Positions 1-64,000 of a stretch of DNA of 64,000 nucleotides are shown here, in pieces. Under the pieces are notes generated by a model that was not told the origin of the DNA, searched no databases, and saw nothing but the letters and a program-made list of their open reading frames with translations. Position numbers and translations under genes: made by a program. The first letter of the stretch is position 1, and each line of letters opens with the position of its first letter. This DNA is from Terrabacter sp. MAHUQ-38. Its GTDB lineage: Bacteria > Actinomycetota > Actinomycetes > Actinomycetales > Dermatophilaceae. The stretch is from contig NZ_JACVCU010000005.1 of NCBI RefSeq assembly GCF_014518425.1, forward strand, positions 310,678 to 374,677. The letters are read 5' to 3'.

Positions 1-40
1 GAAGTACTTCGCCATGCACTCACCCTGTCATGCTGGCCCC

Positions 41-439
41 ATGACGGAGCAGACGGGCGAGGTCCAGATCGAGGTCGCCGACAACCCGGAGCGTGGCCGC
101 TTCGAGCTGCGTGACGGCAAGCGGGTCATCGGCGTAGCGAACTACGCACTCGTCCAAGGCGATTCATCGGGCGACGGCCACGGACGCGACCGGGTCGTCT
201 TCTTCCACACCGAGGTCCGCCCCGAGTACGAGGGCCGGGGCCTCGCCGCGCGGCTCGCGTCGGTCGCGCTCGACGAGACCGTCGCGGTCGGCCGCGGGAT
301 CGTCGCGCTGTGCCCGTACATCAAGGTCTACCTGCGCCGCCACCCCGAGCCGTATGCCGCCCACGTCCTGGCGCCGACGCGCGCCGACGTCGACGCAGCC
401 GACCGGGCGGCCGAGCGCGCGGCTGCCGCAGCGGGGTGA
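41..439 (+). CDS. GNAT-family N-acetyltransferase (COG2388/YjdJ-like)
   Basis: A 132-residue single-domain protein of the small GNAT-related family. The acetyl-CoA binding signature is visible as RPEYEGRGLAARL near the middle, followed by the family's C-terminal CPYIKVYLRRHPEPY segment. Such proteins are predicted acetyltransferases whose substrate is unknown. The ATG at 41 was preferred to one at 14 because it removes nine residues without similarity to the family. The stop overlaps the GTG of the next gene (GTGA), so the two are probably translated together. An octamer GTATGCCG lies in the Pro-Tyr-Ala-Ala codons near the end. Confidence 0.8.
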   Translation: MTEQTGEVQIEVADNPERGRFELRDGKRVIGVANYALVQGDSSGDGHGRDRVVFFHTEVRPEYEGRGLAARLASVALDETVAVGRGIVALCPYIKVYLRRHPEPYAAHVLAPTRADVDAADRAAERAAAAAG

Positions 440-1635
440 CCCGGCCGCATGTCGTCGTCGTGGGCGGCGGCATCGTGGGGTCGGCCGTCGCTCGGAACCT
501 GACGCTCCGCGAGCCGCGCCCGGACGTGACGGTCGTCGAGAAGGAGGCTGCCCCCGCAACGCACCAGACGGCGCGCAACAGCGGCGTCGTGCACGCCGGC
601 CTCTACTACGCCCCGGGCTCTGCGAAGGCGACCCTGTCCCGCGAGGGCATGCGTCGACTGCGCACGTACTGCCGTGAGCGAGGCCTGCCGTACGAGGAGG
701 TGGGCAAGCTCGTCGTCGCTCTCGACAGCGTCGAGGAGGCGCGGTTGCGCGACATCGAGGCGCGTGCGGTCGCGAACGGCGTGCCCGGCCTGCGCTGGCT
801 CGACGCTGTCGCCCTGCGCGAGGTCGAGCCGCAGGTCGTCGGGCAGGCGGCGCTGCACTCGCCCACGACCGCCATCACGGACTTCGCGGCGGTGGCGGCC
901 GCGATGCTCGATGACGCTCGTGACGGTGGTGCCGAGGTGCTGACCGGCTTCGAGGTGACCGGGCTCCACCAGGGCTCGGGCCGCGTCGAGGTCCGCAGCA
1001 GCGACGGCCGCCAGGTCATGGCCGACCGGGTCGTCGTCGCGGCAGGGCTGCACGCCGACCGGCTGGCGGTGCTCGCAGGTGACGGACCGGACCCGCGCAT
1101 CGTGCCCTTCCGAGGCGAGTACCACCGCCTCGCGCCCTCGGCGACCCACCTCGTACGAGGACTCGTCTACCCGGTGCCCGACCCCCGCTACCCGTTCCTC
1201 GGCGTGCACCTGACCAGACGCGTGGGCGGCGATGTCCTGCTCGGGCCCAACGCCGTCCTCGCGACCGCTCGGGAGGGCTACCGGCGGCGAGACGTCGACC
1301 CGTCGACCCTGCTCACCCTCGCGGCCTCGCGCGGGTTCCGGCGGTTCGCCCGCGTGAACCTCCGCACGGGCGTGCACGAGATGGTCGGCTCGCTGAGCCG
1401 CCACGCCTTCGTCGAACGCGCCCGTCGCTACGTGCCCGCGATCGAGGCTGCGGACGTGCTTCCCGCAGGCGCTGGGGTCCGGGCCCAGGCGATGGACCCT
1501 GACGGCTCGCTCGTCGAGGACTTCCGGTTCAGCCGCGTCGGCGCCGTGCTCTGCATCCGCAACGCACCCTCCCCCGCCGCGACCGCCTCGCTCGCCATAG
1601 CCGACATGGTCGTGGACCGGCTCGACCTCGGGTGA
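436..1635 (+). CDS. lhgO: L-2-hydroxyglutarate oxidase
   Basis: A 399-residue FAD-dependent oxidoreductase of the DAO superfamily. The Rossmann dinucleotide motif VVGGGIVGSAVAR sits at the N-terminus. The family segment HQTARNSGVVHAGLYY follows, and the C-terminal part carries HEMVGSLSRHAFVE and the RAQAMDPDGSLVEDF stretch typical of LhgO. The enzyme oxidises L-2-hydroxyglutarate to 2-oxoglutarate and passes electrons to the membrane quinone pool, a metabolite-repair role. The GTG at 436 was chosen because it overlaps the upstream stop and places the FAD motif at residue 5; the open frame upstream of it has no similarity. It converges on the APC permease gene with only about 25 bases between. 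Confidence 0.9.
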   Translation: MTRPHVVVVGGGIVGSAVARNLTLREPRPDVTVVEKEAAPATHQTARNSGVVHAGLYYAPGSAKATLSREGMRRLRTYCRERGLPYEEVGKLVVALDSVEEARLRDIEARAVANGVPGLRWLDAVALREVEPQVVGQAALHSPTTAITDFAAVAAAMLDDARDGGAEVLTGFEVTGLHQGSGRVEVRSSDGRQVMADRVVVAAGLHADRLAVLAGDGPDPRIVPFRGEYHRLAPSATHLVRGLVYPVPDPRYPFLGVHLTRRVGGDVLLGPNAVLATAREGYRRRDVDPSTLLTLAASRGFRRFARVNLRTGVHEMVGSLSRHAFVERARRYVPAIEAADVLPAGAGVRAQAMDPDGSLVEDFRFSRVGAVLCIRNAPSPAATASLAIADMVVDRLDLG

Positions 1636-1660
1636 GCGGTCCGCGTGGCACCCGGCCGGG

Positions 1661-2932
1661 TCAGCCGCGTCGGCGCTGCACGACCGCGCGCCCCAGCAGC
1701 CCCACGACCAGGACCACGAGCCCGGCCAGGAGCGACGTGGCCGGCACGGCGAACGCGAGAACCACACAGCCGGCGAGACCGACGACGGCCACGACCCGCG
1801 GGTAGCGGCGGTGAGCAGGGTCCTGCGTGAGCGCCGATGCGTTCGCGACGGCGTAGTAGGTGAGCACCCCGAACGACGAGAAGCCGATGGCCCCGCGCAG
1901 GTCGGTCAGCACCACGAGCACGCACACGAGGACCGCGAGGACGGCCTCGGCGACGTGCGGGACGGCATACCTCTCGTGGACGGCCGCCAGCGGCCGTGGC
2001 AGGTCGCCTTCGCGGGCCATCGCAAGGACGGTGCGGCCGACGCCGGCGATGAGGGCCAGGAGCGCACCGAGGGTGGCGGTCGCCGCCGCGGCTCCGACGA
2101 GCACCGTCAGCCAGCCGGCAGAGGGCACGGTGGCCGCGGCGTCCCGCACCGGAGCGGTGCTGAAGGCCAGGCCTCCCGTGCCCAGCGCCCGTTCGAGCAC
2201 GACGGCCGTGACGGCATACAGGGGCACGACGATCGCGAAGGCGCCGAGGATCGCGCGCGGGATGGTCCGCGCGGGGTCGACGACCTCCTCGCCGAGGGTG
2301 GCGATGCGCGCATAGCCGGCGAACGCGAAGAAGAGGATCGCGGCACCCTGCAGCAGTCCCCCGACCCCCACCTCGGTCACCAGCTCCGCCGCCGGCTGCC
2401 GCCCGGAACCGGGTTCGTGCCCCAGCACCGAGACGGCGACGAGGACGACCACCAGAGCCGCGAGGACGGAGGCCACGATGATCCGGGTGAGCCGCGCCGT
2501 ACGCGTGATGCCTCGGTAGTTGACCGCCGCGAGCGCCACGACGGCGGCGACCCCGACGGGCTTCTGCCAGGGCTGCGGGACCAGGTACGCGGCCACGACG
2601 AGGGCCATGGCAGCACAGCTGGCGGTCTTGCCGATGACGAAGCCCCAGCCCGCGACGAAGCCCCACCAGGGGCCGAGCTGCTCCCGCCCGTAGACGTACG
2701 TGCCCCCGGACGTCGGGTACTGCGCCGCGAGCTGGGCCGAGGAGGCGGCGTTGCAGAAGGCGACGGCGGCAGCGACCCCGAGCGCGGCCAGCAGCCAGTC
2801 GCCGGCGGAGCGGGCCGCCGGCGCGAAGGCGCTGAAGAGCCCGGCGCCCACCATCGACCCGACGCCGAGGATGACGGCGTCGGGCGTGGTGAGGCGCCGG
2901 GCGAGGGACGGTCGTCGACCGTGCGTGCTCAT
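1661..2932 (-). CDS. APC-family amino acid permease
   Basis: A 423-residue integral membrane protein with about 12 hydrophobic segments. The N-terminal signature ILGVGSMVGAGLFSAF is the unwound TM1 substrate-binding segment of amino acid-polyamine-organocation transporters. Conserved TM3 and TM6 regions (YPTSGGTYVYGREQLGPWWG, FFAFAGYARIATLGEEV) are also visible. It should import amino acids or related amines with protons; the substrate cannot be read from the sequence. The ATG at 2932 gives the usual short cytoplasmic tail before TM1. It stands alone and has no obvious operon partner. Two GTATGCCG octamers fall in it, both as Tyr-Ala codons. Confidence 0.85.
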   Translation of the reverse strand: MSTHGRRPSLARRLTTPDAVILGVGSMVGAGLFSAFAPAARSAGDWLLAALGVAAAVAFCNAASSAQLAAQYPTSGGTYVYGREQLGPWWGFVAGWGFVIGKTASCAAMALVVAAYLVPQPWQKPVGVAAVVALAAVNYRGITRTARLTRIIVASVLAALVVVLVAVSVLGHEPGSGRQPAAELVTEVGVGGLLQGAAILFFAFAGYARIATLGEEVVDPARTIPRAILGAFAIVVPLYAVTAVVLERALGTGGLAFSTAPVRDAAATVPSAGWLTVLVGAAAATATLGALLALIAGVGRTVLAMAREGDLPRPLAAVHERYAVPHVAEAVLAVLVCVLVVLTDLRGAIGFSSFGVLTYYAVANASALTQDPAHRRYPRVVAVVGLAGCVVLAFAVPATSLLAGLVVLVVGLLGRAVVQRRRG

Positions 2933-3012
2933 GACCCGAGTGTGCCGGTCACGGCTGCCGGGCGCTCGACCGGCCGGTTCCCGGTGGGCACCCACACCCA
3001 CCGGGACGAGCC

Positions 3013-3624
3013 TCAGCGGTGCACGCCCGAGAGCAGGGACTCGAAGGGCGTGACGTCCTCGAACGGGTCGACCCGCCGCTCGGGCCGGTGCCCTGCCACG
3101 AGGGCCGCGAAGGACGTGCCGGCACGCTCGATCCGCTCGCCGAGCCGGCCCGCTTCCACGCTGCCCCAGTCCTCGCTGGCGGCGAACACCGCCACCGGAG
3201 CGACGAGCGCGCCGAGGTGGGCGAAGAGCGGGCGAAGGGCGTGGTCGATGGCGAGTGAGTGCCGGGCCGTGCCGCCCGTCGCGCCGAGCAGCACCGGGGT
3301 GTCGCGCAGCGCGTCCTGGGGAAGCACGTCGACGAGCATCTTGAACAGCCCGCTGTACGACGCCGCGTAGACCGGCGTGGCGACCACCACGGCGTCGGCC
3401 TCCACGACGGCGTCGAGGCGTACCTGCAGCTCGGGCGAGGCGAAGCCCGTGAGGACGTTGTTCGTGAGGTCGTGCGCGACGTCGCGCACGTCGATGACCT
3501 CGACGACGACCTCGCTGGGGGCGAGGGCGCGAACGGTCGCCTCGGTGAGGCGGTCGGCGAGCAGGCGCGTGGACGAGGGCTGGGTGACGCCGGCGGTGAT
3601 GACGGCGAGGTGGAACGTGGTCAC
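3013..3624 (-). CDS. LLM-partnered FMN reductase (CE1759 family)
   Basis: A 203-residue flavodoxin-fold NAD(P)H:FMN reductase. The N-terminal phosphate-binding loop ITAGVTQPSSTRLLADRL and the ATPVYAASYSGLFKMLVDVL segment are typical of the family. It should supply reduced FMN to the neighbouring luciferase-like monooxygenase. In other actinobacteria the CE1758 and CE1759 families occur as adjacent pairs. The GTG at 3624 overlaps the TGA of the monooxygenase gene (GTGA) and has a strong GGAGGTGA ribosome site a few bases upstream, so the two are coupled in one transcript. The natural substrate of the pair is unknown. Confidence 0.85.
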   Translation of the reverse strand: MTTFHLAVITAGVTQPSSTRLLADRLTEATVRALAPSEVVVEVIDVRDVAHDLTNNVLTGFASPELQVRLDAVVEADAVVVATPVYAASYSGLFKMLVDVLPQDALRDTPVLLGATGGTARHSLAIDHALRPLFAHLGALVAPVAVFAASEDWGSVEAGRLGERIERAGTSFAALVAGHRPERRVDPFEDVTPFESLLSGVHR

Positions 3625-4799
3625 GTGGTCACCTCCAGGGTGTTGGTGCTGCTCGTGGTGTCGGTGGGCTCCGGGGAGGCGCCCGTCACGTCGTCGACCC
3701 CGTGGACTGTCGCGTCGTGCCCGCCTCCCGCGGCCGCGAGACGGCTCGCGTGGGTCGGGGCGTCGGGGACGTGCGCCGGCTTGAGGGCGGCGAACTCCTT
3801 GCGCAGGACCGGCACGACCTCCTCGCCGAGCATGTCGAGCTGCTCGAGAACGGTCTTGAGGGGCAGTCCGGCGTGGTCGACGAGCCACAGCTGACGCTGG
3901 TAGTCGCCGACGTAGTCGCGGAAGCCGAGGGTGCGCTCTATGACCTCCTGCGGGCTGCCGACGGTGAGCGGCGTCTGGCTCGTGAACTCCTCGAGCGAGG
4001 GGCCGTGGCCGTAGACCGGCGCGCTGTCGAAGTAGGGCCGGAACTCGCGGACGGCGTCCTGGCTGTTCTTGCGCATGAAGACCTGCCCGCCGAGGCCGAC
4101 GATGGCCTGGTCGGCGCCACCGTGCCCGTAGTGCTCGAACCGGCGGCGGTAGAGCTGGACCATCTGCTTCGTGTGGCTGGCCGGCCAGAAGATGTGGTTG
4201 GAGAAGAAGCCGTCGCCGTAGTAGGCGGCCTGCTCGGCGATCTCGGGGCTGCGGATCGAGCCGTGCCAGACGAACGGCGGGAGGCCGTCGAGCGGGCGGG
4301 GGGTCGACGTGAAGCCCTGGAGCGGGGTGCGGTACTTCCCCTGCCAGTCGACGACGTCCTCGCGCCACAGGCGGTGGAGCAGCGCGTAGTTCTCGATGGC
4401 GAGCGGGATGCCGTCGCGGATGTCCTTGCCGAACCACGGGTAGACGGGACCGGTGTTGCCGCGGCCGAGCATGACGTCCATGCGTCCGCCGCTCAGGTGC
4501 TGGAGGTACGCGTAGTCCTGGGCGAGGCGCACCGGGTCGTTCGTCGTGATGAGGGTCGTCGACGTCGAGAGGACGAGACGCTCGGTCTGGGCCGCGATAT
4601 GCGCCAGCAGGACGGGCGGGTTGGCCGGCGCGGCGAAGGGCGGGTTGTGGTGCTCGCCCGTCGCGAAGACGTCGAGCCCAACCTCCTCGGCCTTCTTCGC
4701 GATCGCGATCGTGGCCTGGATGCGCTCGTGCTCGGTCGGTGTACGGCCCGTGGTGGGGTCGGTCGTGACGTCGCCGACGGTGAAGATCCCGAACTGCAT
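3621..4799 (-). CDS. LLM-class flavin-dependent oxidoreductase (CE1758 family)
   Basis: A 392-residue bacterial luciferase-like TIM-barrel protein. Recognisable parts are MQFGIFTVGDVT at the N-terminus, GLDVFATGEHHNPPF, the RLVLSTSTTLITTNDPVRLA strand, and GRMDVMLGRGNTGPVY. It is predicted to be an FMN-dependent monooxygenase or oxidoreductase fed by the FMN reductase encoded directly downstream. The ATG at 4799 was chosen because family members start with MQFGIF; an in-frame ATG at 4862 lies beyond the upstream palindrome. The C-terminus carries about 30 extra low-complexity residues rich in Thr and Ser. The substrate is unknown. A palindrome 17 bases upstream suggests local control. Confidence 0.88.
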   Translation of the reverse strand: MQFGIFTVGDVTTDPTTGRTPTEHERIQATIAIAKKAEEVGLDVFATGEHHNPPFAAPANPPVLLAHIAAQTERLVLSTSTTLITTNDPVRLAQDYAYLQHLSGGRMDVMLGRGNTGPVYPWFGKDIRDGIPLAIENYALLHRLWREDVVDWQGKYRTPLQGFTSTPRPLDGLPPFVWHGSIRSPEIAEQAAYYGDGFFSNHIFWPASHTKQMVQLYRRRFEHYGHGGADQAIVGLGGQVFMRKNSQDAVREFRPYFDSAPVYGHGPSLEEFTSQTPLTVGSPQEVIERTLGFRDYVGDYQRQLWLVDHAGLPLKTVLEQLDMLGEEVVPVLRKEFAALKPAHVPDAPTHASRLAAAGGGHDATVHGVDDVTGASPEPTDTTSSTNTLEVTT

Positions 4800-4815
4800 G
4801 TGTCCCAACTCCTCA

Positions 4816-4835
4816 ATGATTGATGTTTCAATCAT
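4816..4835 (-). promoter_or_regulatory. Candidate operator in front of the LLM oxidoreductase gene
   Basis: A perfect inverted repeat, ATGATTGA-4 bases-TCAATCAT, sits 17 bases upstream of the ATG at 4799 in a strikingly AT-rich patch. Its size and TTGA/TCAA symmetry resemble operators of MarR-type regulators (inference). No regulator gene is adjacent in this window. Confidence 0.5.
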
Positions 4836-4907
4836 ATCGAACGCAGCGACCCACTCTCCCATTCCCGGGTCGTCGGCGCGTCACGGTCGCTGTGGGATCC
4901 TGTCGCG

Positions 4908-5690
4908 GTGACGCCGGAGACCCCGCCCCCCGCACCACCGTCCCCGAAGGACCGCTTCATCACGGTGTACGGCCGCAACCCCGTCCACGAGGTGCTCCTG
5001 GACGAGGACCTCCACGTCGACAAGGTCGTCATCGCCGAGGGCGCCCGGGGTAGCGGCCTGCGTGAGATCCAGCAGGCTGCGCGCCGCCGCCGGGTCGAGG
5101 TGCAGTTCGCGAGCGCCGATCGGGTCAAGAAGCTCGCGGGCAACGGCCGGCAGGACCAGGGCGTGTTCGCCGACGTCGTCGCGCCGCGGATGCGCCCGCT
5201 CGACCTGGCACTCTCCGAGGCGGAGGTGGGCGCGCTGTCCACCGTCCTGGTGCTCGACGGGGTGACCACCCCCGCCAACGTCGGGATGATCCTGCGCTCG
5301 GCCACAGCGGCCGGGATCGACGGCATCGTCGTGCCCCGCAAGGGTGTCGCGTCGCTCGACCCGCTCGTCGTCAAGGCGTCCGCAGGCGTTGCGTTCCGCG
5401 CGCCCATCCTCAAGGCGTTCACGGCGCACCAGGCCGTCGCCGACCTCAAGGCGCGCGGCTTCCACGTCGTCGGCCTCGACGCCGGCGGCGACGACGACCT
5501 GTTCGCGGCCCACCTGCCCGAGCCCGTGGCGTTCGTCCTCGGCAGCGAGACGGCCGGGCTCGCACCCGAGGTGGCCGACCTCGTCGACACGTGGGTCTCG
5601 ATCCCGATGGCGGCGGGCGTGGAGTCGCTCAACGTGTCGGCGGCTGCCGCTGTCGTCTGCTTCGAGCTCGTCCGCCGCTCACGTCTCTGA
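4908..5690 (+). CDS. TrmH/SpoU-family RNA 2'-O-methyltransferase
   Basis: A 260-residue SPOUT methyltransferase. The N-terminal substrate-binding domain begins VYGRNPVHEVLLDE. The knotted catalytic domain shows all three family motifs: TTPANVGMILRSA (motif 1), FVLGSETAGLAPEV (motif 2) and SIPMAAGVESLNVSAAAAV (motif 3). Enzymes of this group methylate ribose 2'-OH in rRNA or tRNA using S-adenosylmethionine. It resembles RlmB/RlmH-type rRNA methyltransferases, but the target nucleotide cannot be told. Translation appears to start at the GTG at 4908. It is divergent from the LLM oxidoreductase operon. Confidence 0.9.
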   Translation: MTPETPPPAPPSPKDRFITVYGRNPVHEVLLDEDLHVDKVVIAEGARGSGLREIQQAARRRRVEVQFASADRVKKLAGNGRQDQGVFADVVAPRMRPLDLALSEAEVGALSTVLVLDGVTTPANVGMILRSATAAGIDGIVVPRKGVASLDPLVVKASAGVAFRAPILKAFTAHQAVADLKARGFHVVGLDAGGDDDLFAAHLPEPVAFVLGSETAGLAPEVADLVDTWVSIPMAAGVESLNVSAAAAVVCFELVRRSRL

Positions 5691-5800
5691 CCCCGGGGAC
5701 GGTTGACGGGCCGTACCGCTGTCAGTGTGCTCAGGCGTGCTCCGATCCGGGCCCGAGTCCCGTCATCCGTCCCTTCGCTGCCGTATGCCGCGTGGTTGCG

Positions 5801-6340
5801 TCAGCCGCCCCACTTGTCGGCCAGCGCCCGCACGACCGTGATGTTGCGTGCCGTCCCGACGGCACCGGTGAGCTTCTCGATGCGGGCGTTCGTCAGCTTG
5901 GCGCCCTGGACGCCGGCCGCGAGGAACAGCACGACGTCGTTGCCGACGACCCGGGCCCCCTCGGTGGCGGCGTCCCATGCGTGGAGCGCCTCGACGCCCG
6001 CGGGGTCGAGGTCGCCCGTCATGAACGTGACGTAGCGACCGGCATCCTTCGCGATGGGTGACTCGAGGGCCTCGGCCTCCGCGGCGAGCGTCCTCAGCTG
6101 CGCCGGCGTGCGCACGACGACGGGCACGTCGAAGCCGAACTCGGCACTGATGGCGCGACGCAGGTCGGTCTCGACCTTCGCGGCGCTGCGCGTGCCGGAC
6201 CGCACCTTGAGGTTGCCGGTCTGGATGTGGGTCTCGACGTCCTCGTAGCCCTCGGCCTCGAGCAGCTCGCGCAGGGCCTGCATCCTCACCTGGCGCTTGC
6301 CGACGTTGACGGCGCGCAGGAAGCCGATCCACGTCGGCAC
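5801..6340 (-). CDS. DUF1697 family protein
   Basis: A 179-residue protein of the widespread DUF1697 family, whose function is unknown. The N-terminal WIGFLRAVNVGKR is the family's hallmark and HIQTGNLKVRSG follows. The GTG at 6340 was chosen because the family motif starts there; an open frame up to 6394 lies inside the preceding gene. It is separated from the stop of the PhzF gene by a single base, so the two are very likely co-translated. Downstream is a roughly 110-base gap toward the SpoU methyltransferase gene that contains one GTATGCCG octamer. Confidence 0.85.
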   Translation of the reverse strand: MPTWIGFLRAVNVGKRQVRMQALRELLEAEGYEDVETHIQTGNLKVRSGTRSAAKVETDLRRAISAEFGFDVPVVVRTPAQLRTLAAEAEALESPIAKDAGRYVTFMTGDLDPAGVEALHAWDAATEGARVVGNDVVLFLAAGVQGAKLTNARIEKLTGAVGTARNITVVRALADKWGG

Positions 6341-6341
6341 G

Positions 6342-7202
6342 TCAGCCCCGAACCGGTGAGCAGGTGCCCCGGCCGACCACGTCCACGCGCCCACCGACGT
6401 GCACCGCTCCCCCGGCGTCGACGTCGAGCTGGAGGCGCGAGGGCCGCCCGACGGCCGCTCCCTGGCTGACGACGACGGAGACGTCGCGGGCCCCCTGTGC
6501 GACGAGCCAGCCGCCGAGGTTGGCGCACGCCGACCCGGTGGCCGGGTCCTCGCGGACAGCCTGGCCCTCGGTGTAGAAGAGGCGCGCCTCGATCGTCTTG
6601 GGGCCGGTCCAGGCCCACGCGTACACGTGCGGCGGGCGCCCAGGAGAGGTCATGTGCTGGGCCATGAGCCGCCCGTCCGGCTCGCAGGACCGGACGGCGT
6701 CGACGTTGTCGAGCCGGACGAGCAGCTGCTCGACACCGGCGTCGACCCAGGCAGCATCCGACCGCACGACGAGCATCCGGTGGATGCCGAGCGCCGCCGC
6801 CAGGTCGGTCCCGCTCGCGGTGACCTCGCGCAGCGTCGCCGGCCTGGCCTCGAGGCGCCAGCCGTCGTCGATGCGCACGACGGGGATGCGCCCCGCGGGC
6901 ATCGTCAGGTGGACGGCGTCGAGCTCGCCGCCGAGTCCCGCCAGCACCTCCGCCGTGCCGAGCGTGGGATGACCGGCGAACGGCATCTCGTGCCCGGGCG
7001 TGAAGATGCGCACCTGCGCCTCGCCGTCCTCGTCGTGGCGCGCCGTGACGAACGTCGACTCGCTGAGGTTGAACTGGCGGGCCCACGCGAGCATCTCCTC
7101 GTCGGCCATCCCTGTCGCGTCGGGGAAGACGCACAGCGGGTTGCCCGAGAAAGGGTCGCCGGGGATCGAGAACACGTTGACGAGGTGGAAGGGCAGGTCC
7201 AT
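6342..7202 (-). CDS. PhzF-family isomerase/epimerase-like protein
   Basis: A 286-residue protein with the two-lobed diaminopimelate-epimerase-like fold of PhzF. Visible signatures are VNVFSIPGDPFSGNPLCVF at the N-terminus with the family Glu in LSESTF, TPGHEMPFAGHPTLG, and GEDPATGSACANLGG-like REDPATGSACANLGGWL near the C-terminus. The named family member isomerises a phenazine precursor, but no other phenazine genes are present, so the role here is unknown. The ATG at 7202 matches the family N-terminus. It forms a two-gene unit with the DUF1697 gene and is divergent from the phosphatase gene. Confidence 0.88.
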   Translation of the reverse strand: MDLPFHLVNVFSIPGDPFSGNPLCVFPDATGMADEEMLAWARQFNLSESTFVTARHDEDGEAQVRIFTPGHEMPFAGHPTLGTAEVLAGLGGELDAVHLTMPAGRIPVVRIDDGWRLEARPATLREVTASGTDLAAALGIHRMLVVRSDAAWVDAGVEQLLVRLDNVDAVRSCEPDGRLMAQHMTSPGRPPHVYAWAWTGPKTIEARLFYTEGQAVREDPATGSACANLGGWLVAQGARDVSVVVSQGAAVGRPSRLQLDVDAGGAVHVGGRVDVVGRGTCSPVRG

Positions 7203-7272
7203 GCCCCGAGTCTGCCGGAGGGCCCCCGTCCGTGGCGCGCCCACCCCGACCGACGCCGATAGATTGACGGCC

Positions 7273-7899
7273 ATGGCCTCCCCCGACGGCATCTTCCCCG
7301 GCAACATCTACCTCTTCCGGCACGGCGAGACCGAGTGGTCCCTGTCGGGCCAGCACACCGGGACCACCGACCTTCCGCTGCTGCCCCAGGGGGAGGCCGC
7401 CGCGCGCGAGCTCGCCGACGTCCTGCGCAAGCACCGGTTCGAGCGGGTGCTCGTCTCACCGCTGCAGCGGGCGAGGCGCACCGCAGAGCTTGCCGGCCTG
7501 GGCGACTTCGAGGTCGAGCCGCTGCTGCGCGAGTGGGACTACGGCGCTTACGAGGGCATCACGACGAAGCAGATCAGCGCCGAGCTCGGCCACCCTTGGG
7601 AGGTCTTCGTCGACGGCGTCAAGCCGGGTGTCACGCCCGGCGAGAGCGTCGAGGAGGTCTCGGCCCGCGCACAGCAGGTCATCGAAAAGGTCTGGCCCGA
7701 CCTCGAGCACGGCGACGTGGCGCTCTTCGGCCACGGGCACGCCCTGCGGGTCCTCACGGCGACCTACCTCGGGCTCGACCCCAGGTTCGGGCAGAACCTC
7801 ATCCTCGACGCAGGCTCGATGAGCGTGCTGACCCACCACCGCTCGACGCGCTGCATCGGCATGTTCAACCTCTCCCCCTGGCGCCTGCTCGCCGACTGA
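7273..7899 (+). CDS. Histidine phosphatase family protein (phosphoglycerate mutase-like)
   Basis: A 208-residue member of the histidine phosphatase superfamily. The catalytic RHG motif appears as YLFRHGETEWSLSGQHTGTT, with the phospho-accepting His. VLVSPLQRARRTAEL supplies the second conserved Arg, and ALFGHGHALRVL the second catalytic His. Family members hydrolyse sugar phosphates, nucleotides or act as mutases, and specificity cannot be decided. The ATG at 7273 puts RHG about 16 residues from the start as usual. Transcription is followed by two hairpins that separate it from the convergent ligase gene. Confidence 0.88.
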   Translation: MASPDGIFPGNIYLFRHGETEWSLSGQHTGTTDLPLLPQGEAAARELADVLRKHRFERVLVSPLQRARRTAELAGLGDFEVEPLLREWDYGAYEGITTKQISAELGHPWEVFVDGVKPGVTPGESVEEVSARAQQVIEKVWPDLEHGDVALFGHGHALRVLTATYLGLDPRFGQNLILDAGSMSVLTHHRSTRCIGMFNLSPWRLLAD

Positions 7900-7910
7900 A
7901 CCCAAGAAGG

Positions 7911-7946
7911 TCACGTATGCCGTGTGGCGCCATGCGGCATACGTGA
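7911..7946. terminator. Bidirectional terminator built from two inverted octamers
   Basis: A perfect 12-base inverted repeat, TCACGTATGCCG and CGGCATACGTGA, with a 12-base spacer lies between two convergent genes. It would fold as a strong hairpin on either strand. Each arm contains the octamer GTATGCCG that is overrepresented throughout the window. Confidence 0.7.
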
Positions 7947-7970
7947 GTTCCGGTGTGGCACAGCCGGAAC
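7947..7970. terminator. Second hairpin in the convergent gap
   Basis: GTTCCGG and CCGGAAC form a 7-base stem with a 10-base loop immediately next to the first hairpin and just after the end of the minus-strand ligase gene. It probably serves as the terminator of that gene. Confidence 0.5.
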
Positions 7971-7974
7971 CGTG

Positions 7975-9462
7975 TCAGTCGCGGGGCAGCTCCCACGTGT
8001 GCACCGGCTCGTTGGCCATCATGCCCTCGATGTAGCGGCCGAGCATCTCGCGCAGCGCCTTGTCACGGGTCAGGCCCTGGGCCTCGAGCCGGGTCACGCA
8101 CTCGGACTGCCACGAGGCACCGTTGACCCCGAGGATGCAGCGCTGCTCGATGATCGACAGGAACCGGTCGCGTACGGCAGCCGAGACCCCCCACCGCTCG
8201 AGACCCTCGTGCGCCATCGGGAGCAGGCGGCGCAGCACGAGCTCGGTGGCCGGCACCTCGCCGAAGCCGGGCCAGTACGTGCGGGCGTCGATGCCGAGGC
8301 GGGCGCCTTCCTCGAAGTTGGACTCGGCAGCCGAGAAGCTCATCCGGGTCCAGACGGGGCGGTCCTCCTCTGCCAGCACCCGCATCGTGCCGTAGTAGAA
8401 GGCGGCGTTGGCCATGACGTCGGCGATGCTCGGCCCGGCCGGCAGGACGCGGTTCTCGACGCGCAGGTGCGGTCGGCCCTCGACGATGTCGTAGATGGGG
8501 CGGTTCCAGCGGTAGACGGTGCCGTTGTGGAGGCGCAGCTCCTTGAGCTCGGGCACGTCACCGCGCTCGAAGACGTCCTCGGGCTCCTCGTCGTAGAGCT
8601 CGGGCAGCAGCGCCGGGAAGTAGCGGACGTTCTCCTCGAAGAGGTCGAAGATCGAAGTGATCCACCTCTCGCCGAACCAGACTCGCGGGCGCACGCCCTG
8701 GTTCTTCAGCTCGACGGAGCGGGTGTCGGTGGCCTGCGTGAACAGGGGGATGCGGGTCTCGGCCCAGAGGCGCTGGCCGAGGAAGTACGGTGAGTTGGCC
8801 CCGAGGGCGAGCTGCGGGCCGGCGAGGACCTGGGCGGCGTTCCAGTGGTCGGCGAAGCGCTCGGGCTGCACCTGCAGGTGCAGCTGGATCGACGTGCAGG
8901 CCGACTCGGGGGCCAGGCTGTCGGAGTAGCGGGCGATCCGCTCCCCCGTCGGTCCCTCGAGCTCGAGCCACACGTCCTCACCGCGCGCGTCGAGGACCGC
9001 GTTGTTGAGCGCCGCGTAGCGGATGTTCTCGCTGATCCAGTCGCCCTCGAAGTGTTCCGGCATGACCGTCGGCAGGATGCCGATGGCGACGATGCCGGTG
9101 TGCAGCTCGGCCGCCTTCTCGGACGCCCGGTTGAGCGACTCACGCAGCAGTCCCTCGAGCTCGATCGCCGAGTCGCCCGGAAGCGGCCGGGGATGCACGT
9201 TGAGCTCGATGTTGTAGCGCGCCAGCTCGGTCTGGTAGTCCTCGTCGGCGATCTGCTCGAGCACCGTCTTGTTGTCGAGCTTCGGACTGAGGTCCTCGTT
9301 GACGAGGTTGAGCTCGATCTCGAGACCGGTCATCGGCCGGTCGAACTCGAACTCGCTCTTGCCCAGCATTCGCTCGAACACGTCGAGGTCGCGGCGGACC
9401 TTCTCGCGATACTGCTGCCGCTGCTCGCGTGTGTACCTGGCCTGTTCGACGTCGGCTCCCAC
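7975..9462 (-). CDS. Glutamate-cysteine ligase family protein (GCS2-like)
   Basis: A 495-residue ATP-dependent carboxylate-amine ligase of the GCS2 superfamily. MTGLEIELNLVNEDLSPKLD contains the metal-binding Glu residues; ARYNIELNVHPRPL, CTSIQLHLQVQPERF and RVENRVLPAGPSIADVMAN are further family blocks. Related enzymes join glutamate to cysteine as the first step of glutathione or ergothioneine synthesis, but many actinobacterial members of this length are uncharacterised. The GTG at 9462 was chosen because homologues begin with a short MG-x-x-V segment; a GTG at 9480 is also possible. The start lies about 50 bases from the stop of gcvP, on the same strand. Confidence 0.8.
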   Translation of the reverse strand: MGADVEQARYTREQRQQYREKVRRDLDVFERMLGKSEFEFDRPMTGLEIELNLVNEDLSPKLDNKTVLEQIADEDYQTELARYNIELNVHPRPLPGDSAIELEGLLRESLNRASEKAAELHTGIVAIGILPTVMPEHFEGDWISENIRYAALNNAVLDARGEDVWLELEGPTGERIARYSDSLAPESACTSIQLHLQVQPERFADHWNAAQVLAGPQLALGANSPYFLGQRLWAETRIPLFTQATDTRSVELKNQGVRPRVWFGERWITSIFDLFEENVRYFPALLPELYDEEPEDVFERGDVPELKELRLHNGTVYRWNRPIYDIVEGRPHLRVENRVLPAGPSIADVMANAAFYYGTMRVLAEEDRPVWTRMSFSAAESNFEEGARLGIDARTYWPGFGEVPATELVLRRLLPMAHEGLERWGVSAAVRDRFLSIIEQRCILGVNGASWQSECVTRLEAQGLTRDKALREMLGRYIEGMMANEPVHTWELPRD

Positions 9463-9515
9463 GTGCCGAGACAACCACACTCGCGGTCTCGGCGCGAGAG
9501 GCGCGCGGGCAGTGA

Positions 9516-12443
9516 TCAGCCCTCGAACGCCTCCGGCGGCGGGCACGAGCACACGAGGTTGCGGTCGCCGTACGCGCCGTCGATGCGGCTGACCGGCGGC
9601 CAGTACTTGTCGGCGGCGTTCACACCGACCGGGAAGGCGGCCTCGGTGCGGTCGTACGGATGCGCCCACTCCCCCGCGATGTTCAGGGCGGTGTGCGGCG
9701 CGTGCCGCAGCATGCTGTCGCCGACGGTGACCTCACCGGCACGGATCGCCTCGATCTCGCCGTGGATCGCGATCATCGCGTCGCAGAAGCGGTCGAGCTC
9801 GTAGAGGTTCTCCGACTCGGTCGGCTCGACCATGAGCGTGCCTGCGACCGGGAAGCTCATCGTCGGGGCGTGGAAGCCGTAGTCGACGAGCCGCTTGGCG
9901 ATGTCGTCGACCGTCACTCCGGTCTCGGCGGTGATCTGGCGGACGTCGAGGATGCACTCGTGCGCGACGAGCCCGTCGTGGCCGGAGTAGAGCACCGGGT
10001 AGTGCTCGCGCAGCCGGGCCGCGACGTAGTTGGCTCCGAGGACCGCCATCTGCGTCGCGTGCCGCAGGCCCTCGCCGCCCATGAGGCGGACGTACGCCCA
10101 CGAGATCGGCAGGATGCTCGCGGACCCGTAGGGCGCGGCCGAGACCGGTCCGACGCCCGAGTCCGGACCGGCCTCCGGGGCGAGCGGGTGGTTGGGCAGG
10201 TGCGGTGCGAGGTGCGCCCGGACCGCCACCGGCCCGACACCGGGACCGCCGCCACCGTGCGGGATGCAGAACGTCTTGTGCAGGTTGAGGTGGCTGACGT
10301 CGGCGCCGAACTTGCCCGGCTGGGCGAGCCCGACGAGGGCGTTGAGGTTGGCGCCGTCGACGTACACCTGGCCGCCCGCGTCGTGCACGAGCTCGCACAG
10401 CTCGGTGATGGTGTCCTCGTAGACGCCGTGCGTCGACGGGTAGGTCACCATGATCGCGGCGAGGTCGTCGCGGTGCGCCTCGACCTTCTCGCGCAGGTCG
10501 TCCATGTCGACGGTGCCACCGGGGGCGGTCTTGACGACGACGACCTTGAGGCCGGCCATCACGGCCGAGGCCGCGTTGGTGCCGTGGGCGCTGGCCGGGA
10601 TCAGGCAGACGCGGCGGTGGCCCTCGCCGCGTGCCTGGTGGTAGGCGTGGATCGCGAGGAGGCCGGCGAACTCGCCCTGGGAGCCGGCGTTGGGCTGCAG
10701 CGACACGGCGTCGTAGCCGGTGATCTCGCACAGCCAGCCGGACAGGTCGTCGATGAGGGCCCTGATGCCCTCGGTCTGCTCGGCCGGCGCGAACGGGTGG
10801 AGGTTCGCGAACTCCGGCCAGGTGACCGACTCCATCTCCGTCGTCGCGTTGAGCTTCATCGTGCACGAGCCGAGCGGGATCATGCCGCGGTCGAGCGCGA
10901 AGTCGCGGTCGGAGAGACGGCGCAGGTAGCGCAGCATCGCCGTCTCCGAGTGGTGCGAGTGGAAGACCGGGTGGGTGAGGAACTCCGACGAGCGCTGAAG
11001 CCCAGCCGGAATGCCGCCGCCGACGGGCGTGCCGAGGGTGTTCTTCACGTCGTCGGACGCCGGCAGGCCGAACGCGTCGAGGACCGCGAGCACCGTTGCG
11101 GCAGTGGACGTCTCGTCCAGGCTGAGGGACACCCGGTCGGCGTCGACCCGCCACACGTTGATGCCGCGCTCGGCGAAGGTGGCCGTGACGTCGCCCGCAC
11201 GGCCCGGCACGATGACGGTCAGCGTGTCGAAGAACGCAGCGGTCTCGACGTCCAGCCCACCGGCGACGAGGGCTTCGCGCAGGCGTGCGGTCAGGCCGTT
11301 CACCCGGCGGGCGATGCCGACGAGACCCGCGGGACCGTGCCACACGGCATACATGCTCGCCATGACGGCGAGGAGAACCTGGGCGGTGCAGATGTTGGAC
11401 GTCGCCTTCTCGCGACGGATGTGCTGCTCGCGCGTCTGGAGCGCGAGGCGGTACGCCTGGTGTCCCTCGGCGTCGACGGACACGCCGACCAGGCGGCCGG
11501 GGATCTGGCGCTCCAGGCCACGGTGGACGGCCATGTAGCCGGCGTGCGGGCCGCCGAAGCCCATCGGCACCCCGAAACGCTGGGCGCTTCCGACGGCGAT
11601 GTCGGCGCCCCACTCACCGGGAGCGCTGGCCAGGGTCAGCGCGAGCAGGTCGGCGCACGTCGTGACGAGCCCCTTCGACTCGTGCACGGCGTCGGTGAGC
11701 GGGGTCCAGTCGACGATCTCGCCGGTGGCGTCGGGGTACTGGACCATGGCACCGACGACGTCCTTGCCGCCCGCGGCGGCGGCCAACGACTCGGTGTCTC
11801 GCACGGCCCGCAGGTCGGCGACGACGAGCGGTAGGCCGAGCGCTTCGGCGCGGGTGCGCATGACGGCGATCGTCTGCGGGAAGAGACGCTCGTCGACGAG
11901 GACGACGGCGTCGGCGGCCGCCCGGCTGGCGCGACGCATGAGCGACATGGCCTCGGCCGCGGCGGTCGACTCGTCGAGCAGGGACGAGCCCGCGACGTCG
12001 AGGCCCGTGAGGTCGGTGACGACCGTCTGGAAGTTGAGGAGCGCCTCGAGGCGGCCCTGCGAGATCTCCGGCTGGTACGGCGTGTACGCGGTGTACCACG
12101 CGGGGTTCTCGAGGACGTTGCGGCGCACGACCGGCGGCGTCACGGTGCCGTAGTAGCCAAGCCCTATCAGCGAGGTGAGGACGGTGTTGCGGGAGGCGAA
12201 CGCGCGCAGCTCGTCGATGACGGCACTCTCGCTCGCGGCGGCCTCGACCTGCAGCGGGGCCTCGGAGCGGATGGTGCCGGGGATGGCGCGGTCGCACATC
12301 GCGTCGAGGCTCGGCTGGCCCACGACCTCGAGCATGCGGCGCAGGTCGTCGCCGGCGGGGCCGACGTGGCGGCTCACGAAGTCGGCCATCTGCGTCTCGG
12401 TGGACACTCCGGTGGTCACGGGCACGAGCTGGTCGATCGACAT
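9516..12443 (-). CDS. gcvP: Glycine dehydrogenase (decarboxylating), P-protein
   Basis: A 975-residue single-chain P-protein, the PLP enzyme that decarboxylates glycine and loads the aminomethyl group on GcvH lipoyl. The N-terminal half begins with [12 protein letters not shown]. In the C-terminal half the PLP lysine lies in [18 protein letters not shown] and the Gly-rich loop follows. Its length is normal for the fused type. The ATG at 12443 is preceded by an AGGAG ribosome site. It is controlled by a glycine riboswitch in its leader. gcvH lies about 3 kb away on the same strand, in the order known from M. tuberculosis Rv1826-Rv1832; gcvT is not in the window. Confidence 0.97.
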
Positions 12444-12507
12444 GCGGGCTCCTGGCGGGTTCGAGCGGACGACACACGCTCCCCGTCTGTCGAGCACCGC
12501 ACGGTGC

Positions 12508-12611
12508 CTTCAGAGTTGCCTCGCCCGCATGGTCCTGGCGCCTGAGAGGTTCCGGGGATGTTGCCCCTTCGGCGCCTCGCAGGTGCTGAGCACCCCGAGG
12601 ACTCTCCCATG
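12508..12611 (-). ncRNA. Glycine riboswitch, one recognisable aptamer
   Basis: On the minus strand the leader of gcvP carries the conserved aptamer pieces in order: GGGAGAGTCC (12599-12608), GGCGCCGAAGGGGCAA around 12561-12576, ACCTCTCAGGC near 12540-12550, then a GGACC...GCGGGCGAGGCAACTCTG tail. These match the glycine-binding aptamer consensus. Only one full aptamer is seen, so this is a singlet type with a short accessory stem. It should raise gcvP expression when glycine is abundant. Confidence 0.9.
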
Positions 12612-12665
12612 CAGGGTCGATCGGCAGGGCCAAATCTACCAGCAGGCGGGAGCGCTGCGGGCACG

Positions 12666-12702
12666 CGAACGGCCCGGCGGGAGACTCCCGTCGGGCCGTT
12701 CG
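12666..12702 (-). terminator. Terminator after the resR-like gene
   Basis: Arms CGAACGGCCCG and CGGGCCGTTCG, extended inward by CGGGAG and CTCCCG, form one long hairpin about 20 bases after the stop of the MerR gene. It separates this gene from the gcvP riboswitch transcript. Confidence 0.75.
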
Positions 12703-12721
12703 ACGATACGGGCGTGGATGC

Positions 12722-13306
12722 TCAGGCCATGCGGCGGGCCTGGCGGCGAGCGGTGAGCTCGTCACCGGGGTGCTCCGACGGCGCGTCGTCATCCGCCCGC
12801 TCACTCGGGAGCTGCGCGAGCTCACCCTCGACCTCGCGCCAGACGCGCCCGACCGCGATGCCGAAGACGCCCTGACCCCCCTGTACGAGGTCGATGACCT
12901 CGTCGGCGGACGTGCACTCGTAGACCGAGGCGCCGTCGCTCATCAGCGTGATCTGCGCGAGGTCCTCGACGCCGCGCTCGCGAAGGTGGCCGATGGCGAC
13001 GCGGATCTGCTGAAGGGAGACGCCCGTGTCGAGGAGACGCTTGACCACCTTGAGCACGAGGATGTCGCGGAAACCGTAGAGGCGCTGCGTGCCCGAACCG
13101 GTGGCGCTGCGGACCGACGGCTCCACGAGCCCGGTGCGGGCCCAGTAGTCGAGCTGACGGTAGGTGATGCCGGCTGCCTTGCAGGCGGTCGGTCCCCGGT
13201 AGCCGGTGTCCTCGGCAAGCTCGGGCAGGTCGTCGGTGAACAGCAGTCCCTGGGACCCGACCGGCAGCCTGCGACTGGCGTCGCGCGCGTCCTCGATGGC
13301 GGCCAT
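12722..13306 (-). CDS. MerR-family regulator (ResR/Rv1830-like)
   Basis: A 194-residue regulator with a winged-helix MerR domain. Visible signatures are YRGPTACKAAGITYRQLDYW and ARTGLVEPSVR, then RLYGFRDILVLKVVKRLLD, then a short coiled-coil and an acidic, disordered C-terminus. By position between the DUF151 gene and gcvP it corresponds to M. tuberculosis Rv1830 (resR), which is linked to growth and cell-size control and antibiotic resilience. The start at 13306 has a strong AGGAGGAGG ribosome site; an in-frame ATG at 13363 lacks one. An inverted repeat further upstream may be its own operator. Confidence 0.88.
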   Translation of the reverse strand: MAAIEDARDASRRLPVGSQGLLFTDDLPELAEDTGYRGPTACKAAGITYRQLDYWARTGLVEPSVRSATGSGTQRLYGFRDILVLKVVKRLLDTGVSLQQIRVAIGHLRERGVEDLAQITLMSDGASVYECTSADEVIDLVQGGQGVFGIAVGRVWREVEGELAQLPSERADDDAPSEHPGDELTARRQARRMA

Positions 13307-13467
13307 GCCGTCCTCCTCCTGCTCGGGCTGCGGGCCGCCGTGGTGCGTGCGCGCAGACGACATGCAGATAACTACAGTCACGTCGTTCTCCTGACGGTAG
13401 GCCGCGTCCCCCGTCCGGTCAATCACCGAGGCCCCGAGCGGCAGCGCGTGTCGGTGCCTCGGCGCAG

Positions 13468-13490
13468 ACCTTGAGGTTTCACTGCAAGGT
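13468..13490 (-). promoter_or_regulatory. Candidate MerR operator upstream of the resR-like gene
   Basis: ACCTTG and CAAGGT form a perfect 6-base inverted repeat with an 11-base spacer that also holds GAGGTTT, between the DUF151 gene and the resR-like gene. MerR-family proteins bind symmetric half-sites of this kind in promoter spacers, so autoregulation is a plausible inference. Confidence 0.4.
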
Positions 13491-13533
13491 TAGGCTGGCG
13501 CACCGCCCGGTGAACCGCTTCCCTACGTCCGGC

Positions 13534-14061
13534 TCATTCCGGTCGGTCCGGCAGGTCCGGTCGGTCGGGGCGGTCGCCCGGCTCGCCCTCGGGCGACGGG
13601 CCCTCGAAGTCCTCTGCGGACACGTGGTCGAGGAACTCCTTGAACTTCTCGACCTCGTCGTCCTCCTCCGAGGAGACGACGATCGCGGCCTCGTCGAGGA
13701 TGGCCGGCTCGACGAGCACCTTGGCACCCGTTCGCAGCGCCAGCGCGATGGCGTCGCTGGCCCGCGAGCTCACCTCGTTCTTGCCGTCGATGATGAGGGC
13801 TGCGTGGAACACGGAGTCCTTGAGGGCGACGATGCGCACCTCGGTCAGCTCGTGGCCGAGGACCGTGAGCAGGTCGCGCATCAGGTCGTGGGTCAGGGGT
13901 CGCGGCGGGACCACGCCCTGCTGGGCGTAGGTGATCGCGGCGGCCTCGGCCGCGCCGATCCAGATCGGCAGGTAGCGCCCGCCGTCCCGCTCGCGCAGCA
14001 GGACGATCGGCTGGTTCGTGGGCATCTCTACACGGACGCCCAGGACATCTACCTCTCTCAC
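13534..14061 (-). CDS. DUF151 / bifunctional nuclease family protein (Rv1829-like)
   Basis: A 175-residue protein of the bifunctional nuclease (BFN, DUF151) family. Conserved blocks are VEMPTNQPIVLLRERDGGRY, LPIWIGAAEAAAI, RPLTHDLMRDLL and SSRASDAIALALRTGAKV. Plant and bacterial relatives have been reported with RNase and DNase activity, but the role in actinobacteria is not established. The C-terminal tail of about 40 residues is acidic and Pro/Asp-rich. The GTG start at 14061 follows a GGTGGAG ribosome site. It lies 40 bases after ftsR and is probably in the same transcript. Confidence 0.88.
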   Translation of the reverse strand: MREVDVLGVRVEMPTNQPIVLLRERDGGRYLPIWIGAAEAAAITYAQQGVVPPRPLTHDLMRDLLTVLGHELTEVRIVALKDSVFHAALIIDGKNEVSSRASDAIALALRTGAKVLVEPAILDEAAIVVSSEEDDEVEKFKEFLDHVSAEDFEGPSPEGEPGDRPDRPDLPDRPE

Positions 14062-14101
14062 CTCTCCACCGTACCCCGCCCCGCGCGGGACTCGCGGGTC
14101 G

Positions 14102-14827
14102 TCAGCGCGCGAGTCCCGCGCGGACGAGCGCGACGTGCAGGGAGATGCAGGCAGAGGCGATCTCGGCGGCGCGCTCCTCGCGGGTTCCGCTCCCCCGGCG
14201 CGTCGCGAGCACCTGCTGGACGAGGCCGATCTCGCGGTCCGCGGCCGTCCGGAACGGGCGAAGATGGCGGGGCTCGAGCCCGTGTCCCGCCAGGGCGTGC
14301 GCCGCCGCGGCGATGGCCAGCGACTCGTGCCCGAAGTGGCCTCGGGCGTCCGGCTGGAGCAGGCCGTACGTCTCGAGCGCGTGCATGGTGTCGCGGTCGA
14401 TTCCGGTCGCCTCGCGCAGCTCCGGACCCGTCAGCGTCACGTCGTGCTGCCCGACGAGCTCGTGTGGCCCCGGGACCTCGGGGTCGACCTCAGGAGTCGG
14501 AGGGCGCGGCCGGCCGTCAGTGTCGTCGCCCGGATCGGTCAGGCCACGGTCGAGCGCGTCGAGCGCCTCGCGGATGACTTTCAGCGGCCAGTACCGGTCT
14601 CGCTGCGCAGCAAGGACGTAGCGGAGTCGACGGACGTCGTCATCGGTGTAGGTCCGGTAACCGGACGCGGTGCGGTGTGGGGTGACGAGCCCCTCGGCCT
14701 CGAGAAACCTGATCTTCGAGGCGCTGACGTCGGGAAACTCTTCGGACAGTGACGTCAGCACCTTGCCGATGGTCAGGCGCGCAGGAGCCGGGGACGCGCC
14801 CTCGGCTCCGGTCGTGCGTCTGCTCAT
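14102..14827 (-). CDS. ftsR: MerR-family regulator FtsR (Rv1828-like)
   Basis: A 241-residue MerR regulator. The DNA-binding domain is clear: LTIGKVLTSLSEEFPDVSAS, KIRFLEAEGLVTPHRTASGY and RTYTDDDVRRLRYVLAAQRD. A second, C-terminal helical domain follows a charged linker. The Corynebacterium glutamicum orthologue, also next to the GarA/OdhI gene, activates ftsZ. The ATG overlaps the garA stop (ATGA), so the two are translationally coupled. A palindrome in the promoter of this pair may be its binding site. The identification rests on domain sequence plus conserved position. Confidence 0.88.
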   Translation of the reverse strand: MSRRTTGAEGASPAPARLTIGKVLTSLSEEFPDVSASKIRFLEAEGLVTPHRTASGYRTYTDDDVRRLRYVLAAQRDRYWPLKVIREALDALDRGLTDPGDDTDGRPRPPTPEVDPEVPGPHELVGQHDVTLTGPELREATGIDRDTMHALETYGLLQPDARGHFGHESLAIAAAAHALAGHGLEPRHLRPFRTAADREIGLVQQVLATRRGSGTREERAAEIASACISLHVALVRAGLAR

Positions 14828-15294
14828 GCGGGTGCGTGCTGCGCTGCTCCGGCCGAGTAGTAGACGAGGCGGAACTTGCCGATCTGGACCTCGTCACCCT
14901 GGTGCAGTGGGGCCTCGTCGATCCGCGCCCGGTTGACGTACGTGCCGTTGAGCGAGCCCGAGTCACGTACGACGTAACCGCCGCCCCGGGCGATGAACAT
15001 CGCGTGCTTGCGCGACACCGTCACGTCGTCGAGGAAGATGTCCGAGTCGGGGTGACGACCGGCCGCCACCTCCTGGTCGTCGAGCAGGAACCGGGCGCCG
15101 GTGTTGGGGCCGCGGAGCACCACGAGCAGCGCAGTGCCCGGCCGAAGTGCCTCGATGGTCGCCTGGTCCTCGGCCGTGAGCCCACGAGGGTCGATGGTCT
15201 CGACGTGGTCGCTGTCCTGCGACGGGACGCCTTGGAACCGCATGGTGCGGGGTTCGACGTTCATGTCGTCGGGGTCGGGCAGGTCGCTCGACAT
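14824..15294 (-). CDS. garA: FHA-domain protein GarA/OdhI
   Basis: A 156-residue regulator of 2-oxoglutarate metabolism. A flexible N-terminus of about 50 residues is followed by a forkhead-associated domain with GRHPDSDIFLDDVTVSRKHA, GSLNGTYVN and GDEVQIGKFRLVY, nearly identical to mycobacterial GarA. In relatives, the unphosphorylated form inhibits 2-oxoglutarate dehydrogenase and a kinase switches it off by phosphorylating an N-terminal ETTS motif. Here the corresponding stretch reads HVETIDPRGL, so the usual Thr-Thr pair is reduced to one Thr. The ATG at 15294 was preferred because upstream residues lack similarity. Confidence 0.92.
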   Translation of the reverse strand: MSSDLPDPDDMNVEPRTMRFQGVPSQDSDHVETIDPRGLTAEDQATIEALRPGTALLVVLRGPNTGARFLLDDQEVAAGRHPDSDIFLDDVTVSRKHAMFIARGGGYVVRDSGSLNGTYVNRARIDEAPLHQGDEVQIGKFRLVYYSAGAAQHAPA

Positions 15295-15333
15295 GCGGTC
15301 CTCCTCTATCGTGCGGGCGGATTGGGGTCCATC

Positions 15334-15345
15334 CAACTCTAGTTG
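15334..15345 (-). promoter_or_regulatory. Palindrome in the garA-ftsR promoter region
   Basis: CAACT-CT-AGTTG, a perfect 5-base inverted repeat in an AT-rich patch about 40 bases upstream of the garA start. Spacing and symmetry fit a MerR-type operator, so FtsR may control its own operon (inference). Confidence 0.4.
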
Positions 15346-15397
15346 ACCCGGGCAGGTCGGCATCCGACCGGATCAGGCGCGGGCGGTGCCGAGGGGA

Positions 15398-15787
15398 TCA
15401 GGACAGTGACGCGGTGTACGCCGAGGCATCCATGAGGCCCTCGACGGACGAGGTGTCGGCCAGGCGCAGCTCGAACATCCAGCCCTCGCCGTAGGGATCG
15501 GAGTTGAGCAGCTCGGGAGCTGCGTCGAGCGCGGCGTTCGTGGCCGTCACCTCGCCGTCGAGCGGCGCGTAGACGTCGCTGACCGACTTCGTCGACTCGA
15601 CCTCACCACACGAGTCCCCCGCAGCCACGGTGTCGCCCACCGAGGGCAGCGAGACGTAGACGACGTCGCCGAGCGCGTCCTGGGCGAAGGACGTGATGCC
15701 GATGCGGACGACATCGTCGTCCCCGACGCGGACCCACTCGTGGTCGCTGGTGTAGCGCAGGTCGGAGGGATAGTCCAGGTCGCTCAT
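15398..15787 (-). CDS. gcvH: Glycine cleavage system H protein
   Basis: A 129-residue lipoyl carrier protein. The modified lysine lies in ESTKSVSDVYAP, and HEWVRVGDDDVVRIGIT, QDALGDVVYVSLP and NSDPYGEGWMFEL are family blocks. It shuttles the aminomethyl group between the P, T and L proteins. The ATG at 15787 is preceded by GAAGGAGC, a good ribosome site. It lies between the DUF881 gene and garA in the order conserved in mycobacteria (Rv1825-Rv1827). A CTCTCAGG sequence upstream resembles one riboswitch segment, but no full aptamer is present. Confidence 0.96.
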   Translation of the reverse strand: MSDLDYPSDLRYTSDHEWVRVGDDDVVRIGITSFAQDALGDVVYVSLPSVGDTVAAGDSCGEVESTKSVSDVYAPLDGEVTATNAALDAAPELLNSDPYGEGWMFELRLADTSSVEGLMDASAYTASLS

Positions 15788-15953
15788 GTCGCTCCTTCGT
15801 CGGTGGTCGGCCCGGGTCGGGGCCGGGGTGGCTGCACGTGGCCGGCGCCTGCGGCGCTGCGGCGGCACCTGAGAGGATGCCATGCCCATGCCGTGCGCGC
15901 AGGCACTGGGCCCCACCGCGTGGCGCCACGGTGGACGCGGCATCCCCGAGCGG

Positions 15954-16961
15954 TCACTCGACCGGCTTGGCGTGGGTCATGTCGGTCGGCCGGTGCAGAG
16001 ACCTGATCTCGTTGAGGCTCGACTCTGTGATGGTCGCGTTGGCGCCCTTCTGGCGTACCGACTCGACGATGCCGCCGGGGATCGTCATGGCCGACGACAG
16101 GGTCTTCGAGTCGCCGATGACCTTGATGACCAGAGGCCGGCTGACCTGGGTGCCGTCGATGAGGATCTCGCCGTCGCGGTCGCCGACGAAGGACGAGGCC
16201 ACCACGCGCACGCCGCCGACGTCGATCGCCTCGGCCCCGGCGTCGCGCAGCTCCTGGATGATGTCGAGGACGATCGGACCCGTGACCTGGTTGGTCGGGT
16301 CGCTGATGCGCAGCGTGATGCCCGGACCCTTGGCGCCGATCGTCCCGGCGAGGATGCCGAGGGTGTCGACGCGCTTCTGTGCCTGCTCGAGCGCCTCCCC
16401 CGCCGTACCCGTGCCGCTCTTGAGCCGGTCGCGCGTCGTCTCGAGCTCGCGCACCTGCTGGTCAAGGCGGGAGGAGCGCAGGGAGACGTCGTCGAGGAGC
16501 CGCACGAGGTCAGGCTGGCTCAGCTCGTCGAGGCCGCGCTGGTTCGTCAGCTGCACCTGCGCCGCGATGCCGGCCCCGAGCAGCATCGCGAGAAGGGCGC
16601 TGAGCAGGTTGGCACGCGTGCCGCGCGGGCGACTCATCTTGAGCAGGCGCACCCACGCCGCCTTGCCGTCGACCGGGATGCGGCTCGTGCCCTGCTCATG
16701 CGCGTCCGGGGAGGTGAGGTCCTCGTCCGGGGCGGCGACGACACCGGCGCCGAACACGGGGGCCGGCGGCGTGGTGAGGTCAGCGTCGTCCGGCCGGTCC
16801 GCAGGAGCTTCGGGCTCGTCGGCATGGTCGGGCTGTTCGACGTCAGGCGCCTCAGGCGTGGGGGCGACCTCGGGCGTCTCGGGCGACTCATCGGTGGCGG
16901 CGTCCGTCTCGGGAGCCGGAGGTGACTCGGGACGTGGCTTCTTGGGCTTGCCCACGGTCAC
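15954..16961 (-). CDS. DUF881 family membrane-anchored protein (Rv1825-like)
   Basis: A 335-residue protein. About 100 disordered Pro/Ala/Asp/Glu-rich residues are followed by one membrane segment (ANLLSALLAMLLGAGIAAQV), a coiled-coil (SLRSSRLDQQVRELETTRDR) and the extracellular DUF881 domain with GPGITLRISDPTNQVTG and DAGAEAIDVGGVRVV. The function is unknown; the family is always found near pgsA, sbp and gcvH in actinobacteria, and resembles proteins linked to cell-envelope processes. The GTG at 16961 overlaps the sbp stop (GTGA); a GTG two codons later is also possible. Confidence 0.88.
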   Translation of the reverse strand: MTVGKPKKPRPESPPAPETDAATDESPETPEVAPTPEAPDVEQPDHADEPEAPADRPDDADLTTPPAPVFGAGVVAAPDEDLTSPDAHEQGTSRIPVDGKAAWVRLLKMSRPRGTRANLLSALLAMLLGAGIAAQVQLTNQRGLDELSQPDLVRLLDDVSLRSSRLDQQVRELETTRDRLKSGTGTAGEALEQAQKRVDTLGILAGTIGAKGPGITLRISDPTNQVTGPIVLDIIQELRDAGAEAIDVGGVRVVASSFVGDRDGEILIDGTQVSRPLVIKVIGDSKTLSSAMTIPGGIVESVRQKGANATITESSLNEIRSLHRPTDMTHAKPVE

Positions 16962-17290
16962 GCCCTGAAGAGATGCCGGCGGATGGAGGCCACGTTGGAG
17001 AAGATCCGCACGCCCAGGACGACGACGACGCCGGTGGACAGCTGCGACCCGACCCCGAGCTGGTCGCCGAGGAAGACGATGAAGGCGGCCACGACGACGT
17101 TTGACAGGAACGAGACGACGAAGACCTTGTCGTTGAAGATGCCGTCGAGGATGGCGCGGATGGCGCCGAAGACCGCGTCCATCGCCGCGATGACCGCGAT
17201 CGGGAGGTAGGGCTGCAGCCACACCGGCACCGACGGGTCGAGGAAGAGCCCCACCGCGAGTCCGGCCACAAGGCCGAGAACTGGGATCAC
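16958..17290 (-). CDS. sbp: Small basic protein family (DUF1290)
   Basis: A 110-residue integral membrane protein with three hydrophobic segments and the family segments MDAVFGAIRAILDGIFNDKV, VVSFLSNVVVAAFIVFLGD and LGVRIFSNVASIRRHLF. Its relative in Bacillus (sbp) lies near ftsZ and that of mycobacteria is Rv1824; no biochemical function is established. The start is GTG. Both ends overlap neighbours by 4 bases (GTGA), so it is locked between the two DUF881 genes in one translational chain, which suggests the three form a membrane complex. Confidence 0.88.
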   Translation of the reverse strand: MIPVLGLVAGLAVGLFLDPSVPVWLQPYLPIAVIAAMDAVFGAIRAILDGIFNDKVFVVSFLSNVVVAAFIVFLGDQLGVGSQLSTGVVVVLGVRIFSNVASIRRHLFRA

Positions 17291-18327
17291 GAAGGGTTCT
17301 CCTCACTGGTCGGTGGCGCGGGACGCGAGGTGCCGTCCGGGATGAGCCCCGTGCCCGTCGGGCTCGGTGAGCTCGGTGAGCCCGTACCTTTCTGGAGCCC
17401 GGTCACCGCCGGGCTGCTGGGCGCCGACGAGCCTACGGGTGAGCCGATCGGTTCCGCGACCTCGAGGTGTGCGGCCGAGTCGCCAGGCACGGTCAGGGAG
17501 TCACTCGTGGCGAGGACGGAGCGGATCTTGAACTCCTCGGTCAGCTGGGAGAGGTACAGGCCGGCGAACGACGGTTCGAAGAGCTGCTGCATGCCCTGCG
17601 CGTCGCCCAGCGCGGTGATGACGTAGGGCCGCGCGAGGGGGCGGAAGTCCACGATGATCGCCTGTCCGGCGAAGCGGATCGCGGCGGTCGAGCTGAGCCG
17701 GTGGCCGTTGATCGAGATGGCCTCGGCGCCGGCGCCCCACAGGCCGTTGACGATGATCTGCAGGTCACCCGACGTGACCCGCCCCTCCTCGAAGCCGCTG
17801 CTCGGACGGTTGCCCGCGTTGGCGTCGGTGTCGGCGGAGGCGGCGTCGTCGAGCGTCAAAGTCAGACCCGGTCCGCGGAGCGACACGGCGCCCGCCTGCA
17901 CCTCGAGAGCCTTGATGGTGGCGGTGAGGTCAGGACCACCCGACTGCTGGAGGGCCAGCGCCTCGTAGTCCCTGACCTGCTTGCCGAGGCTCGCGACCTT
18001 GGCCTCCTGCTGCGTGCCGTGCTGCTGCAGCGCCTCGATGCGCGTCACGAGCTCCTTCTTCACGGCCGCGGCGGCAGTGGGCTTGGGCCGCAGCGCCTGC
18101 GACGCCACGGCGAAGAGAAAACCGGTCAGCAGGGCGAGCACGACGACGAGCACCGTACGCGTCGAGGTGGCCCGGGGCAGACCTGCCGCGGCCCGGCGGT
18201 CGGCGGCCTCCTGGTAGCCCGCGTCGAGCGGCCGCTCCATCATCGTCGTGAGCAGCGTCATCGACGCGTCGGGGCGTCGTCCGGGATCCCCGCGCCTCGC
18301 CTTCCCCGGTCGCTGCTCCGGGGTCAT
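17287..18327 (-). CDS. DUF881 family membrane-anchored protein (Rv1823-like)
   Basis: A 346-residue protein with a cytoplasmic N-terminus of about 55 residues, one membrane segment (TVLVVVLALLTGFLFAVASQ), a coiled-coil stretch and an extracytoplasmic DUF881 domain with LRGPGLTLTLDD, GLWGAGAEAISINGHRL and ARPYVITALGDAQGMQQLF. The C-terminal 50 residues are Ser/Pro/Gly-rich and probably unfolded. The role is unknown. Paralogous to the second DUF881 gene in this operon. The ATG at 18327 overlaps the pgsA stop (ATGA). Confidence 0.88.
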   Translation of the reverse strand: MTPEQRPGKARRGDPGRRPDASMTLLTTMMERPLDAGYQEAADRRAAAGLPRATSTRTVLVVVLALLTGFLFAVASQALRPKPTAAAAVKKELVTRIEALQQHGTQQEAKVASLGKQVRDYEALALQQSGGPDLTATIKALEVQAGAVSLRGPGLTLTLDDAASADTDANAGNRPSSGFEEGRVTSGDLQIIVNGLWGAGAEAISINGHRLSSTAAIRFAGQAIIVDFRPLARPYVITALGDAQGMQQLFEPSFAGLYLSQLTEEFKIRSVLATSDSLTVPGDSAAHLEVAEPIGSPVGSSAPSSPAVTGLQKGTGSPSSPSPTGTGLIPDGTSRPAPPTSEENPS

Positions 18328-18938
18328 GGCGTCGCCCCCTGGGCGGGACCGGGACCGCGCCTCAGCACGGTCCGCGCGTGGACGGCATACAGCACGGCGG
18401 CCAGCCAGTAGAGCACCACGCCCCACCACGCGAAGCCCCAGCCGATGGGTCGCGCGAGCTCACCGACCCAGTCGTCACGGTGCGCGAGGAGCAGCAGGGG
18501 GAAGGCGTAGAGCAGGTTGAACGTCGCCGCCTTGCCGACGAAGTGGACCGGCAGGCCGAGCTGCCCCTTGGTGCGCAGGTAGAGCAGCATGAGCGCCATG
18601 ACCGCCTCGCGGGCGAGCAGGACGACGACGAGCCAGACGGGGATGATGTCGCGCCAGGCCAGCCCGAAGAGGGTCGTCAGGATGTAGAGCCGGTCGGCGA
18701 TCGGGTCGAGGAACTGGCCCAGACGGCTCTCCATGTCGAACACGCGGGCGATCTTGCCGTCGAGGTAGTCGGTGATGCCGGATAGGAGCAGGAGGAGCAG
18801 CGCGAGGGCGTCACGCTCGGAGAGGATCGCCCACAGGAAGACCGGCACGCCGAGCAGCCGCAGCACCGACAGGGCGTTGGGGATCGTCAGCAGCCGCTCT
18901 GACACGACGTGCTCGCGTACTGCCTTCTCGACCTCCAC
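18324..18938 (-). CDS. CDP-alcohol phosphatidyltransferase (PgsA2-like)
   Basis: A 204-residue membrane enzyme. The complete CDP-alcohol phosphotransferase motif D-x2-DG-x2-AR-x8-G-x3-D-x3-D is present (DYLDGKIAR ... GQFLDPIADR), including all catalytic Asp residues. About six membrane segments. It transfers a phosphatidyl group from CDP-diacylglycerol to an alcohol such as glycerol-3-phosphate; the exact acceptor is uncertain because actinobacteria have several paralogues. It heads the pgsA-DUF881-sbp-DUF881 chain. The GTG at 18938 was chosen over weaker upstream options. It is divergent from the YibE/F gene. Confidence 0.88.
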   Translation of the reverse strand: MEVEKAVREHVVSERLLTIPNALSVLRLLGVPVFLWAILSERDALALLLLLLSGITDYLDGKIARVFDMESRLGQFLDPIADRLYILTTLFGLAWRDIIPVWLVVVLLAREAVMALMLLYLRTKGQLGLPVHFVGKAATFNLLYAFPLLLLAHRDDWVGELARPIGWGFAWWGVVLYWLAAVLYAVHARTVLRRGPGPAQGATP

Positions 18939-19067
18939 GGCGGCAAGCCTAACCGGCTCTCCTGACCCTCCGGCCCACGTCCTCGGCATCGATGCAGACC
19001 CGGAACCGGCTCGTCCCATCCGCGCGCAACGCGGGAGTGCTCACGTCCCTCTGGCACACTCTCCACC

Positions 19068-20504
19068 ATGCCCGGCGGACACGCGCACTCGCACGCCCAC
19101 GGTTCCGACGACGCTCACGCGAAGGTGAGGGTGAGCGCGCTGGCGCGGGTCGGCCTGACGCTGTTCCTCGTCCTCGCAGCGGCAGCCACCGTGTTCGGCG
19201 TCGTCCGCTACTGGCCGGGCGACGCCCGGACCCCCAACCAGGTGCGCACGACCGACTTCGCCGCACCGGGCGTCACCTTCCCGGTCGCCGAGGTCCAGAA
19301 GATGCTGCCGCCCTGCGAGGGAGCCGACGCAGGTGCGGGTGCGAAGCCGGCCGAGGGCCAGGGCGGCGACGTCGCCGCATCGGACGCGACGTGCGGTGCG
19401 ATGACGGTGCAGCTCGAGCAGCCCACGGCCACCTCGGGCGACGTGCGTCCCACCGTCTCGGTATCGGTGCCCCCGGCGATCTCCACGTCCGGGCTGCGCG
19501 AGGGCGACACGGTCCAGCTGCTGCGGATCCCGGCGCAGGACGACCAACCGGAGGCGTACTCCTTCCTGCAGGTGCAGCGCGGCGCACCGCTGTCCCTCAT
19601 GCTGGCGCTCTTCCTCGTCGTCGTCGCCGTCGTGGCTCGCTGGCGGGGCCTCCTCGCGCTCGTCGGGCTCGGTTTCGGCGGACTCGTCGTCGTCAAGTTC
19701 ATGCTGCCCGCACTGCTCGACGGCCAGTCCGGGCTCCTCGTCGCGCTCATCGGGTCCTCGGCGATCATGTTCGTCGTCCTCTACCTCGCCCACGGACTCT
19801 CGGTGCGCACCAGCACCGCGCTGGCCGGCACCCTGTTCGGCGTGGCGATCACGGCAGGGTTGGGGCTGCTCGCGGTGGACATGGCGCGCCTCAGCGGGGT
19901 GGCGGACGACGAGGGTGCCACCCTGGCGGCGTTCATCACGACGATGAGCCCACAGGAGCTGCTGACGTGCGCGATCATCGTCGCCGGCCTGGGTGTCCTC
20001 AACGACGTGACGATCACCCAGTCCTCCGCGGTGTGGGAGCTGCGGGCCGCGGCCCCGGGCATGGGTCGCCGCGAGCTGTTCCACTCCGGCATGCGGATCG
20101 GGCGCGACCACATCGCCTCGACGATCTACACGATCGTCTTCGCGTATGCCGGTGCGGCCCTGCCGGTGCTGCTGCTCCTCTTCCTCTACGACCGTCCCGT
20201 GCTCGACCTGCTCCAGACCGAGTCGCTCTCCGAGGAGATCGTGCGCACCCTCGCGAGTGCGATCGGGCTAGTGCTGGCCGTGCCGGCGACGACCGCGATC
20301 GCCGCCCTGACGGTCGGCTCGGCGAAGGCCCCGAAGGCTGCGCCCAGGGGCGACCAACCGGGCGAGCCCGGTCACTCCGTGCCGGCCGGGGTGGCGGGCG
20401 TCCACGGGGCGGGGCCGTCCGCCGCCGACCTCGTTCGCGCCGCGAGCGGTCCCCCGCCGCCGTCGACGCGGGCAGAGGCCCGCTCGCGGATGTCCTCGAG
20501 CTGA
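19068..20504 (+). CDS. YibE/F family membrane protein
   Basis: A 478-residue protein. A His-rich N-terminus (GGHAHSHAHGSDDAHAK) precedes one membrane helix and an extracytoplasmic domain of about 130 residues. Seven or more membrane segments of the YibE/F-like domain follow, with AHGLSVRTSTALAGTLFGV and GVLNDVTITQSSAVWEL as conserved blocks. The C-terminal 60 residues are cytoplasmic and low complexity. The family is a predicted transporter whose substrate is unknown; the His-rich tail could bind metal (inference). The gene is divergent from pgsA and starts with ATG at 19068. Confidence 0.85.
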   Translation: MPGGHAHSHAHGSDDAHAKVRVSALARVGLTLFLVLAAAATVFGVVRYWPGDARTPNQVRTTDFAAPGVTFPVAEVQKMLPPCEGADAGAGAKPAEGQGGDVAASDATCGAMTVQLEQPTATSGDVRPTVSVSVPPAISTSGLREGDTVQLLRIPAQDDQPEAYSFLQVQRGAPLSLMLALFLVVVAVVARWRGLLALVGLGFGGLVVVKFMLPALLDGQSGLLVALIGSSAIMFVVLYLAHGLSVRTSTALAGTLFGVAITAGLGLLAVDMARLSGVADDEGATLAAFITTMSPQELLTCAIIVAGLGVLNDVTITQSSAVWELRAAAPGMGRRELFHSGMRIGRDHIASTIYTIVFAYAGAALPVLLLLFLYDRPVLDLLQTESLSEEIVRTLASAIGLVLAVPATTAIAALTVGSAKAPKAAPRGDQPGEPGHSVPAGVAGVHGAGPSAADLVRAASGPPPPSTRAEARSRMSSS

Positions 20505-20564
20505 CCCGACTGGTGGCGTGCTTCGTTTGTGGTCAGCGCACCTGCGACCACTAGGCTCCCGCCC

Positions 20565-21359
20565 ATGCATCGTGTGACGACCCTTGAGGCGTTCGAGGAC
20601 GACCGGGGCAACCGCATCGAGTTCGAGGGGAGGGTCGAGGACAACATCCGGCTGAAGTTCAAGGGACGCAACAACGTCCTGCGGGTCGCCGGCCAGGCGA
20701 ACATCGCCCAGCTGTTCGTCGACTTCGACTGCGACAACGGCCTCGTCGAGATCGGCCCGAGCCGGGGTGTCCCTCCCCTGCGCGCCGCGATCCGCGTCGG
20801 CGACGGCTGCACCGTGACGATCGGGCGCAACGTCTCGTGCACCACGACGGTCGCCATGTCGACGGCCGAGGGCACCTCCATCACGATCGGTGACGACGTC
20901 ATGATCGCCACGGACATCGAGATCCGTGCCGACGACGGCCACCCCATCTTCGACATCCGCACGGGCAAGCGGGTCAACGTCTCTCGTTCCATCGTCATCG
21001 GCAACCACGTCTGGCTGGGCCTCGGCTCGTGCGTGCTGGGCGGCGTGACGATCGGAGACGGCAGCGTCGTCGGCATGCGCTCCGTCGTGACGCGTTCGCT
21101 GCCCAACAACGTCGTCGCCGCGGGTTCGCCGGCCAAGGTCGTCAAGCGCGACGTGGCCTGGGAGCGGCCTCACCTGACCATGACAGCACCGTTCCACAAG
21201 CCCACGGTCGACACGGTGAAGAAGTCGACCTACTGGATGCTCACGGCTGAAGGCAACGCCGCACCGAAGCCGCACCGGTCGGTGTATGCCGGCGCGCGTC
21301 GTCGGGCGAAGAAGGTACTGAAGCGCGTGCGGGCCACGGTGGCTCGGCCAGGGCGTTAG
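20565..21359 (+). CDS. Left-handed beta-helix acyltransferase (hexapeptide repeat)
   Basis: A 264-residue protein with repeated hexapeptide turns (for example CTVTIGRNVSCTTTVAMS, TSITIGDDVMIATDIEI) and the acyl-CoA site typical of sugar O- or N-acetyltransferases: HPIFDIRTGKRVN, NHVWLGLGSCVLGGVTIG and VVAAGSPAKVVKRDV. The catalytic His is expected in DDGHPIF. Such enzymes acetylate sugars in capsules or other glycans; the acceptor here is unknown. The C-terminus is very basic. It stands alone, on the plus strand, next to a secreted-protein cluster on the other strand, which could point to a cell-surface role. Confidence 0.85.
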   Translation: MHRVTTLEAFEDDRGNRIEFEGRVEDNIRLKFKGRNNVLRVAGQANIAQLFVDFDCDNGLVEIGPSRGVPPLRAAIRVGDGCTVTIGRNVSCTTTVAMSTAEGTSITIGDDVMIATDIEIRADDGHPIFDIRTGKRVNVSRSIVIGNHVWLGLGSCVLGGVTIGDGSVVGMRSVVTRSLPNNVVAAGSPAKVVKRDVAWERPHLTMTAPFHKPTVDTVKKSTYWMLTAEGNAAPKPHRSVYAGARRRAKKVLKRVRATVARPGR

Positions 21360-21372
21360 CCGGCGGCAGCGC

Positions 21373-22905
21373 TCAGCCGCTGAAGTTCCGCGAGGTCGGG
21401 GCGCTCACCGCTCCCCCGCGGATGCCGTGCACCCAGAAGGTCTGGTTGCCGTTCTTCGTCCCGAACGTGTGGGGAGAGGTACAGGAGACCCAGCCCGTCG
21501 CCAGGGGCGTGCTGTTGCCGGAGGTGAGCTGGCACTCGTAGGTGTAGCCCGTGAGGCTCGTCCACGTCGCGAGGGCCGTACCGACCGCGGGGACGACCAC
21601 GAGGTTGGCCGGAGGGGCGATGGTCGCCACGACCTCGATCGACTGCGACTTCTGCGGCGCGGCCTCGTAGGCGGCGTTGCCCGGCTGGTCGGCCAGTACG
21701 GTGCACGTGCCGGCGGCGACGTAGGTGACGGTCGTCCCGCTGACGGTGCAGACCGCGGTCGTGCTCGTCGAGAAGGCCACGGCCAGTCCTGACGTCGCCG
21801 AGGCGCTCACCGTGTATGCCGTGCCGCCCACGGTCGCGTTCGTCGGCGCGGCCGAGGTGAAGGTCACCGTCTGGGTGGCCTTGACGACGGTGAACGACTG
21901 CGAGACCTGCGGGGCCGCGGCGTACGTCACGTTGCCAGGCTGGGCGGCGGAGACGGTGCACGTGCCGGCGGCGACGTAGGTGACGGTCGTCCCGCTGACG
22001 GTGCAGACCGCGGTCGTGCTCGTCGAGAAGGCCACGGCCAGTCCTGACGTCGCCGAGGCGCTCACCGTGTATGCCGTGCCGCCCACGGTCGCGTTCGTCG
22101 GCGCGGCCGAGGTGAAGGTCACCGTCTGGGACTGCTTGTTCACGACCTCTACCACTGGCGCCGACGTGGAGCCGGCCCAGGAGCCAGATGCGGCGTAGGC
22201 GGCCGTCAGCTCATGGCTGCCCGGGGACGCGTAGGCGACGCGGCACGTCGCCACACCCGACGCGTCGAGGGTCTGGCTCCCGGACGTGCACGAGATGGTC
22301 GAGCCGGCGTCGCTGAAGGTGACGGTCCCGGACGGCGTGGTCTGGCCTGAAGCCGACACCACGGTCGCCGTGTAGGTGACGGTCTGCCCGACGGTGGCGG
22401 GGTTCGGGGTCGCCGAGAGAGTCGTCGTGGTTGCGACCGCCTTGTGCACCGTCACGACGGCACTGGGAACGCTCGCCGCGGTCCACCCGGAGCGGACGCC
22501 GACCACGGTGTAGCGGTACGTCCCGTCGGGGACCGAGCTGTCGGTGCAGGAGGTCCCCGTGACCGGGGACGAGGAGGTGCTGCCGCACGCCGCGCTCTGG
22601 TCCCCGCTGGTCGTGCTGGTGCGCACGACCACGTAACCCGTCGCGGCCACGCCCGTCGAGGCGGCCGCCCACGCGACGGACACGTTCGTGCCGCCGACGG
22701 GGACGGTGCCCGTGACCGCGGTGGGGGCTGCGAGGGTGGTCGTCCTGGCGGCGCCGGAGCCGCCCCCCAGGGAGGCCCAGGACGACCAGGCGCTGCCGCA
22801 GACCGCCATGAGCGTCACGAACAGCGTGGAGACGTGAAGGGCGCGCACGCCGCGGCTCACTGCGGCACGGCGTGCGCGCGTCTGCGGGGTCGCCAGGAAC
22901 GGCAT
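21373..22905 (-). CDS. Secreted Ig-like repeat protein
   Basis: A 510-residue predicted exported protein. A hydrophobic N-terminal segment (VSTLFVTLMAVCGSAWSSW) is followed by a fibronectin-like domain (about residues 60-150), a bacterial Ig-like domain (about 155-250; TPSGTVTFSDAGST), two near-identical repeats of 85 residues (SQTVTFTSAAPTNATVGG each), and a C-terminal domain with paired cysteines. No sorting motif or membrane tail is seen, so it may be released or held by partners. Its ATG overlaps the stop of the small upstream gene (TGATG). The function is unknown; a surface adhesive or matrix role is an inference. Confidence 0.8.
   Translation of the reverse strand: MPFLATPQTRARRAAVSRGVRALHVSTLFVTLMAVCGSAWSSWASLGGGSGAARTTTLAAPTAVTGTVPVGGTNVSVAWAAASTGVAATGYVVVRTSTTSGDQSAACGSTSSSPVTGTSCTDSSVPDGTYRYTVVGVRSGWTAASVPSAVVTVHKAVATTTTLSATPNPATVGQTVTYTATVVSASGQTTPSGTVTFSDAGSTISCTSGSQTLDASGVATCRVAYASPGSHELTAAYAASGSWAGSTSAPVVEVVNKQSQTVTFTSAAPTNATVGGTAYTVSASATSGLAVAFSTSTTAVCTVSGTTVTYVAAGTCTVSAAQPGNVTYAAAPQVSQSFTVVKATQTVTFTSAAPTNATVGGTAYTVSASATSGLAVAFSTSTTAVCTVSGTTVTYVAAGTCTVLADQPGNAAYEAAPQKSQSIEVVATIAPPANLVVVPAVGTALATWTSLTGYTYECQLTSGNSTPLATGWVSCTSPHTFGTKNGNQTFWVHGIRGGAVSAPTSRNFSG
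21698..21875 (-). repeat. Perfect direct repeat, copy 1, inside the Ig-repeat gene
   Basis: These 178 bases are identical, by eye, to 21953-22130. The repeat period is 255 bases, exactly 85 codons, so loss or gain of a unit by recombination would keep the frame. Identity at silent sites points to recent duplication or gene conversion. Confidence 0.9.
21953..22130 (-). repeat. Perfect direct repeat, copy 2, inside the Ig-repeat gene
   Basis: Second copy of the 178-base repeat, same orientation and frame as copy 1. The 77 bases between the copies are diverged and encode the variable part of the 85-residue Ig-like module. Confidence 0.9.
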
Positions 22906-23093
22906 CAGCCGCTCGCCGCCCGGGAGCCGACCATCGGCGGCGCGTCCGGGACGACGTTCTGGGTGACCGCGGTGGTGCCGGCGGCCCGGGGGCCTGACCA
23001 CGCCACCGGCATCCCGTGCACCGCTACGAGAAGAGCGACGAAGACACCGAGAAGCGCCAAGGCTGCCTGCCTGGCGGTCATGGGCCGCTTCAT
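22905..23093 (-). CDS. Small single-span membrane protein of the SipW/TasA-like cluster
   Basis: A 62-residue protein with a basic start (MKRPMTARQ), one hydrophobic segment (ALALLGVFVALLVAVHGM) and a short polar outside tail rich in Pro and Val. It has a strong GGAGGAA ribosome site before the ATG at 23093, and its stop overlaps the next start (TGATG), which makes real translation likely despite its small size. No family was recognised. It sits between the SipW-type protein and the Ig-repeat protein and may help export or anchor one of them. Confidence 0.65.
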   Translation of the reverse strand: MKRPMTARQAALALLGVFVALLVAVHGMPVAWSGPRAAGTTAVTQNVVPDAPPMVGSRAASG

Positions 23094-23155
23094 GGTTCCT
23101 CCGGGGCGCGTGTCGGGCTGTGGTCGTGCCGTCCCTCTGTTGGGGGCGGAACGAA

Positions 23156-23190
23156 GGGATGGGTGCCGGGGTCGAGACGGCACCCATCCC
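23156..23190 (-). terminator. Hairpin between the SipW-type gene and its downstream partners
   Basis: GGGATGGGTGCCG and CGGCACCCATCCC form a perfect 13-base stem with a 9-base loop. It begins 9 bases after the stop of the upstream gene and is followed by TTCGTT. It probably acts as a partial terminator or as a 3' stabiliser that makes the first gene more abundant than the next two. Confidence 0.7.
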
Positions 23191-23198
23191 GGTCTCGG

Positions 23199-23708
23199 TC
23201 AGCTGGCGATGTAGTGAAGCGTCACGTCGGCGCCCTTGCAGGCGTCCTGGTTCGTGGCCTTGTTGTTGAACTGAAGGGTGAAGTCGACGGTGGTCGTGGC
23301 GGCCGGGGCGAGGTCGACCGAGCTCACGCCGAGCGAGACGGCGGTGGCGGAGGTCGACGGCGCGGCCGTGCCGTTGAGCTTGTAGTCGCTGCCGGTGCAG
23401 CCGTCCTTGTTCGTGGTGACGTACGCCGTCACGCTCTGGATCCGGTAGCTCTCGGAGGCCGTGTTCTTGATGGTGGCCGTCGCGTTCTGGGCCGAGTCGC
23501 CCGGGAACATCGCGTTCGCGACGCCGCCCGTGACGAGGAAGACGTTGTCGGAGCCGGCCGCGGTCGAGGCGCTCCCGGTGCCACCACCGTTGGTGGTCCA
23601 GTAGGCGTAGGCCCCACCCGCGGTCGCCAGCCCGAGCACGCCGGCGGTGACGATGGCGGCGGTCTTCTTCTTCGAGCTCGTCTTCTGAGTGCGCATGGTG
23701 TCGCCCAT
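23199..23708 (-). CDS. SipW/TasA-type signal-peptide protein
   Basis: A 169-residue exported protein. After a basic segment (SSKKK) comes a hydrophobic stretch ending GGAYAYWTTNGGGTG, the pattern of proteins matured by SipW-type signal peptidases (a small-residue site followed by an aromatic AYW/F-T/S). The mature part is beta-rich, with two cysteines that could pair (DGCTG, DACKG), and resembles TasA/camelysin-like or small actinobacterial secreted proteins. The ATG at 23708 has a good AAGGAAAGG ribosome site. No signal peptidase gene is nearby. A fibre or matrix role is inferred from family analogy only. Confidence 0.75.
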   Translation of the reverse strand: MGDTMRTQKTSSKKKTAAIVTAGVLGLATAGGAYAYWTTNGGGTGSASTAAGSDNVFLVTGGVANAMFPGDSAQNATATIKNTASESYRIQSVTAYVTTNKDGCTGSDYKLNGTAAPSTSATAVSLGVSSVDLAPAATTTVDFTLQFNNKATNQDACKGADVTLHYIAS

Positions 23709-23961
23709 GACCTTTCCTTCTACGGGTTGCTGGAGTGGTGCTGGTGGAACCATGGCACGCGAAAAGGACGAGATCGGGCGGGCTCGGCCAATGTTGCGGA
23801 TACCTTGCGGATCACTTGTGCATCAACGGGACTCCTTGCACCGGGCGTCGGATGCCCTTGCAGAGCAAAGGGATTCACGAAGTCCGCCAGCGAGGGCGTC
23901 GACTGTCAGCGGGCATCGTGCGCTGCCGTTCGTGTGAGCCGTTGTGAGACCCGTACGCGGG
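23709..23961 (-). promoter_or_regulatory. Promoter region of the SipW/TasA-like cluster
   Basis: A 253-base gap between the end of the RND operon and the SipW-type gene. It is less GC-rich than the genes and holds three copies of CCTTGC in the same orientation at 23803, 23834 and 23856; the last two are spaced 22 bases apart, as in direct-repeat binding sites. No gene was found in it. Confidence 0.35.
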
Positions 23962-26900
23962 TCAGGTCGTCACAGGCTGAGGCTGCGGCGGCAGGGCAAC
24001 CGGCTCGGTTGCCGTCACGGCGGGCCGCATCTCCTGGGCGCGCCCGAACCTGAGGTAAAGGGAGGGGACCACGAACAGGTTGAGCAACGTCGAGGTGATG
24101 AGACCGCCGAGGATGACGATGGCCATGGGGTACTCGATCTCGTGACCGGGCACGTCACCCATCACGACGAGAGGAACGAGCGCGAGGGCCGTCGCGAGCG
24201 TCGTCATCAAGATCGGTGCGAGGCGCTCGCGAGCCGCCCGGATGACGAGCTCCGGGCCGAACGTCACGCCCTCGACTGCTTCGAGGTGCTGGCAGTGGCT
24301 GACCATGAGGATGCCGTTGCGGGCCGCGATCCCGAGGACCGTGAAGAGGCCGACGAACGAGCCGATCGTCATGGTCCCGCTCGTGAGCCAGGCGGCGAGC
24401 ACCCCGCCCACCAGGGCCATCGGGAGCGTGAGGAGGCTGAGCACTGCGAGCCTCCAGCGACGGAACGACCCGTAGAGAAGACAGAGGATCACCACGAAAG
24501 CCACGCCGGACAGCAGCTGCAGGCGTTGCGATGCCGCCGTGCGCTCGGTGTCCTCGCCGGTGACCTCGAACCGGTAGCCCAGTGGCAGCTCGACGCTCGC
24601 CGCGGCTGCCCTGACGTCTGCTGCAACGTCTGCGAGCGGTCGCCCTTCCACGTTCGCGCCGACGTCGAGGCGCCGCGACCCGTCGACGCGGCGGATCATG
24701 CTCGGCGTCGACTTCATCTCGACCGTGGCGACGTCGGCCAGTCGCACCGTCCCACCCGACGGTGTGTCGATGAGCATGTCACGGACGTGATCTGGGGTCC
24801 GGCGCGACTCCGGCACGCTCCACACCATGACGTCGTAGGCCTTGCCGGCTCGGTAGACGTCGGACAGCTCTTCGGCGGCCAGGTAGACAGCTGCTTGACG
24901 ACGGACATCGCCGGGCTTCAGGCCGACGGCCTGCGCCTTGTCCAGGTCGACCTGCACGACCAGGTGCGGAATTCGGGTCTGGAGATCGGTGTGCGGGTCC
25001 TTGACGCCCGGGATGCGCGCGATGGCCTCCTCGATCTCGTGCGCCTTCTTCTCGATGACATCGAGGTCGTCCCCGTAGACGCGAACGACGACGGCCTCAC
25101 CGGTGCCGGTCAGCACCTCGCGAATGCGTTCCTTGAGGTAGGTCTGAACGTCACGCCGCAGTCCGGGGTAGCCGTCGACCACGCTCTGGACCCGGCTGAG
25201 CGTTTCCTCGTAGTCCTGCTCGGGGTCGATGCTGATCCAGTTCTCGACGAAGTAGATCCCGTAGACCTCGTCGCCCATTGCGGCCTGTCCGACGTGCGCA
25301 CCGAAGTTTCGTACCCCCGGGACCGCGCGCAGCTCGCGGCTCGCCGCCCTTGTGACCGCCATCGTCTCGTCGTAGGACGCGCTCGGCTCGAGGACCCAGT
25401 GCATCAGGAAGTCGCGCTCGCGGAAGGTGGGGAGCAGGTCCTGGCCCAGCCGGGGGACGACGACCGCGCCCCCGGCGACAAGGGCCAGGACGACCGCGTA
25501 TGCCGCGAGCGGCCTACGCACGGTGGGACGCAGCAAGCGGGTGTAGCCGGCCTGGGTCCAGCGCACGAGAGGCGGGGGCTGTGGGTGCAGCCGGGCCTTC
25601 CGCAGGAGGATCACGGCCATCGCCGGTGTGACCGTGATCGCCACGAGCATCGAGGCCGCCACCGCGAGGGTGTAGGAGAGGGCGAGCGGCTGGAAGAACG
25701 AGCCCATGAGCCCGGTGAGGAAGAAGACCGGGATGGCGGCCGCCAGGATGATGAGCGTCGCGTAGACGATGGGGCTGCGTACCTCGAGTGAGGCCTCGAG
25801 GACGATCGAGGCCGTCGACCGCGTGCCGCCACCCGCACGGTGCTCGCGCAGCCGACGCACGATGTTCTCGACGTCGATGATCGCATCGTCGACGACCACC
25901 CCGACGGCGATGACCAGTCCCGCGAGCACCATCGTGTTCGTCGTCTCGCCCCGATGGTGGAGGACGAGCGCTGCGGCTACGAGCGACAAGGGAATTGCGA
26001 CGAGTGAGATGACGGCCGTGCGCCACTGGAACAGGAAGAACACGAGCACGATCGCGACGAGCAGGACGCCGAGTGTGAGTGCCTGGGTCAGGTTGTCGAT
26101 GGCGAGCTCGACGAAGCTCGCAGGGCGGAAGATCGTGGGGTCGATCTGGAGGTCACCGAGCGCGGGCTGCAGCGTGGCAAGGGTTTCCTCAACGGCATGG
26201 GTGACGTCGAGGGTGTTGCCCCACGGAAGCTTCTCGACGATGAGCAGCAGCCCGTCGCCATCGTTGATGACCGCGTCGCCAGTCAGCAGCTGATGGCCCT
26301 TGACGACCTCGGCCACGTCGTCCATGAGGATGATCCGGGCGCCGTCGCGCTTGACGACGATCTGCGAGATGGACTCGGCTGAGTCGAGGGGCAGCACGTG
26401 CTGTACGGCCAGGCGCTGGCCTGCGGAGTCGAGGTAGCCGCCCGTGCCGATCTTGGTGCCGGTCCGGTGCTTGAGCAGGCCGGCGTCCGTGCCGGCCGAC
26501 GCAGCCGACATCACCTCCTCCAGAGTGACGCCGGCGGCTCGCATGCGTTCGGGGTCGATCTGGATCTGCCACTGGTTCTTGCGCATTCCCCACACGGCGA
26601 CGTTCGCGACGCCGGGCAGCGACATGAGCTGGGGGCGGATCTTGTAGCGCACCAGCGTCGCCTGCTCGATGAGATCGAGCGAGTCGGACCGTATGCCGAT
26701 CTTCATGACGCGGCTCGTCGCTGAGAGCGGCTGCAGTACGACAGGTGGGGTCGCCCAGCTGGGCAGGGTCGGTGTGATGGTCTGGATTCGTTCGGCCACG
26801 AGGCGCCGGGCCTCGATGACGTCGGTCCCCTTCGCGAAGATGAGCTCGATCGAGGACTGCTGCGGTATTGACTTCGACCGCAGCGTCTCGAGCCCCGGCA

Positions 26901-27126
26901 TTCCGTTGAGGCCCTGCTCCATCGGGACGGTGATGAGCTCTTCCACCTCCTGGGCGGACAGCCCAAGCGCGTCGGTCTGCACCTCGACGCGCGGCGGCGC
27001 GAACTCGGGAAAGACGTCGACGCGGGTCTCTCGCAGCTGTAGGCCACCGATGATGAGCATGGCCATCGACGCAGCAACCGCGATGTAGCGGAACCGGAGG
27101 CTCGCGCTGAGGATGCGACGCATCAT
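23962..27126 (-). CDS. RND efflux permease with intact proton relay
   Basis: A 1054-residue permease of the heavy-metal/CusA-like RND group. It has the normal layout of two repeats, each with a membrane helix, a large periplasmic-type loop and five or six more helices. The TM4 proton-relay aspartates are present in VVVDDAIIDVEN (Asp413, Asp414) and TM10 has an Arg (about residue 936, GIAARNGIL) where AcrB has Lys. The first ATG of two at 27126 follows TAGGAGGT. It is the last gene of a three-gene operon with a mini-adaptor and a second, degenerate permease. The substrate is unknown; metals or drugs are possible. Confidence 0.88.
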   Translation of the reverse strand: MMRRILSASLRFRYIAVAASMAMLIIGGLQLRETRVDVFPEFAPPRVEVQTDALGLSAQEVEELITVPMEQGLNGMPGLETLRSKSIPQQSSIELIFAKGTDVIEARRLVAERIQTITPTLPSWATPPVVLQPLSATSRVMKIGIRSDSLDLIEQATLVRYKIRPQLMSLPGVANVAVWGMRKNQWQIQIDPERMRAAGVTLEEVMSAASAGTDAGLLKHRTGTKIGTGGYLDSAGQRLAVQHVLPLDSAESISQIVVKRDGARIILMDDVAEVVKGHQLLTGDAVINDGDGLLLIVEKLPWGNTLDVTHAVEETLATLQPALGDLQIDPTIFRPASFVELAIDNLTQALTLGVLLVAIVLVFFLFQWRTAVISLVAIPLSLVAAALVLHHRGETTNTMVLAGLVIAVGVVVDDAIIDVENIVRRLREHRAGGGTRSTASIVLEASLEVRSPIVYATLIILAAAIPVFFLTGLMGSFFQPLALSYTLAVAASMLVAITVTPAMAVILLRKARLHPQPPPLVRWTQAGYTRLLRPTVRRPLAAYAVVLALVAGGAVVVPRLGQDLLPTFRERDFLMHWVLEPSASYDETMAVTRAASRELRAVPGVRNFGAHVGQAAMGDEVYGIYFVENWISIDPEQDYEETLSRVQSVVDGYPGLRRDVQTYLKERIREVLTGTGEAVVVRVYGDDLDVIEKKAHEIEEAIARIPGVKDPHTDLQTRIPHLVVQVDLDKAQAVGLKPGDVRRQAAVYLAAEELSDVYRAGKAYDVMVWSVPESRRTPDHVRDMLIDTPSGGTVRLADVATVEMKSTPSMIRRVDGSRRLDVGANVEGRPLADVAADVRAAAASVELPLGYRFEVTGEDTERTAASQRLQLLSGVAFVVILCLLYGSFRRWRLAVLSLLTLPMALVGGVLAAWLTSGTMTIGSFVGLFTVLGIAARNGILMVSHCQHLEAVEGVTFGPELVIRAARERLAPILMTTLATALALVPLVVMGDVPGHEIEYPMAIVILGGLITSTLLNLFVVPSLYLRFGRAQEMRPAVTATEPVALPPQPQPVTT

Positions 27127-27137
27127 GGCTGGACCTC

Positions 27138-27572
27138 CTAGTGCCCGCCGCCGACGCCGTTCTCGGCGCCGTAGAGCTTGATGACCGCTCGTGTGACGAT
27201 CCGCGTCCCGGCCGGCGGCCCATCGGACAGGGTGGCGGTCTCGCCCTCCACGCGTTCGATCGTCACGGGGACCCGGATGAACGTGCGATCGCGTGGGCTG
27301 GCGTACACCCACGGCTCCCCCGTCTTGTCATAGACGACCGCGGAGTACGGCACTGACGTGGGGTTGTCGACGACCACGGTTGTGAGCTCCAGCCGACGCA
27401 CGGCGTCCGGCGTGAGCGTGAGCGTCTTCGGCGTCGATTCATCCTCTCCGTCCGAGATCGTGACGGCCGGCTGTGGCTCATGCACCGTCGGCTCGACCGT
27501 GGCGCACGCGGCGGGCATCGTGGTGATGACAGCGGCGACGGCGAGGGCCGGAACCCACCGGGTCCTAGGCAT
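27138..27572 (-). CDS. Minimal RND adaptor-like exported protein
   Basis: A 144-residue exported protein with a signal sequence ending MPAACATVEP, a weak lipobox-like cysteine. The mature part matches only the C-terminal region of CusB/HlyD-type adaptors (VPYSAVVYDKTGEPWVYASP and PPAGTRIVTRAVIKLYGAEN). The hairpin and lipoyl domains of full adaptors, usually 350-500 residues, are absent. In a cell without an outer membrane a shortened adaptor may suffice. The start overlaps the end of the upstream permease gene by 8 bases, and the stop is 11 bases before the next start, so it is clearly within the operon. Confidence 0.78.
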   Translation of the reverse strand: MPRTRWVPALAVAAVITTMPAACATVEPTVHEPQPAVTISDGEDESTPKTLTLTPDAVRRLELTTVVVDNPTSVPYSAVVYDKTGEPWVYASPRDRTFIRVPVTIERVEGETATLSDGPPAGTRIVTRAVIKLYGAENGVGGGH

Positions 27573-30500
27573 GGCTGCCCACCGCGGCGGGCTCGTAGAT
27601 GGCGGCGTCGTGGTATGGGTCGTCTGCGGGCTCCTCGCGGCTGCCGTACCGGGACGCGATCGCCGGGAGGACCACCGCTGACGCGATCCCTGTCGTCACT
27701 GCACCGCAGGCCGTGACGATGGCGAGGTCGGTGATGGCCTCGAGGCCTGCTCGGTCGCCGAGCAGTGCGACACCAAGCCCGACGAGGAAGGTGAGCGCCG
27801 CCGCCGGAAGCACTGCACCGGCTGGTGACCCGACGACGCCAGGTTCCGCGGCGCGGTCTGCGTGAGGTTGTGCAAGCCGGGTGACTGTCAGGGCGTTGTG
27901 CACGCCCATGACGGCAAGCGCGAGGAGGCCCATGAGTGCCCCGATGGTCAGCGTGCCGACGAGCAGCGCCCCCAGCAATCCACCGACCATGCCAAGCGGG
28001 ACCGCAGCCGTGGCCGCGACGGACGTCCACCAGTTGCGTGTCGCCGCCTGGAGCAGGAGCAGGACGCCGAGGGCCGCCGCGATGGCGTAGAGGAGGACGT
28101 CGCGCTGGTTGTCGGCGATGGCTGCAGCCTCGTCGCGGACCTCTGCGTGGTACTCGGCGGGCAGCCGCATCGTCGCGAGGTTCGTTGCGACCGCGTCCCG
28201 GACCCCCCCGCCCGAGACATCAGCGACGATGTCGAGACGGCGCTGCACGGCTTCCCGGTCGATGACCGTTGGCTGCTCCGAGATGGCGATCGCGGCGACG
28301 TCGCCGAGCCGGACCTGCGTACCGCTGGGCGTGTCGATCGGCAGCTGCCGCACCTTGTCCGTGCTGTTGCGGAGCTCCTCGCGGGTCCACACCTGCACGT
28401 CGAAGACCTTCTGCTGCTCGAAGATGGCGCCGACCTCGAGTCCTCCCACGAGCGTGGCAGCCTGGCGCCGGACGTCGCCCGGCGTCATGCCGAGGGCCTC
28501 GGCCTTCGCGAGGTCGACCGTGATCTGGATGTTCTGCTCCGTGGGGGCCTCGACCAGTCGAGCGCCGCTCACGCCATCTGTTCGGGACACGACGTCGAGC
28601 GCGCTCCTGGCGCTGGCGCGCAGGGTGTCCGGCTCGGGGCCGTACACCGACACCACCAGCGGGCCACCGGGCCCCGGGAGGATGGAGTCGACCCGACCGT
28701 CGAGGAAGGTCCCGATCGACGGCTCGAGGTCACCCTTGGATCGAGCAGCGTCTGTCGCGGCGGCCGCGACCGCGTCGCGGTCGGCTTCCGGCTCGAGCGT
28801 GATCCACAGCTCTCCCGAGTTCGCGCCGGCGACGCGATCTCCCGTCACCGCGCGGCCGACATGGCCCCCTACACCTGCCACGCCGTCGAGGCCGCGGACC
28901 TGAGCTGCCAGCGACCCGAGCGTGCTCGTCAACGCCTGCGGTGACGTGCCTTCCGGGGCTGTGGCCCGCAGGACGAGGGTCCCCTCGTGGTAGCTAGGCC
29001 GAGTCTCCATGTCCATACCGACCGCCACGGCGGCGGAGCCAGCGATCCCGACCGCGATGACGGCGACGAGGACTGCAACGGAGGAGGAGACGCGGCGGAC
29101 CGCGGTGGACAGGCGCGACGACACCTGTTGTGGCACAGGGTTCCTCGCAGAGCTCGGCGGCGGGATGAGCGCCGCGATGGCGGGGGCGACGAGCACGGCG
29201 ACGACGAGCGAACCGGCCGTCGCCAGAAGGAAGCCCTTGGCGGCCTCTGGCAGGAAAGCGCCGGCCCGGCCCTCCAGCGTGAACACCGGCAAGGCGAGCA
29301 GCACGGCGGCCAAGGTCGTGTACACGGCGTTGACCCCGACGCTGCTGTAAGCGCTTCCGACTCGTTCGACGGGCGGAAGCTCGCGTCGCAAACCCGCCAA
29401 GCCGTGGACGGCTGCGACGGCCTGAGCGATCGCGAGGAGCGTGCCGGCCGCCAGGCCGGTGAGCGCGACGAGGTTGATGGACGTGTCGAGGATCCAGAGG
29501 ACAAGCCAGCCGGCCAGCAGCGAGAGCGCAACGGTGGAAACCACCGTCACGACGGGTCGCCAGGACCGGTAGAGCAGGGCGGACCCGAACGCGACCAGGA
29601 GCAGGGTGAGCAGCGCGGCCAGAGCGAGGTTGCGGCCGACGCCGGCGACGTAGTCGGCTGGGCGGTAGAGCGACGCGTCCATCGTGACCCCGGGCAGGCC
29701 CACGGCCAGCGCGTCAAGCGCGTCCTCGATCCCTTCGCTGACCTCGGCGGTGCTCGCCCCGGGCTGCTTCTCGACGACCAGGACGAGGCCCGAGGTGTCA
29801 GCCACGATGCCGTCGCCGATGATCGTTGGGGGCGCCTCGACGATGTCGGCGACATCGGACAGGGTGATCTGCTTGCCCGTCGCCCCCTCCACCGCGATGC
29901 GTCCGAGCGCGCTGGCGTTCGTGATCGGTGAGATGTGCTGAACATTGACCCGCTGTTGCGGCAGGTCGAGGAACCCACCCCGGCCTGGCGTCGATGCCTC
30001 GAGGAAGCTGAGGGGGGACACCCACAACGCGTTGCCCGTGGTCGCGACGAGCTCGTCAAGGGTGACGCCGTGCTGCTGCATCCGGGCCGGGTCCGCCTGG
30101 ACCTGGAGCTGGCGGTCGCGCATGCCCCAGACTGAGACGTTCGCGACGCCCTCCACGCTCATGAGCTTGGGACGCAGAGTCCACCGAGAGAGCACCGAGA
30201 GGTCAACGAGCGACTGATCCTTGGCGGACAGGCCGATCATCATGACGCGGTTCGCCGACGAGGTCGGCTGGAGCATGACGGGAGCCTTTGAGGCGTTGGT
30301 CAGCAGGGCGCCCTGTGTGAGGCGCTCCTGCACCACCTGACGTGCACGGATGGGGTCGGTCCCGTCCTCGAACGTCATGATGATCGAGGACAACCCCGGG
30401 ATGGACGACGACCGCATCTGGTCGACCCAGGCGACGCCGCTCAGGAGGTTGGACTCGAGCGGGACGGTGACGAGGTCCTCGACCTCCTGTGCCGACAGGC

Positions 30501-30663
30501 CGAGGGCCTCGGACTGGACCTCGACCGTCACGGGGGCGAACTCGGGCACGGGCTCGACGGCGGTGTCCTTGATCTGAAGCACCGTGAATGCTGCGACTGC
30601 GAGTGCGAGGATGGCAACTAGCACTCGGGACGTGGCGCCTGCCTTGACGATTAGACCGGTCAT
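27565..30663 (-). CDS. RND-family permease lacking proton-relay residues
   Basis: A 1032-residue RND protein of normal length and topology (PEFAPVTVEVQSEALGLSAQ at the N-terminus, ANVSVWGMRDRQLQVQADPA in the first loop). In TM4 the stretch AIAQAVAAVHGL stands where active RND pumps have V-DD-A-x3-VEN; residues 413-414 are Ala-Gln, not Asp-Asp. In TM10 a His (about 922, GVHNAL) replaces the usual Lys/Arg. It is probably unable to pump protons by itself and may form mixed trimers with the intact permease. A GTG-ATG pair starts the frame; the ATG at 30663 fits the GGGGGT ribosome site. First gene of the operon. Confidence 0.88.
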   Translation of the reverse strand: MTGLIVKAGATSRVLVAILALAVAAFTVLQIKDTAVEPVPEFAPVTVEVQSEALGLSAQEVEDLVTVPLESNLLSGVAWVDQMRSSSIPGLSSIIMTFEDGTDPIRARQVVQERLTQGALLTNASKAPVMLQPTSSANRVMMIGLSAKDQSLVDLSVLSRWTLRPKLMSVEGVANVSVWGMRDRQLQVQADPARMQQHGVTLDELVATTGNALWVSPLSFLEASTPGRGGFLDLPQQRVNVQHISPITNASALGRIAVEGATGKQITLSDVADIVEAPPTIIGDGIVADTSGLVLVVEKQPGASTAEVSEGIEDALDALAVGLPGVTMDASLYRPADYVAGVGRNLALAALLTLLLVAFGSALLYRSWRPVVTVVSTVALSLLAGWLVLWILDTSINLVALTGLAAGTLLAIAQAVAAVHGLAGLRRELPPVERVGSAYSSVGVNAVYTTLAAVLLALPVFTLEGRAGAFLPEAAKGFLLATAGSLVVAVLVAPAIAALIPPPSSARNPVPQQVSSRLSTAVRRVSSSVAVLVAVIAVGIAGSAAVAVGMDMETRPSYHEGTLVLRATAPEGTSPQALTSTLGSLAAQVRGLDGVAGVGGHVGRAVTGDRVAGANSGELWITLEPEADRDAVAAAATDAARSKGDLEPSIGTFLDGRVDSILPGPGGPLVVSVYGPEPDTLRASARSALDVVSRTDGVSGARLVEAPTEQNIQITVDLAKAEALGMTPGDVRRQAATLVGGLEVGAIFEQQKVFDVQVWTREELRNSTDKVRQLPIDTPSGTQVRLGDVAAIAISEQPTVIDREAVQRRLDIVADVSGGGVRDAVATNLATMRLPAEYHAEVRDEAAAIADNQRDVLLYAIAAALGVLLLLQAATRNWWTSVAATAAVPLGMVGGLLGALLVGTLTIGALMGLLALAVMGVHNALTVTRLAQPHADRAAEPGVVGSPAGAVLPAAALTFLVGLGVALLGDRAGLEAITDLAIVTACGAVTTGIASAVVLPAIASRYGSREEPADDPYHDAAIYEPAAVGSHA

Positions 30664-30970
30664 CACGACCCCCTTCGGCGAAGGCCTGCCGTAGCAGGCG
30701 GGGGAGAGCTCCTAGTCCTCTTCAACGGGAAGCGTAGTGACGCCGAAAAGCCCTGTGATACTGCAAAGTACGTAGACCGGGTCTCCTAAGGCAGCCTCAC
30801 GAGCACGCGACGAACCGAAGTCAAACGATGCCCGGACAGGTAATGCAGTGTCCGGCGACATCACATCGATCGCAGGTGAGGAGACGGGGTAGGCATACAC
30901 GCGACGGCGGTGCGGTGCGGCACCCAGAGCCGGGGGGATGGGGTCCTCCCTTGCCGCAGGGGCATGAAGC
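30664..30970. other. Intergenic region between the RND operon and tRNA-Pro
   Basis: About 300 bases with lower GC than the flanks. It probably holds the RND operon promoter. It contains an inverted repeat CCGGACA-10 bases-TGTCCGG (30832-30855). A 62-codon open frame (30712-30900, minus) uses TTA and other rare codons, has no ribosome site or similarity, and is not supported as a gene. Confidence 0.6.
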
Positions 30971-31002
30971 GGGCCCTGACCTGCCGAAGCAGATCAGGGC
31001 CC
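30971..31002 (-). terminator. Terminator after tRNA-Pro
   Basis: GGGCCCTGA and TCAGGGCCC, extended by CTGC and GCAG around a TTCG loop on the minus strand, form a very stable hairpin seven bases after the tRNA 3' end. There is no clear T-run. Confidence 0.75.
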
Positions 31003-31008
31003 GATCGG

Positions 31009-31082
<74 letters not shown>

Positions 31083-31156
31083 ATGCCCCTTGGGGCGATC
31101 GAAACCCTAGCGCACGGTGGGCCGCTCGTCCCAATCGGCCCCCTTCGAAGGCGGGC

Positions 31157-32656
31157 TCAGCGCCGGCGCTTCTCCCGAACGCGCACCGAGACCTCGATGG
31201 GCGTGCCCTCGAAGCCGAACTGCTCGCGTAGGCGACGCTCGATGAAGCGCCGGTAGCCCGCCTCGATGAAGCCAGAGGCGAACACCACGAAACGCGGCGG
31301 GCGGGTCGACGCCTGGGTCGCGAAGAGGATCCGGGGCTGCTTGCCACCCCGTACCGGGTGCGGGTGCGCGGCCACGACCTCACCGAGGAACGCGTTGAGC
31401 CGAGCCGTCGGGACGCGGGTGTCCCACGACTCCAAGGCGGTCTCGATGGCCGGCACGAGACGGTCCATGTGGCGGCCGGTGCGGGCCGAGATGTTGGCCC
31501 GTGGCGCCCACGGCACCTGGACGAGCTCCTTCTCGATCTCGCGCTCGAGGTAGTAGCGGCGCTCCTCGTCGAGTTGGTCCCACTTGTTGTAGACGATGAC
31601 GAGGGCTCGACCGGCGTCGATGACCTGCTGCACGACGCGGACGTCCTGCTCGGCGATGGGCTCCTCCGCATCGATGAGCACGACTGCCACCTCGGCCTTC
31701 TCGAGCGCCGTCTGCGTGCGCAGGGAGGCGTAGAAGTCGGCGCCGCGGCTCTGGTGGACGCGGCGCCGTATGCCGGCGGTGTCCACGAAGCGCCAGGTCT
31801 TGCCGCCGAGCTCGATGAGCTCGTCGACGGGGTCGCGGGTCGTGCCCGCGACGTTGTCGACGACGACGCGCTCCGAGCCAGCCAGCCGGTTGAGCAGGCT
31901 GGACTTGCCGACGTTGGGGCGACCGATCAGCGCGACGCGCCGCGGTCCACCCTGCGCGTACGCCCCGTGCGCGGAGAAGTCCGGCAGGACCTCGAGCACT
32001 GCGTCGAGGGCGTCACCGCTCCCCCGGCCGTGCACGGCGGACACGGGCCAGGGCTGGCCGAGTCCCAGGTTCCACAACATGGCCGCGTCGGCCTCGCCGC
32101 GCTGGTCGTCCACCTTGTTCGCGACGAGCACGACCGGTTTGCCGGAACGGCGCAGCAGCTTGACCACTGCTTCGTCGTCGTCGGTGGCCCCGACCGTTGC
32201 GTCGACGACGAACATGACGACGTCGGCGAGGTCGATGGCGATCTCGGCCTGCTCGGCGACCCGAAGGTGGATCCCGGTGGCGTCGGCCTCCCAACCGCCC
32301 GTGTCGACGACCGTGAAGCGGCGGCCGCCCCACTCCGCCTCGTAGGACACCCGGTCGCGCGTCACGCCGGGGACGTCCTCGACGACGGCCTCGCGGCGGC
32401 GCAGGATGCGGTTGACCAGGCTCGACTTGCCGACGTTGGGGCGGCCGACCACGGCGACGACAGGAAGCGGTCCCTGCGCAGCGGCGTCGGCGGCATACGG
32501 CCCCTCGGCGTCGAGCAGCGCCTGGTCCTCGGGGCTCAGCTCGAAGTCGTCGAGTCCGGCGCGCAGCGCGCGCTCGACGGAGGTGTCGTCGACGGTGGCG
32601 GCGGGGGTCGAGATCGGAGCGCCCTCGTCGATGGGGCGGGCGGTCTCGTCAGTCAC
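31157..32656 (-). CDS. der: Ribosome biogenesis GTPase Der (EngA)
   Basis: A 499-residue protein with two consecutive GTPase domains, each with a [10 protein letters not shown]-loop, DTGG/DTAG switch II and NKVD/NKWD specificity motif, followed by the C-terminal KH-like domain. It acts in late 50S ribosome assembly. An actinobacterial N-terminal extension of about 65 acidic residues is present. The start is a GTG at 32656, only 12 bases after the plsC stop. Last gene of the conserved xerD-to-der operon. Confidence 0.96.
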
Positions 32657-32668
32657 GGTGTCCTCGAA

Positions 32669-33334
32669 TCAGTGAACGTCTGGTGAGGACCCATTCTCCA
32701 CCCGCGAGCGACGTACATGTGACGCGAGGGCGTCGCGCAGCTGCTCGGTGGCCAGACGTAGGCGGTCGCGGCCCGGGACGGCAGGGTCGACGGTGAGAGC
32801 GAACGAGTCCCCGAAGTCGACGAGCAGCCGCGACCGGAGCGGCGGCCAGTCGTCCTTCGTCGCTCCGGGCAGACGCGTGCCCAGGACGGCGACGGGGACG
32901 ATCTCGGCTCGGGTACGGAGCGCGATCCACGCGGCGCCCGAGTTGACCTGCTGCACTTCTCCGGAGCCGCGGTTGCCCTCCGGGAAGATCCCGACAGCTC
33001 CCCCGCGCTCGAGCACCACTGTCGCTGCAGCCAGGGCCGCCCGGTCGCCCACCGTGCGGTCGATGGGGATCTGGCCGACCGCGCCCATGGTCCAGCCCAG
33101 GAAGCCCGAGAACGCCTCCTGCTTGACGAGGAAGCTGACCGGCCGGGGCGCCAAGCCGAAGACGAGCGGACCGTCGAGGAATGCCGCGTGGTTGGCCACG
33201 AGGATGACGGGCCCGGTCATCGGCACCCGCTCCGGGTGCAGGGCGGTGCCGCGGTAGAGGGTACTGAAGATGAACCTGCCGATCGGGCGGCCGATCCGAG
33301 CCCGGTTCGGGTGGGGAGCGACCGCCTGGCTCAT
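32669..33334 (-). CDS. plsC: 1-acyl-sn-glycerol-3-phosphate acyltransferase family protein
   Basis: A 221-residue PlsC-family acyltransferase. The catalytic His/Asp motif is NHAAFLD, and the substrate-binding motif is FPEGNRGSG. Members acylate lysophosphatidic acid during phospholipid synthesis. One hydrophobic N-terminal segment is likely membrane-associated. The ATG overlaps the cmk stop (ATGA). The cmk-plsC-der arrangement is common in actinobacteria. Gene symbol given by family; the exact acyl acceptor is unproven. Confidence 0.9.
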   Translation of the reverse strand: MSQAVAPHPNRARIGRPIGRFIFSTLYRGTALHPERVPMTGPVILVANHAAFLDGPLVFGLAPRPVSFLVKQEAFSGFLGWTMGAVGQIPIDRTVGDRAALAAATVVLERGGAVGIFPEGNRGSGEVQQVNSGAAWIALRTRAEIVPVAVLGTRLPGATKDDWPPLRSRLLVDFGDSFALTVDPAVPGRDRLRLATEQLRDALASHVRRSRVENGSSPDVH

Positions 33335-34038
33335 GCGCGAGCCGCCTCGACCACCGACAGGACCGCGTCGACCGAGCCCTCGAAGTCCAGGTGGGACGTG
33401 TCGACCGTCGTGACGCCGTCGGCGGCGACGCTGAACTCCGACACGGCCGAGTCAGCCTTGTCGCGGTCGACGATCTGCGAGCGGGTCGCGGCGAGGGCGT
33501 CGGCGTCGGCGGCGCCGTGCAGCTCGTGGGAGCGGCGAGCCAGGCGGGCCTCCTCCGACGCGGTGAGCAGGATGCGCACCGGGGCGTCCGGCGCGACGAC
33601 CGTCGTGATGTCACGTCCCTCGGCGACGACGCCGCCTCTGGCACGTCCGGCCTCGGAGATGAGATCCCGCTGGAGCACACGAAGGATCTCGCGCACCGGA
33701 ATGATCGAGGCGACCGCCGAGACGTTGGTCGAGATGCGCGTCTCACGGATCGCCGCGGACACATCGGTGCCGCCGACCTCGACCGTCGGCGCGTCGGGGT
33801 CGGTGGCGATCACGAGCGGAAAGCGCTGGGCCACAGCGATGACGGCGTCGGCATCGGTGAGGTCGACGCCCTGGTGCAGGCACCACCAGGTGAGGGCGCG
33901 GTACATCGCACCGGTGTCGAGGAACGCGTAGCCCAGCCTGCGGGCGACCTGCTTGCTGACGCTCGACTTGCCGGAGCCCGACGGGCCGTCGATGGCGACG
34001 ACGAAACCGGACAGGTGCTCCTCGGGCGTGACAGACAT
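33331..34038 (-). CDS. cmk: Cytidylate kinase
   Basis: A 235-residue nucleoside monophosphate kinase: P-loop AIDGPSGSGKSSVSKQVARR, LDTGAMYRALTWW for CMP binding, and ITTVVAPDAPVRILLTAS with the family RDITTVV segment. It converts CMP or dCMP to the diphosphate with ATP. The start is uncertain: an ATG at 34104 overlaps the end of tyrA by 8 bases, and the ATG at 34038 was chosen because it gives the usual short leader before the P-loop. Neither has a strong ribosome site. Confidence 0.95.
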   Translation of the reverse strand: MSVTPEEHLSGFVVAIDGPSGSGKSSVSKQVARRLGYAFLDTGAMYRALTWWCLHQGVDLTDADAVIAVAQRFPLVIATDPDAPTVEVGGTDVSAAIRETRISTNVSAVASIIPVREILRVLQRDLISEAGRARGGVVAEGRDITTVVAPDAPVRILLTASEEARLARRSHELHGAADADALAATRSQIVDRDKADSAVSEFSVAADGVTTVDTSHLDFEGSVDAVLSVVEAARA

Positions 34039-34096
34039 GCGCTCGAGGATAGTGCCTGCCGACTGCGTACCCGTGGCCTCCCCGACCCGCCCCGGG

Positions 34097-35179
34097 TCAG
34101 TCATGGACGCGCCATCCGAGACGCTCGAGCGCGGTGTGCAGCGGTTCGACGGACGCCGGCACGACCGATATCTCGGCGATGCCGACGGCCTGCCCGAGGC
34201 CGTGCTCGAGGTGCAGGTCCTCGAGGTTGATGCCGGCGTTGCCGACGTCGGTGAGCAGCCGAGCGAGCGAGCCGGGCTCGTCGGGCACGACGACCGACAC
34301 GACGTCGTACGCGGCCGGCGCCGCGCCGTGCTTGCCCGGGATCCGCGCGTGGCCGAGGTTGCCGGCCTCGAGGACCCGGCTCAGGGTGCCCAGCGACCCC
34401 TCCCCGTCGGCGTCGACCAGGCCGTCGAGGGCACCCACGACGTCGTCGACCTGGTCCCGGACCTGCCGCAGCACGTCGCGGACGGCAGGTGCGTTGCCCG
34501 CGAGGATCTGGGTCCAGAGACGCGGGTCGCTGGCCGCGATGCGGGTCACGTCGCGCAGGCCCTGGCCCGCGAGGCCGACGGCCGACTCCGGCAGCTCACG
34601 CAGGCAGGCCGCGATGATGCTCGCGACGAGCTGCGGCACGTGCGAGACGGCCGCGACGGCCTCGTCGTGCTCGTGTGCAGGCATGACGCGCACGGCGGAG
34701 CCGACCTCGGTCGCCAGCTCGCGGACGCGGCGCACGGCGGCGGCCGTGGACGCCTCGTGGGGGACGACCACCCAGGCACGACCGTCGAAGAGGTCCGCGC
34801 GGGCTGCCGCCGCTCCCGAACGCTCGCGTCCGGCCATGGGGTGCGAGCCGACGTAGCGGCTGGCGTCGGCCCCCGAGTCGAGGACGACCCGCAGCACGGA
34901 CTCCTTGACGGAGGCGACGTCGGTGACGACGGCTTCGGGCCAACGGCTCAGCGCCTGCACGACGACGTCGGCGGCGACGTCGGGCGGGGCCGCCACGACG
35001 ACGACGTCAGGGGCGTCGGCCGCATCGTCGGCGATGTCACCAGCACGGAGGTCACGCGCGAGCAGCACGGCCGTCGGTGACGGGTCCTCGATGGTCACTC
35101 GAAAACCCTTGTCGGACAAGGCGATCCCAAGGCTGGTGCCAATCAGCCCTGCTCCGACGATGCGGACGTGCGTGCTCAC
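34097..35179 (-). CDS. tyrA: Prephenate dehydrogenase
   Basis: A 360-residue enzyme of tyrosine synthesis that oxidatively decarboxylates prephenate. The NAD-binding loop RIVGAGLIGTSLG is at the N-terminus, GSHPMAGRERSG and VSHVPQLVAS (catalytic His) are in the middle, and a C-terminal ACT-like domain (VVPDEPGSLARLLTDVG) suggests feedback control by an amino acid. GTG start at 35179. It is 46 bases after rluB and probably in the same operon. Confidence 0.93.
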   Translation of the reverse strand: MSTHVRIVGAGLIGTSLGIALSDKGFRVTIEDPSPTAVLLARDLRAGDIADDAADAPDVVVVAAPPDVAADVVVQALSRWPEAVVTDVASVKESVLRVVLDSGADASRYVGSHPMAGRERSGAAAARADLFDGRAWVVVPHEASTAAAVRRVRELATEVGSAVRVMPAHEHDEAVAAVSHVPQLVASIIAACLRELPESAVGLAGQGLRDVTRIAASDPRLWTQILAGNAPAVRDVLRQVRDQVDDVVGALDGLVDADGEGSLGTLSRVLEAGNLGHARIPGKHGAAPAAYDVVSVVVPDEPGSLARLLTDVGNAGINLEDLHLEHGLGQAVGIAEISVVPASVEPLHTALERLGWRVHD

Positions 35180-35225
35180 CTCGCCAGCGTAGCGAGGGCG
35201 TCACCGGACGGACGGGACGTCCGGA

Positions 35226-36188
35226 TCACAGACCTGCTGCCTTGTAGAGGGCCCCGATCTCCGCCTTGTTGAGCCGGCGCGTGCGGCCCGACTTGAGGTC
35301 GGCGAGCCGGATCGGCCCGACCTCGGTGCGCACGAGCTCGAGGACGGGGTGACCGACCGCCTCGAGCATGCGGCGGACGACGTGCTTGCGGCCCTCGTGG
35401 AGCACCACCTCGACCATCGCCTTGCCGGGCTGGTGGTCGACGATGCGGAAGGAGTCGACGCTCACGGGGCCGTCCTCCAGCTCGACGCCGTCACGGAGGC
35501 GTTTGCCGACGTCACGCTGCACCGGGCCGCGGATCGTCGCGACATAGGTCTTGAGGACGCCGTATGCCGGGTGCTGGAGCCGGTGCGCGAGGTCGCCGTC
35601 GTTGGTGAGCAGGAGCAGGCCCTCCGTGTCGGCGTCGAGGCGCCCGACGTGGAAGAGGCGCTCCTCGCGGTTGCCGACGTAGTCGGCGAGGGAGATCCGG
35701 CCCAGCTCGTCGTGCATCGTCGTGACGACGCCCTTGGGCTTGTTGAACGCGAGGTAGACGCGCTCCTCGTCGAGGTTGACGCGCACGCCGTCGACGTGGA
35801 CGACCTGGGTGCGCGGGTTGATGCGCACACCGAGCTCGGTCACGACCTGGCCGTCGACCTCCACGCGGCCGTGCTCGATGAGGTTCTCGCAGACGCGGCG
35901 CGATCCCACACCGCCGGCGGCCATGAGCTTCTGGAGGCGCACGCCCTCGGGGTCGTGCACGTCGATCTGCGGCACTGCCTTGCGGTCGGGGAGCTTCGTC
36001 GGCTGGCTGGCCCGGGTCGTGCCGGCGAAGCGGGGACCGGCCGACTTGCCACTCTTGCCGGCTCGTCCGCCGGTGCCTGCCTTGGGCCCGCGTGGGGTGG
36101 CGCCGGAACGGCCTGTGCCGCCTGCTCCGCCCGACGCACCGGAGCCCTTCCTGCGGGGCTGACGGGGGGATCTGGAGTACTCGCTCAT
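35226..36188 (-). CDS. rluB: rRNA pseudouridine synthase (RluB/RsuA family)
   Basis: A 320-residue protein. A basic, Gly/Ser-rich N-terminus of about 65 residues precedes an S4 domain (VRLQKLMAAGGVGSRRVCEN) and the catalytic domain with the essential Asp in GRLDADTEGLLLLTNDG. GRKHVVRRMLEAVGHPVLEL is the family's third block. It isomerises a uridine in 23S or 16S rRNA. The ATG at 36188 overlaps the scpB stop (ATGA), as in the conserved scpA-scpB-rluB order. Confidence 0.93.
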   Translation of the reverse strand: MSEYSRSPRQPRRKGSGASGGAGGTGRSGATPRGPKAGTGGRAGKSGKSAGPRFAGTTRASQPTKLPDRKAVPQIDVHDPEGVRLQKLMAAGGVGSRRVCENLIEHGRVEVDGQVVTELGVRINPRTQVVHVDGVRVNLDEERVYLAFNKPKGVVTTMHDELGRISLADYVGNREERLFHVGRLDADTEGLLLLTNDGDLAHRLQHPAYGVLKTYVATIRGPVQRDVGKRLRDGVELEDGPVSVDSFRIVDHQPGKAMVEVVLHEGRKHVVRRMLEAVGHPVLELVRTEVGPIRLADLKSGRTRRLNKAEIGALYKAAGL

Positions 36189-36841
36189 GCGTGTCCTTCC
36201 TCGATGAGCTCGTCGATGACGTCGGCGTCCGGGAGGTACGGCGCCAGCGCCGGGAGGTCGTCGAGCGACGAGAGCCCCATCCGCTGGAGGAAGTAGGGCG
36301 TCGTGCGGTACAGCACGGCGCCGCTCTCCCCCACGTCCTCGACCTCTTCGATGAGGCCCCGTGACACGAGGGTACGCACCACGCCGTCCACGTTCACCCC
36401 GCGCACGGCGCTGACCCGGGCGCGCGAGACCGGCTGCCGGTAGGCGATGACGGCCAGCGTCTCGAGCGAGGCCTGGGTGAGCTTGGCCTGTTGGCCGTCG
36501 AGGACGAACTTCTCGACGACGGGCGCGAAGTCGGCGCGGCTGTAGACCCGCCACCCACCGGCCACGCTGCGCAGGGTGAACCCGCGCTGCGCGGCGGCAT
36601 ACTCCTCCTCGAGGGCGTCCAGGTGGCCCCGCACGTCCTCGACGGGCAGCTCGAGGGCGGATGCGAGAGCCACCTCTGTGACGGGCTCGTCCACGACCAT
36701 CAGCACGGCCTCAAGCGCGGAGCGGGCCCCACCCGGGAAGTCGTTGATGTCGAAGGCGATCTGCTCGTCGGCACCCTCGCGCTCGTCGAGCACGTCCGGC
36801 TCGACGGTCGCGTCGGGCCCCTGCGCCGACTGGTCACTCAT
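36185..36841 (-). CDS. scpB: Segregation and condensation protein B
   Basis: A 218-residue condensin accessory subunit with two winged-helix domains. ALEAVLMVVDEPVTEVALA and TLAVIAYRQPVSRARVSAVR are hallmarks, followed by GESGAVLYRTTPYFLQRMGL. With ScpA and SMC it compacts and segregates the chromosome. The start overlaps the end of scpA by 8 bases. The N-terminus is acidic and disordered for about 30 residues. Confidence 0.95.
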   Translation of the reverse strand: MSDQSAQGPDATVEPDVLDEREGADEQIAFDINDFPGGARSALEAVLMVVDEPVTEVALASALELPVEDVRGHLDALEEEYAAAQRGFTLRSVAGGWRVYSRADFAPVVEKFVLDGQQAKLTQASLETLAVIAYRQPVSRARVSAVRGVNVDGVVRTLVSRGLIEEVEDVGESGAVLYRTTPYFLQRMGLSSLDDLPALAPYLPDADVIDELIEEGHA

Positions 36842-37904
36842 CCTCTGCTCCTGTCACCAGGGCGGCCTCGCCGCCCGTCTCCTGCCGTGCTGCGTCCTCG
36901 TGCGCCGGCTCGTCCTCCGGCTCGTCGTGCGTACCGCTGTCGGTGGCCTCCGGGTCCTCGTCGAACTCGTCGTCGATCGCGATGTCGCCCGCCTCGGCGC
37001 CGGTCCAGCGGATGTCGAGCTCGCCGAGGGCCTCGGCCTGCTCGAAGGCGATGGCGGCCTCCTTGAAGAGCTCGAGCAGGGCGAGGAAGCGGGCGACGAT
37101 GACGAGGGTGCTGTCGGCGTCGGCCACGAGGCTGCGGAACGAGACCTGGCCGCGGCTGCGCAGCCGTTCGACGATGATCGCCGCCTGCTCCCGCACGCTC
37201 ACCTGCGGCGCGTGGAGGTGGTCGAGACCGACGCTCGGCGGGATCTTCGGCGTCATGGCCCGCGCGGCGATCATCGCGAACTGCTCCGGGGTGACAGCGA
37301 TGACGAGCTCAGGGAGCAGGCTCGCGAACTCAGGCTCGAGACCGGCCTGTCGCGGCGTGATGCGGCCCGCGGTCGCCATCCGTTCGCGGAAGGTGGCCGC
37401 GATCTGCTTGTACGCGCGGTACTGCAGCAGGCGCGCGAACAGCAGGTCGCGCGCCTCGATGAGGGCGAGGTCCTCGTCGTCCTGCGGGCCCGACTGCGGC
37501 AGCAGCCGCGAGGCCTTGAGGTCGAGCAGGGTCGCGGCGATGAGCAGGAACTCGGACGCCTGGCCGAGGTCCCAGTCGCTGTCGGCCGCCTGGGCCGCCT
37601 TGATGTGCGCGACGAACTCGTCGGTGACCTTCGCGAGCGCCACCTCGGTGATGTCGAGCTTGTGCTTGCTGATGAGGCCGAGGAGCAGGTCGAACGGGCC
37701 CGAGAAGACGTCGAGGTGCACCTCGAACGGCGTCGCGGCACGCCGCGTGATGATGCCTCCCGGCGTGAGCTCGGGCGGCGGGGCCACGGCGTCCGGGACG
37801 GCCGGGGGCAACGCACCGTGCGCATCCACCGCAGGGTCAGCGGAGTCCACGGCAGCGTCGTCGACGTCGACCGCGACCCGGTCGACGGTGTCCTGCTCGG
37901 CCAT
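36834..37904 (-). CDS. scpA: Segregation and condensation protein A
   Basis: A 356-residue kleisin. The N-terminal SMC-binding block (FEVHLDVFSGPFDLLLGLIS) and KHKLDITEVALAKVTDEFV are textbook ScpA, and the C-terminal winged helix contains LVIVARFLALLELFKEAAI. Both ends carry actinobacterial Asp/Glu/Ala-rich extensions of 50-60 residues. It lies 14 bases after parA. Confidence 0.95.
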   Translation of the reverse strand: MAEQDTVDRVAVDVDDAAVDSADPAVDAHGALPPAVPDAVAPPPELTPGGIITRRAATPFEVHLDVFSGPFDLLLGLISKHKLDITEVALAKVTDEFVAHIKAAQAADSDWDLGQASEFLLIAATLLDLKASRLLPQSGPQDDEDLALIEARDLLFARLLQYRAYKQIAATFRERMATAGRITPRQAGLEPEFASLLPELVIAVTPEQFAMIAARAMTPKIPPSVGLDHLHAPQVSVREQAAIIVERLRSRGQVSFRSLVADADSTLVIVARFLALLELFKEAAIAFEQAEALGELDIRWTGAEAGDIAIDDEFDEDPEATDSGTHDEPEDEPAHEDAARQETGGEAALVTGAEDE

Positions 37905-37918
37905 CAGCGCACTGCGGA

Positions 37919-38905
37919 TCAGGCTGCGCCGCCGCGCGCGACGAGCTCGCGGGCGAGCTGGCGGTAGGCGTTGGCACCGGAGTGCTCGGACGAGTAGGAC
38001 GTGATGGGCTCAGCCGCGAGGGTGGCGTCGGGGAACTTCACCGTGCGGCTGATGACGGTGTGGAAGACCTGGTCGCCGAAGTGGTCGACGACCGAACGCA
38101 CGACCTCGCGGCTGTGCAGGGTGCGGCTGTCGTACATCGTGGCGAGGATGCCGTCGACCTGCAGGCGCGGGTTGAGCCGATCGGTGATCTTGTCGATCGT
38201 GTCGATGAGCAGCGCCACGCCGCGCATCGCGAAGAACTCGCACTCGAGCGGGATGATGACGCCGTGCGACGCGGTCAGCGCGTTGACGGTGAGCAGGCCG
38301 AGCGAGGGCTGGCAGTCGATCAGGATGACGTCGTACTCGTCGATGACGGGCCGCAGCACGCGCGACAGGATCTGCTCGCGGGCGACCTCGCCGACGAGCT
38401 GGACCTCGGCCGCCGACAGGTCGATGTTGGCCGGCACCACGTCGAGGTTGGGCGTGCGCGTCTGCTGGATGACCTCGTGGATCTCGTGGCCGCGCTCGAT
38501 GAGGAGGTTGTAGATCGTCGTGTCGAGCTCTTGGGCGTTGACCCCGAGACCGACCGACAGCGCACCTTGCGGGTCGAAGTCGATGACGAGGACCTTGCGG
38601 CCGAGCTCGGCCAGCGCCGCACCGAGGTTGATGGTCGTCGTGGTCTTGCCGACGCCGCCCTTCTGGTTGCACATGGCGATGACGCGCGCGGGGCCGTGGC
38701 TCGACAGCGGGGCGGGGTGCGGGAAGTCGGGCAGTGGCCGGCCGGTGGGGCCGAGCGGACCGTTGCCGGGCGCATCGTTGCCGGGCGCACCAGTGCCGGG
38801 TGAGTCGGCGGCCGGGTCGGTGCCGGGAAGGTGCGCGACCCGTAGGGCGTCACGGGAGGCCTCGTGGCGGGCCGGCTCGAGGTCCTCGGACGGCACCGAC
38901 TGCAT
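37919..38905 (-). CDS. ParA-family ATPase without adjacent parB
   Basis: A ParA/Soj ATPase of about 328 residues. The deviant Walker A motif QKGGVGKTTTTINLG, Walker A' VLVIDFDPQGALS and Walker B VILIDCQPSLGLL are all present. It is the conserved orphan ParA found beside xerD and scpAB in actinobacteria (Rv1708-like), distinct from the origin-proximal parAB. Its partner is unknown. The first 70 residues are low complexity. The start is uncertain: ATG 38905 is used here, with GTG 38929 and GTG 38941 as alternatives. Confidence 0.92.
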   Translation of the reverse strand: MQSVPSEDLEPARHEASRDALRVAHLPGTDPAADSPGTGAPGNDAPGNGPLGPTGRPLPDFPHPAPLSSHGPARVIAMCNQKGGVGKTTTTINLGAALAELGRKVLVIDFDPQGALSVGLGVNAQELDTTIYNLLIERGHEIHEVIQQTRTPNLDVVPANIDLSAAEVQLVGEVAREQILSRVLRPVIDEYDVILIDCQPSLGLLTVNALTASHGVIIPLECEFFAMRGVALLIDTIDKITDRLNPRLQVDGILATMYDSRTLHSREVVRSVVDHFGDQVFHTVISRTVKFPDATLAAEPITSYSSEHSGANAYRQLARELVARGGAA

Positions 38906-39002
38906 GGTCTCGTGTGACTCCTCGTTCACCGGGTGTTCCACTCCGCTCGGACTTGCCCCTGAGATGCTGCGGTCAGCCTCTCGCTGATCACGTGTGACCT
39001 TA

Positions 39003-39986
39003 TCAGCGGGCACGTGGGTGGGCGCCCGCATACACCTCCCGGAGGCGGTGCACCGAGACCATCGTGTAGATCTGCGTCGTCGTCACCGAGGCGTGTCCCA
39101 GCAGCTCCTGGACGACCCGGACGTCGGCCCCGCCGTCGAGCAGGTGGGTCGCGAACGAGTGCCGCAGCGTGTGGGGTGAGACGTGCTCGAGGTCGGCACG
39201 GCCCGCCGCGCGCTGGATGATCGCCCAGGCGGACTGCCGCGACAACCGGGCCCCGCGCTGGTTGAGGAACAGCGCCGGGCCCCCTCTCCCGTGCGTGGCG
39301 AGGGCCGGACGGCCCCTCACGAGGTATGCCGCGACCGCCTCCACCGCGTAGCGGCCGACCGGGACGATGCGCTCCTTGCCACCCTTGCCGCGCAGCCGCA
39401 CGGAGCCGACTCCCCCACGGCCACCGGTGGCGCGCGAGCCGTCGTCGGCTCCGTCCGTCTCGAGGTCGTCGACGTCGAGACCGACGGCTTCGCTGATGCG
39501 GGCGCCCACGCCGTAGAGGATCTCGAGGAGGGCACGGTCACGCAGCGACTCGGGCGTGTCGCCCACCGATGCGGCCGCGAGGAGGCGCTCCACGGCCTCT
39601 ACCGGGATGGCCTTCGGCAGGCGCGCGGGTGGCTTCGGTGGGGCGACGTTGGCGGCGGGGTCGGTCGTCACCTCACCCTCGAGCGCGAGGAAGCGGTGGA
39701 AGCCTCGGACCGCGACGAGCGTGCGGGCCGCCGAGGAGGCCGCGAGGCCCCGCTCGCGCAGTGACGCGAGGAAGTCGGTGACGTCGGCCTCCCTCACGTG
39801 ACCGGCGTCGGCGATGCCACGGGCTTCGAGGAAGGCCGAGTAGCCACGGAGGTCGCGTGCGTAGGACTTCAGGGTGTTGTCCGAGGCTCCCTTCTCGACC
39901 CGGACGTGGTCGAGCCACCCGCGGACGTCGCGCTCGAGGCGTGAGGGGCGGGCCGCAGGTGGCTCGGTCGTGAGGTCCTGGGTCAG
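39003..39986 (-). CDS. xerD: Site-specific tyrosine recombinase XerD, apparent CTG start
   Basis: A recombinase of about 327 residues that resolves chromosome dimers with XerC and FtsK. All catalytic residues are visible: Arg in [11 protein letters not shown], Lys in [23 protein letters not shown] (His, Arg), LGH, and the nucleophile Tyr in TTTQIYTMV. The N-terminal core-binding domain runs without ATG, GTG or TTG back to the end of ald. The best start is CTG at 39986, which overlaps the ald stop as CTGA and has GAGG seven bases upstream. The next GTG would delete much of that domain. An insertion of about 20 Gly/Asp residues lies between the Arg and Lys motifs. Confidence 0.9.
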
Positions 39987-41098
39987 GACAGGGCCTCGTC
40001 GAGAGTCACCGAGGACATGCCGTGCGCCTCGGCCACGCCGGCGTAGGTGACATGGCCGTCGTGGGTGTTGAGGCCGAGGCCGAGCGCGCGGTCGGTCCGC
40101 AGCGCGTCGCGCCAGCCGAGGTTCGCCAGCTTCACGGCATACGGCAGCGTCGAGTTGGTCAGGGCGTAGGTCGAGGTGTTGGGCACCGCGCCGGGCATGT
40201 TGGCCACGCAGTAGAACACCGAGTCGTGGACGCGGTAGGTGGGGTCGGCGTGCGTGGTGGGGTGGCTGTCCTCGAAGCAGCCGCCTTGGTCGATGGCGAT
40301 GTCGACGAGCACGGAACCCGGCTTCATCTGGGAGACCAGCTCGTTCGAGATGAGCTTGGGGGCCGCGGCGCCCGGGATGAGCACGGCCCCGATGACCATG
40401 TCGGCCTGCAGCACCTGCTGCTGGATGGTCAGCTTCGAGGACGCCAGGCCGTGCACCTGGTTGTCGTAGCGCCAGAAGGACATCCGCAGCTTGTCGAGGT
40501 CGGTGTCGAGCAAGGTGACGTCGGCCCCCATGCCGAGCGCGATGTTGGCGGCGTTCTGGCCCGAGACACCGGCGCCGAGGATGACGACCTTGGCGTTCGC
40601 CACGCCACCCACACCGCCCATCAGGACACCTCGGCCACCCTGGGCACGCATGAGCGCGTGGGCGCCGACCTGCGGCGCCAGGCAGCCGGCCACCTCCGAC
40701 ATCGGGTAGAGCAGCGGCAGGCCCCCTGAGGGCAGCTGCACCGTCTCGTACGCGATGCCGGTGACCTTGCGAGCCAGGAGCTCCTCGGTGAGCGGCTGGT
40801 CGGCCGCCAGGTGCAGGTAGGTGAAGAGGGTCAGGCCCTCGCGCATCCGGTGGTACTCCTCGGCCACGGGCTCCTTGACCTTGAGCACCATGTCCGCCTC
40901 GCCCCAGACGTCGTCGGCGGAACCGATGATGCGCGCCCCGGCGGAGACGTAGTCGTCGTCGCTGATCTGCGACCCGACGCCGGCATCCTTCTCGACCAGC
41001 ACGTCGTGCCCGTGCTCGGTGAGCTCGTGGACGCCCGAGGGGGTGATGGCCACGCGGTACTCGTGGTTCTTGACCTCGCGGGGGATGCCGACCTTCAT
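39983..41098 (-). CDS. ald: Alanine dehydrogenase
   Basis: A 371-residue NAD-dependent enzyme that interconverts alanine and pyruvate plus ammonia. The N-terminus [20 protein letters not shown] is the family signature; [20 protein letters not shown] is the NAD loop, and the substrate residues lie in [20 protein letters not shown]. It supports nitrogen assimilation and redox balance in actinobacteria. It has its own promoter in a 200-base gap and its stop codon overlaps the likely xerD start. Confidence 0.96.
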
Positions 41099-41299
41099 GC
41101 TGCTGCACTTCCTTCCGGACTGACTCGGCCACGGCGCCGTTGCCGTGGCGAGAAGGGGCCCGCAGGGGCCGCGAGGCCACTGTATCCGTGGGTGTCACGG
41201 CCCGGTCACGACCTCCTGCAACTGTCGTTGACCGGCCTGGAGCCGTGCCACAGTGTGCTCACCGCCATCCGCGGCCGACGCGCTCGGAGAGGAGGGGTC

Positions 41300-41575
41300 G
41301 TGACCGATCCGCCGGGGCACGAGGGATACACCTGGCCCGTGGCACCGGCCGGTTCACGGCCACCGAGGCAGCGGAGGCCCTCGCAGCGGCCAGGAGAGGC
41401 CGGCACGATGCTGAAGCGGCCCCAGGGCCTCGTCGCCGGCGCGGCGGCCACGGCCTTCCCGGCACTTCGCTCGTTCGCGGGGGGCTTCCTCGTGGCCTCC
41501 GTGGTGGGTGGGTTCGCCGCTTTCATCGCCCTCGTCGTGTTCTTCGTCGTCGTCTTCGCCAACATGGGTCCGTGA
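41300..41575 (+). CDS. Small membrane protein of unknown function
   Basis: A 91-residue protein with a Pro/Gly-rich cytoplasmic N-terminus (YTWPVAPAGSRPPRQ) and one or two hydrophobic segments near the C-terminus (GGFLVASVVGGFAAFIALVV). The GTG at 41300 has a strong AGGAGGGG ribosome site; a shorter form could start at ATG 41408. Its stop overlaps the next start (GTGA). A possible promoter, TTGACC-17 bases-CAGTGT, lies at 41229-41257. No family was recognised. Confidence 0.65.
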   Translation: MTDPPGHEGYTWPVAPAGSRPPRQRRPSQRPGEAGTMLKRPQGLVAGAAATAFPALRSFAGGFLVASVVGGFAAFIALVVFFVVVFANMGP

Positions 41576-42183
41576 AGCTCTACGCAGACACCCCCGGCCG
41601 CCGCAGCCGACAGCTGCTGTCCGACGTGCTCATGCTCCTGTGGATCGGGCTCTGGGTGTACGCCGGTCGCCAGGTCCACGACGTCGTCGAGCGGCTGCGC
41701 ACACCGGCCGACTCGATCACTTCGGCGGGTCAGTCGGTGGGCGACGCGCTGACCGGGGCGGGCGACCAGGCCGGGCGCATCCCGCTCGTCGGCGAGCAGC
41801 TGCGGGACTGGCTCACGCAGGCCGCCGGGTCCGGCACGACGCTGAAGCAGGCCGGCACGTCGATGGCCGAGACGGTCGACCAACTGGCCCTGGGACTCGG
41901 TCTCGCGACGGTCCTGGTCCCGGTCGTGCCCGTCCTGGTCGTGTGGCTCTACGTGCGAGTTCGGTTCGTGCGCAATGCCAGCCGGTCGCAACGCTTCATC
42001 GACGCCGGGGAGGACCTCGACCTGTTCGCCCTGCGCGCGATGGCGACGCAGCCGATGCGCGCCCTGGCCGGCGTCTCCGACGACCCTGCCGGGGCGTGGC
42101 GGCGGCAGGACCGCGAGGTCATCCGACGTCTTGCCCTGCTCGAGCTGCGCCACCAGGGCCTCCGCCCCCCGCGCGATCGCTGA
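41572..42183 (+). CDS. Conserved two-span membrane protein
   Basis: A 203-residue protein with two membrane segments (LLSDVLMLLWIGLWVYAGRQ and LGLATVLVPVVPVLVVWLYV) enclosing an outside loop of about 80 residues rich in Gly, Ala and Asp, and a basic C-terminal cytoplasmic tail. No function is known; it looks like an actinobacterial conserved membrane protein. GTG start overlaps the preceding stop, so it forms a pair with the 91-residue protein. It converges on hisS. Confidence 0.75.
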   Translation: MKLYADTPGRRSRQLLSDVLMLLWIGLWVYAGRQVHDVVERLRTPADSITSAGQSVGDALTGAGDQAGRIPLVGEQLRDWLTQAAGSGTTLKQAGTSMAETVDQLALGLGLATVLVPVVPVLVVWLYVRVRFVRNASRSQRFIDAGEDLDLFALRAMATQPMRALAGVSDDPAGAWRRQDREVIRRLALLELRHQGLRPPRDR

Positions 42184-42205
42184 ACCGGCGGTACCGCGCC
42201 CGGGC

Positions 42206-43576
42206 TCAGCCGTCGACGCGGGTGACGAGCGGGGTGAGGTCCTCGCTCGGCGGCGTCCACGTGTCCGCGGAGGCCGGCAGCTGCTCGCCCGAGCGGATGT
42301 CCTTGACCTCGTCGCCCGACTCGCCCGCCCCGGGGAACCAGACGTACGGGATGCCCCGTCGCTCGGCGTACCGGATCTGCTTGCCGAACCGCGCGGGCGA
42401 CGGCGCGACCTCGCACGCGATACCCCGACGCCGCAACGCGGTCGCGACACCGACGGCTCCCTCGCGGGACTCGTCGTCGTTCAGGGCCACGAGCACCGCC
42501 GCAGGCGTCGAGCGTGAGGCGGTGACAAGGCCGCGACCGACGAGCAGGCCGAGGATGCGCGTGACGCCGATCGAGATGCCGACGCCCGGGTAGGTGGTCT
42601 TGCCGTCGCTCGCGAGGGCGTCGTAACGGCCACCCGAACAGAACGACCCCCACGACTCGTGACCGACGAACTGCGTCTCGTAGACGGTCCCGGTGTAGTA
42701 GTCGAGGCCGCGCGCGATGCGCAGGTCGGCGACGAGCCTGCCCGGCGCGTGGGTCATCCCGGTGCGAATGACGTCCGCGAGGGACTCGAGGCCCTCGTCG
42801 AGCAGTGGGTGCTCGACCCCTAGGGCGCGCACCTCGTCGACGAAACCGAGGTCGGTCGAGCGGATCGCGGCCAGAGCCAGGCACTGGTCGGCCTGCGCGT
42901 CGGTGGCGCCGGCCTCCACGAGCATGGCCTTGACCTTCTCGGGCCCGATCTTGTCGAGCTTGTCGACGATGCGCAGCGTCCCGATGACGTCGGTGAGGCC
43001 GATGCCCTGGTAGAAGCCGTTCGGGATCTTGCGGTTGTTGACCTGGATGACGAACTCGCCCACCGGGAAGCGGCTGAAGACGTCGGCGATGACGAGCGGC
43101 ATCTCCGCCTCGAAGTGCGGTGACAGCTGGCCCACGTCGACGACGTCGATGTCGGCCTGGGTGAACTCGCGGTAGCGCCCCTCCTGGGGTCGCTCACCGC
43201 GCCAGGCCTTCTGGATCTGGTAGCGCCGGAACGGGAACGCCAGCTTGCCGGCGTTCTCGAGGACGTAGCGCGCGAAGGGCACCGTCATGTCGAAGTGCAG
43301 GCCCCAGCGGGCGTCGTCCTCAGCTCCGCCACCGAGGCGGGAGACCGCGTAGATCTCCTTGTCGGTGTCCTCGCCCTGTGCACTGAGCCGCTCGATCGGC
43401 TCGATCGAACGCGTCTCGACCGAGGAGAAGCCGTGCAGCTCGAACGTCTCCCGGATGACGTCGAGGAAGCGCTGCTCGACGATGCGCTCGGACGGGAGGT
43501 ACTCGGGGAAGCCGCTGATCGGGGTGATCTTGGCCGCGGCCTTGGTGTCGGCCTTCGAAGTGGGACGCGTGCTCAC
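42206..43576 (-). CDS. hisS: Histidyl-tRNA synthetase
   Basis: A 456-residue class II aminoacyl-tRNA synthetase. Motif 2 is visible in FRRYQIQKAWRGERPQEGRY, the His-binding loop in RIARGLDYYTGTVYE, and motif 3 in GVGISIGVTRILGLL; the C-terminal anticodon-binding domain follows. It charges tRNA-His. The GTG at 43576 overlaps the stop of the MBL gene (GTGA). Confidence 0.96.
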   Translation of the reverse strand: MSTRPTSKADTKAAAKITPISGFPEYLPSERIVEQRFLDVIRETFELHGFSSVETRSIEPIERLSAQGEDTDKEIYAVSRLGGGAEDDARWGLHFDMTVPFARYVLENAGKLAFPFRRYQIQKAWRGERPQEGRYREFTQADIDVVDVGQLSPHFEAEMPLVIADVFSRFPVGEFVIQVNNRKIPNGFYQGIGLTDVIGTLRIVDKLDKIGPEKVKAMLVEAGATDAQADQCLALAAIRSTDLGFVDEVRALGVEHPLLDEGLESLADVIRTGMTHAPGRLVADLRIARGLDYYTGTVYETQFVGHESWGSFCSGGRYDALASDGKTTYPGVGISIGVTRILGLLVGRGLVTASRSTPAAVLVALNDDESREGAVGVATALRRRGIACEVAPSPARFGKQIRYAERRGIPYVWFPGAGESGDEVKDIRSGEQLPASADTWTPPSEDLTPLVTRVDG

Positions 43577-44274
43577 GCGGGCAAGTCTCTCAGGTAGGGG
43601 TTGGTGGCGCGCTCGTGGGCCATGGTGGTCGCCTGGTAGTGCCCGGGGAGCACGAGCGTCGTGTCGGGCAGCGGCAGCACGACGTCGCGCAGGCTGCGCC
43701 GCATCGCGGCCGGGTCCCCGCCCGGCAGGTCCGTACGGCCGATGGAGCCGGCGAACAGCACGTCTCCCGTGACCATGGTCCGGTCCACGTCGACCTGGTC
43801 GCGGATGCCGTCCGGCACGCGGTCGATCCCGAACATCACGGAGCCCTCGGTGTGGCCGGGTGCGTGGAGCACGTCGAACTCCATCCCGGCGAGCGTGAGG
43901 TGCGCCGCGTCGCCGATCTCCACGACGTTGGTCGGCTCGGTCCAGGTGGCGGCCCTGCCGAACTGCTGCTCCAACATCGCGATGAGGCCGGGGTTGCTGC
44001 GACCGAGCAGGTCGTGCAGCCGGTAGCGGTCGTCCTTGTGGATGTAGGCGGCCGTGTCGGAGCCGCACACCGGCGTCACCGAGTACACGTGGTCGACGTG
44101 ACCGTGCGTCAGCAGCACCGCGGCCGGGCGCAGCCGGTGCTCGGCCAGCACCTCCCGCAACGTGTCCTCGATCCCGATCCCGGGGTCGACCACGACGCAC
44201 TCCTCCCCCGCCTGGGGCGCGAGGACGTAGCAGTTCGTGTCGAACGCCTTGGCCGGGAACGCGATGGTCAGCAC
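43573..44274 (-). CDS. MBL-fold metallohydrolase (glyoxalase II-like)
   Basis: A 233-residue metallo-beta-lactamase-fold hydrolase. The metal-binding motif is LTHGHVDHVYSV, with further ligands in LHAPGHTEGSV, VTGDVLF and VLPGHYQAT. Relatives hydrolyse thioesters such as S-lactoylglutathione, or act on sulfur compounds; substrate unknown. The same gene pair (hydrolase-hisS) occurs in mycobacteria (Rv2581c-Rv2580c). Starts with GTG at 44274. Confidence 0.88.
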   Translation of the reverse strand: MLTIAFPAKAFDTNCYVLAPQAGEECVVVDPGIGIEDTLREVLAEHRLRPAAVLLTHGHVDHVYSVTPVCGSDTAAYIHKDDRYRLHDLLGRSNPGLIAMLEQQFGRAATWTEPTNVVEIGDAAHLTLAGMEFDVLHAPGHTEGSVMFGIDRVPDGIRDQVDVDRTMVTGDVLFAGSIGRTDLPGGDPAAMRRSLRDVVLPLPDTTLVLPGHYQATTMAHERATNPYLRDLPA

Positions 44275-44352
44275 GCTGGGAGCCTAGCGAGGGCGCCTGG
44301 TCCGGCCATCCGGCATACCGTGCCCTGGTGGGCACGCCCGAGCCCGGCGTAT

Positions 44353-44376
44353 GCGGTCCCGGGCCTTCGGGACCGC
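44353..44376. terminator. Hairpin in the gap between the MBL and cyclophilin genes
   Basis: GCGGTCCCG and CGGGACCGC form a perfect 9-base stem with a 6-base loop, followed by AAAT on the plus strand. As both flanking genes are transcribed away from it, its job is unclear; it could be a regulatory structure. A second hairpin GTGCCC-TGGT-GGGCAC is at 44320-44335. Confidence 0.4.
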
Positions 44377-44503
44377 AAATCCGCGCGCTCAGGGGGAGAT
44401 GTCACGCAGTCGTGACCCGTCCCGCTGCGAACGCACCGCAGTCGTTCCATAAAATGACCGAACGCCCGGGGACAACCCACGTGGCCCGTACGAGGAGAGG
44501 TTC

Positions 44504-45349
44504 GTGACCAAAGAGCAGGAACGCGCACGTGCGCGCCGCCGCCACGAGGAACAGCAGAAGACCGCGAAGCCGCCGGTGAGCGACTCCACGCGCGACAAGC
44601 AGGTCTTCGGTGTGATCCTCGCGGTCATCCTCATCGTCGCAGCCGTCATCGCCGTGCCCAAGCTCCTCGGCAGCTCGGAGGGCCCCCAGCCGGCAGCCGG
44701 CGGGTCCACCACCCCGGCGAGCTCCCCGACGACCTCAGGAGGCCTCGCGGAGGGTCAGAAGCTGGCCGCGGGCTGCACCGCTCCCCCGGCGCTCCAGGCC
44801 ACCCCGAAGCAGCAGACCAAGGCGCCGGCCAAGGCCGCTGCCGCAGGCAAGACGTTCGTCGCGACCGTCAAGACGAACTGCGGTGTCATCACGCTCGAGC
44901 TCGACGGCGCGAAGGCGCCGCAGACGGTGGCCTCGTTCGTCAACCTCGCCAAGACCGGCTACTGGGCCCCCAGCCCGTGCCACCGCGTCACCACGTCGGG
45001 CATCTACGTCCTTCAGTGCGGTGACCCCACCGGCACCGGCCAGGGCGGCCCCGGGTACACGTTCGGCATCGAGAACGCCCCGAAGAACGGCACCTACCCC
45101 AAGGGCGTGCTCGCGATGGCGCGCACGCAGGACCCGAACAGCAACGGCGGCCAGTTCTTCATCACCTACAAGGAAACCCGCTTGCCGACTGATGGTGGTG
45201 GCTACACGATCTTCGGGAAGGTGACCAAGGGCCTCGACATCGTCGAGAAGATCGCCGCCAACAAGGCCCTGGCCCCCAGCCCGACGGACGGCACCCCCGT
45301 CTCCCCGATCAGCATCCTCAGCGTCAGCGTGACGGAGAAGAAGGCATGA
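44504..45349 (+). CDS. Membrane-anchored peptidylprolyl isomerase (cyclophilin)
   Basis: A 281-residue protein with a charged cytoplasmic N-terminus, one membrane anchor (VFGVILAVILIVAAVIAVPK), a Ser/Thr/Pro-rich linker and a C-terminal cyclophilin domain with FVNLAKTGYW, CHRV, QCGDPTGTGQGGPGY, NGGQFFITY and IFGKVT. It should help fold secreted proteins on the outer face of the membrane. GTG start at 44504. A TAAAAT box at 44450 may be its -10. The stop overlaps the next start (ATGA). Position matches Rv2582 of M. tuberculosis. Confidence 0.9.
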   Translation: MTKEQERARARRRHEEQQKTAKPPVSDSTRDKQVFGVILAVILIVAAVIAVPKLLGSSEGPQPAAGGSTTPASSPTTSGGLAEGQKLAAGCTAPPALQATPKQQTKAPAKAAAAGKTFVATVKTNCGVITLELDGAKAPQTVASFVNLAKTGYWAPSPCHRVTTSGIYVLQCGDPTGTGQGGPGYTFGIENAPKNGTYPKGVLAMARTQDPNSNGGQFFITYKETRLPTDGGGYTIFGKVTKGLDIVEKIAANKALAPSPTDGTPVSPISILSVSVTEKKA

Positions 45350-47385
45350 CCGACATCAACCAGCCCGAGCCTGACCTCGCGACGCCGGACGCGCCCGACG
45401 CGCCGGAGCCCCTGACGGGGGCAACGCCCCCCGAGGCGACGTCCGTCGGGACGGAGTCCACGGATCCGCTCGAGGCATCGCCCGTCACACCGGCCGCCGA
45501 GAGCGCGGCCGCCGCCGAGACGGCCGACAGCACCGACACGGCTGACACCGCTGACACCGCTGACACGGCTGATTCAGTCGAGTCCGTCGCGGCGACCGAG
45601 TCCGGGGACACCGCCAACGCGTCCGAGGACGCCGCCGACGCGGCGGGTGACACGGCACAGGTCCAGCAGCCCGCTGCCGTCGAGCAGCCCTCTGCCGTCG
45701 GGGAGTCCGCTCCCGTCGAGCCCGCAGCCATTCAGAGCGCGGTCGTCGAACCAGCCGACGCGCAGCCAGCGCCCGTGGTCGCCCCGGAGTCCGCCCAGCC
45801 CGCCGTCATCGAGCCCGTCACCGAGCCCGTCACCGAGCCCGTCACCGAGCCCGGCATCGAGCCCGGCATCGAGCCCGCTGACGCGGAGACGGCCGACGCC
45901 ATCGACTCGGTCGAGGCCACCGAGGCCACCGAGGCCACCGAGGCCACCGAGGCCACCGAGGCCACCGAGGCGGCCGCCGCGACCGAGCAGCCCTCGGCCG
46001 ACGCGGCTCCGGCCGCTCCCACGCCCGCCAACATTCCGAAGCCCTCGGCCATCCCGACGCCGGCGGCCCTCGCCAAGGTCGTGCCGCACCCGGTGACGCC
46101 GGCAGCACCCGCCCCGATCACGACCGACCACTCCGCGTCCGCGGCGTTCGGTCGCGTCGACGAGAACGGCACCGTCTTCGTGCGCACCAGAGAGGGCGAG
46201 CGTGAGGTCGGGTCGTACCCGGGTGCCACCGACGAGGAGGCACTGACGTACTTCGCCCGCAAGTACGACGAGCTCTACGCCTCGGCCGTGCTCCTCGAAC
46301 AGCGGCTCGAGCAGCCCGAGGTCCCGTCGAAGGACGTCGCCGAGGGCCTCAAGACGCTCCAGGCCCAGGTCAAGGACGCGACGGTCGTCGGCGACCTCGA
46401 CGCCCTCGCGGTCAAGCTCGACGAGATCCAGTCGGGGCTCGCCGCGAAGCGCACCGTCGAGCAGCAGCACCGCGCCGAAGCCCGGGCCGCGGCCACCGCC
46501 GAGCGCGAGCGGATCGTGGGTGAGGCGGAGTCCATCGCCGGGCAGCCGGAGAGCCGCATCCAGTGGAAGAGCAGTGGTGCCCGCATGCGCGAGCTGCTCG
46601 ACGAGTGGAAGGCCCACCAGCGCTCCGCCACGCGCCTCGACCGTGAGACCGAGTCGGCCCTCTGGCAGCGCTTCAGCGCCGCTCGCAACAGCTTCGACAA
46701 GGCCCGGCGCAGCCACTTCGCCGGCCTGGACGCGGCGCACGCCGACGCCAAGTCGGCGAAGGAGCGGCTCGTCGCCGAGGCCGAGAAGCTCGCGACGAGC
46801 ACCGACTGGGCTGCCACCGCAGGAGCCTTCAAGCGCCTCATGGACGAATGGCGTCGCGCGGGTCGTGCGAGCCGGTCCGACGACGACAAGCTGTGGGCGC
46901 GCTTCAAGGCGGCCCAGGACAGCTTCTTCGCGGCCAAGGACGAGGTCGTCGCCGCCGAGGAGGAGCAGTTCCGCGGCAACCTCGAGGTCAAGGAGGCGCT
47001 CCTCGTCGAGGCCGAGGCGATCCTGCCCGTGACCGACCTCGAGAAGGCGAAGGCGCAGCTGCGCGTCATCCAGGACAAGTGGGACGCCGCCGGCAAGGTC
47101 CCCCGAGCCGACATGGACCGGGTCGAGAAGGCCATGCGCCGGATCGAGCAGACGGTGCGCGACGCCGAGGACAAGAAGTGGAAGTCGACCAACCCGGAGG
47201 TCGCGGCCCGGGCCCGCGCGATGGTCGACCAGCTCGAGCGCGCGGTCGCCGACCTCGAGGACGACCTGGCGAAGGCCGAGGCCTCCGGCAACGCGAACAA
47301 GGTCAAGAAGGCGCGTGAGGCCCTCGAGGCCCGTCAGGTCTGGCTCGACCAGGCCCGCGCCGGCGTCGCCGAGTTCGGCGGCTGA
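45346..47385 (+). CDS. DUF349 coiled-coil protein with long repetitive acidic N-terminus
   Basis: A 679-residue protein. The first 260 residues are low complexity, rich in Thr, Ala, Asp, Glu and Pro, with short repeats (TAD, EPVT, EAT). The rest consists of DUF349 helical repeats such as WKSSGARMRELLDEWKAH, WAATAGAFKRLMDEWRRAGR and AQLRVIQDKWDAAGKVPRAD. DUF349 proteins are common in actinobacteria beside relA but have no established function; relatives include proteins tied to translation or RNA. The ATG overlaps the cyclophilin stop. Confidence 0.88.
   Translation: MTDINQPEPDLATPDAPDAPEPLTGATPPEATSVGTESTDPLEASPVTPAAESAAAAETADSTDTADTADTADTADSVESVAATESGDTANASEDAADAAGDTAQVQQPAAVEQPSAVGESAPVEPAAIQSAVVEPADAQPAPVVAPESAQPAVIEPVTEPVTEPVTEPGIEPGIEPADAETADAIDSVEATEATEATEATEATEATEAAAATEQPSADAAPAAPTPANIPKPSAIPTPAALAKVVPHPVTPAAPAPITTDHSASAAFGRVDENGTVFVRTREGEREVGSYPGATDEEALTYFARKYDELYASAVLLEQRLEQPEVPSKDVAEGLKTLQAQVKDATVVGDLDALAVKLDEIQSGLAAKRTVEQQHRAEARAAATAERERIVGEAESIAGQPESRIQWKSSGARMRELLDEWKAHQRSATRLDRETESALWQRFSAARNSFDKARRSHFAGLDAAHADAKSAKERLVAEAEKLATSTDWAATAGAFKRLMDEWRRAGRASRSDDDKLWARFKAAQDSFFAAKDEVVAAEEEQFRGNLEVKEALLVEAEAILPVTDLEKAKAQLRVIQDKWDAAGKVPRADMDRVEKAMRRIEQTVRDAEDKKWKSTNPEVAARARAMVDQLERAVADLEDDLAKAEASGNANKVKKAREALEARQVWLDQARAGVAEFGG
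45913..45966 (+). repeat. Tandem 9-base repeat in the DUF349 gene
   Basis: GAGGCCACC is repeated six times in a row, encoding Glu-Ala-Thr units. Nearby are tandem GCTGACACC-like (about 45538-45573) and GAGCCCGTCACC (about 45810-45850) repeats. Slippage or recombination here would keep the frame. Confidence 0.9.
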
Positions 47386-47395
47386 CCGCCCGACC

Positions 47396-47415
47396 CACCC
47401 GTCGAGAGGCGGGTG
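47396..47415. terminator. Hairpin between convergent DUF349 and relA genes
   Basis: CACCCG and CGGGTG with an 8-base loop; the flanks GACCC and GGGTC extend pairing with a bulge. It lies just beyond both stops and can terminate both transcripts. Confidence 0.55.
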
Positions 47416-47419
47416 AGGG

Positions 47420-49720
47420 TCAGGTGCGCATGACGGCGTCGGTCGACTTGCTGCCGTTGACGCGGTAGACGTCGAAGACGCCGTCGATGCGGCGCACCGC
47501 CTTGATGACGTGGTCCAGGTGCGCCGGGTCGCCCATCTCGAAGGTGAACCTCGAGATCGCGACCCGGTCGCGCGACGTCTGGACCGACGCCGAGAGGATG
47601 TTGACGTGCTGGTCGGACAGCACCCGGGTCACATCGCTGAGCAGCCGGTTGCGGTCGAGCGCCTCCACCTGGAGCTGGACGAGGAAGACGCTGGCCGAGC
47701 TGGGCGCCCACTCGACGTCGATGAGCCGCTCCGGGTTGGCCGTCAGCTGGTCGGCGTTGGTGCAGTCGACGCGGTGCACCGAGACGCCGTTGCCGCGCGT
47801 GACGAAGCCGATGATCGGGTCGCCGGGCACGGGCGTGCAGCACTTGGCCAGCTTGACCCAGACATCGGCGGTGCCGACGACGACGACACCCGGGTCGCCC
47901 GACCGGCGGCGCGTCGCCGCTCGGGTCGGGACGGTGGCCTCGGCGAGGTCCTCGGTGGCTCCGTCGACACCCCCCATCGAGGTGACGACCTTGCTGACGA
48001 CGTGCTGCGCGGAGACATGGCCCTCGCCCACGGCGGCATACAGCGCCTCGATGTCCTGGTAGCGCAGGTCGGTCGCCACGGCCGTCATCGACTCGTGGCT
48101 CATCAGGCGCTGGAGCGGGAGGTTCTGCTTGCGCAGGGCCTTCGCGATCGAGTCCTTGCCGGCCTCGATGGCTTCCTCGCGACGCTCCTTGCTGAACCAC
48201 TGCTTGATCTTGTTGCGCGCCCGGGGGCTCTTGACGAACTGCAGCCAGTCGCGCGACGGTCCGGCGCCGTCGGCCTTGGAGGTGAGCACCTCGACGACGT
48301 CGCCGTTCTCGAGCGTCGACTCGAGCGGGACGAGCCGGCCGTTGACGCGCGCCCCGATGCAGTGGTGACCGACCTCGGTGTGCACGGCATACGCGAAGTC
48401 GACTGGTGTGCCGCCCACGGGCAGCGCGACGACCGAGCCCTTCGGGGTGAAGACGTAGACCTCGCTGCTGCCCATCTCGAAGCGCAGCGAGTCGAGGAAC
48501 TCGCCCGGGTCCTCGGTCTCTCGCTGCCAGTCGAGCAGCTGGCGCAGCCAGGCCATGTCGTTCTGCGGCGTGATCTCGCCGGGCCGCGCCGGCCCTCCGC
48601 CAGTCGCCTGGTCCTTGTACTTCCAGTGCGCCGCGACGCCGTACTCGGCACGTCGGTGCATCGTGTGGGTGCGGATCTGGATCTCGACCGGCTTGCCCTG
48701 CGGGCCGATGACGGTGGTGTGCAGCGACTGGTACATGTTGAACTTCGGCATCGCGATGTAGTCCTTGAACCGGCCCGGGACCGGGTTCCACCGAGAGTGC
48801 AGGGCGCCGAGCGCGGCGTAGCAGTCGCGCACCGTGTCGACGAGGACGCGCACCGCGACGAGGTCGTAGATCTCCTCGAAGTCACGGCCGCGCACGATCA
48901 TCTTCTGGTACACGGAGTAGTAGTGCTTCGGCCGGCCCGTCACCGCGGCCTTGATCTTGGCGGCGGTGAGGTCGTCGGTGACCTGGCTGCGTACGCCGGC
49001 GAGGTACTCCTCACGCGCCGGTGCCCGCTCGGCGACGAGGCGCACGATCTCGTCGTACACCTTCGGGTAGAGCGTCGCGAAGGAGAGGTCCTCGAGCTCC
49101 CACTTGATGGTGTTCATGCCGAGGCGGTGCGCGAGCGGTGCATAGATCTCGAGGGTCTCGTTGGCCTTGCGCTTGGCCGACTCGGGACTGACGTAGCGCC
49201 ACGTGCGCGCGTTGTGCAGACGGTCGGCGAGCTTGATGACGAGCACGCGGATGTCGCGTGCCATCGCGATGACCATCTTGCGCACGGTCTCGGCCTGGGC
49301 GGCCTCGCCGTAGGTCACCTTGTCGAGCTTGGTCACGCCGTCGACGAGCATCGCGATCTCGTCGCCGAAGTCGCGTCGCAGCTCGTCGAGGCCGTATGCC
49401 GTGTCCTCGACAGTGTCGTGCAGCAGCGCCGCCGCGAGCGTCGGCGGGGTCATGCCGAGCTCGGCGAGGATCGTCGTCACGGCGAGCGGGTGCGTGATGT
49501 ACGCGTCGCCGCTCTTGCGCATCTGCCCCTCGTGGGCGCGCTCCGCGACGGCATACGCCCGCTCGATGACCGACAGGTCGGCCTTGGGGTGGTTCTGGCG
49601 GACGGCCGTCATGAGGGGCTCGAGGACTGGGTTGCCCGCCGGCCGGGTGGCCCCGAACCGTGCGAAGCGGGCGCGCACCCGCGAGGGGGTGGACAGCTCG
49701 CTGCGGACGTCCTCGCTCAT
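47420..49720 (-). CDS. relA: Bifunctional (p)ppGpp synthetase/hydrolase
   Basis: A 766-residue RSH protein. The N-terminal hydrolase domain keeps its HD motif ([13 protein letters not shown]), the synthetase domain has [13 protein letters not shown] and ADRLHNART-flanked helices, followed by TGS ([20 protein letters not shown]), conserved-Cys ([16 protein letters not shown]) and ACT regions. Both activities are expected intact. It governs the stringent response. apt lies 28 bases upstream on the same strand, as in mycobacteria. Confidence 0.97.
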
Positions 49721-49748
49721 GGAGAGAGTCTAGGCGGTCTGCCCGGGA

Positions 49749-50273
49749 TCACACCGTCAGGATGGCGTTGACCGGTCGGTCGGCCAGACGCGTGCGTCCG
49801 TCGAGGAAGGCGAGCTCGAGGACGACCTCGATGGCGGTGACATGTGCGCCGGCGCGCTCGACGAGCTGGGCAGCGGCCTCGGCCGTCCCACCCGTCGCAA
49901 GCACGTCGTCGATGACGAGGACGCGCTCGCCGGCCTCGAAAGCGTCGGTGTGCACCTCGATCTCGGCGGTGCCGTACTCGAGCGCGTACGACTCCTTGAG
50001 CGTCTCCCCCGGCAGCTTGCCAGCCTTGCGGACCGGCACCATCCCGAGGCCCAGCTCGTAGGCCACGGCGGCGCCGAGGATGAACCCTCGCGCCTCGATG
50101 CCCACGACGACGTCGACCTGTCCCGCATACCGCTGGGCGATGTCACGCACGAGCGCACCGAACGCGGGACCGTCGGCGAACAGCGGCGTGAAGTCCTTGA
50201 AGACGATGCCGGGCTTCGGGAAGTCCGGGATGTCGCGCAGCTTGCTCGCCACGAGGTCACTGATCTGGCTCAC
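49749..50273 (-). CDS. apt: Adenine phosphoribosyltransferase
   Basis: A 174-residue purine-salvage enzyme. IPDFPKPGIVFKDFTPLFAD is the family N-terminus, GIEARGFILGAAVAYELGLG the middle block and VLVIDDVLATGGTAEAA the PRPP-binding motif. It makes AMP from adenine and PRPP. The GTG at 50273 has an AGGAG ribosome site five bases upstream. It lies between secF and relA, as in other actinobacteria. Confidence 0.95.
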   Translation of the reverse strand: MSQISDLVASKLRDIPDFPKPGIVFKDFTPLFADGPAFGALVRDIAQRYAGQVDVVVGIEARGFILGAAVAYELGLGMVPVRKAGKLPGETLKESYALEYGTAEIEVHTDAFEAGERVLVIDDVLATGGTAEAAAQLVERAGAHVTAIEVVLELAFLDGRTRLADRPVNAILTV

Positions 50274-50338
50274 GCCGTCTCCTGCAGGGTGTCGAACGAG
50301 CGGGTGGGCGGTCTCGGCCCGCGGTTGCGGGCCACGCC

Positions 50339-51490
50339 TCAGCGGCGCGACTTCGGTGCTCGCCTGGGCTGGTTGCGGGGCCCGGCCTGGGCGTACTTGT
50401 GGACGGGACGCGGCGCCCCCTCGCCCGAGGGGGACGACGTGGGCCCGGCGGCGCCGGTCGCGTCGGCCCCGACCGCCGCGGGCTCGGCTGCGCCGTCGAC
50501 CGGTTGCGCACCGGTTCGCGCACCGTGCCGTGCGGCGTACTTGTCGAGCTGGCGCACGGCCGGCTCGTTGCGGCGCAGGTCGACGAGCAGCGGTGTCGCG
50601 ATGAAGATCGACGAGTAGGCGCCGACCCCGATGCCGATGAAGAGCGCGAGCGACAGGTCGAGCAGCGTTCCGGGCCCGAGCAGGGTGAAGCCGACGAACA
50701 GCACCGCCGCGATCGGCAGCAGCGCCACGACCGTCGTGTTGATCGAGCGCACGAGCGTCTGGTTGACGGCGAGGTTGGCTGCTGCGGAGTACGTCATCCG
50801 CTTGGTGCGGAAGGCGTCGGCGGTGTTCTCGCGCACCTTGTCGAAGACGACGACCGTGTCGTAGAGCGAGTAGCCGAGGATCGTGAGGAAGCCGATCATC
50901 GACGACGGCGTGATCTCGAACCCGAAGAGGGCGTAGATGCCCACCGTGATGACGAGGTCGTGGAGCAGGGCCACGAGACCGGCCACGGCCATCTTCCAGG
51001 TGCGGAAGTAGAGGGCCATGACGATCGTCACGAGGATGAGGAACACGATGAGGCCCCGGATCGCCTGTTGGCTCACCGACTGCCCCCAGCTCGGGCCGAC
51101 GAGCGAGGCACTCACGGCGCCCTGCTGCACGCCGAACTCGCGAGCCAGTGCCGCACTGGCCTCGTCGGTGAGCTCCGAGGCGGCCTCGGACTGCACACGG
51201 ACGGTGTTCTGGCCGACGATCGTCGAGACGACGTTGCCGGGGATGCCCGCGTCGGCGATCGCGGACTGCGCCTTCTCCTCGTAGCCCTGGCTGTTCGTGA
51301 CGCCCTGGACGCGGAACTCGGTTCCACCACTGAACTCGATGCCGAAGTTCAGCTGCTTGATGAAGATGCCGACGAGAGCAAGGGCGATGAGCACGGCGGA
51401 GACGGCGTACCACGTCTTCTGGCGCTTGATGAAGTCGATGGAGCGCTTGCCGGTGTAGAGGTCGTTGCCGACCTGGGCGAAGTTGATCAT
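50339..51490 (-). CDS. secF: Protein translocase subunit SecF
   Basis: A 383-residue RND-type membrane protein that works with SecD and SecYEG to drive protein export with the proton gradient. Signatures are NFGIEFSGGTEFRV, SMIGFLTILGYSLYDTVVVF and DKVRENTADAFRTKRMTY. Six membrane segments and a basic, disordered C-terminus of about 80 residues. The ATG at 51490 overlaps the secD stop (ATGA). Confidence 0.95.
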   Translation of the reverse strand: MINFAQVGNDLYTGKRSIDFIKRQKTWYAVSAVLIALALVGIFIKQLNFGIEFSGGTEFRVQGVTNSQGYEEKAQSAIADAGIPGNVVSTIVGQNTVRVQSEAASELTDEASAALAREFGVQQGAVSASLVGPSWGQSVSQQAIRGLIVFLILVTIVMALYFRTWKMAVAGLVALLHDLVITVGIYALFGFEITPSSMIGFLTILGYSLYDTVVVFDKVRENTADAFRTKRMTYSAAANLAVNQTLVRSINTTVVALLPIAAVLFVGFTLLGPGTLLDLSLALFIGIGVGAYSSIFIATPLLVDLRRNEPAVRQLDKYAARHGARTGAQPVDGAAEPAAVGADATGAAGPTSSPSGEGAPRPVHKYAQAGPRNQPRRAPKSRR

Positions 51491-53403
51491 GCCTGGGCCT
51501 TCCCATCGGCGACGCGGGCAGAGCCCACGGTGGCGGGCGGGCGCTGGGCGCCGGGTGCCCCGAACTGGCCACGGCCGCGGTAGCGCACCGACTCCTTGGC
51601 GCCGAGGCGCTGCGGGTCGAGACCGGACCACTTGTGGCCGCCGCCGAAGAACTTCGTGCGGGCGAGCAGCTGCACGGTCGGGTGGGTGAACAACATGACG
51701 ACGCCGACGTCGATGAGCGTCGTCAGGCCAAGCGTGAACGCGAAGCCACGGACGTTGCTCGAGGCGAGGAAGTAGAGCACGGCGGCCGCCATGAAGTTCA
51801 CGGCGTCTGCCGCCAGGATCGTGCGGCGGGCCCGCTTCCAGCCCGTCTCGACGGCCGCGACGAGGGGACGCCCGTCGCGGACCTCGTCACGGATGCGCTC
51901 GAAGTAGACGATGAAGCTGTCGGCCGTCACGCCGATGGCGACGATGAGACCCGTGACACCGGCCATCGTCAGGCGGAAGCCGTGCGTCGTGCCGAGCACC
52001 GTCACCGCGAGGTAGGTGACCGCCGAGGCGACGACGAGCGAGGCGACGGTGACCAGGCCCAGGGCGCGGTACTGGAAGAGCGAGTAGACGACGACGAGCA
52101 ACAGGCCGATGAAGCCGGCGAGCAGGCCGATGCGCAGCTGCTCCTCACCCAGCTGCGGCGTGATGTTGTCCTGCGTCTGGAGCGCGAAGGAGATGGGGAG
52201 GGCACCGAACTTCAGCTGCTCGGCGAGCTGCTTGGCCGAGTCGATGGTGAACGAGCCGGTGATCGAGGCACGGCCGTCGGTGATGACGGCACGAGCCTGC
52301 GGCGCCGTGATCACCGACTTGTCGAGGACGACGGCGAACTGGTCGAACGGCGGCTCGGACTGCAGGCCGTAGAGGCGCTTCGTCACGGCCGCGAACTTGG
52401 CCTTGCCCGCGTCCTTGAACGACAGCGCCACCTCGACGATGGAGGTCGGCTGGCCGTTGGGGCCGGGCTGGTAGCCGCTCGTCGCATCGGCGATCTCGCT
52501 GCCGTCGATCTCGCTCGGGCCGAGGACGTACTTCGTGACTCGGTCCTCACCACACGTGGCGATGGGCAGCTTGGGGTCGTCGACGATCTTGTCGACCGAG
52601 CCCGGGGTCGCGCAGTTGAGCGCGGTGTACTGCTTGGCCACGGTGTCGGCAGCCTGGTCGGCCTTCGCCTTCTCCCACCCGAGCCCGACGAGGCCCTTGC
52701 TGGCCTGTGCCTTGACGGCGGCCTGCGTCTCGGCCGGCGTCGGCGCGGGCTGGGTCTCGGCCGGTGCCGGCGTCGTGGCGCTCGGGGCCGGCGTCGTGGC
52801 CGTGCCGGTGGCCGTACCCGTCGCCGGGGTCGTGGCGGCGAGCAGGGCCGGGGGCACGATGCCGTTCTGGGCCGTGGCGCTGGTCGACGGCTTGGCCGCA
52901 CCGGTGCTCGTCGCGCTGGGCGTGCCGGTCGAGGGCGTGGTGGCCGTGCCGGACGGGGCCGGCGTCCCGCTCGGCGTGCCGCCCGGGTTCACCTGGGCGG
53001 CGTTCGAGTCGAGGGCCTGCACGTAGACGGCGCGGAAGCGCAGCTGCGAGGGCTTGCTGAGAGCGTCAAGCTGCTCGGCAGTCGGCGAGCCGGGGATGGA
53101 CACGACGATGTTGCGACCACCCTGGGTCGCGATCTCCGCCTCGGAGACGCCGTTGGCGTCGATGCGCTGGCGGATGATGTCGACGGCGCGGTTGACCTGC
53201 CCCTCGTTGATCGTCTCGGTGCCGACGAGCACCGGCTCGAGCACGAGCTCGGTGCCACCCTCGAGGTCGAGGCCGAGGCGCGGGGTCAGCGACCCTTCGC
53301 CCCACTTGGTGAGCCCGCCCACGAGGGCGCCGAGGCCGAGGATGACGACGATCAGGACCAGAAGGCTGCGCCTTGCCGACTTCTTGGTGGAGCTGCGTGC
53401 CAC
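51487..53403 (-). CDS. secD: Protein translocase subunit SecD with long Thr/Pro-rich insert
   Basis: A 638-residue export subunit. LGLDLEGGTELVLEP, RIDANGVSEAEI, DGRASITGSFTIDSAKQLAE and TVGVTADSFIVYFERIRDEV-like GVTADSFIVYFERIRDEV are present. Within the first extracytoplasmic domain, residues about 140-230 form a Thr/Pro/Ala/Gly-rich insert not found in most SecD. The start is the GTG at 53403, with GAGGG upstream; it lies 7 bases after the yajC stop. Confidence 0.94.
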   Translation of the reverse strand: MARSSTKKSARRSLLVLIVVILGLGALVGGLTKWGEGSLTPRLGLDLEGGTELVLEPVLVGTETINEGQVNRAVDIIRQRIDANGVSEAEIATQGGRNIVVSIPGSPTAEQLDALSKPSQLRFRAVYVQALDSNAAQVNPGGTPSGTPAPSGTATTPSTGTPSATSTGAAKPSTSATAQNGIVPPALLAATTPATGTATGTATTPAPSATTPAPAETQPAPTPAETQAAVKAQASKGLVGLGWEKAKADQAADTVAKQYTALNCATPGSVDKIVDDPKLPIATCGEDRVTKYVLGPSEIDGSEIADATSGYQPGPNGQPTSIVEVALSFKDAGKAKFAAVTKRLYGLQSEPPFDQFAVVLDKSVITAPQARAVITDGRASITGSFTIDSAKQLAEQLKFGALPISFALQTQDNITPQLGEEQLRIGLLAGFIGLLLVVVYSLFQYRALGLVTVASLVVASAVTYLAVTVLGTTHGFRLTMAGVTGLIVAIGVTADSFIVYFERIRDEVRDGRPLVAAVETGWKRARRTILAADAVNFMAAAVLYFLASSNVRGFAFTLGLTTLIDVGVVMLFTHPTVQLLARTKFFGGGHKWSGLDPQRLGAKESVRYRGRGQFGAPGAQRPPATVGSARVADGKAQA

Positions 53404-53410
53404 GAAACCC

Positions 53411-53773
53411 TCACTGACCGTTCTGCGGCGTGCCCGGCGTCGCGCCCGGGGCGTCGTCGGCGGACGCATCTGCGGACGTGTCGGTGGACGTCGTGGGGCC
53501 CGCGGCTGGGGTGTCGGTCTGCTTCATCGCGACCGCCCTGCGGTCGAAACGGATCGTCGTGCCCTCGGCGACCTCGAGCCAGGCACTGCTGTCGTCGAGG
53601 TGCTTGATGGTGCCGTAGACGCCGGACGAGGTGATGACCTGGTCGCCCACGTTGAGTGCCGAGCTGAACTCGCGCACCTGCTTCATCCGCTTGTTCTGCG
53701 AGAAGAACAACCAGCCCAGCAGCAGGAGGGGCAGGGCGAAAATCAGCAACGAGAAGGTCCCGTTGGTGTTCAT
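53411..53773 (-). CDS. yajC: Preprotein translocase subunit YajC
   Basis: A 120-residue protein with one N-terminal membrane helix (FSLLIFALPLLLLGWLFFSQ) and a cytoplasmic beta domain (ALNVGDQVITSSGVYGTIK). The C-terminal 35 residues are Asp/Ala/Thr-rich. It associates with SecDF. First gene of yajC-secD-secF; a 243-base gap upstream should hold the promoter. Confidence 0.93.
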   Translation of the reverse strand: MNTNGTFSLLIFALPLLLLGWLFFSQNKRMKQVREFSSALNVGDQVITSSGVYGTIKHLDDSSAWLEVAEGTTIRFDRRAVAMKQTDTPAAGPTTSTDTSADASADDAPGATPGTPQNGQ

Positions 53774-53950
53774 GTCAGCTCAGTCCTTCGTGTCTTCGTC
53801 CGGTCGTCACGTGCGCACGCCACGACCCGTCGATCTGGGGTCGGATGTCGCGTCAACGACCGGGGGCACCGGATGGTGCCGCGGCAGCGGCTATGGTGCC
53901 CGCAGGAGTCTACGTGCGCGGGTGCAGTTTGTCAGAACGGATCGCGCGCC

Positions 53951-53972
53951 CGTGACGCACGGCCGTGTCACG
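53951..53972 (-). terminator. Hairpin after ruvB
   Basis: CGTGAC and GTCACG with a 10-base loop, itself containing ACGGCCGT, lie about 45 bases after the ruvB stop. It probably ends the ruvC-ruvA-ruvB transcript. The rest of the 243-base gap (53774-54016) shows nothing else clear. Confidence 0.45.
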
Positions 53973-54016
53973 TTTTGGCCGCACTTGGACGGCTCGGACC
54001 CGCTCGTCTCGGCCGG

Positions 54017-55149
<1,133 letters not shown>

Positions 55150-55153
<4 letters not shown>

Positions 55154-55752
55154 CGTCCGAGCTCCTGGAGGGCCGCGCGCAGCAGCGCGGAGACTCCGGC
55201 GCCGTCCGCGGCGAGGGGCGCGATCCGGTCGAGCGCGTCGTCGGACTGCCGCACGGTCCAGCCGAGCCCCACGAGTGCCTCGCGGACCTGCTCGCGCCAC
55301 TCCTCCCCCGAGTCGAGGCGAACCGGCGCGGCCGTCCCTGCGGAGCCGGGCAGTGCGCCGAGCTTGTCCCGCAGCTCGAGCACCATGCGTTCGGCCCCCT
55401 TCTTGCCGATGCCGGGCACCTTGGTCAGCGCGACGACGTCGCCGGTGCCGAGGGCGATGCGCACGGCGTCGGGCGAGTGCACGGCGAGCACGGCGAGGGC
55501 GAGCCGAGGGCCGACGCCGGACACGGTCTGCACCGTTTCGAAGACGTGCTTCTCGTCATCGGTGGCGAAGCCGTAGAGGGTCAGGGAGTCCTCGCGAACC
55601 ACGAGACTGGTGGCGAGCTCGGTGGGCTGCCCGGTGCGCACGGACGCCGCCGTGGCGGGCGTCGTGTGGACGAGCATGCCGACTCCCCCGACGCCGACGA
55701 CGACGGAGTCGAGGCCCACCTTGAGGACGGTGCCGGAGAGCGAGGCGATCAT
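55150..55752 (-). CDS. ruvA: Holliday junction DNA helicase RuvA
   Basis: A 200-residue protein with an OB fold ([20 protein letters not shown]), two helix-hairpin-helix motifs ([16 protein letters not shown] and [20 protein letters not shown]) and a C-terminal RuvB-binding domain. It binds four-way DNA junctions. The ATG overlaps the ruvC stop (ATGA). Confidence 0.96.
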
Positions 55753-56402
55753 CGGGACTGGGCTCCAGGGTTGCTTCGGGTGGGGCGAGGAGTGCGAATC
55801 GCGGGGTTGGGCCCGGAGGCCGTGCGTCGGGCCGGCACGGCGCCCGGCGGCACGCGTCGGGGTATGCCGCTGCCTCGGCCTGCAGTGCGTGCGAGCTGCT
55901 CGAGGCGTGCCTCCTCGAGGCGGCTCTGGGTGCCTCCGCGCCAGACGTGACAGATCGCCAGGGCGAGGGCGTCGGCGGCATCGGCAGGTCGGGGCGGAGT
56001 GTCGAGCCCGAGGAGCTGGGTGACCATCGTCGTGACCTGGGCCTTGTCGGCGCGCCCGCTGCCGCTCACCGCCGCCTTGACCTCGGTGGGCGTGTGCAGG
56101 GCCACGGGCAGCCCGCGCCGCTCGGCGAGCATCATGACGATGCCGGTCACCTGAGCGGTGCCCATGACGGTCGAGACGTTGGTGTCGGCGAAGACCCGCT
56201 CGATGGCCACCGCCTCGGGGCGGTGGCGCTCGAACCAGGAGCGCATCTCGTCCTCGATGGCGACGAGCCGTTTCGGGGTCGGGTCGCCCGACGGCGTACG
56301 GATGACCCCGACCTCGACGAGCGAGAGCCGTCGCCCGGGAACGCCGTCGACGACGCCCACGCCGCATCGGGTCAGGCCGGGGTCGACCGCGAGGACGCGC
56401 AC
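55749..56402 (-). CDS. ruvC: Crossover junction endodeoxyribonuclease RuvC
   Basis: A 217-residue Holliday junction nuclease. Catalytic acidic residues appear in [18 protein letters not shown] (Asp7), [13 protein letters not shown] (Glu) and [13 protein letters not shown] (Asp pair). A basic, Pro-rich C-terminal tail of about 50 residues is extra. GTG start at 56402: the ribosome site AGGAGG is directly followed by the octamer GTATGCCG, which overlaps the start codon. Confidence 0.96.
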
Positions 56403-56481
56403 GGCATACCTCCTGGGTCGTGGTGGCTGGGGCGATCCGAACAGGTGTTCGGGACAACGCTAACGGGGCCGCCCCGAAACG

Positions 56482-56516
56482 ACGGGAGGCACGCCGGTGT
56501 CCGGCGTGCCTCCCGT
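56482..56516 (-). terminator. Strong terminator after yebC
   Basis: ACGGGAGGCACGCCGG and CCGGCGTGCCTCCCGT form a perfect 16-base stem with a TGT loop, 34 bases after the yebC stop. It separates the pdxT-yebC transcript from ruvCAB. Confidence 0.85.
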
Positions 56517-56549
56517 GACCCGGTCGGGGTCGACGTCGTCAGGCCGGCG

Positions 56550-57308
56550 TCACTCCTCGTCGTCGAGCTCCGCCAGGACGTCGTCGGGGATGTCGCCGTT
56601 GGCGAAGACGTTCTGCACGTCGTCGCTGTCCTCGAGGGCCTCGATCACGCGGATCATCTTCTTCGCGCCGTCGAGGTCGAGCGGCACCTGGAGGTTCGGG
56701 ACGAAGGACGCCTCGGCCGACTCGTAGTCGATGCCGGCGTCCTGGATGGCCTTGCGGACGGCGACGAAGTCGGTGGCCTCGGAGACGATCTCCCACGTCT
56801 CGCCGTTGTCGTTGACCTCCTCGGCGCCCGCCTCGAGCACCACCTCGAGGATGTCGTCCTCGGAGCCGGCGTCCTTGGGCACGATGACGACGCCCTTGCG
56901 GTTGAAGACGTACGAGACCGAACCCGGGTCGGCGAGCTGGCCGCCGTTGCGGGTCAGTGCCGTGCGCACCTCGGCGGCAGCACGGTTGCGGTTGTCGGTG
57001 AGGCACTCGATGAGCACTGCGACGCCGTTGGGCGCGTAGCCCTCGTACATGATCGTCTGCCAGTCGGCGCCGCCCGCCTCGGCACCCGAGCCGCGCTTGA
57101 CGGCGCGGTCGATGTTGTCGTTGGGGACCGAGGTCTTCTTGGCCTTCTGGATGGCGTCGTAGAGCGTGGGGTTGCCGGCCGGGTCACCGCCGCCCTGCCG
57201 GGCCGCGACCTCGATGTTCTTGATGAGCTTGGCGAAGAGCTTGCCGCGCTTGGCGTCGATGGCAGCCTTCTTGTGCTTCGTGGTGGCCCATTTGGAGTGG
57301 CCGCTCAT
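56550..57308 (-). CDS. YebC/PmpR-family regulatory protein
   Basis: A 252-residue protein starting [20 protein letters not shown], the invariant family N-terminus, with [20 protein letters not shown] and [20 protein letters not shown] further on. YebC proteins act as transcription regulators and, in recent work, in resolving ribosome stalls at proline runs. The ATG overlaps the pdxT stop (ATGA). Same order as Rv2603c-Rv2604c. Confidence 0.94.
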
Positions 57309-58030
57309 GCAGTGTCCTCGCGTTCCGGTGACTGGCGTGCGCCCGACTGCTGGAGTCGGTGCTCTCTGACGATCGAGACGAACTCGGCGTGGATCCGGCG
57401 GTCGCCGCTCACCTCGGGGTGGAACGACGTGGCCATGAGGTTGCCCTGCCGGACCGCGACGATCCTACCGGCGGCCGCGCCCTTGCTCACGCGCGCGAGC
57501 ACCTCGACGCCGGGGCCCGCCTCCTCGACCCAGGGTGCGCGGATGAAGACGGCGTGGACGGTTCCGTGCCGGGACCGGTCGGACCACACGTAGTCGAGGT
57601 CCTGCTCGAACGAGTCGACCTGACGGCCGAAGGCGTTGCGGCGGACGGTGACGTCGAGCCCGCCGAGGGTCTGCTGGTCGGGGCGCGCGTCGACGATGCG
57701 GTCGGCGAGCATGATCATGCCTGCGCACGAGCCGAAGGCGGGCATGCCGTCCGCGATACGCCGCAGCAGCGGTTCGCGCAGGTCGAAGGCGCGCACGAGC
57801 TTGTCCATGACCGTGGACTCCCCGCCGGGGATCACGAGGCCGTCGACCGCCTCGACCTCCGCGGGGCGGCGCACCGTGACGGCTTCGGCCCCCAGCGCCG
57901 TCAGGGCGGCGAGGTGCTCACGCACGTCACCCTGGACGGCGAGGACGCCGATGAGGGGCCGGGCCTCGGCGTCCTCGGCGGTGCCGGCGACAGGGGTCGT
58001 GGTGGGGTCGTCGGTGGTGCGGGTAGTCAC
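57305..58030 (-). CDS. pdxT: Pyridoxal 5'-phosphate synthase glutaminase subunit PdxT
   Basis: A 241-residue class I glutaminase. [41 protein letters not shown] (nucleophile Cys) and [10 protein letters not shown] (His, Glu) complete the catalytic set. It gives ammonia to PdxS for vitamin B6 synthesis. An N-terminal extension of about 35 Thr/Asp-rich residues is present. The GTG at 58030 was chosen; no strong ribosome site is visible. Unusually, pdxS is 2.6 kb away. Confidence 0.93.
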
Positions 58031-58157
58031 CGGGTCAGCGTAGAACGCGTGCCTCGAGGCGCCGACCACGGGTCGGGTCGTGGGAACCGTCTCGGATGCG
58101 AGACGGGCCTGACACCGGCCCTGACATCAGCACGACCCCACCGGATACGTTGCGGCC

Positions 58158-59411
58158 ATGACGACGGTGCACACCCACGACGCCCTGACCGCCCGTGCGC
58201 AGGAGGCGGACGACTCCTCCGTCCTGCGCGGCACCCGAGAGCTCTTCACCCTCCCCGACGACGTCGTCTACCTCGACGGCAACTCGCTCGGCGCGCTGCC
58301 GAGCGCCGTGCCGGCCGTCGTCGACGACGTCATGCGCCGCGAGTGGGGCGAGCGGCTCATCCGGTCGTGGAACGAGGCCGACTGGTGGGGCGCGCAGACG
58401 CGCGTCGGCGACCTCGTCGGCCGGCTCGTCGGCGCCGCGCCGGGACAGGTCGTCGTCACAGACTCCACCTCGGTCAACCTCTTCAAGGCCGTGATCGGGG
58501 CCGGCCGGCTGCGCCCCGGTCGGCGAGTCGTGCTGACCGACCCCGACTCGTTCCCCAGCGACCTGTACATGACCGAGTCGGCCGCCGCCCTCGCCGGACT
58601 CGAGGTGCGCCGGGTGCATCCGCGCGACGCCGTGAGCGCCATCGCCGAGGCCGGCGACGAGCTCGCCCTCGCGTCCTACTCCAGCGTGGACTACCGCACC
58701 GGCGAGCTCTGGGACCTGCGGGCCGTGACCGAGGCCGCCCACGCCGTCGGCGCCCTGGCCTGCTGGGACCTCTGCCACTCCGCGGGTGTCATCGAGGTCG
58801 ACCTCGACACCGGTGGTGCCGACCTCGCCGTCGGCTGCGGCTACAAGTACCTCAACGGCGGCCCCGGCGCTCCGGCCTTCATCTACGTGGCCTCACGCCA
58901 TCAGGACGACTTCGACCAGCCGCTGACCGGTTGGCAGGGCCACGCCCGCCCCTTCGAGATGCGCCCCGACTACGAGCCGGCACCCGGCATCACGCGCGCC
59001 CGCGTCGGCACCCCGCCCCTGCTCTCGGTCCTCGCTCTCGAGGCCGCACTGTCGGCGTACGACGGCCTCTCCCCCGCCGACGTCCGGGCGGCGTCGCTGT
59101 CCGTGACGGGCATGTTCATCGAGGCACTCGACACGCTCGGGGTGGACCTGCCGCTGGCGACGCCCCGTGAACCGGAGCGCCGCGGTTCCCAGGTGTCGCT
59201 GCGGCACCCGCAGGCGTTCGCCGTCGTGCAGGCGCTCATCTCCCGCGGCGTCATCGGCGACTTCCGCGAGCCCGACATCATCCGGCTGGGCTTCGCGCCG
59301 CTCTACGTCACCCACGTCGACGCGGTGCGGGCGGCCAGGCACCTCAAGGAGGTCCTGGACGGACGCGAGTTCGAGCGGCCCGAGTTCGCCGAGCGCGGCG
59401 CCGTCACCTGA
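58158..59411 (+). CDS. kynU: Kynureninase
   Basis: A 417-residue PLP enzyme of the aminotransferase class V fold. YLDGNSLGALP, TDSTSVNLFKAVIGAGRLRP, DLCHSAGVIEVDLD (PLP Asp) and CGYKYLNGGPGAPAF (PLP Lys) are diagnostic. It cleaves kynurenine to anthranilate and alanine in tryptophan breakdown. No other kynurenine gene is near. The gene is divergent from pdxT and its 3' end overlaps the DUF4037 gene by 8 bases on the other strand. It is a PLP user placed between the two PLP synthase genes. Confidence 0.94.
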   Translation: MTTVHTHDALTARAQEADDSSVLRGTRELFTLPDDVVYLDGNSLGALPSAVPAVVDDVMRREWGERLIRSWNEADWWGAQTRVGDLVGRLVGAAPGQVVVTDSTSVNLFKAVIGAGRLRPGRRVVLTDPDSFPSDLYMTESAAALAGLEVRRVHPRDAVSAIAEAGDELALASYSSVDYRTGELWDLRAVTEAAHAVGALACWDLCHSAGVIEVDLDTGGADLAVGCGYKYLNGGPGAPAFIYVASRHQDDFDQPLTGWQGHARPFEMRPDYEPAPGITRARVGTPPLLSVLALEAALSAYDGLSPADVRAASLSVTGMFIEALDTLGVDLPLATPREPERRGSQVSLRHPQAFAVVQALISRGVIGDFREPDIIRLGFAPLYVTHVDAVRAARHLKEVLDGREFERPEFAERGAVT

Positions 59412-60435
59412 GCAGTCCCCACCGAGGCCTCCGGCGCCGTGGGTGCACGAGGAGGTCGACGTTGTCGCTCCACTGCTCGACCGACCCGACGCCGCGTGGC
59501 AGCGCCCGCACGACGGGGTCGGTGACGCCCGCCTCCAGGAGGGCGACGACCTCCTCCCGCACGCCGCGGTAGGGCCGGTCCCAGAACGGCTCCACGGGGT
59601 CGTCGGCCACCGGGAGGCCGGCCGCGTCCTGGACCGCGTTGAGGGTGCGGATGGCGTCGACGAGCCCCGACTCGCGCTCACGCCAGTCAGCCGACGTCAC
59701 CGCCCGCTGGAGAGACCCGACCGCCGCGGCCGCCCGCGGCAGGCGTGCGAAGCTCGTACCGAGCCACTTGGCGTAGGGCGGCCACCGTCGCTCGAGCAGG
59801 TGCCCCAGGTGCAGAGCGACGCCGGTCAGCCGCGCCGCGACGACGCTCGACCCGAGGTCGTCCCCGCGTTCCGCCGTCCGCCCCACGAACGGCAGCTCCT
59901 GTGCCAGTCGGGCCCAGTCGGTGGCGACGACGTGACGCCACACGTCGTCCGGGTACCACGCGAGCCGCTTCCGTATGCCGTGCAGCTCACCCGCGTCGTC
60001 GGCGAACACCTCCCCGGCCGTGACCTCCAGGACGGCCTGGCCCGTGAGCGACAGCCAGTCCTCGACGTCGAGGTCGCCGGTCGGGTCGAGGCCCAGACGT
60101 GAGACCGCGAGGTCGCGAGCGGTCTCGACCTGGACGCGGTGGCGCATGCCCGGGTCCCACGTGGTGGGGAACCGTGTCGGATGGCCCTCGTACTCGTCCG
60201 GGAGGCACTCGGTGAGATGGGCGTCGACGTCGGCGACCGCCTCGGTGGGGACGAGGAGGTTGAGGCGCAGTCCCCAGTCGTGGTCGCGCGACATGCCGTC
60301 GTCGAGGCCGAGGACGTCCGAGCCGCTGCCCAGCCGGCCGGCTGCATGCGGCAGGCCGGGCCACCGCCGACGGACGAGAGGCCCGACGACGTGTTCGTAG
60401 TACGACCGCGACAGCTCGGCTCCGGTGGCGTCCAC
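59404..60435 (-). CDS. DUF4037 nucleotidyltransferase-like protein
   Basis: A 343-residue protein. RLGSGSDVLGLDDGMSRDHD carries the GS-x-D-type nucleotidyltransferase motif, and HRVQVETARDLAVSRLGLD and GELHGIRKRLAWYPDDVWRH are DUF4037 blocks. The family is predicted to transfer nucleotides to an unknown target. GTG start at 60435. It lies between pdxS and kynU. Confidence 0.82.
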   Translation of the reverse strand: MDATGAELSRSYYEHVVGPLVRRRWPGLPHAAGRLGSGSDVLGLDDGMSRDHDWGLRLNLLVPTEAVADVDAHLTECLPDEYEGHPTRFPTTWDPGMRHRVQVETARDLAVSRLGLDPTGDLDVEDWLSLTGQAVLEVTAGEVFADDAGELHGIRKRLAWYPDDVWRHVVATDWARLAQELPFVGRTAERGDDLGSSVVAARLTGVALHLGHLLERRWPPYAKWLGTSFARLPRAAAAVGSLQRAVTSADWRERESGLVDAIRTLNAVQDAAGLPVADDPVEPFWDRPYRGVREEVVALLEAGVTDPVVRALPRGVGSVEQWSDNVDLLVHPRRRRPRWGLLR

Positions 60436-60551
60436 GTCACGATGCTGCCACCCGACGTTCCCGCAACACACCGGGTAATCACCGACGCACCGGGATCCGA
60501 CGCCGGTGCGTTGCGGGCTTCTCGGTGTTGCGAGACGGGGAGGGATGACGA

Positions 60552-60582
60552 ATGCCGCCGGGCCCGTGGGGCTCGGCGGCAT
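60552..60582 (-). terminator. Terminator after pdxS
   Basis: ATGCCGCCG-G-GCCC and GGGC-T-CGGCGGCAT with a GTG loop give a 14-pair stem with one wobble, 30 bases after the pdxS stop. Confidence 0.8.
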
Positions 60583-60611
60583 CCGTCAGCGTGGTGCGGG
60601 TGGAGCGGAGG

Positions 60612-61541
60612 TCACCAACCGCGCTCGGAGAGGCGGTGCGGCTGGGCGATCTCGTCGACGTTGATGCCGACCATCGCCTCGCCCAGGCCGCGCGAGACCT
60701 TCGCGATGACGTCGGGGTCGTCGTGGAACGTCGTCGCCTTGACGATCGCCTCGGCGCGCTGGGCCGGGTTGCCCGACTTGAAGATGCCGGAGCCGACGAA
60801 GACGCCCTCGGCGCCGAGCTGCATCATCATCGCCGCGTCGGCCGGGGTCGCGATGCCACCGGCCGTGAAGAGGACGACGGGCAGCTTGCCGGCCGCGGCG
60901 ACCTCCTTGACGAGCTCGTAGGGCGCCTGCAGCTCCTTCGCCGCGACGTAGAGCTCGTCCTCGGGGAGGTTCTGCAGACGGCGGAGCTCCTGACGGATCT
61001 GACGCATGTGCGTCGTCGCGTTGGAGACGTCGCCCGTGCCGGCCTCACCCTTGGAGCGGATCATCGCCGCGCCCTCGGTGATGCGGCGAAGGGCCTCGCC
61101 GAGGTTGGTCGCGCCACAGACGAAGGGCACGGTGAACTGCCACTTGTCGATGTGGTTGGCGTAGTCGGCCGGGGTCAGGACCTCGGACTCGTCGATGTAG
61201 TCGACACCGAGGCTCTGGAGGACCTGGGCCTCGACGAAATGGCCGATGCGCGCCTTGGCCATGACGGGGATCGAGACGGCGTCGATGATGCCGTCGATCA
61301 TGTCGGGGTCGCTCATGCGGGACACGCCGCCCTGGGCGCGGATGTCGGCGGGGACCCGCTCGAGGGCCATGACGGCGACGGCACCGGCGTCCTCGGCGAT
61401 CTTCGCCTGCTCGGCCGTGACGACGTCCATGATGACGCCGCCCTTGAGCATCTCGGCCATACCGCGCTTGACGCGGGTCGTGCCGGTTCCGGACTGCTGG
61501 TCAGCCGCGGGCGTGCTGCCCGTGGTCGGGGTGGTGCTCAC
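60612..61541 (-). CDS. pdxS: Pyridoxal 5'-phosphate synthase subunit PdxS
   Basis: A 309-residue TIM-barrel synthase. [39 protein letters not shown] and [16 protein letters not shown] (catalytic Lys region) are nearly invariant. It builds PLP from ribose 5-phosphate, glyceraldehyde 3-phosphate and ammonia from PdxT. A Thr/Ser-rich N-terminus of 20 residues is extra. GTG start at 61541 with AGGA five bases before it. Confidence 0.97.
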
Positions 61542-61712
61542 GATGTCCTGCTTTCCCGTGATCTGGTCTGGGGTTGCCTCAAAGGGTAGGCCCAGACCGG
61601 CCCTGCGCACGACACGGTCCCTGCTCGTGGGCACCGCTGTGACGGACGTCGCGTGGGGTTCCCTGTCGTGGCCGGGCGCAAGCCCCGCCCCTGACCGGCT
61701 CCGTACGGCGTG

Positions 61713-62264
61713 TCAGCTGACCGACAGGTGCTCGGGCGACTCGTCGTTGAACTCGACCGTGTGCGGCATCGTCGTGTAGCCCGCGAGGTGGAACAACCGG
61801 ATCGCCCACTTGCGGCGGACGCGGCGCACGTCGGTGACGGCGTCGTTGTGGAAGCGCCGGGCGAGCTGGACGCGGTTGCACGCCGACGTCAGGCGGGACA
61901 GCACATCGGTACCGAGGGCGCTCGCCCGGAGGCCGTCGACCGCCTCCGGTGTGAGCGCGAGGTCGAGGGCCTCGGTGAGGTCGCTCTCGGCCTGCTCACG
62001 GGCGTGGCCATGCTCCGAGGGAGCCTCCAGCGACTGCGCAGCGGCGTTGGCGAGGATGAGCGAGGTCGCACCGTCGAGCAGCCCGCTGTTGGCGAGCTCG
62101 ACGACCGCTTCGGCGCGACGCACGAGACGGGCGTCGAGAGCCGCGAGCGTGCCGCTGAGGCGCACGTGCAGCCGGTCGAGCCGAGCCGCGGTGTAGGAGA
62201 GGTACCAGCCGACGATGACGAGCACGAACAAGATCGCGAAAACCCAGGAGAGAACCTCGCTCAC
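61713..62264 (-). CDS. LemA-like membrane protein
   Basis: A 183-residue protein with one N-terminal membrane helix (WVFAILFVLVIVGWYLSY) and a long helical cytoplasmic domain with AARLDRLHVRLSGTLAALDA, RAEAVVELANSG and RLTSACNRVQLARRFHNDAV, similar to the LemA fold. Function unknown. The GTG overlaps the pimA stop (GTGA), so it is in the pimA operon, at the place of Rv2609c in M. tuberculosis. Confidence 0.78.
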   Translation of the reverse strand: MSEVLSWVFAILFVLVIVGWYLSYTAARLDRLHVRLSGTLAALDARLVRRAEAVVELANSGLLDGATSLILANAAAQSLEAPSEHGHAREQAESDLTEALDLALTPEAVDGLRASALGTDVLSRLTSACNRVQLARRFHNDAVTDVRRVRRKWAIRLFHLAGYTTMPHTVEFNDESPEHLSVS

Positions 62265-63430
62265 CGGGCGCCCCCGCGCAGGAAACGGTTCCAGCGGCCC
62301 TGCGCCGGCATCGCGGCTGCCCGACCCTCGATGACCGTCTCGTAGACCGCGAGGATCTCGTCGGCCACGACCGACCAGTCGAAGATCCGCGCGCGCCGCT
62401 GGCCCGCCTCGGCGAGCTCGGCCCGCCGCTCGGGACGGCGCAGCAGGTCCACCAGGGTGCGCGCCAGAGCGTCGGGCTGCTCGTTGGCGAACATCGCGCC
62501 CGCCTGACCGCCGTCGAGCACCCGGGAGAACGCCGACAGGTCGCTGGCCAGGACGCAGGCGCCGGCACTCATCGCCTCGATGAGGATGATGCCGAAGCTC
62601 TCGCCGCCGGTGTTGGGCGCGACATACACGTCCACCGACGCGAGCAGGGAGGCTTTGTCGTCGTCGGACACCGAGCCGAGGAACTCGCACGCGGCGACGA
62701 CCTCGGCCGGCCAGCCCTCGGTCACGTCGTCGGGGTCGCCCGGTCCGGCGACGAGCACCCGCAGGCCGGGCACGGAGCGCAGCACCTCCGGCAGGGCCGC
62801 TGCGAGGACAGGGAGACCCTTGCGCGGCTCGCCCATGCGGCCGAGGAAGGCGATCGTCGGGGCTGTGGGCGTGCCGATCCACGGTGAACGCCGCGGCGCC
62901 TCGGCGAACCGGTCGACGTAGACACCGTTGGGGATGACGACGGCGTCGCCGCCGACGTGCGTCGTGACGGTGCGACGCGCGTCCTCGCTGACCGCGATGC
63001 GGCCGGCGATCTTCTCGAGGCTCGGCCGGATGATGGGGTATGCCGTCTGCATCGTCCGCGAGCGCAGCATCGACGTGTGGAAGGTCGCGACGATCGGACC
63101 TTCCGCGGCCATGAGCGCGAGCACGCTGACACTGGGCGTCACGGGCTCGTGCAGGTGCAGGACGTCGAACTCGCCGGCGTCGAGCCACTTGCCGACCTTC
63201 GAGGCGGTGACGGGACCGAAGTTGAGGCGCGCGACGGAGCCGTTGTAGCGCACCGCGGTGGCGCGACCCGCCGACGTGACGTAGCCGGGCAGCTCTGTCT
63301 CGCTGTCGGCGGGCGCGAGGACGGAGACGTCGTGGCCCTGGCCGATGAGGTGCTCGGCGAGGTCGCGGACGTGGAACTGCACCCCACCCGGCACGTCGAA
63401 CGAGTAAGGACAGACGATCCCGATCCTCAC
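62261..63430 (-). CDS. pimA: Phosphatidyl-myo-inositol alpha-mannosyltransferase PimA
   Basis: A 389-residue GT4 glycosyltransferase. RIGIVCPYSFDVPGGVQFHV is the PimA N-terminus, HLHEPVTPSVSVLALM and RMGEPRKGLPVLAAALPEVL follow, and the nucleotide-sugar site is GESFGIILIEAMSAG. It moves mannose from GDP-mannose to phosphatidylinositol on the inner membrane face. GTG start overlaps the upstream stop (GTGA). Confidence 0.93.
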   Translation of the reverse strand: MRIGIVCPYSFDVPGGVQFHVRDLAEHLIGQGHDVSVLAPADSETELPGYVTSAGRATAVRYNGSVARLNFGPVTASKVGKWLDAGEFDVLHLHEPVTPSVSVLALMAAEGPIVATFHTSMLRSRTMQTAYPIIRPSLEKIAGRIAVSEDARRTVTTHVGGDAVVIPNGVYVDRFAEAPRRSPWIGTPTAPTIAFLGRMGEPRKGLPVLAAALPEVLRSVPGLRVLVAGPGDPDDVTEGWPAEVVAACEFLGSVSDDDKASLLASVDVYVAPNTGGESFGIILIEAMSAGACVLASDLSAFSRVLDGGQAGAMFANEQPDALARTLVDLLRRPERRAELAEAGQRRARIFDWSVVADEILAVYETVIEGRAAAMPAQGRWNRFLRGGAR

Positions 63431-64000
63431 GGTGTGGCCCCGGTTCGTCGTTCGGCCGGCATGGGGGGCACCGAGGCCGACGCCGAGGTGGTGGACGCGC
63501 TCGCGGCCGGGGAGACCGGCGCGTCGAGGTCGTCGACGAAGACGCGCTGGAGCATGTGCCAGCTCGACGTGTGCTCGCGGATCGTCACCGCGATGTGGTC
63601 GGCGCACTGCTGGACGAGGTCGGCGGCCCGCACCGCCGTGGTCCCCTCGACCCGCGGCACGAGCCGCCCGCTGAACTCGATCCTGGTGCGGTGTCCGCCG
63701 AGGCCCTCGCCGCGTGGCGCGCGCTCGTACCAGATACGGGCCGCGTAGAGCGGCGCGCCCGTCATGAGCGACAGCACCGCGGGGCCCTTCGCCATCCGGG
63801 CCCGATGCCCGAGCAGGTCGACCTCGACGCCGCCCTGGGTGAGGTCTCGGTCGGCCGCGAGCGCGATGAGCCGGCCGCCGTCCCGCGCCGCGGCGAGCAG
63901 ACCGTGGAAGGGGTCGGCGCCACCCGTCAGCGGGATGATGTCCATGCCGATGCTGCGCCGGAAGGCGACGAACTCCTGGTACACCTCCTCCGGCTCGAGG
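63427..64000 (-). CDS. PIM acyltransferase (PatA-like), 5' part beyond the window
   Basis: At least 191 residues of the C-terminal part of a lysophospholipid acyltransferase-like protein; the coding frame runs off the window edge with no start needed inside. GGRLIALAADRDLTQGGVEV and RMAKGPAVLSLMTGAPLYAA fit phosphatidylinositol mannoside acyltransferase, which lies directly upstream of pimA in mycobacteria (Rv2611c). The catalytic His motif would be outside the window. The C-terminal 40 residues are Ala/Ser/Thr-rich. Confidence 0.85.
   Translation of the reverse strand, partial: LEPEEVYQEFVAFRRSIGMDIIPLTGGADPFHGLLAAARDGGRLIALAADRDLTQGGVEVDLLGHRARMAKGPAVLSLMTGAPLYAARIWYERAPRGEGLGGHRTRIEFSGRLVPRVEGTTAVRAADLVQQCADHIAVTIREHTSSWHMLQRVFVDDLDAPVSPAASASTTSASASVPPMPAERRTGATP

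Follow-up and report, generated by a model that had tools for sequence, protein, structure and literature searches.

The octamer GTATGCCG probably serves this actinobacterium as a DNA uptake sequence, or acts like one. In its genomic pattern the word agrees with such sequences, and we infer that the host is transformable, that uptake depends on the word and that a surface receptor is involved.

In the window, the whole 64-kb stretch of DNA analysed, 29 exact copies of GTATGCCG were found, 16 on the plus and 13 on the minus strand, spanning positions 352 to 63045. This is the count given in a preliminary description of the stretch, and it lies far above that in 100 dinucleotide shuffles of the window (mean 0.83, maximum 4). 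The description had expected approximately two copies at a G+C content near 72%; the excess stood, and the G+C content was corrected to 70.9%. Under a second-order Markov model GTATGCCG ranked first among octamers by z-score in the window and again in a separate 400-kb part of the genome (186 copies vs 8.9 expected). A genome-wide count, proposed earlier as a check, gave 1006 + 1018 = 2024 copies in 5.16 Mb with the strands balanced, far above expectation rather than near a Markov value. As a control, the pattern read backwards occurred 167 + 142 times, and 534 kb contained 239 copies vs 5.3 expected when the word itself was masked in the background model. Uptake sequences are likewise words of approximately 8-12 bases present in hundreds to thousands of copies, far above Markov expectation. 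The fuller form of the word is C-GTATGCCG-T.

Table 1. Exact copies of GTATGCCG in the 64-kb window, with strand and position relative to called genes.
Position	Strand	Context
352..359	+	within gene 41-439
1963..1970	-	within gene 1661-2932
2212..2219	-	within gene 1661-2932
5783..5790	+	intergenic, convergent 4908-5690 (+) / 5801-6340 (-)
7915..7922	+	hairpin left arm, convergent genes either side
7935..7942	-	right arm, hairpin with 7915..7922
11345..11352	-	within gene 9516-12443
18383..18390	-	within gene 18324-18938
20144..20151	+	within gene 19068-20504
21284..21291	+	within gene 20574-21359
21814..21821	+	within gene 21373-22905
22069..22076	+	within gene 21373-22905
25498..25505	+	within gene 23962-27126
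26691..26698	+	within gene 23962-27126
31768..31775	+	within gene 31157-32656
32491..32498	-	within gene 31157-32656
35562..35569	+	within gene 35226-35975
36595..36602	-	within gene 36185-36841
39324..39331	+	within gene 39003-39797
40135..40142	-	within gene 39983-41098
44311..44318	-	intergenic, 43573-44274 (-) / 44504-45349 (+)
48034..48041	-	within relA-like gene 47420-49720
48385..48392	-	within relA-like gene 47420-49720
49394..49401	+	within relA-like gene 47420-49720
49549..49556	-	within relA-like gene 47420-49720
55862..55869	+	within ruvC-like gene 55749-56402
56402..56409	-	one-base overlap with ruvC-like gene start
59973..59980	+	within gene 59404-60435
63038..63045	+	within gene 62261-63430

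Gene spans are simple gene calls, by which 92.5% of the window is coding. The calls reproduced the codon registers and non-coding copies described before (13 TAT-GCC, 7 GCA-TAC, 4 GGC-ATA and 5 outside genes), as well as the copy overlapping the start of a gene that we take to be ruvC-like. The RelA of the window was closest, among the matches listed, to that of an Intrasporangium sp. metagenome bin (92%), followed among those matches by Knoellia, Janibacter, Phycicoccus and Flexivirga, which places the window in the family of these genera; the RelA contig scan covered at least 80 loci, 10 of them assigned to the host's family.

Outside genes the word was somewhat over-represented. In a sample of the host genome, 60 of 240 copies were outside genes, on 14% of the sequence, and in a relative with a one-contig genome (G469) 44 of 251 copies were outside, on 14.1%; the intergenic excess is modest. 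All six codon registers were used, two of them by 150 of the 180 coding copies sampled, and 95 of 221 TAT and 14 of 49 ATA codons fell inside GTATGCCG. Codon or protein bias is therefore ruled out as the cause, and the earlier claim to this effect, against which enrichment in a single register would have spoken, was upheld.

Replication polarity was tested in G469, the contigs of the host genome being unordered. The G-rich strand carried 127 copies and the other strand 124 (p 0.90), and the two halves taken separately gave 59/50 and 76/66. These counts rule out polarity of the KOPS or Chi type and agree with the preliminary description, which had set the lack of strand preference against a KOPS-like signal; balanced strands without replication polarity also characterize uptake sequences. 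A Chi-type recombination signal, read by a helicase-nuclease in double-strand break repair, could likewise be a frequent non-palindromic octamer that turns over between clades. Chi sites, however, should show replication polarity, and the surplus of hairpin-ordered pairs reported below would be unexpected for them, so that we regard this reading as very unlikely.

Word density in the host sample climbed with local G+C. The longest GTATGCCG-free gap in 400 kb was a low-GC island of 26 kb, a gap that is partly confounded because density rises with local G+C. Tetrasphaera phage TJE1, a single phage with a lower G+C content, carried 2 copies in 49 kb vs 0.94 expected.

Two copies had been described as the arms of a terminator (7911-7946), and these did fold into a hairpin (-28.2 kcal/mol, z -5.1). 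Throughout the genome, inverted GTATGCCG pairs stood in hairpin order at 32 places vs 14 in the opposite order, with approximately 6 expected. Among five pairs inspected with their DNA, four were intergenic, two of these between convergent genes, and one was in a gene. Inverted hairpin pairs at gene ends are a feature of uptake sequences; the gene-end part rests here on few cases, since just five pairs were placed and two lay between convergent genes. A terminator motif alone was rejected as an explanation, as the 32 hairpin pairs cover at most 64 of the 2024 copies.

We compared the word with those of related genera, as had been proposed. In a draw of 394 genomes of the class, five of eight members of the host's family carried 1192-2476 copies of GTATGCCG, and the highest count in the other 386 genomes was 386. 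By hand count, at least 380 copies were present in 107 of 186 family genomes. GTATGCCG is concentrated in one actinobacterial family, and relatives carry one-letter variants or another word. GGATGCCG reached 983-2258 copies per strand in 7 of the 186 genomes (111-674 elsewhere). CGTACGCC, the GTACGCC dialect, totalled at least 1128 in 9 of 186, some of them weak, and was clearest in g170 and G405. In 40 kb of G479 there were 42 copies of GTACGCCG vs 6.9 expected under a frame-aware model; as background, 1.43 Mb from other families contained 211 copies of GTACGCCG. An unrelated word, CGAAGGGG, occurred 592-1615 times per strand in 19 of 186 genomes, comprising all sampled members of two genera, and 32-209 times outside them; the same two genera had just 2-23 GTATGCCG per strand. 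Two words were found together in G426 and G427 (approximately 1100 GGATGCCG and 600 GTATGCCG per strand), and their congeners G424 and G425 had 1805-2258 GGATGCCG and 143-185 GTATGCCG per strand. Positions G1, A3, G5, C6 and C7 are common to GTATGCCG, GGATGCCG and GTACGCC, a pattern of family dialects with a shared core that is typical of uptake sequences; CGAAGGGG does not fit it.

GTACGCC may in part reflect the return of the usual Tyr codon TAC, above all in G474. There the GTACGCC forms numbered 564 + 564 and the leading words were GTACGGCG and GTACGACG, which weakens the case for G474 as a clean dialect switch. An excess of GGTCTACG in G399 was confined to few registers and is therefore not claimed. 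Genomes without the word were interspersed among word bearers, as judged from hand counts and a ComEC tree (single gene, fast method, support below 95 at several forks). Samples of 40-80 kb from each of 13 further genomes showed no clear iterated word, though at that sample size a rarer dialect may have been missed.

The genome-wide spread, the strand balance and the word-free island would also suit a binding site for an abundant protein with a chromosome-organising or silencing role. Against this, different words in sister genera and the mixed G426 and G427 suggest a per-site drive, which uptake bias would supply and weak selection hardly could, and 180 of the 240 sampled copies were within genes; such a site is distinctly unlikely. 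Thousands of copies within a limited clade also recall HIP1. A HIP1-like word could be kept by an orphan DNA methyltransferase with linked repair or marking, its dialects following methyltransferase specificity. HIP1, however, is an 8-base palindrome; GTATGCCG differs from its reverse complement CGGCATAC, GGATGCCG, GTACGCCG and CGAAGGGG are likewise non-palindromic, and the hairpin pairs and two-word genomes would be left unexplained. We consider this reading unlikely. The preliminary description had been reminded of uptake sequences or HIP1-like repeats: the first likeness gained circumstantial support from clade variants, two-word genomes, hairpin pairs, the word-free island and retention in near relatives, and the second is the poorer match, the word being no palindrome.

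In near relatives, 70 of 81 GTATGCCG sites were kept vs 43-45 expected; these sites, from eight rows (seven locus pairs), are not independent, as four rows share one and the same host locus. At approximately 80% identity, 4 of 15 sites were kept from G424 to G426 and 2 of 9 from G475 to G476. None of six GTATGCCG sites of G426 read GGATGCCG in G424, and site-by-site dialect conversion was therefore not seen between these genomes. One-mismatch neighbours of GTATGCCG were enriched 1.49, 1.37, 1.31 and 1.40-fold in four data sets; shuffled-word controls averaged 1.01-1.03, and 1.3-3.7% of them attained the observed value. A mutational or repair bias turning near-matches into the word would account for many functionless copies and for its missing recently arrived DNA. 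Such conversion should deplete the neighbours, which were enriched instead, and would explain neither the hairpin pairs nor the different words of sister genera, making this bias extremely unlikely.

Competence genes, which the preliminary description had suggested looking for, were present in the host genome: comEA-comEC, with SLBB and HHH_3 in ComEA and Competence and Lactamase_B in ComEC, as well as a Tad/Flp pilus locus. The pair comEA and comEC is what natural competence would call for. ComEC (PF03772) was found in 180 of 186 family genomes, word-bearing or not. Flp_Fap was found in 91 of 186, independent of the word: there was no match in word-rich members of g3 and g145 and a match in 11 of 12 of the word-less g180. 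With up to 10 candidates scored per genome, PilT (TIGR01420) exceeded the cut-off in 2 of 186 genomes, the host not among them, and a Neisseria-type machine with a type IVa pilus is thus not evident. A second pilin type, presumably DUF4244-like, was present in at least four genomes. ComEC, Flp pilin and PilT were rejected as predictors, as none follows the word among the 186 genomes. No receptor was found, and a literature search yielded no data on DNA uptake or transformation in these organisms.

Under the uptake reading, the competence machinery would include a DNA receptor at the cell surface that favours word-bearing DNA. Copy-bearing fragments of kin DNA would be taken in and recombined at a higher rate; alleles holding or gaining a copy would thus spread through transformation, and the word would accumulate where coding and expression allow. 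If receptor preference shifted, old copies would decay, and those of a different dialect (GGATGCCG, GTACGCC) or of an unrelated word (CGAAGGGG) would accumulate. Points against this reading are the modest intergenic excess, the word-less genomes among word bearers, the turnover of sites at approximately 80% identity and the failure of ComEC, Flp pilin and PilT to follow the word. We lean towards a third, independently arisen uptake-sequence system, the first in Gram-positives, with at least four words in one family (three related dialects and one unrelated), repeated dialect changes and a receptor that does not belong to the ComP/type IVa line, perhaps on a Tad-type pilus or ComEA. If so, uptake words evolved repeatedly, dialects would be barriers to gene exchange between genera, approximately 100 species would become candidates for natural transformation, and word-tagged donor DNA could allow transforming them. 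Relatives with different words and two-word genomes would be natural experiments in receptor and word evolution.

Several known systems invite comparison. Like cyanobacterial HIP1, which the available part of one paper discusses with orphan methyltransferases (PMC4390886), GTATGCCG is a highly iterated clade-specific octamer. Transformation of Micrococcus luteus relies on Flp pili together with comEA and comEC, in a genome that lacks a comG cluster (PMC6370729); the host resembles it in having comEA-comEC and a Tad/Flp locus, and differs in its word, an uptake word not being mentioned in the available part of that paper, and in that Flp_Fap does not track the word in its family. According to the accessible text of a 2025 paper (PMC12616744), no families other than Neisseriaceae and Pasteurellaceae are known to have DNA uptake sequences; the same text describes the Pasteurellaceae USS as an iterated asymmetric word with two dialects sharing a core. 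GTATGCCG is similarly asymmetric and iterated, with core-sharing dialects, in another lineage and with another word, and the 12 bases flanking it on each side form no AT-rich extension. The Neisseriaceae DUS, as far as the available part of PMC3630211 describes it, is a short word in thousands of copies with terminator-linked inverted pairs and eight dialects sharing a core; five genomes had no obvious DUS and one species had two. The candidate system here differs in its actinobacterial host family, in the rarity of PilT and in the unrelated word of two genera. It shares with the DUS the iterated short word, the inverted pairs, the shared-core dialects, the word-less genomes and the two-word genomes.

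The window carried 29 copies of the octamer GTATGCCG (16 plus, 13 minus), against a mean of 0.83 and a maximum of 4 in 100 dinucleotide shuffles, which bears out the excess claimed in the preliminary description. In a second-order Markov model it had the highest z-score of all window octamers. The excess against a Markov background extended to the wider genome: the word was again the first octamer in a contiguous 400-kb stretch of contig 1 (186 vs 8.9 expected), and in 534 kb with the word masked from the background there were 239 copies vs 5.3 expected. Genome-wide (5,156,829 bases, 18 contigs), copies numbered 1006 in forward and 1018 in reverse orientation; the same pattern read backwards, as control, gave 167 and 142. 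Copies were preceded by C in 61% and followed by T in 46% of cases. GGATGCCG (139 vs 55) and GTACGCCG (81 vs 38) were also enriched in this genome.

Codon bias, already dismissed in the preliminary description, was rejected as the source of the word. In the 534 kb, 180 of 240 copies lay inside gene calls and used all six registers, though unevenly (95, 55, 14, 12, 2 and 2), and rare codons were concentrated in the word: it contained 95 of 221 TAT codons (a codon used for 8.1% of Tyr) and 14 of 49 ATA codons (0.9% of Ile). In G469, a single-contig genome with a switch in the sign of GC skew near its midpoint, 93/576 TAT and 26/59 ATA codons fell within the word. Non-genic copies numbered 60/240 in 14% of the sequence in the window's own genome and 44/251 in 14.1% in G469, a slight excess, with genes called by a simple finder that is weak on islands. 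The word had also been described as not polar. This held in G469, where 20 stretches of 20 kb carried 127 copies on the G-rich strand vs 124 on the other (p 0.90) and the two halves carried 59/50 and 76/66; because of this even split, KOPS and Chi readings are disfavoured.

Inverted pairs in the order GTATGCCG-(4 to 34)-CGGCATAC, the second being the reverse complement, were found at 32 places in the own genome (reversed-pattern control, 1), whereas 14 places had pairs in the opposite order (control, 6). Since independent placing gives about 6 per order (1006 x 1018 / 5,156,829 x 31), both arrangements are over-represented, the hairpin one more strongly. Long stems, judged by eye, extended from many of the 32 pairs; of five examined, one was intragenic and the other four lay between genes, which in two cases were convergent. 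The two window copies thought to form hairpin arms did so in a fold of -28.2 kcal/mol (z -5.1). The window also contains a glycine riboswitch; its pairing with the downstream gene, which we take to be glycine dehydrogenase, is an ordinary one.

Locations of features, and relA loci with the word among the matches listed
Feature	Record	Position	Observation
Glycine riboswitch	window	12520-12619 (-)	upstream of gene 9516-12443
Presumed glycine dehydrogenase gene	window	9516-12443	
Widest gap without GTATGCCG	contig 1 (L078-L079)	64,882-91,167	26,285 bases, G+C 0.657
T2SSF protein of Tad locus	L195	14247-16244 (-)	von Willebrand A domain at N terminus
relA locus	Janibacter sp. HTCC2649		18 GTATGCCG in 22 kb
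relA locus	Knoellia sp. Soil729		14 GTATGCCG
relA locus	Flexivirga meconopsidis		10 GTATGCCG
relA locus	Ornithinibacter bin		5 GTATGCCG + 11 GGATGCCG in 14.6 kb
relA locus	Intrasporangium bin		4 GTATGCCG in 14.9 kb

The word was abundant in many relatives. In a draw of 394 genomes from the class, five of eight own-family members held 1192-2476 copies; the highest count in the other 386 was 386, in a 7.5-Mb genome and 2.2x its control. In a set of 186 family genomes from 53 genera, 107 held at least 380 copies by hand count (maximum 2376+2348, G489); all nine genomes of the own genus in the set carried the word. Counts were very uneven, with about a dozen genomes intermediate and entire genera near control. 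Among the relA matches listed, ten were in-family by record name; those of Phycicoccus avicenniae, Mobilicoccus massiliensis, a Mobilicoccus bin, Janibacter massiliensis and a 3.4-kb Intrasporangiaceae piece had zero copies. Seventy listed loci of other families, also assigned by name, had 13 copies in 1.43 Mb. Genome G303, from another family of the class, showed 94+76 copies vs a control of 9+18, and other drawn members of its family at most 57 in total; it is possibly a separate, weaker case.

Stretches from word-poor relatives, scanned with a frame-aware Markov model, contained other iterated words, each spread over many registers. GGATGCCG, found in G565 and G408, reached 983-2258 per strand in 7/186 genomes (G408, G409, G424-G427, G565) and 111-674 in the remaining family genomes (own genome, 610+629). 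GTACGCC was followed by G, or often by C in G405. CGTACGCC, of this type, totalled at least 1128 in 9/186 (G395, G396, G404-G406, G474, G478-G480; strongest in G405 and G478-G480) and 389+405 in the own genome; Tyr is usually encoded by TAC, an objection that applies in part to this excess. GTATGCGG in G415 (L193; 9 vs 0.45 expected, weak as it comes from one 20-kb stretch) is a possible further dialect. The scan found CGAAGGGG in G443, G454 and G178, and it reached 592-1615 per strand in all 16 genomes of genus g162 and all three of g5, where GTATGCCG numbered 2-23 per strand; elsewhere in the 186 CGAAGGGG numbered 32-209. This word, CGAAGGGG(G/T), is unrelated in sequence to GTATGCCG (loci e.g. 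L043-L046, L057-L058, L189-L190), and 35/96 and 13/35 sampled copies lay outside gene calls. Beside it, G454 (L189-L190) had CCTGAGGA (12 vs 0.65) and CTCCCTTC (11 vs 0.55) in many registers. In 80 kb of G548 (L047-L050), intergenic repeat words including ACTGATTG and ACTCGCAA had 6-7 copies.

Dialects differed within genera. In g150, G424 and G425 had 1805-2258 GGATGCCG and 143-185 GTATGCCG per strand, and G426 and G427 had 983-1116 and 566-623. Two g140 species had CGTACGCC totals of 1676 and 1842, and a third 454. In g168, GTATGCCG numbered 1829+1852 in G475 vs 10+9 in G474, and CGTACGCC 38+50 vs 564+564. At 12 aligned G475 sites, G474 read GTACGCCG in four and GTACGACG in four, a pattern that simple decay towards the common codon may explain. 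Aligned sites of G424 and G426/G427 showed zero swaps between GGATGCCG and GTATGCCG; in g150, old sites decay and new ones appear at other places. In a ComEC tree (quick method, 44 rows), GTAC-labelled rows occupied two positions, one of them G474, as did GGAT-labelled rows; word-less rows were scattered, and one of them, G488, adjoined the window's own genus.

Across 8 rows covering 7 pairs of loci, near relatives kept 70/81 GTATGCCG copies intact; the rate for all octamers predicts 43, and that for CpG-containing octamers of similar A+T predicts 45. At about 80% identity retention was low (4/15 from G424 to G426, g150; 2/9 from G475 to G476, g168). A mechanism converting near-matches into the word is disfavoured because one-mismatch neighbours were enriched 1.49, 1.37, 1.31 and 1.40x in four data sets; shuffled-word controls averaged 1.01-1.03, and 1.3-3.7% of them reached the observed ratio. 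The thousands of sites, the different word in sister genera and the two-word genomes suggest a force acting on the word site by site, and uptake bias would be a force of this kind.

The mean gap between copies in the 400 kb was 2154 bases. The widest had genes presumably for an integrase, primase and excisionase, named from translations, and this word-less, low-GC region is probably an integrated element. The second-widest gap held a transposase-like gene and the third ordinary-looking genes. The chance of zero copies in 26 kb was 5e-6 for a fixed interval and about 1e-3 as the widest of about 185 gaps. Six 5-kb windows below 67% G+C averaged 0.33 copies vs 2.36 in the other 100 (p 3e-4). Composition is a confounder here, because density also climbed with G+C (1.05, 1.76, 2.38, 3.38 and 2.64 by quintile). 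The gap fits any slow build-up of the word, not uptake alone.

Judged from sequence, a candidate uptake bias probably explains the accumulation of GTATGCCG: a receptor would prefer DNA fragments bearing the word, and word-carrying alleles would spread through transformation as a result. The own genome has comEA (SLBB, HHH_3) immediately 5' of comEC (Competence, Lactamase_B). Its Tad locus encodes two T2SSF proteins, one T2SSE and one AAA_31 ATPase, RcpC, TadE and a pair of Flp pilins. ComEC was present in 180/186 family genomes, Flp_Fap in 91 and PilT above its cut-off in two (G476, G567); G569 had strong partial PilT matches on two contigs. G476, G567 and partly G569 represent a rare type IVa pilus within the family. 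Across the 186 genomes, word presence was tracked by none of ComEC, Flp_Fap and PilT.

Literature searches, with most subscription papers and all preprints outside their scope, found, among the papers listed, no report of such a word in these bacteria; none came up on DNA uptake sequences in Actinomycetota, on natural transformation and competence in Intrasporangiaceae or on DNA uptake in Janibacter and Knoellia. A pilin type in four relatives was similar by eye to that of M. luteus in PMC6370729. For the words of Neisseriaceae, PMC3630211 favours uptake bias as the account, and it likewise describes dialects, inverted pairs and members lacking a word.
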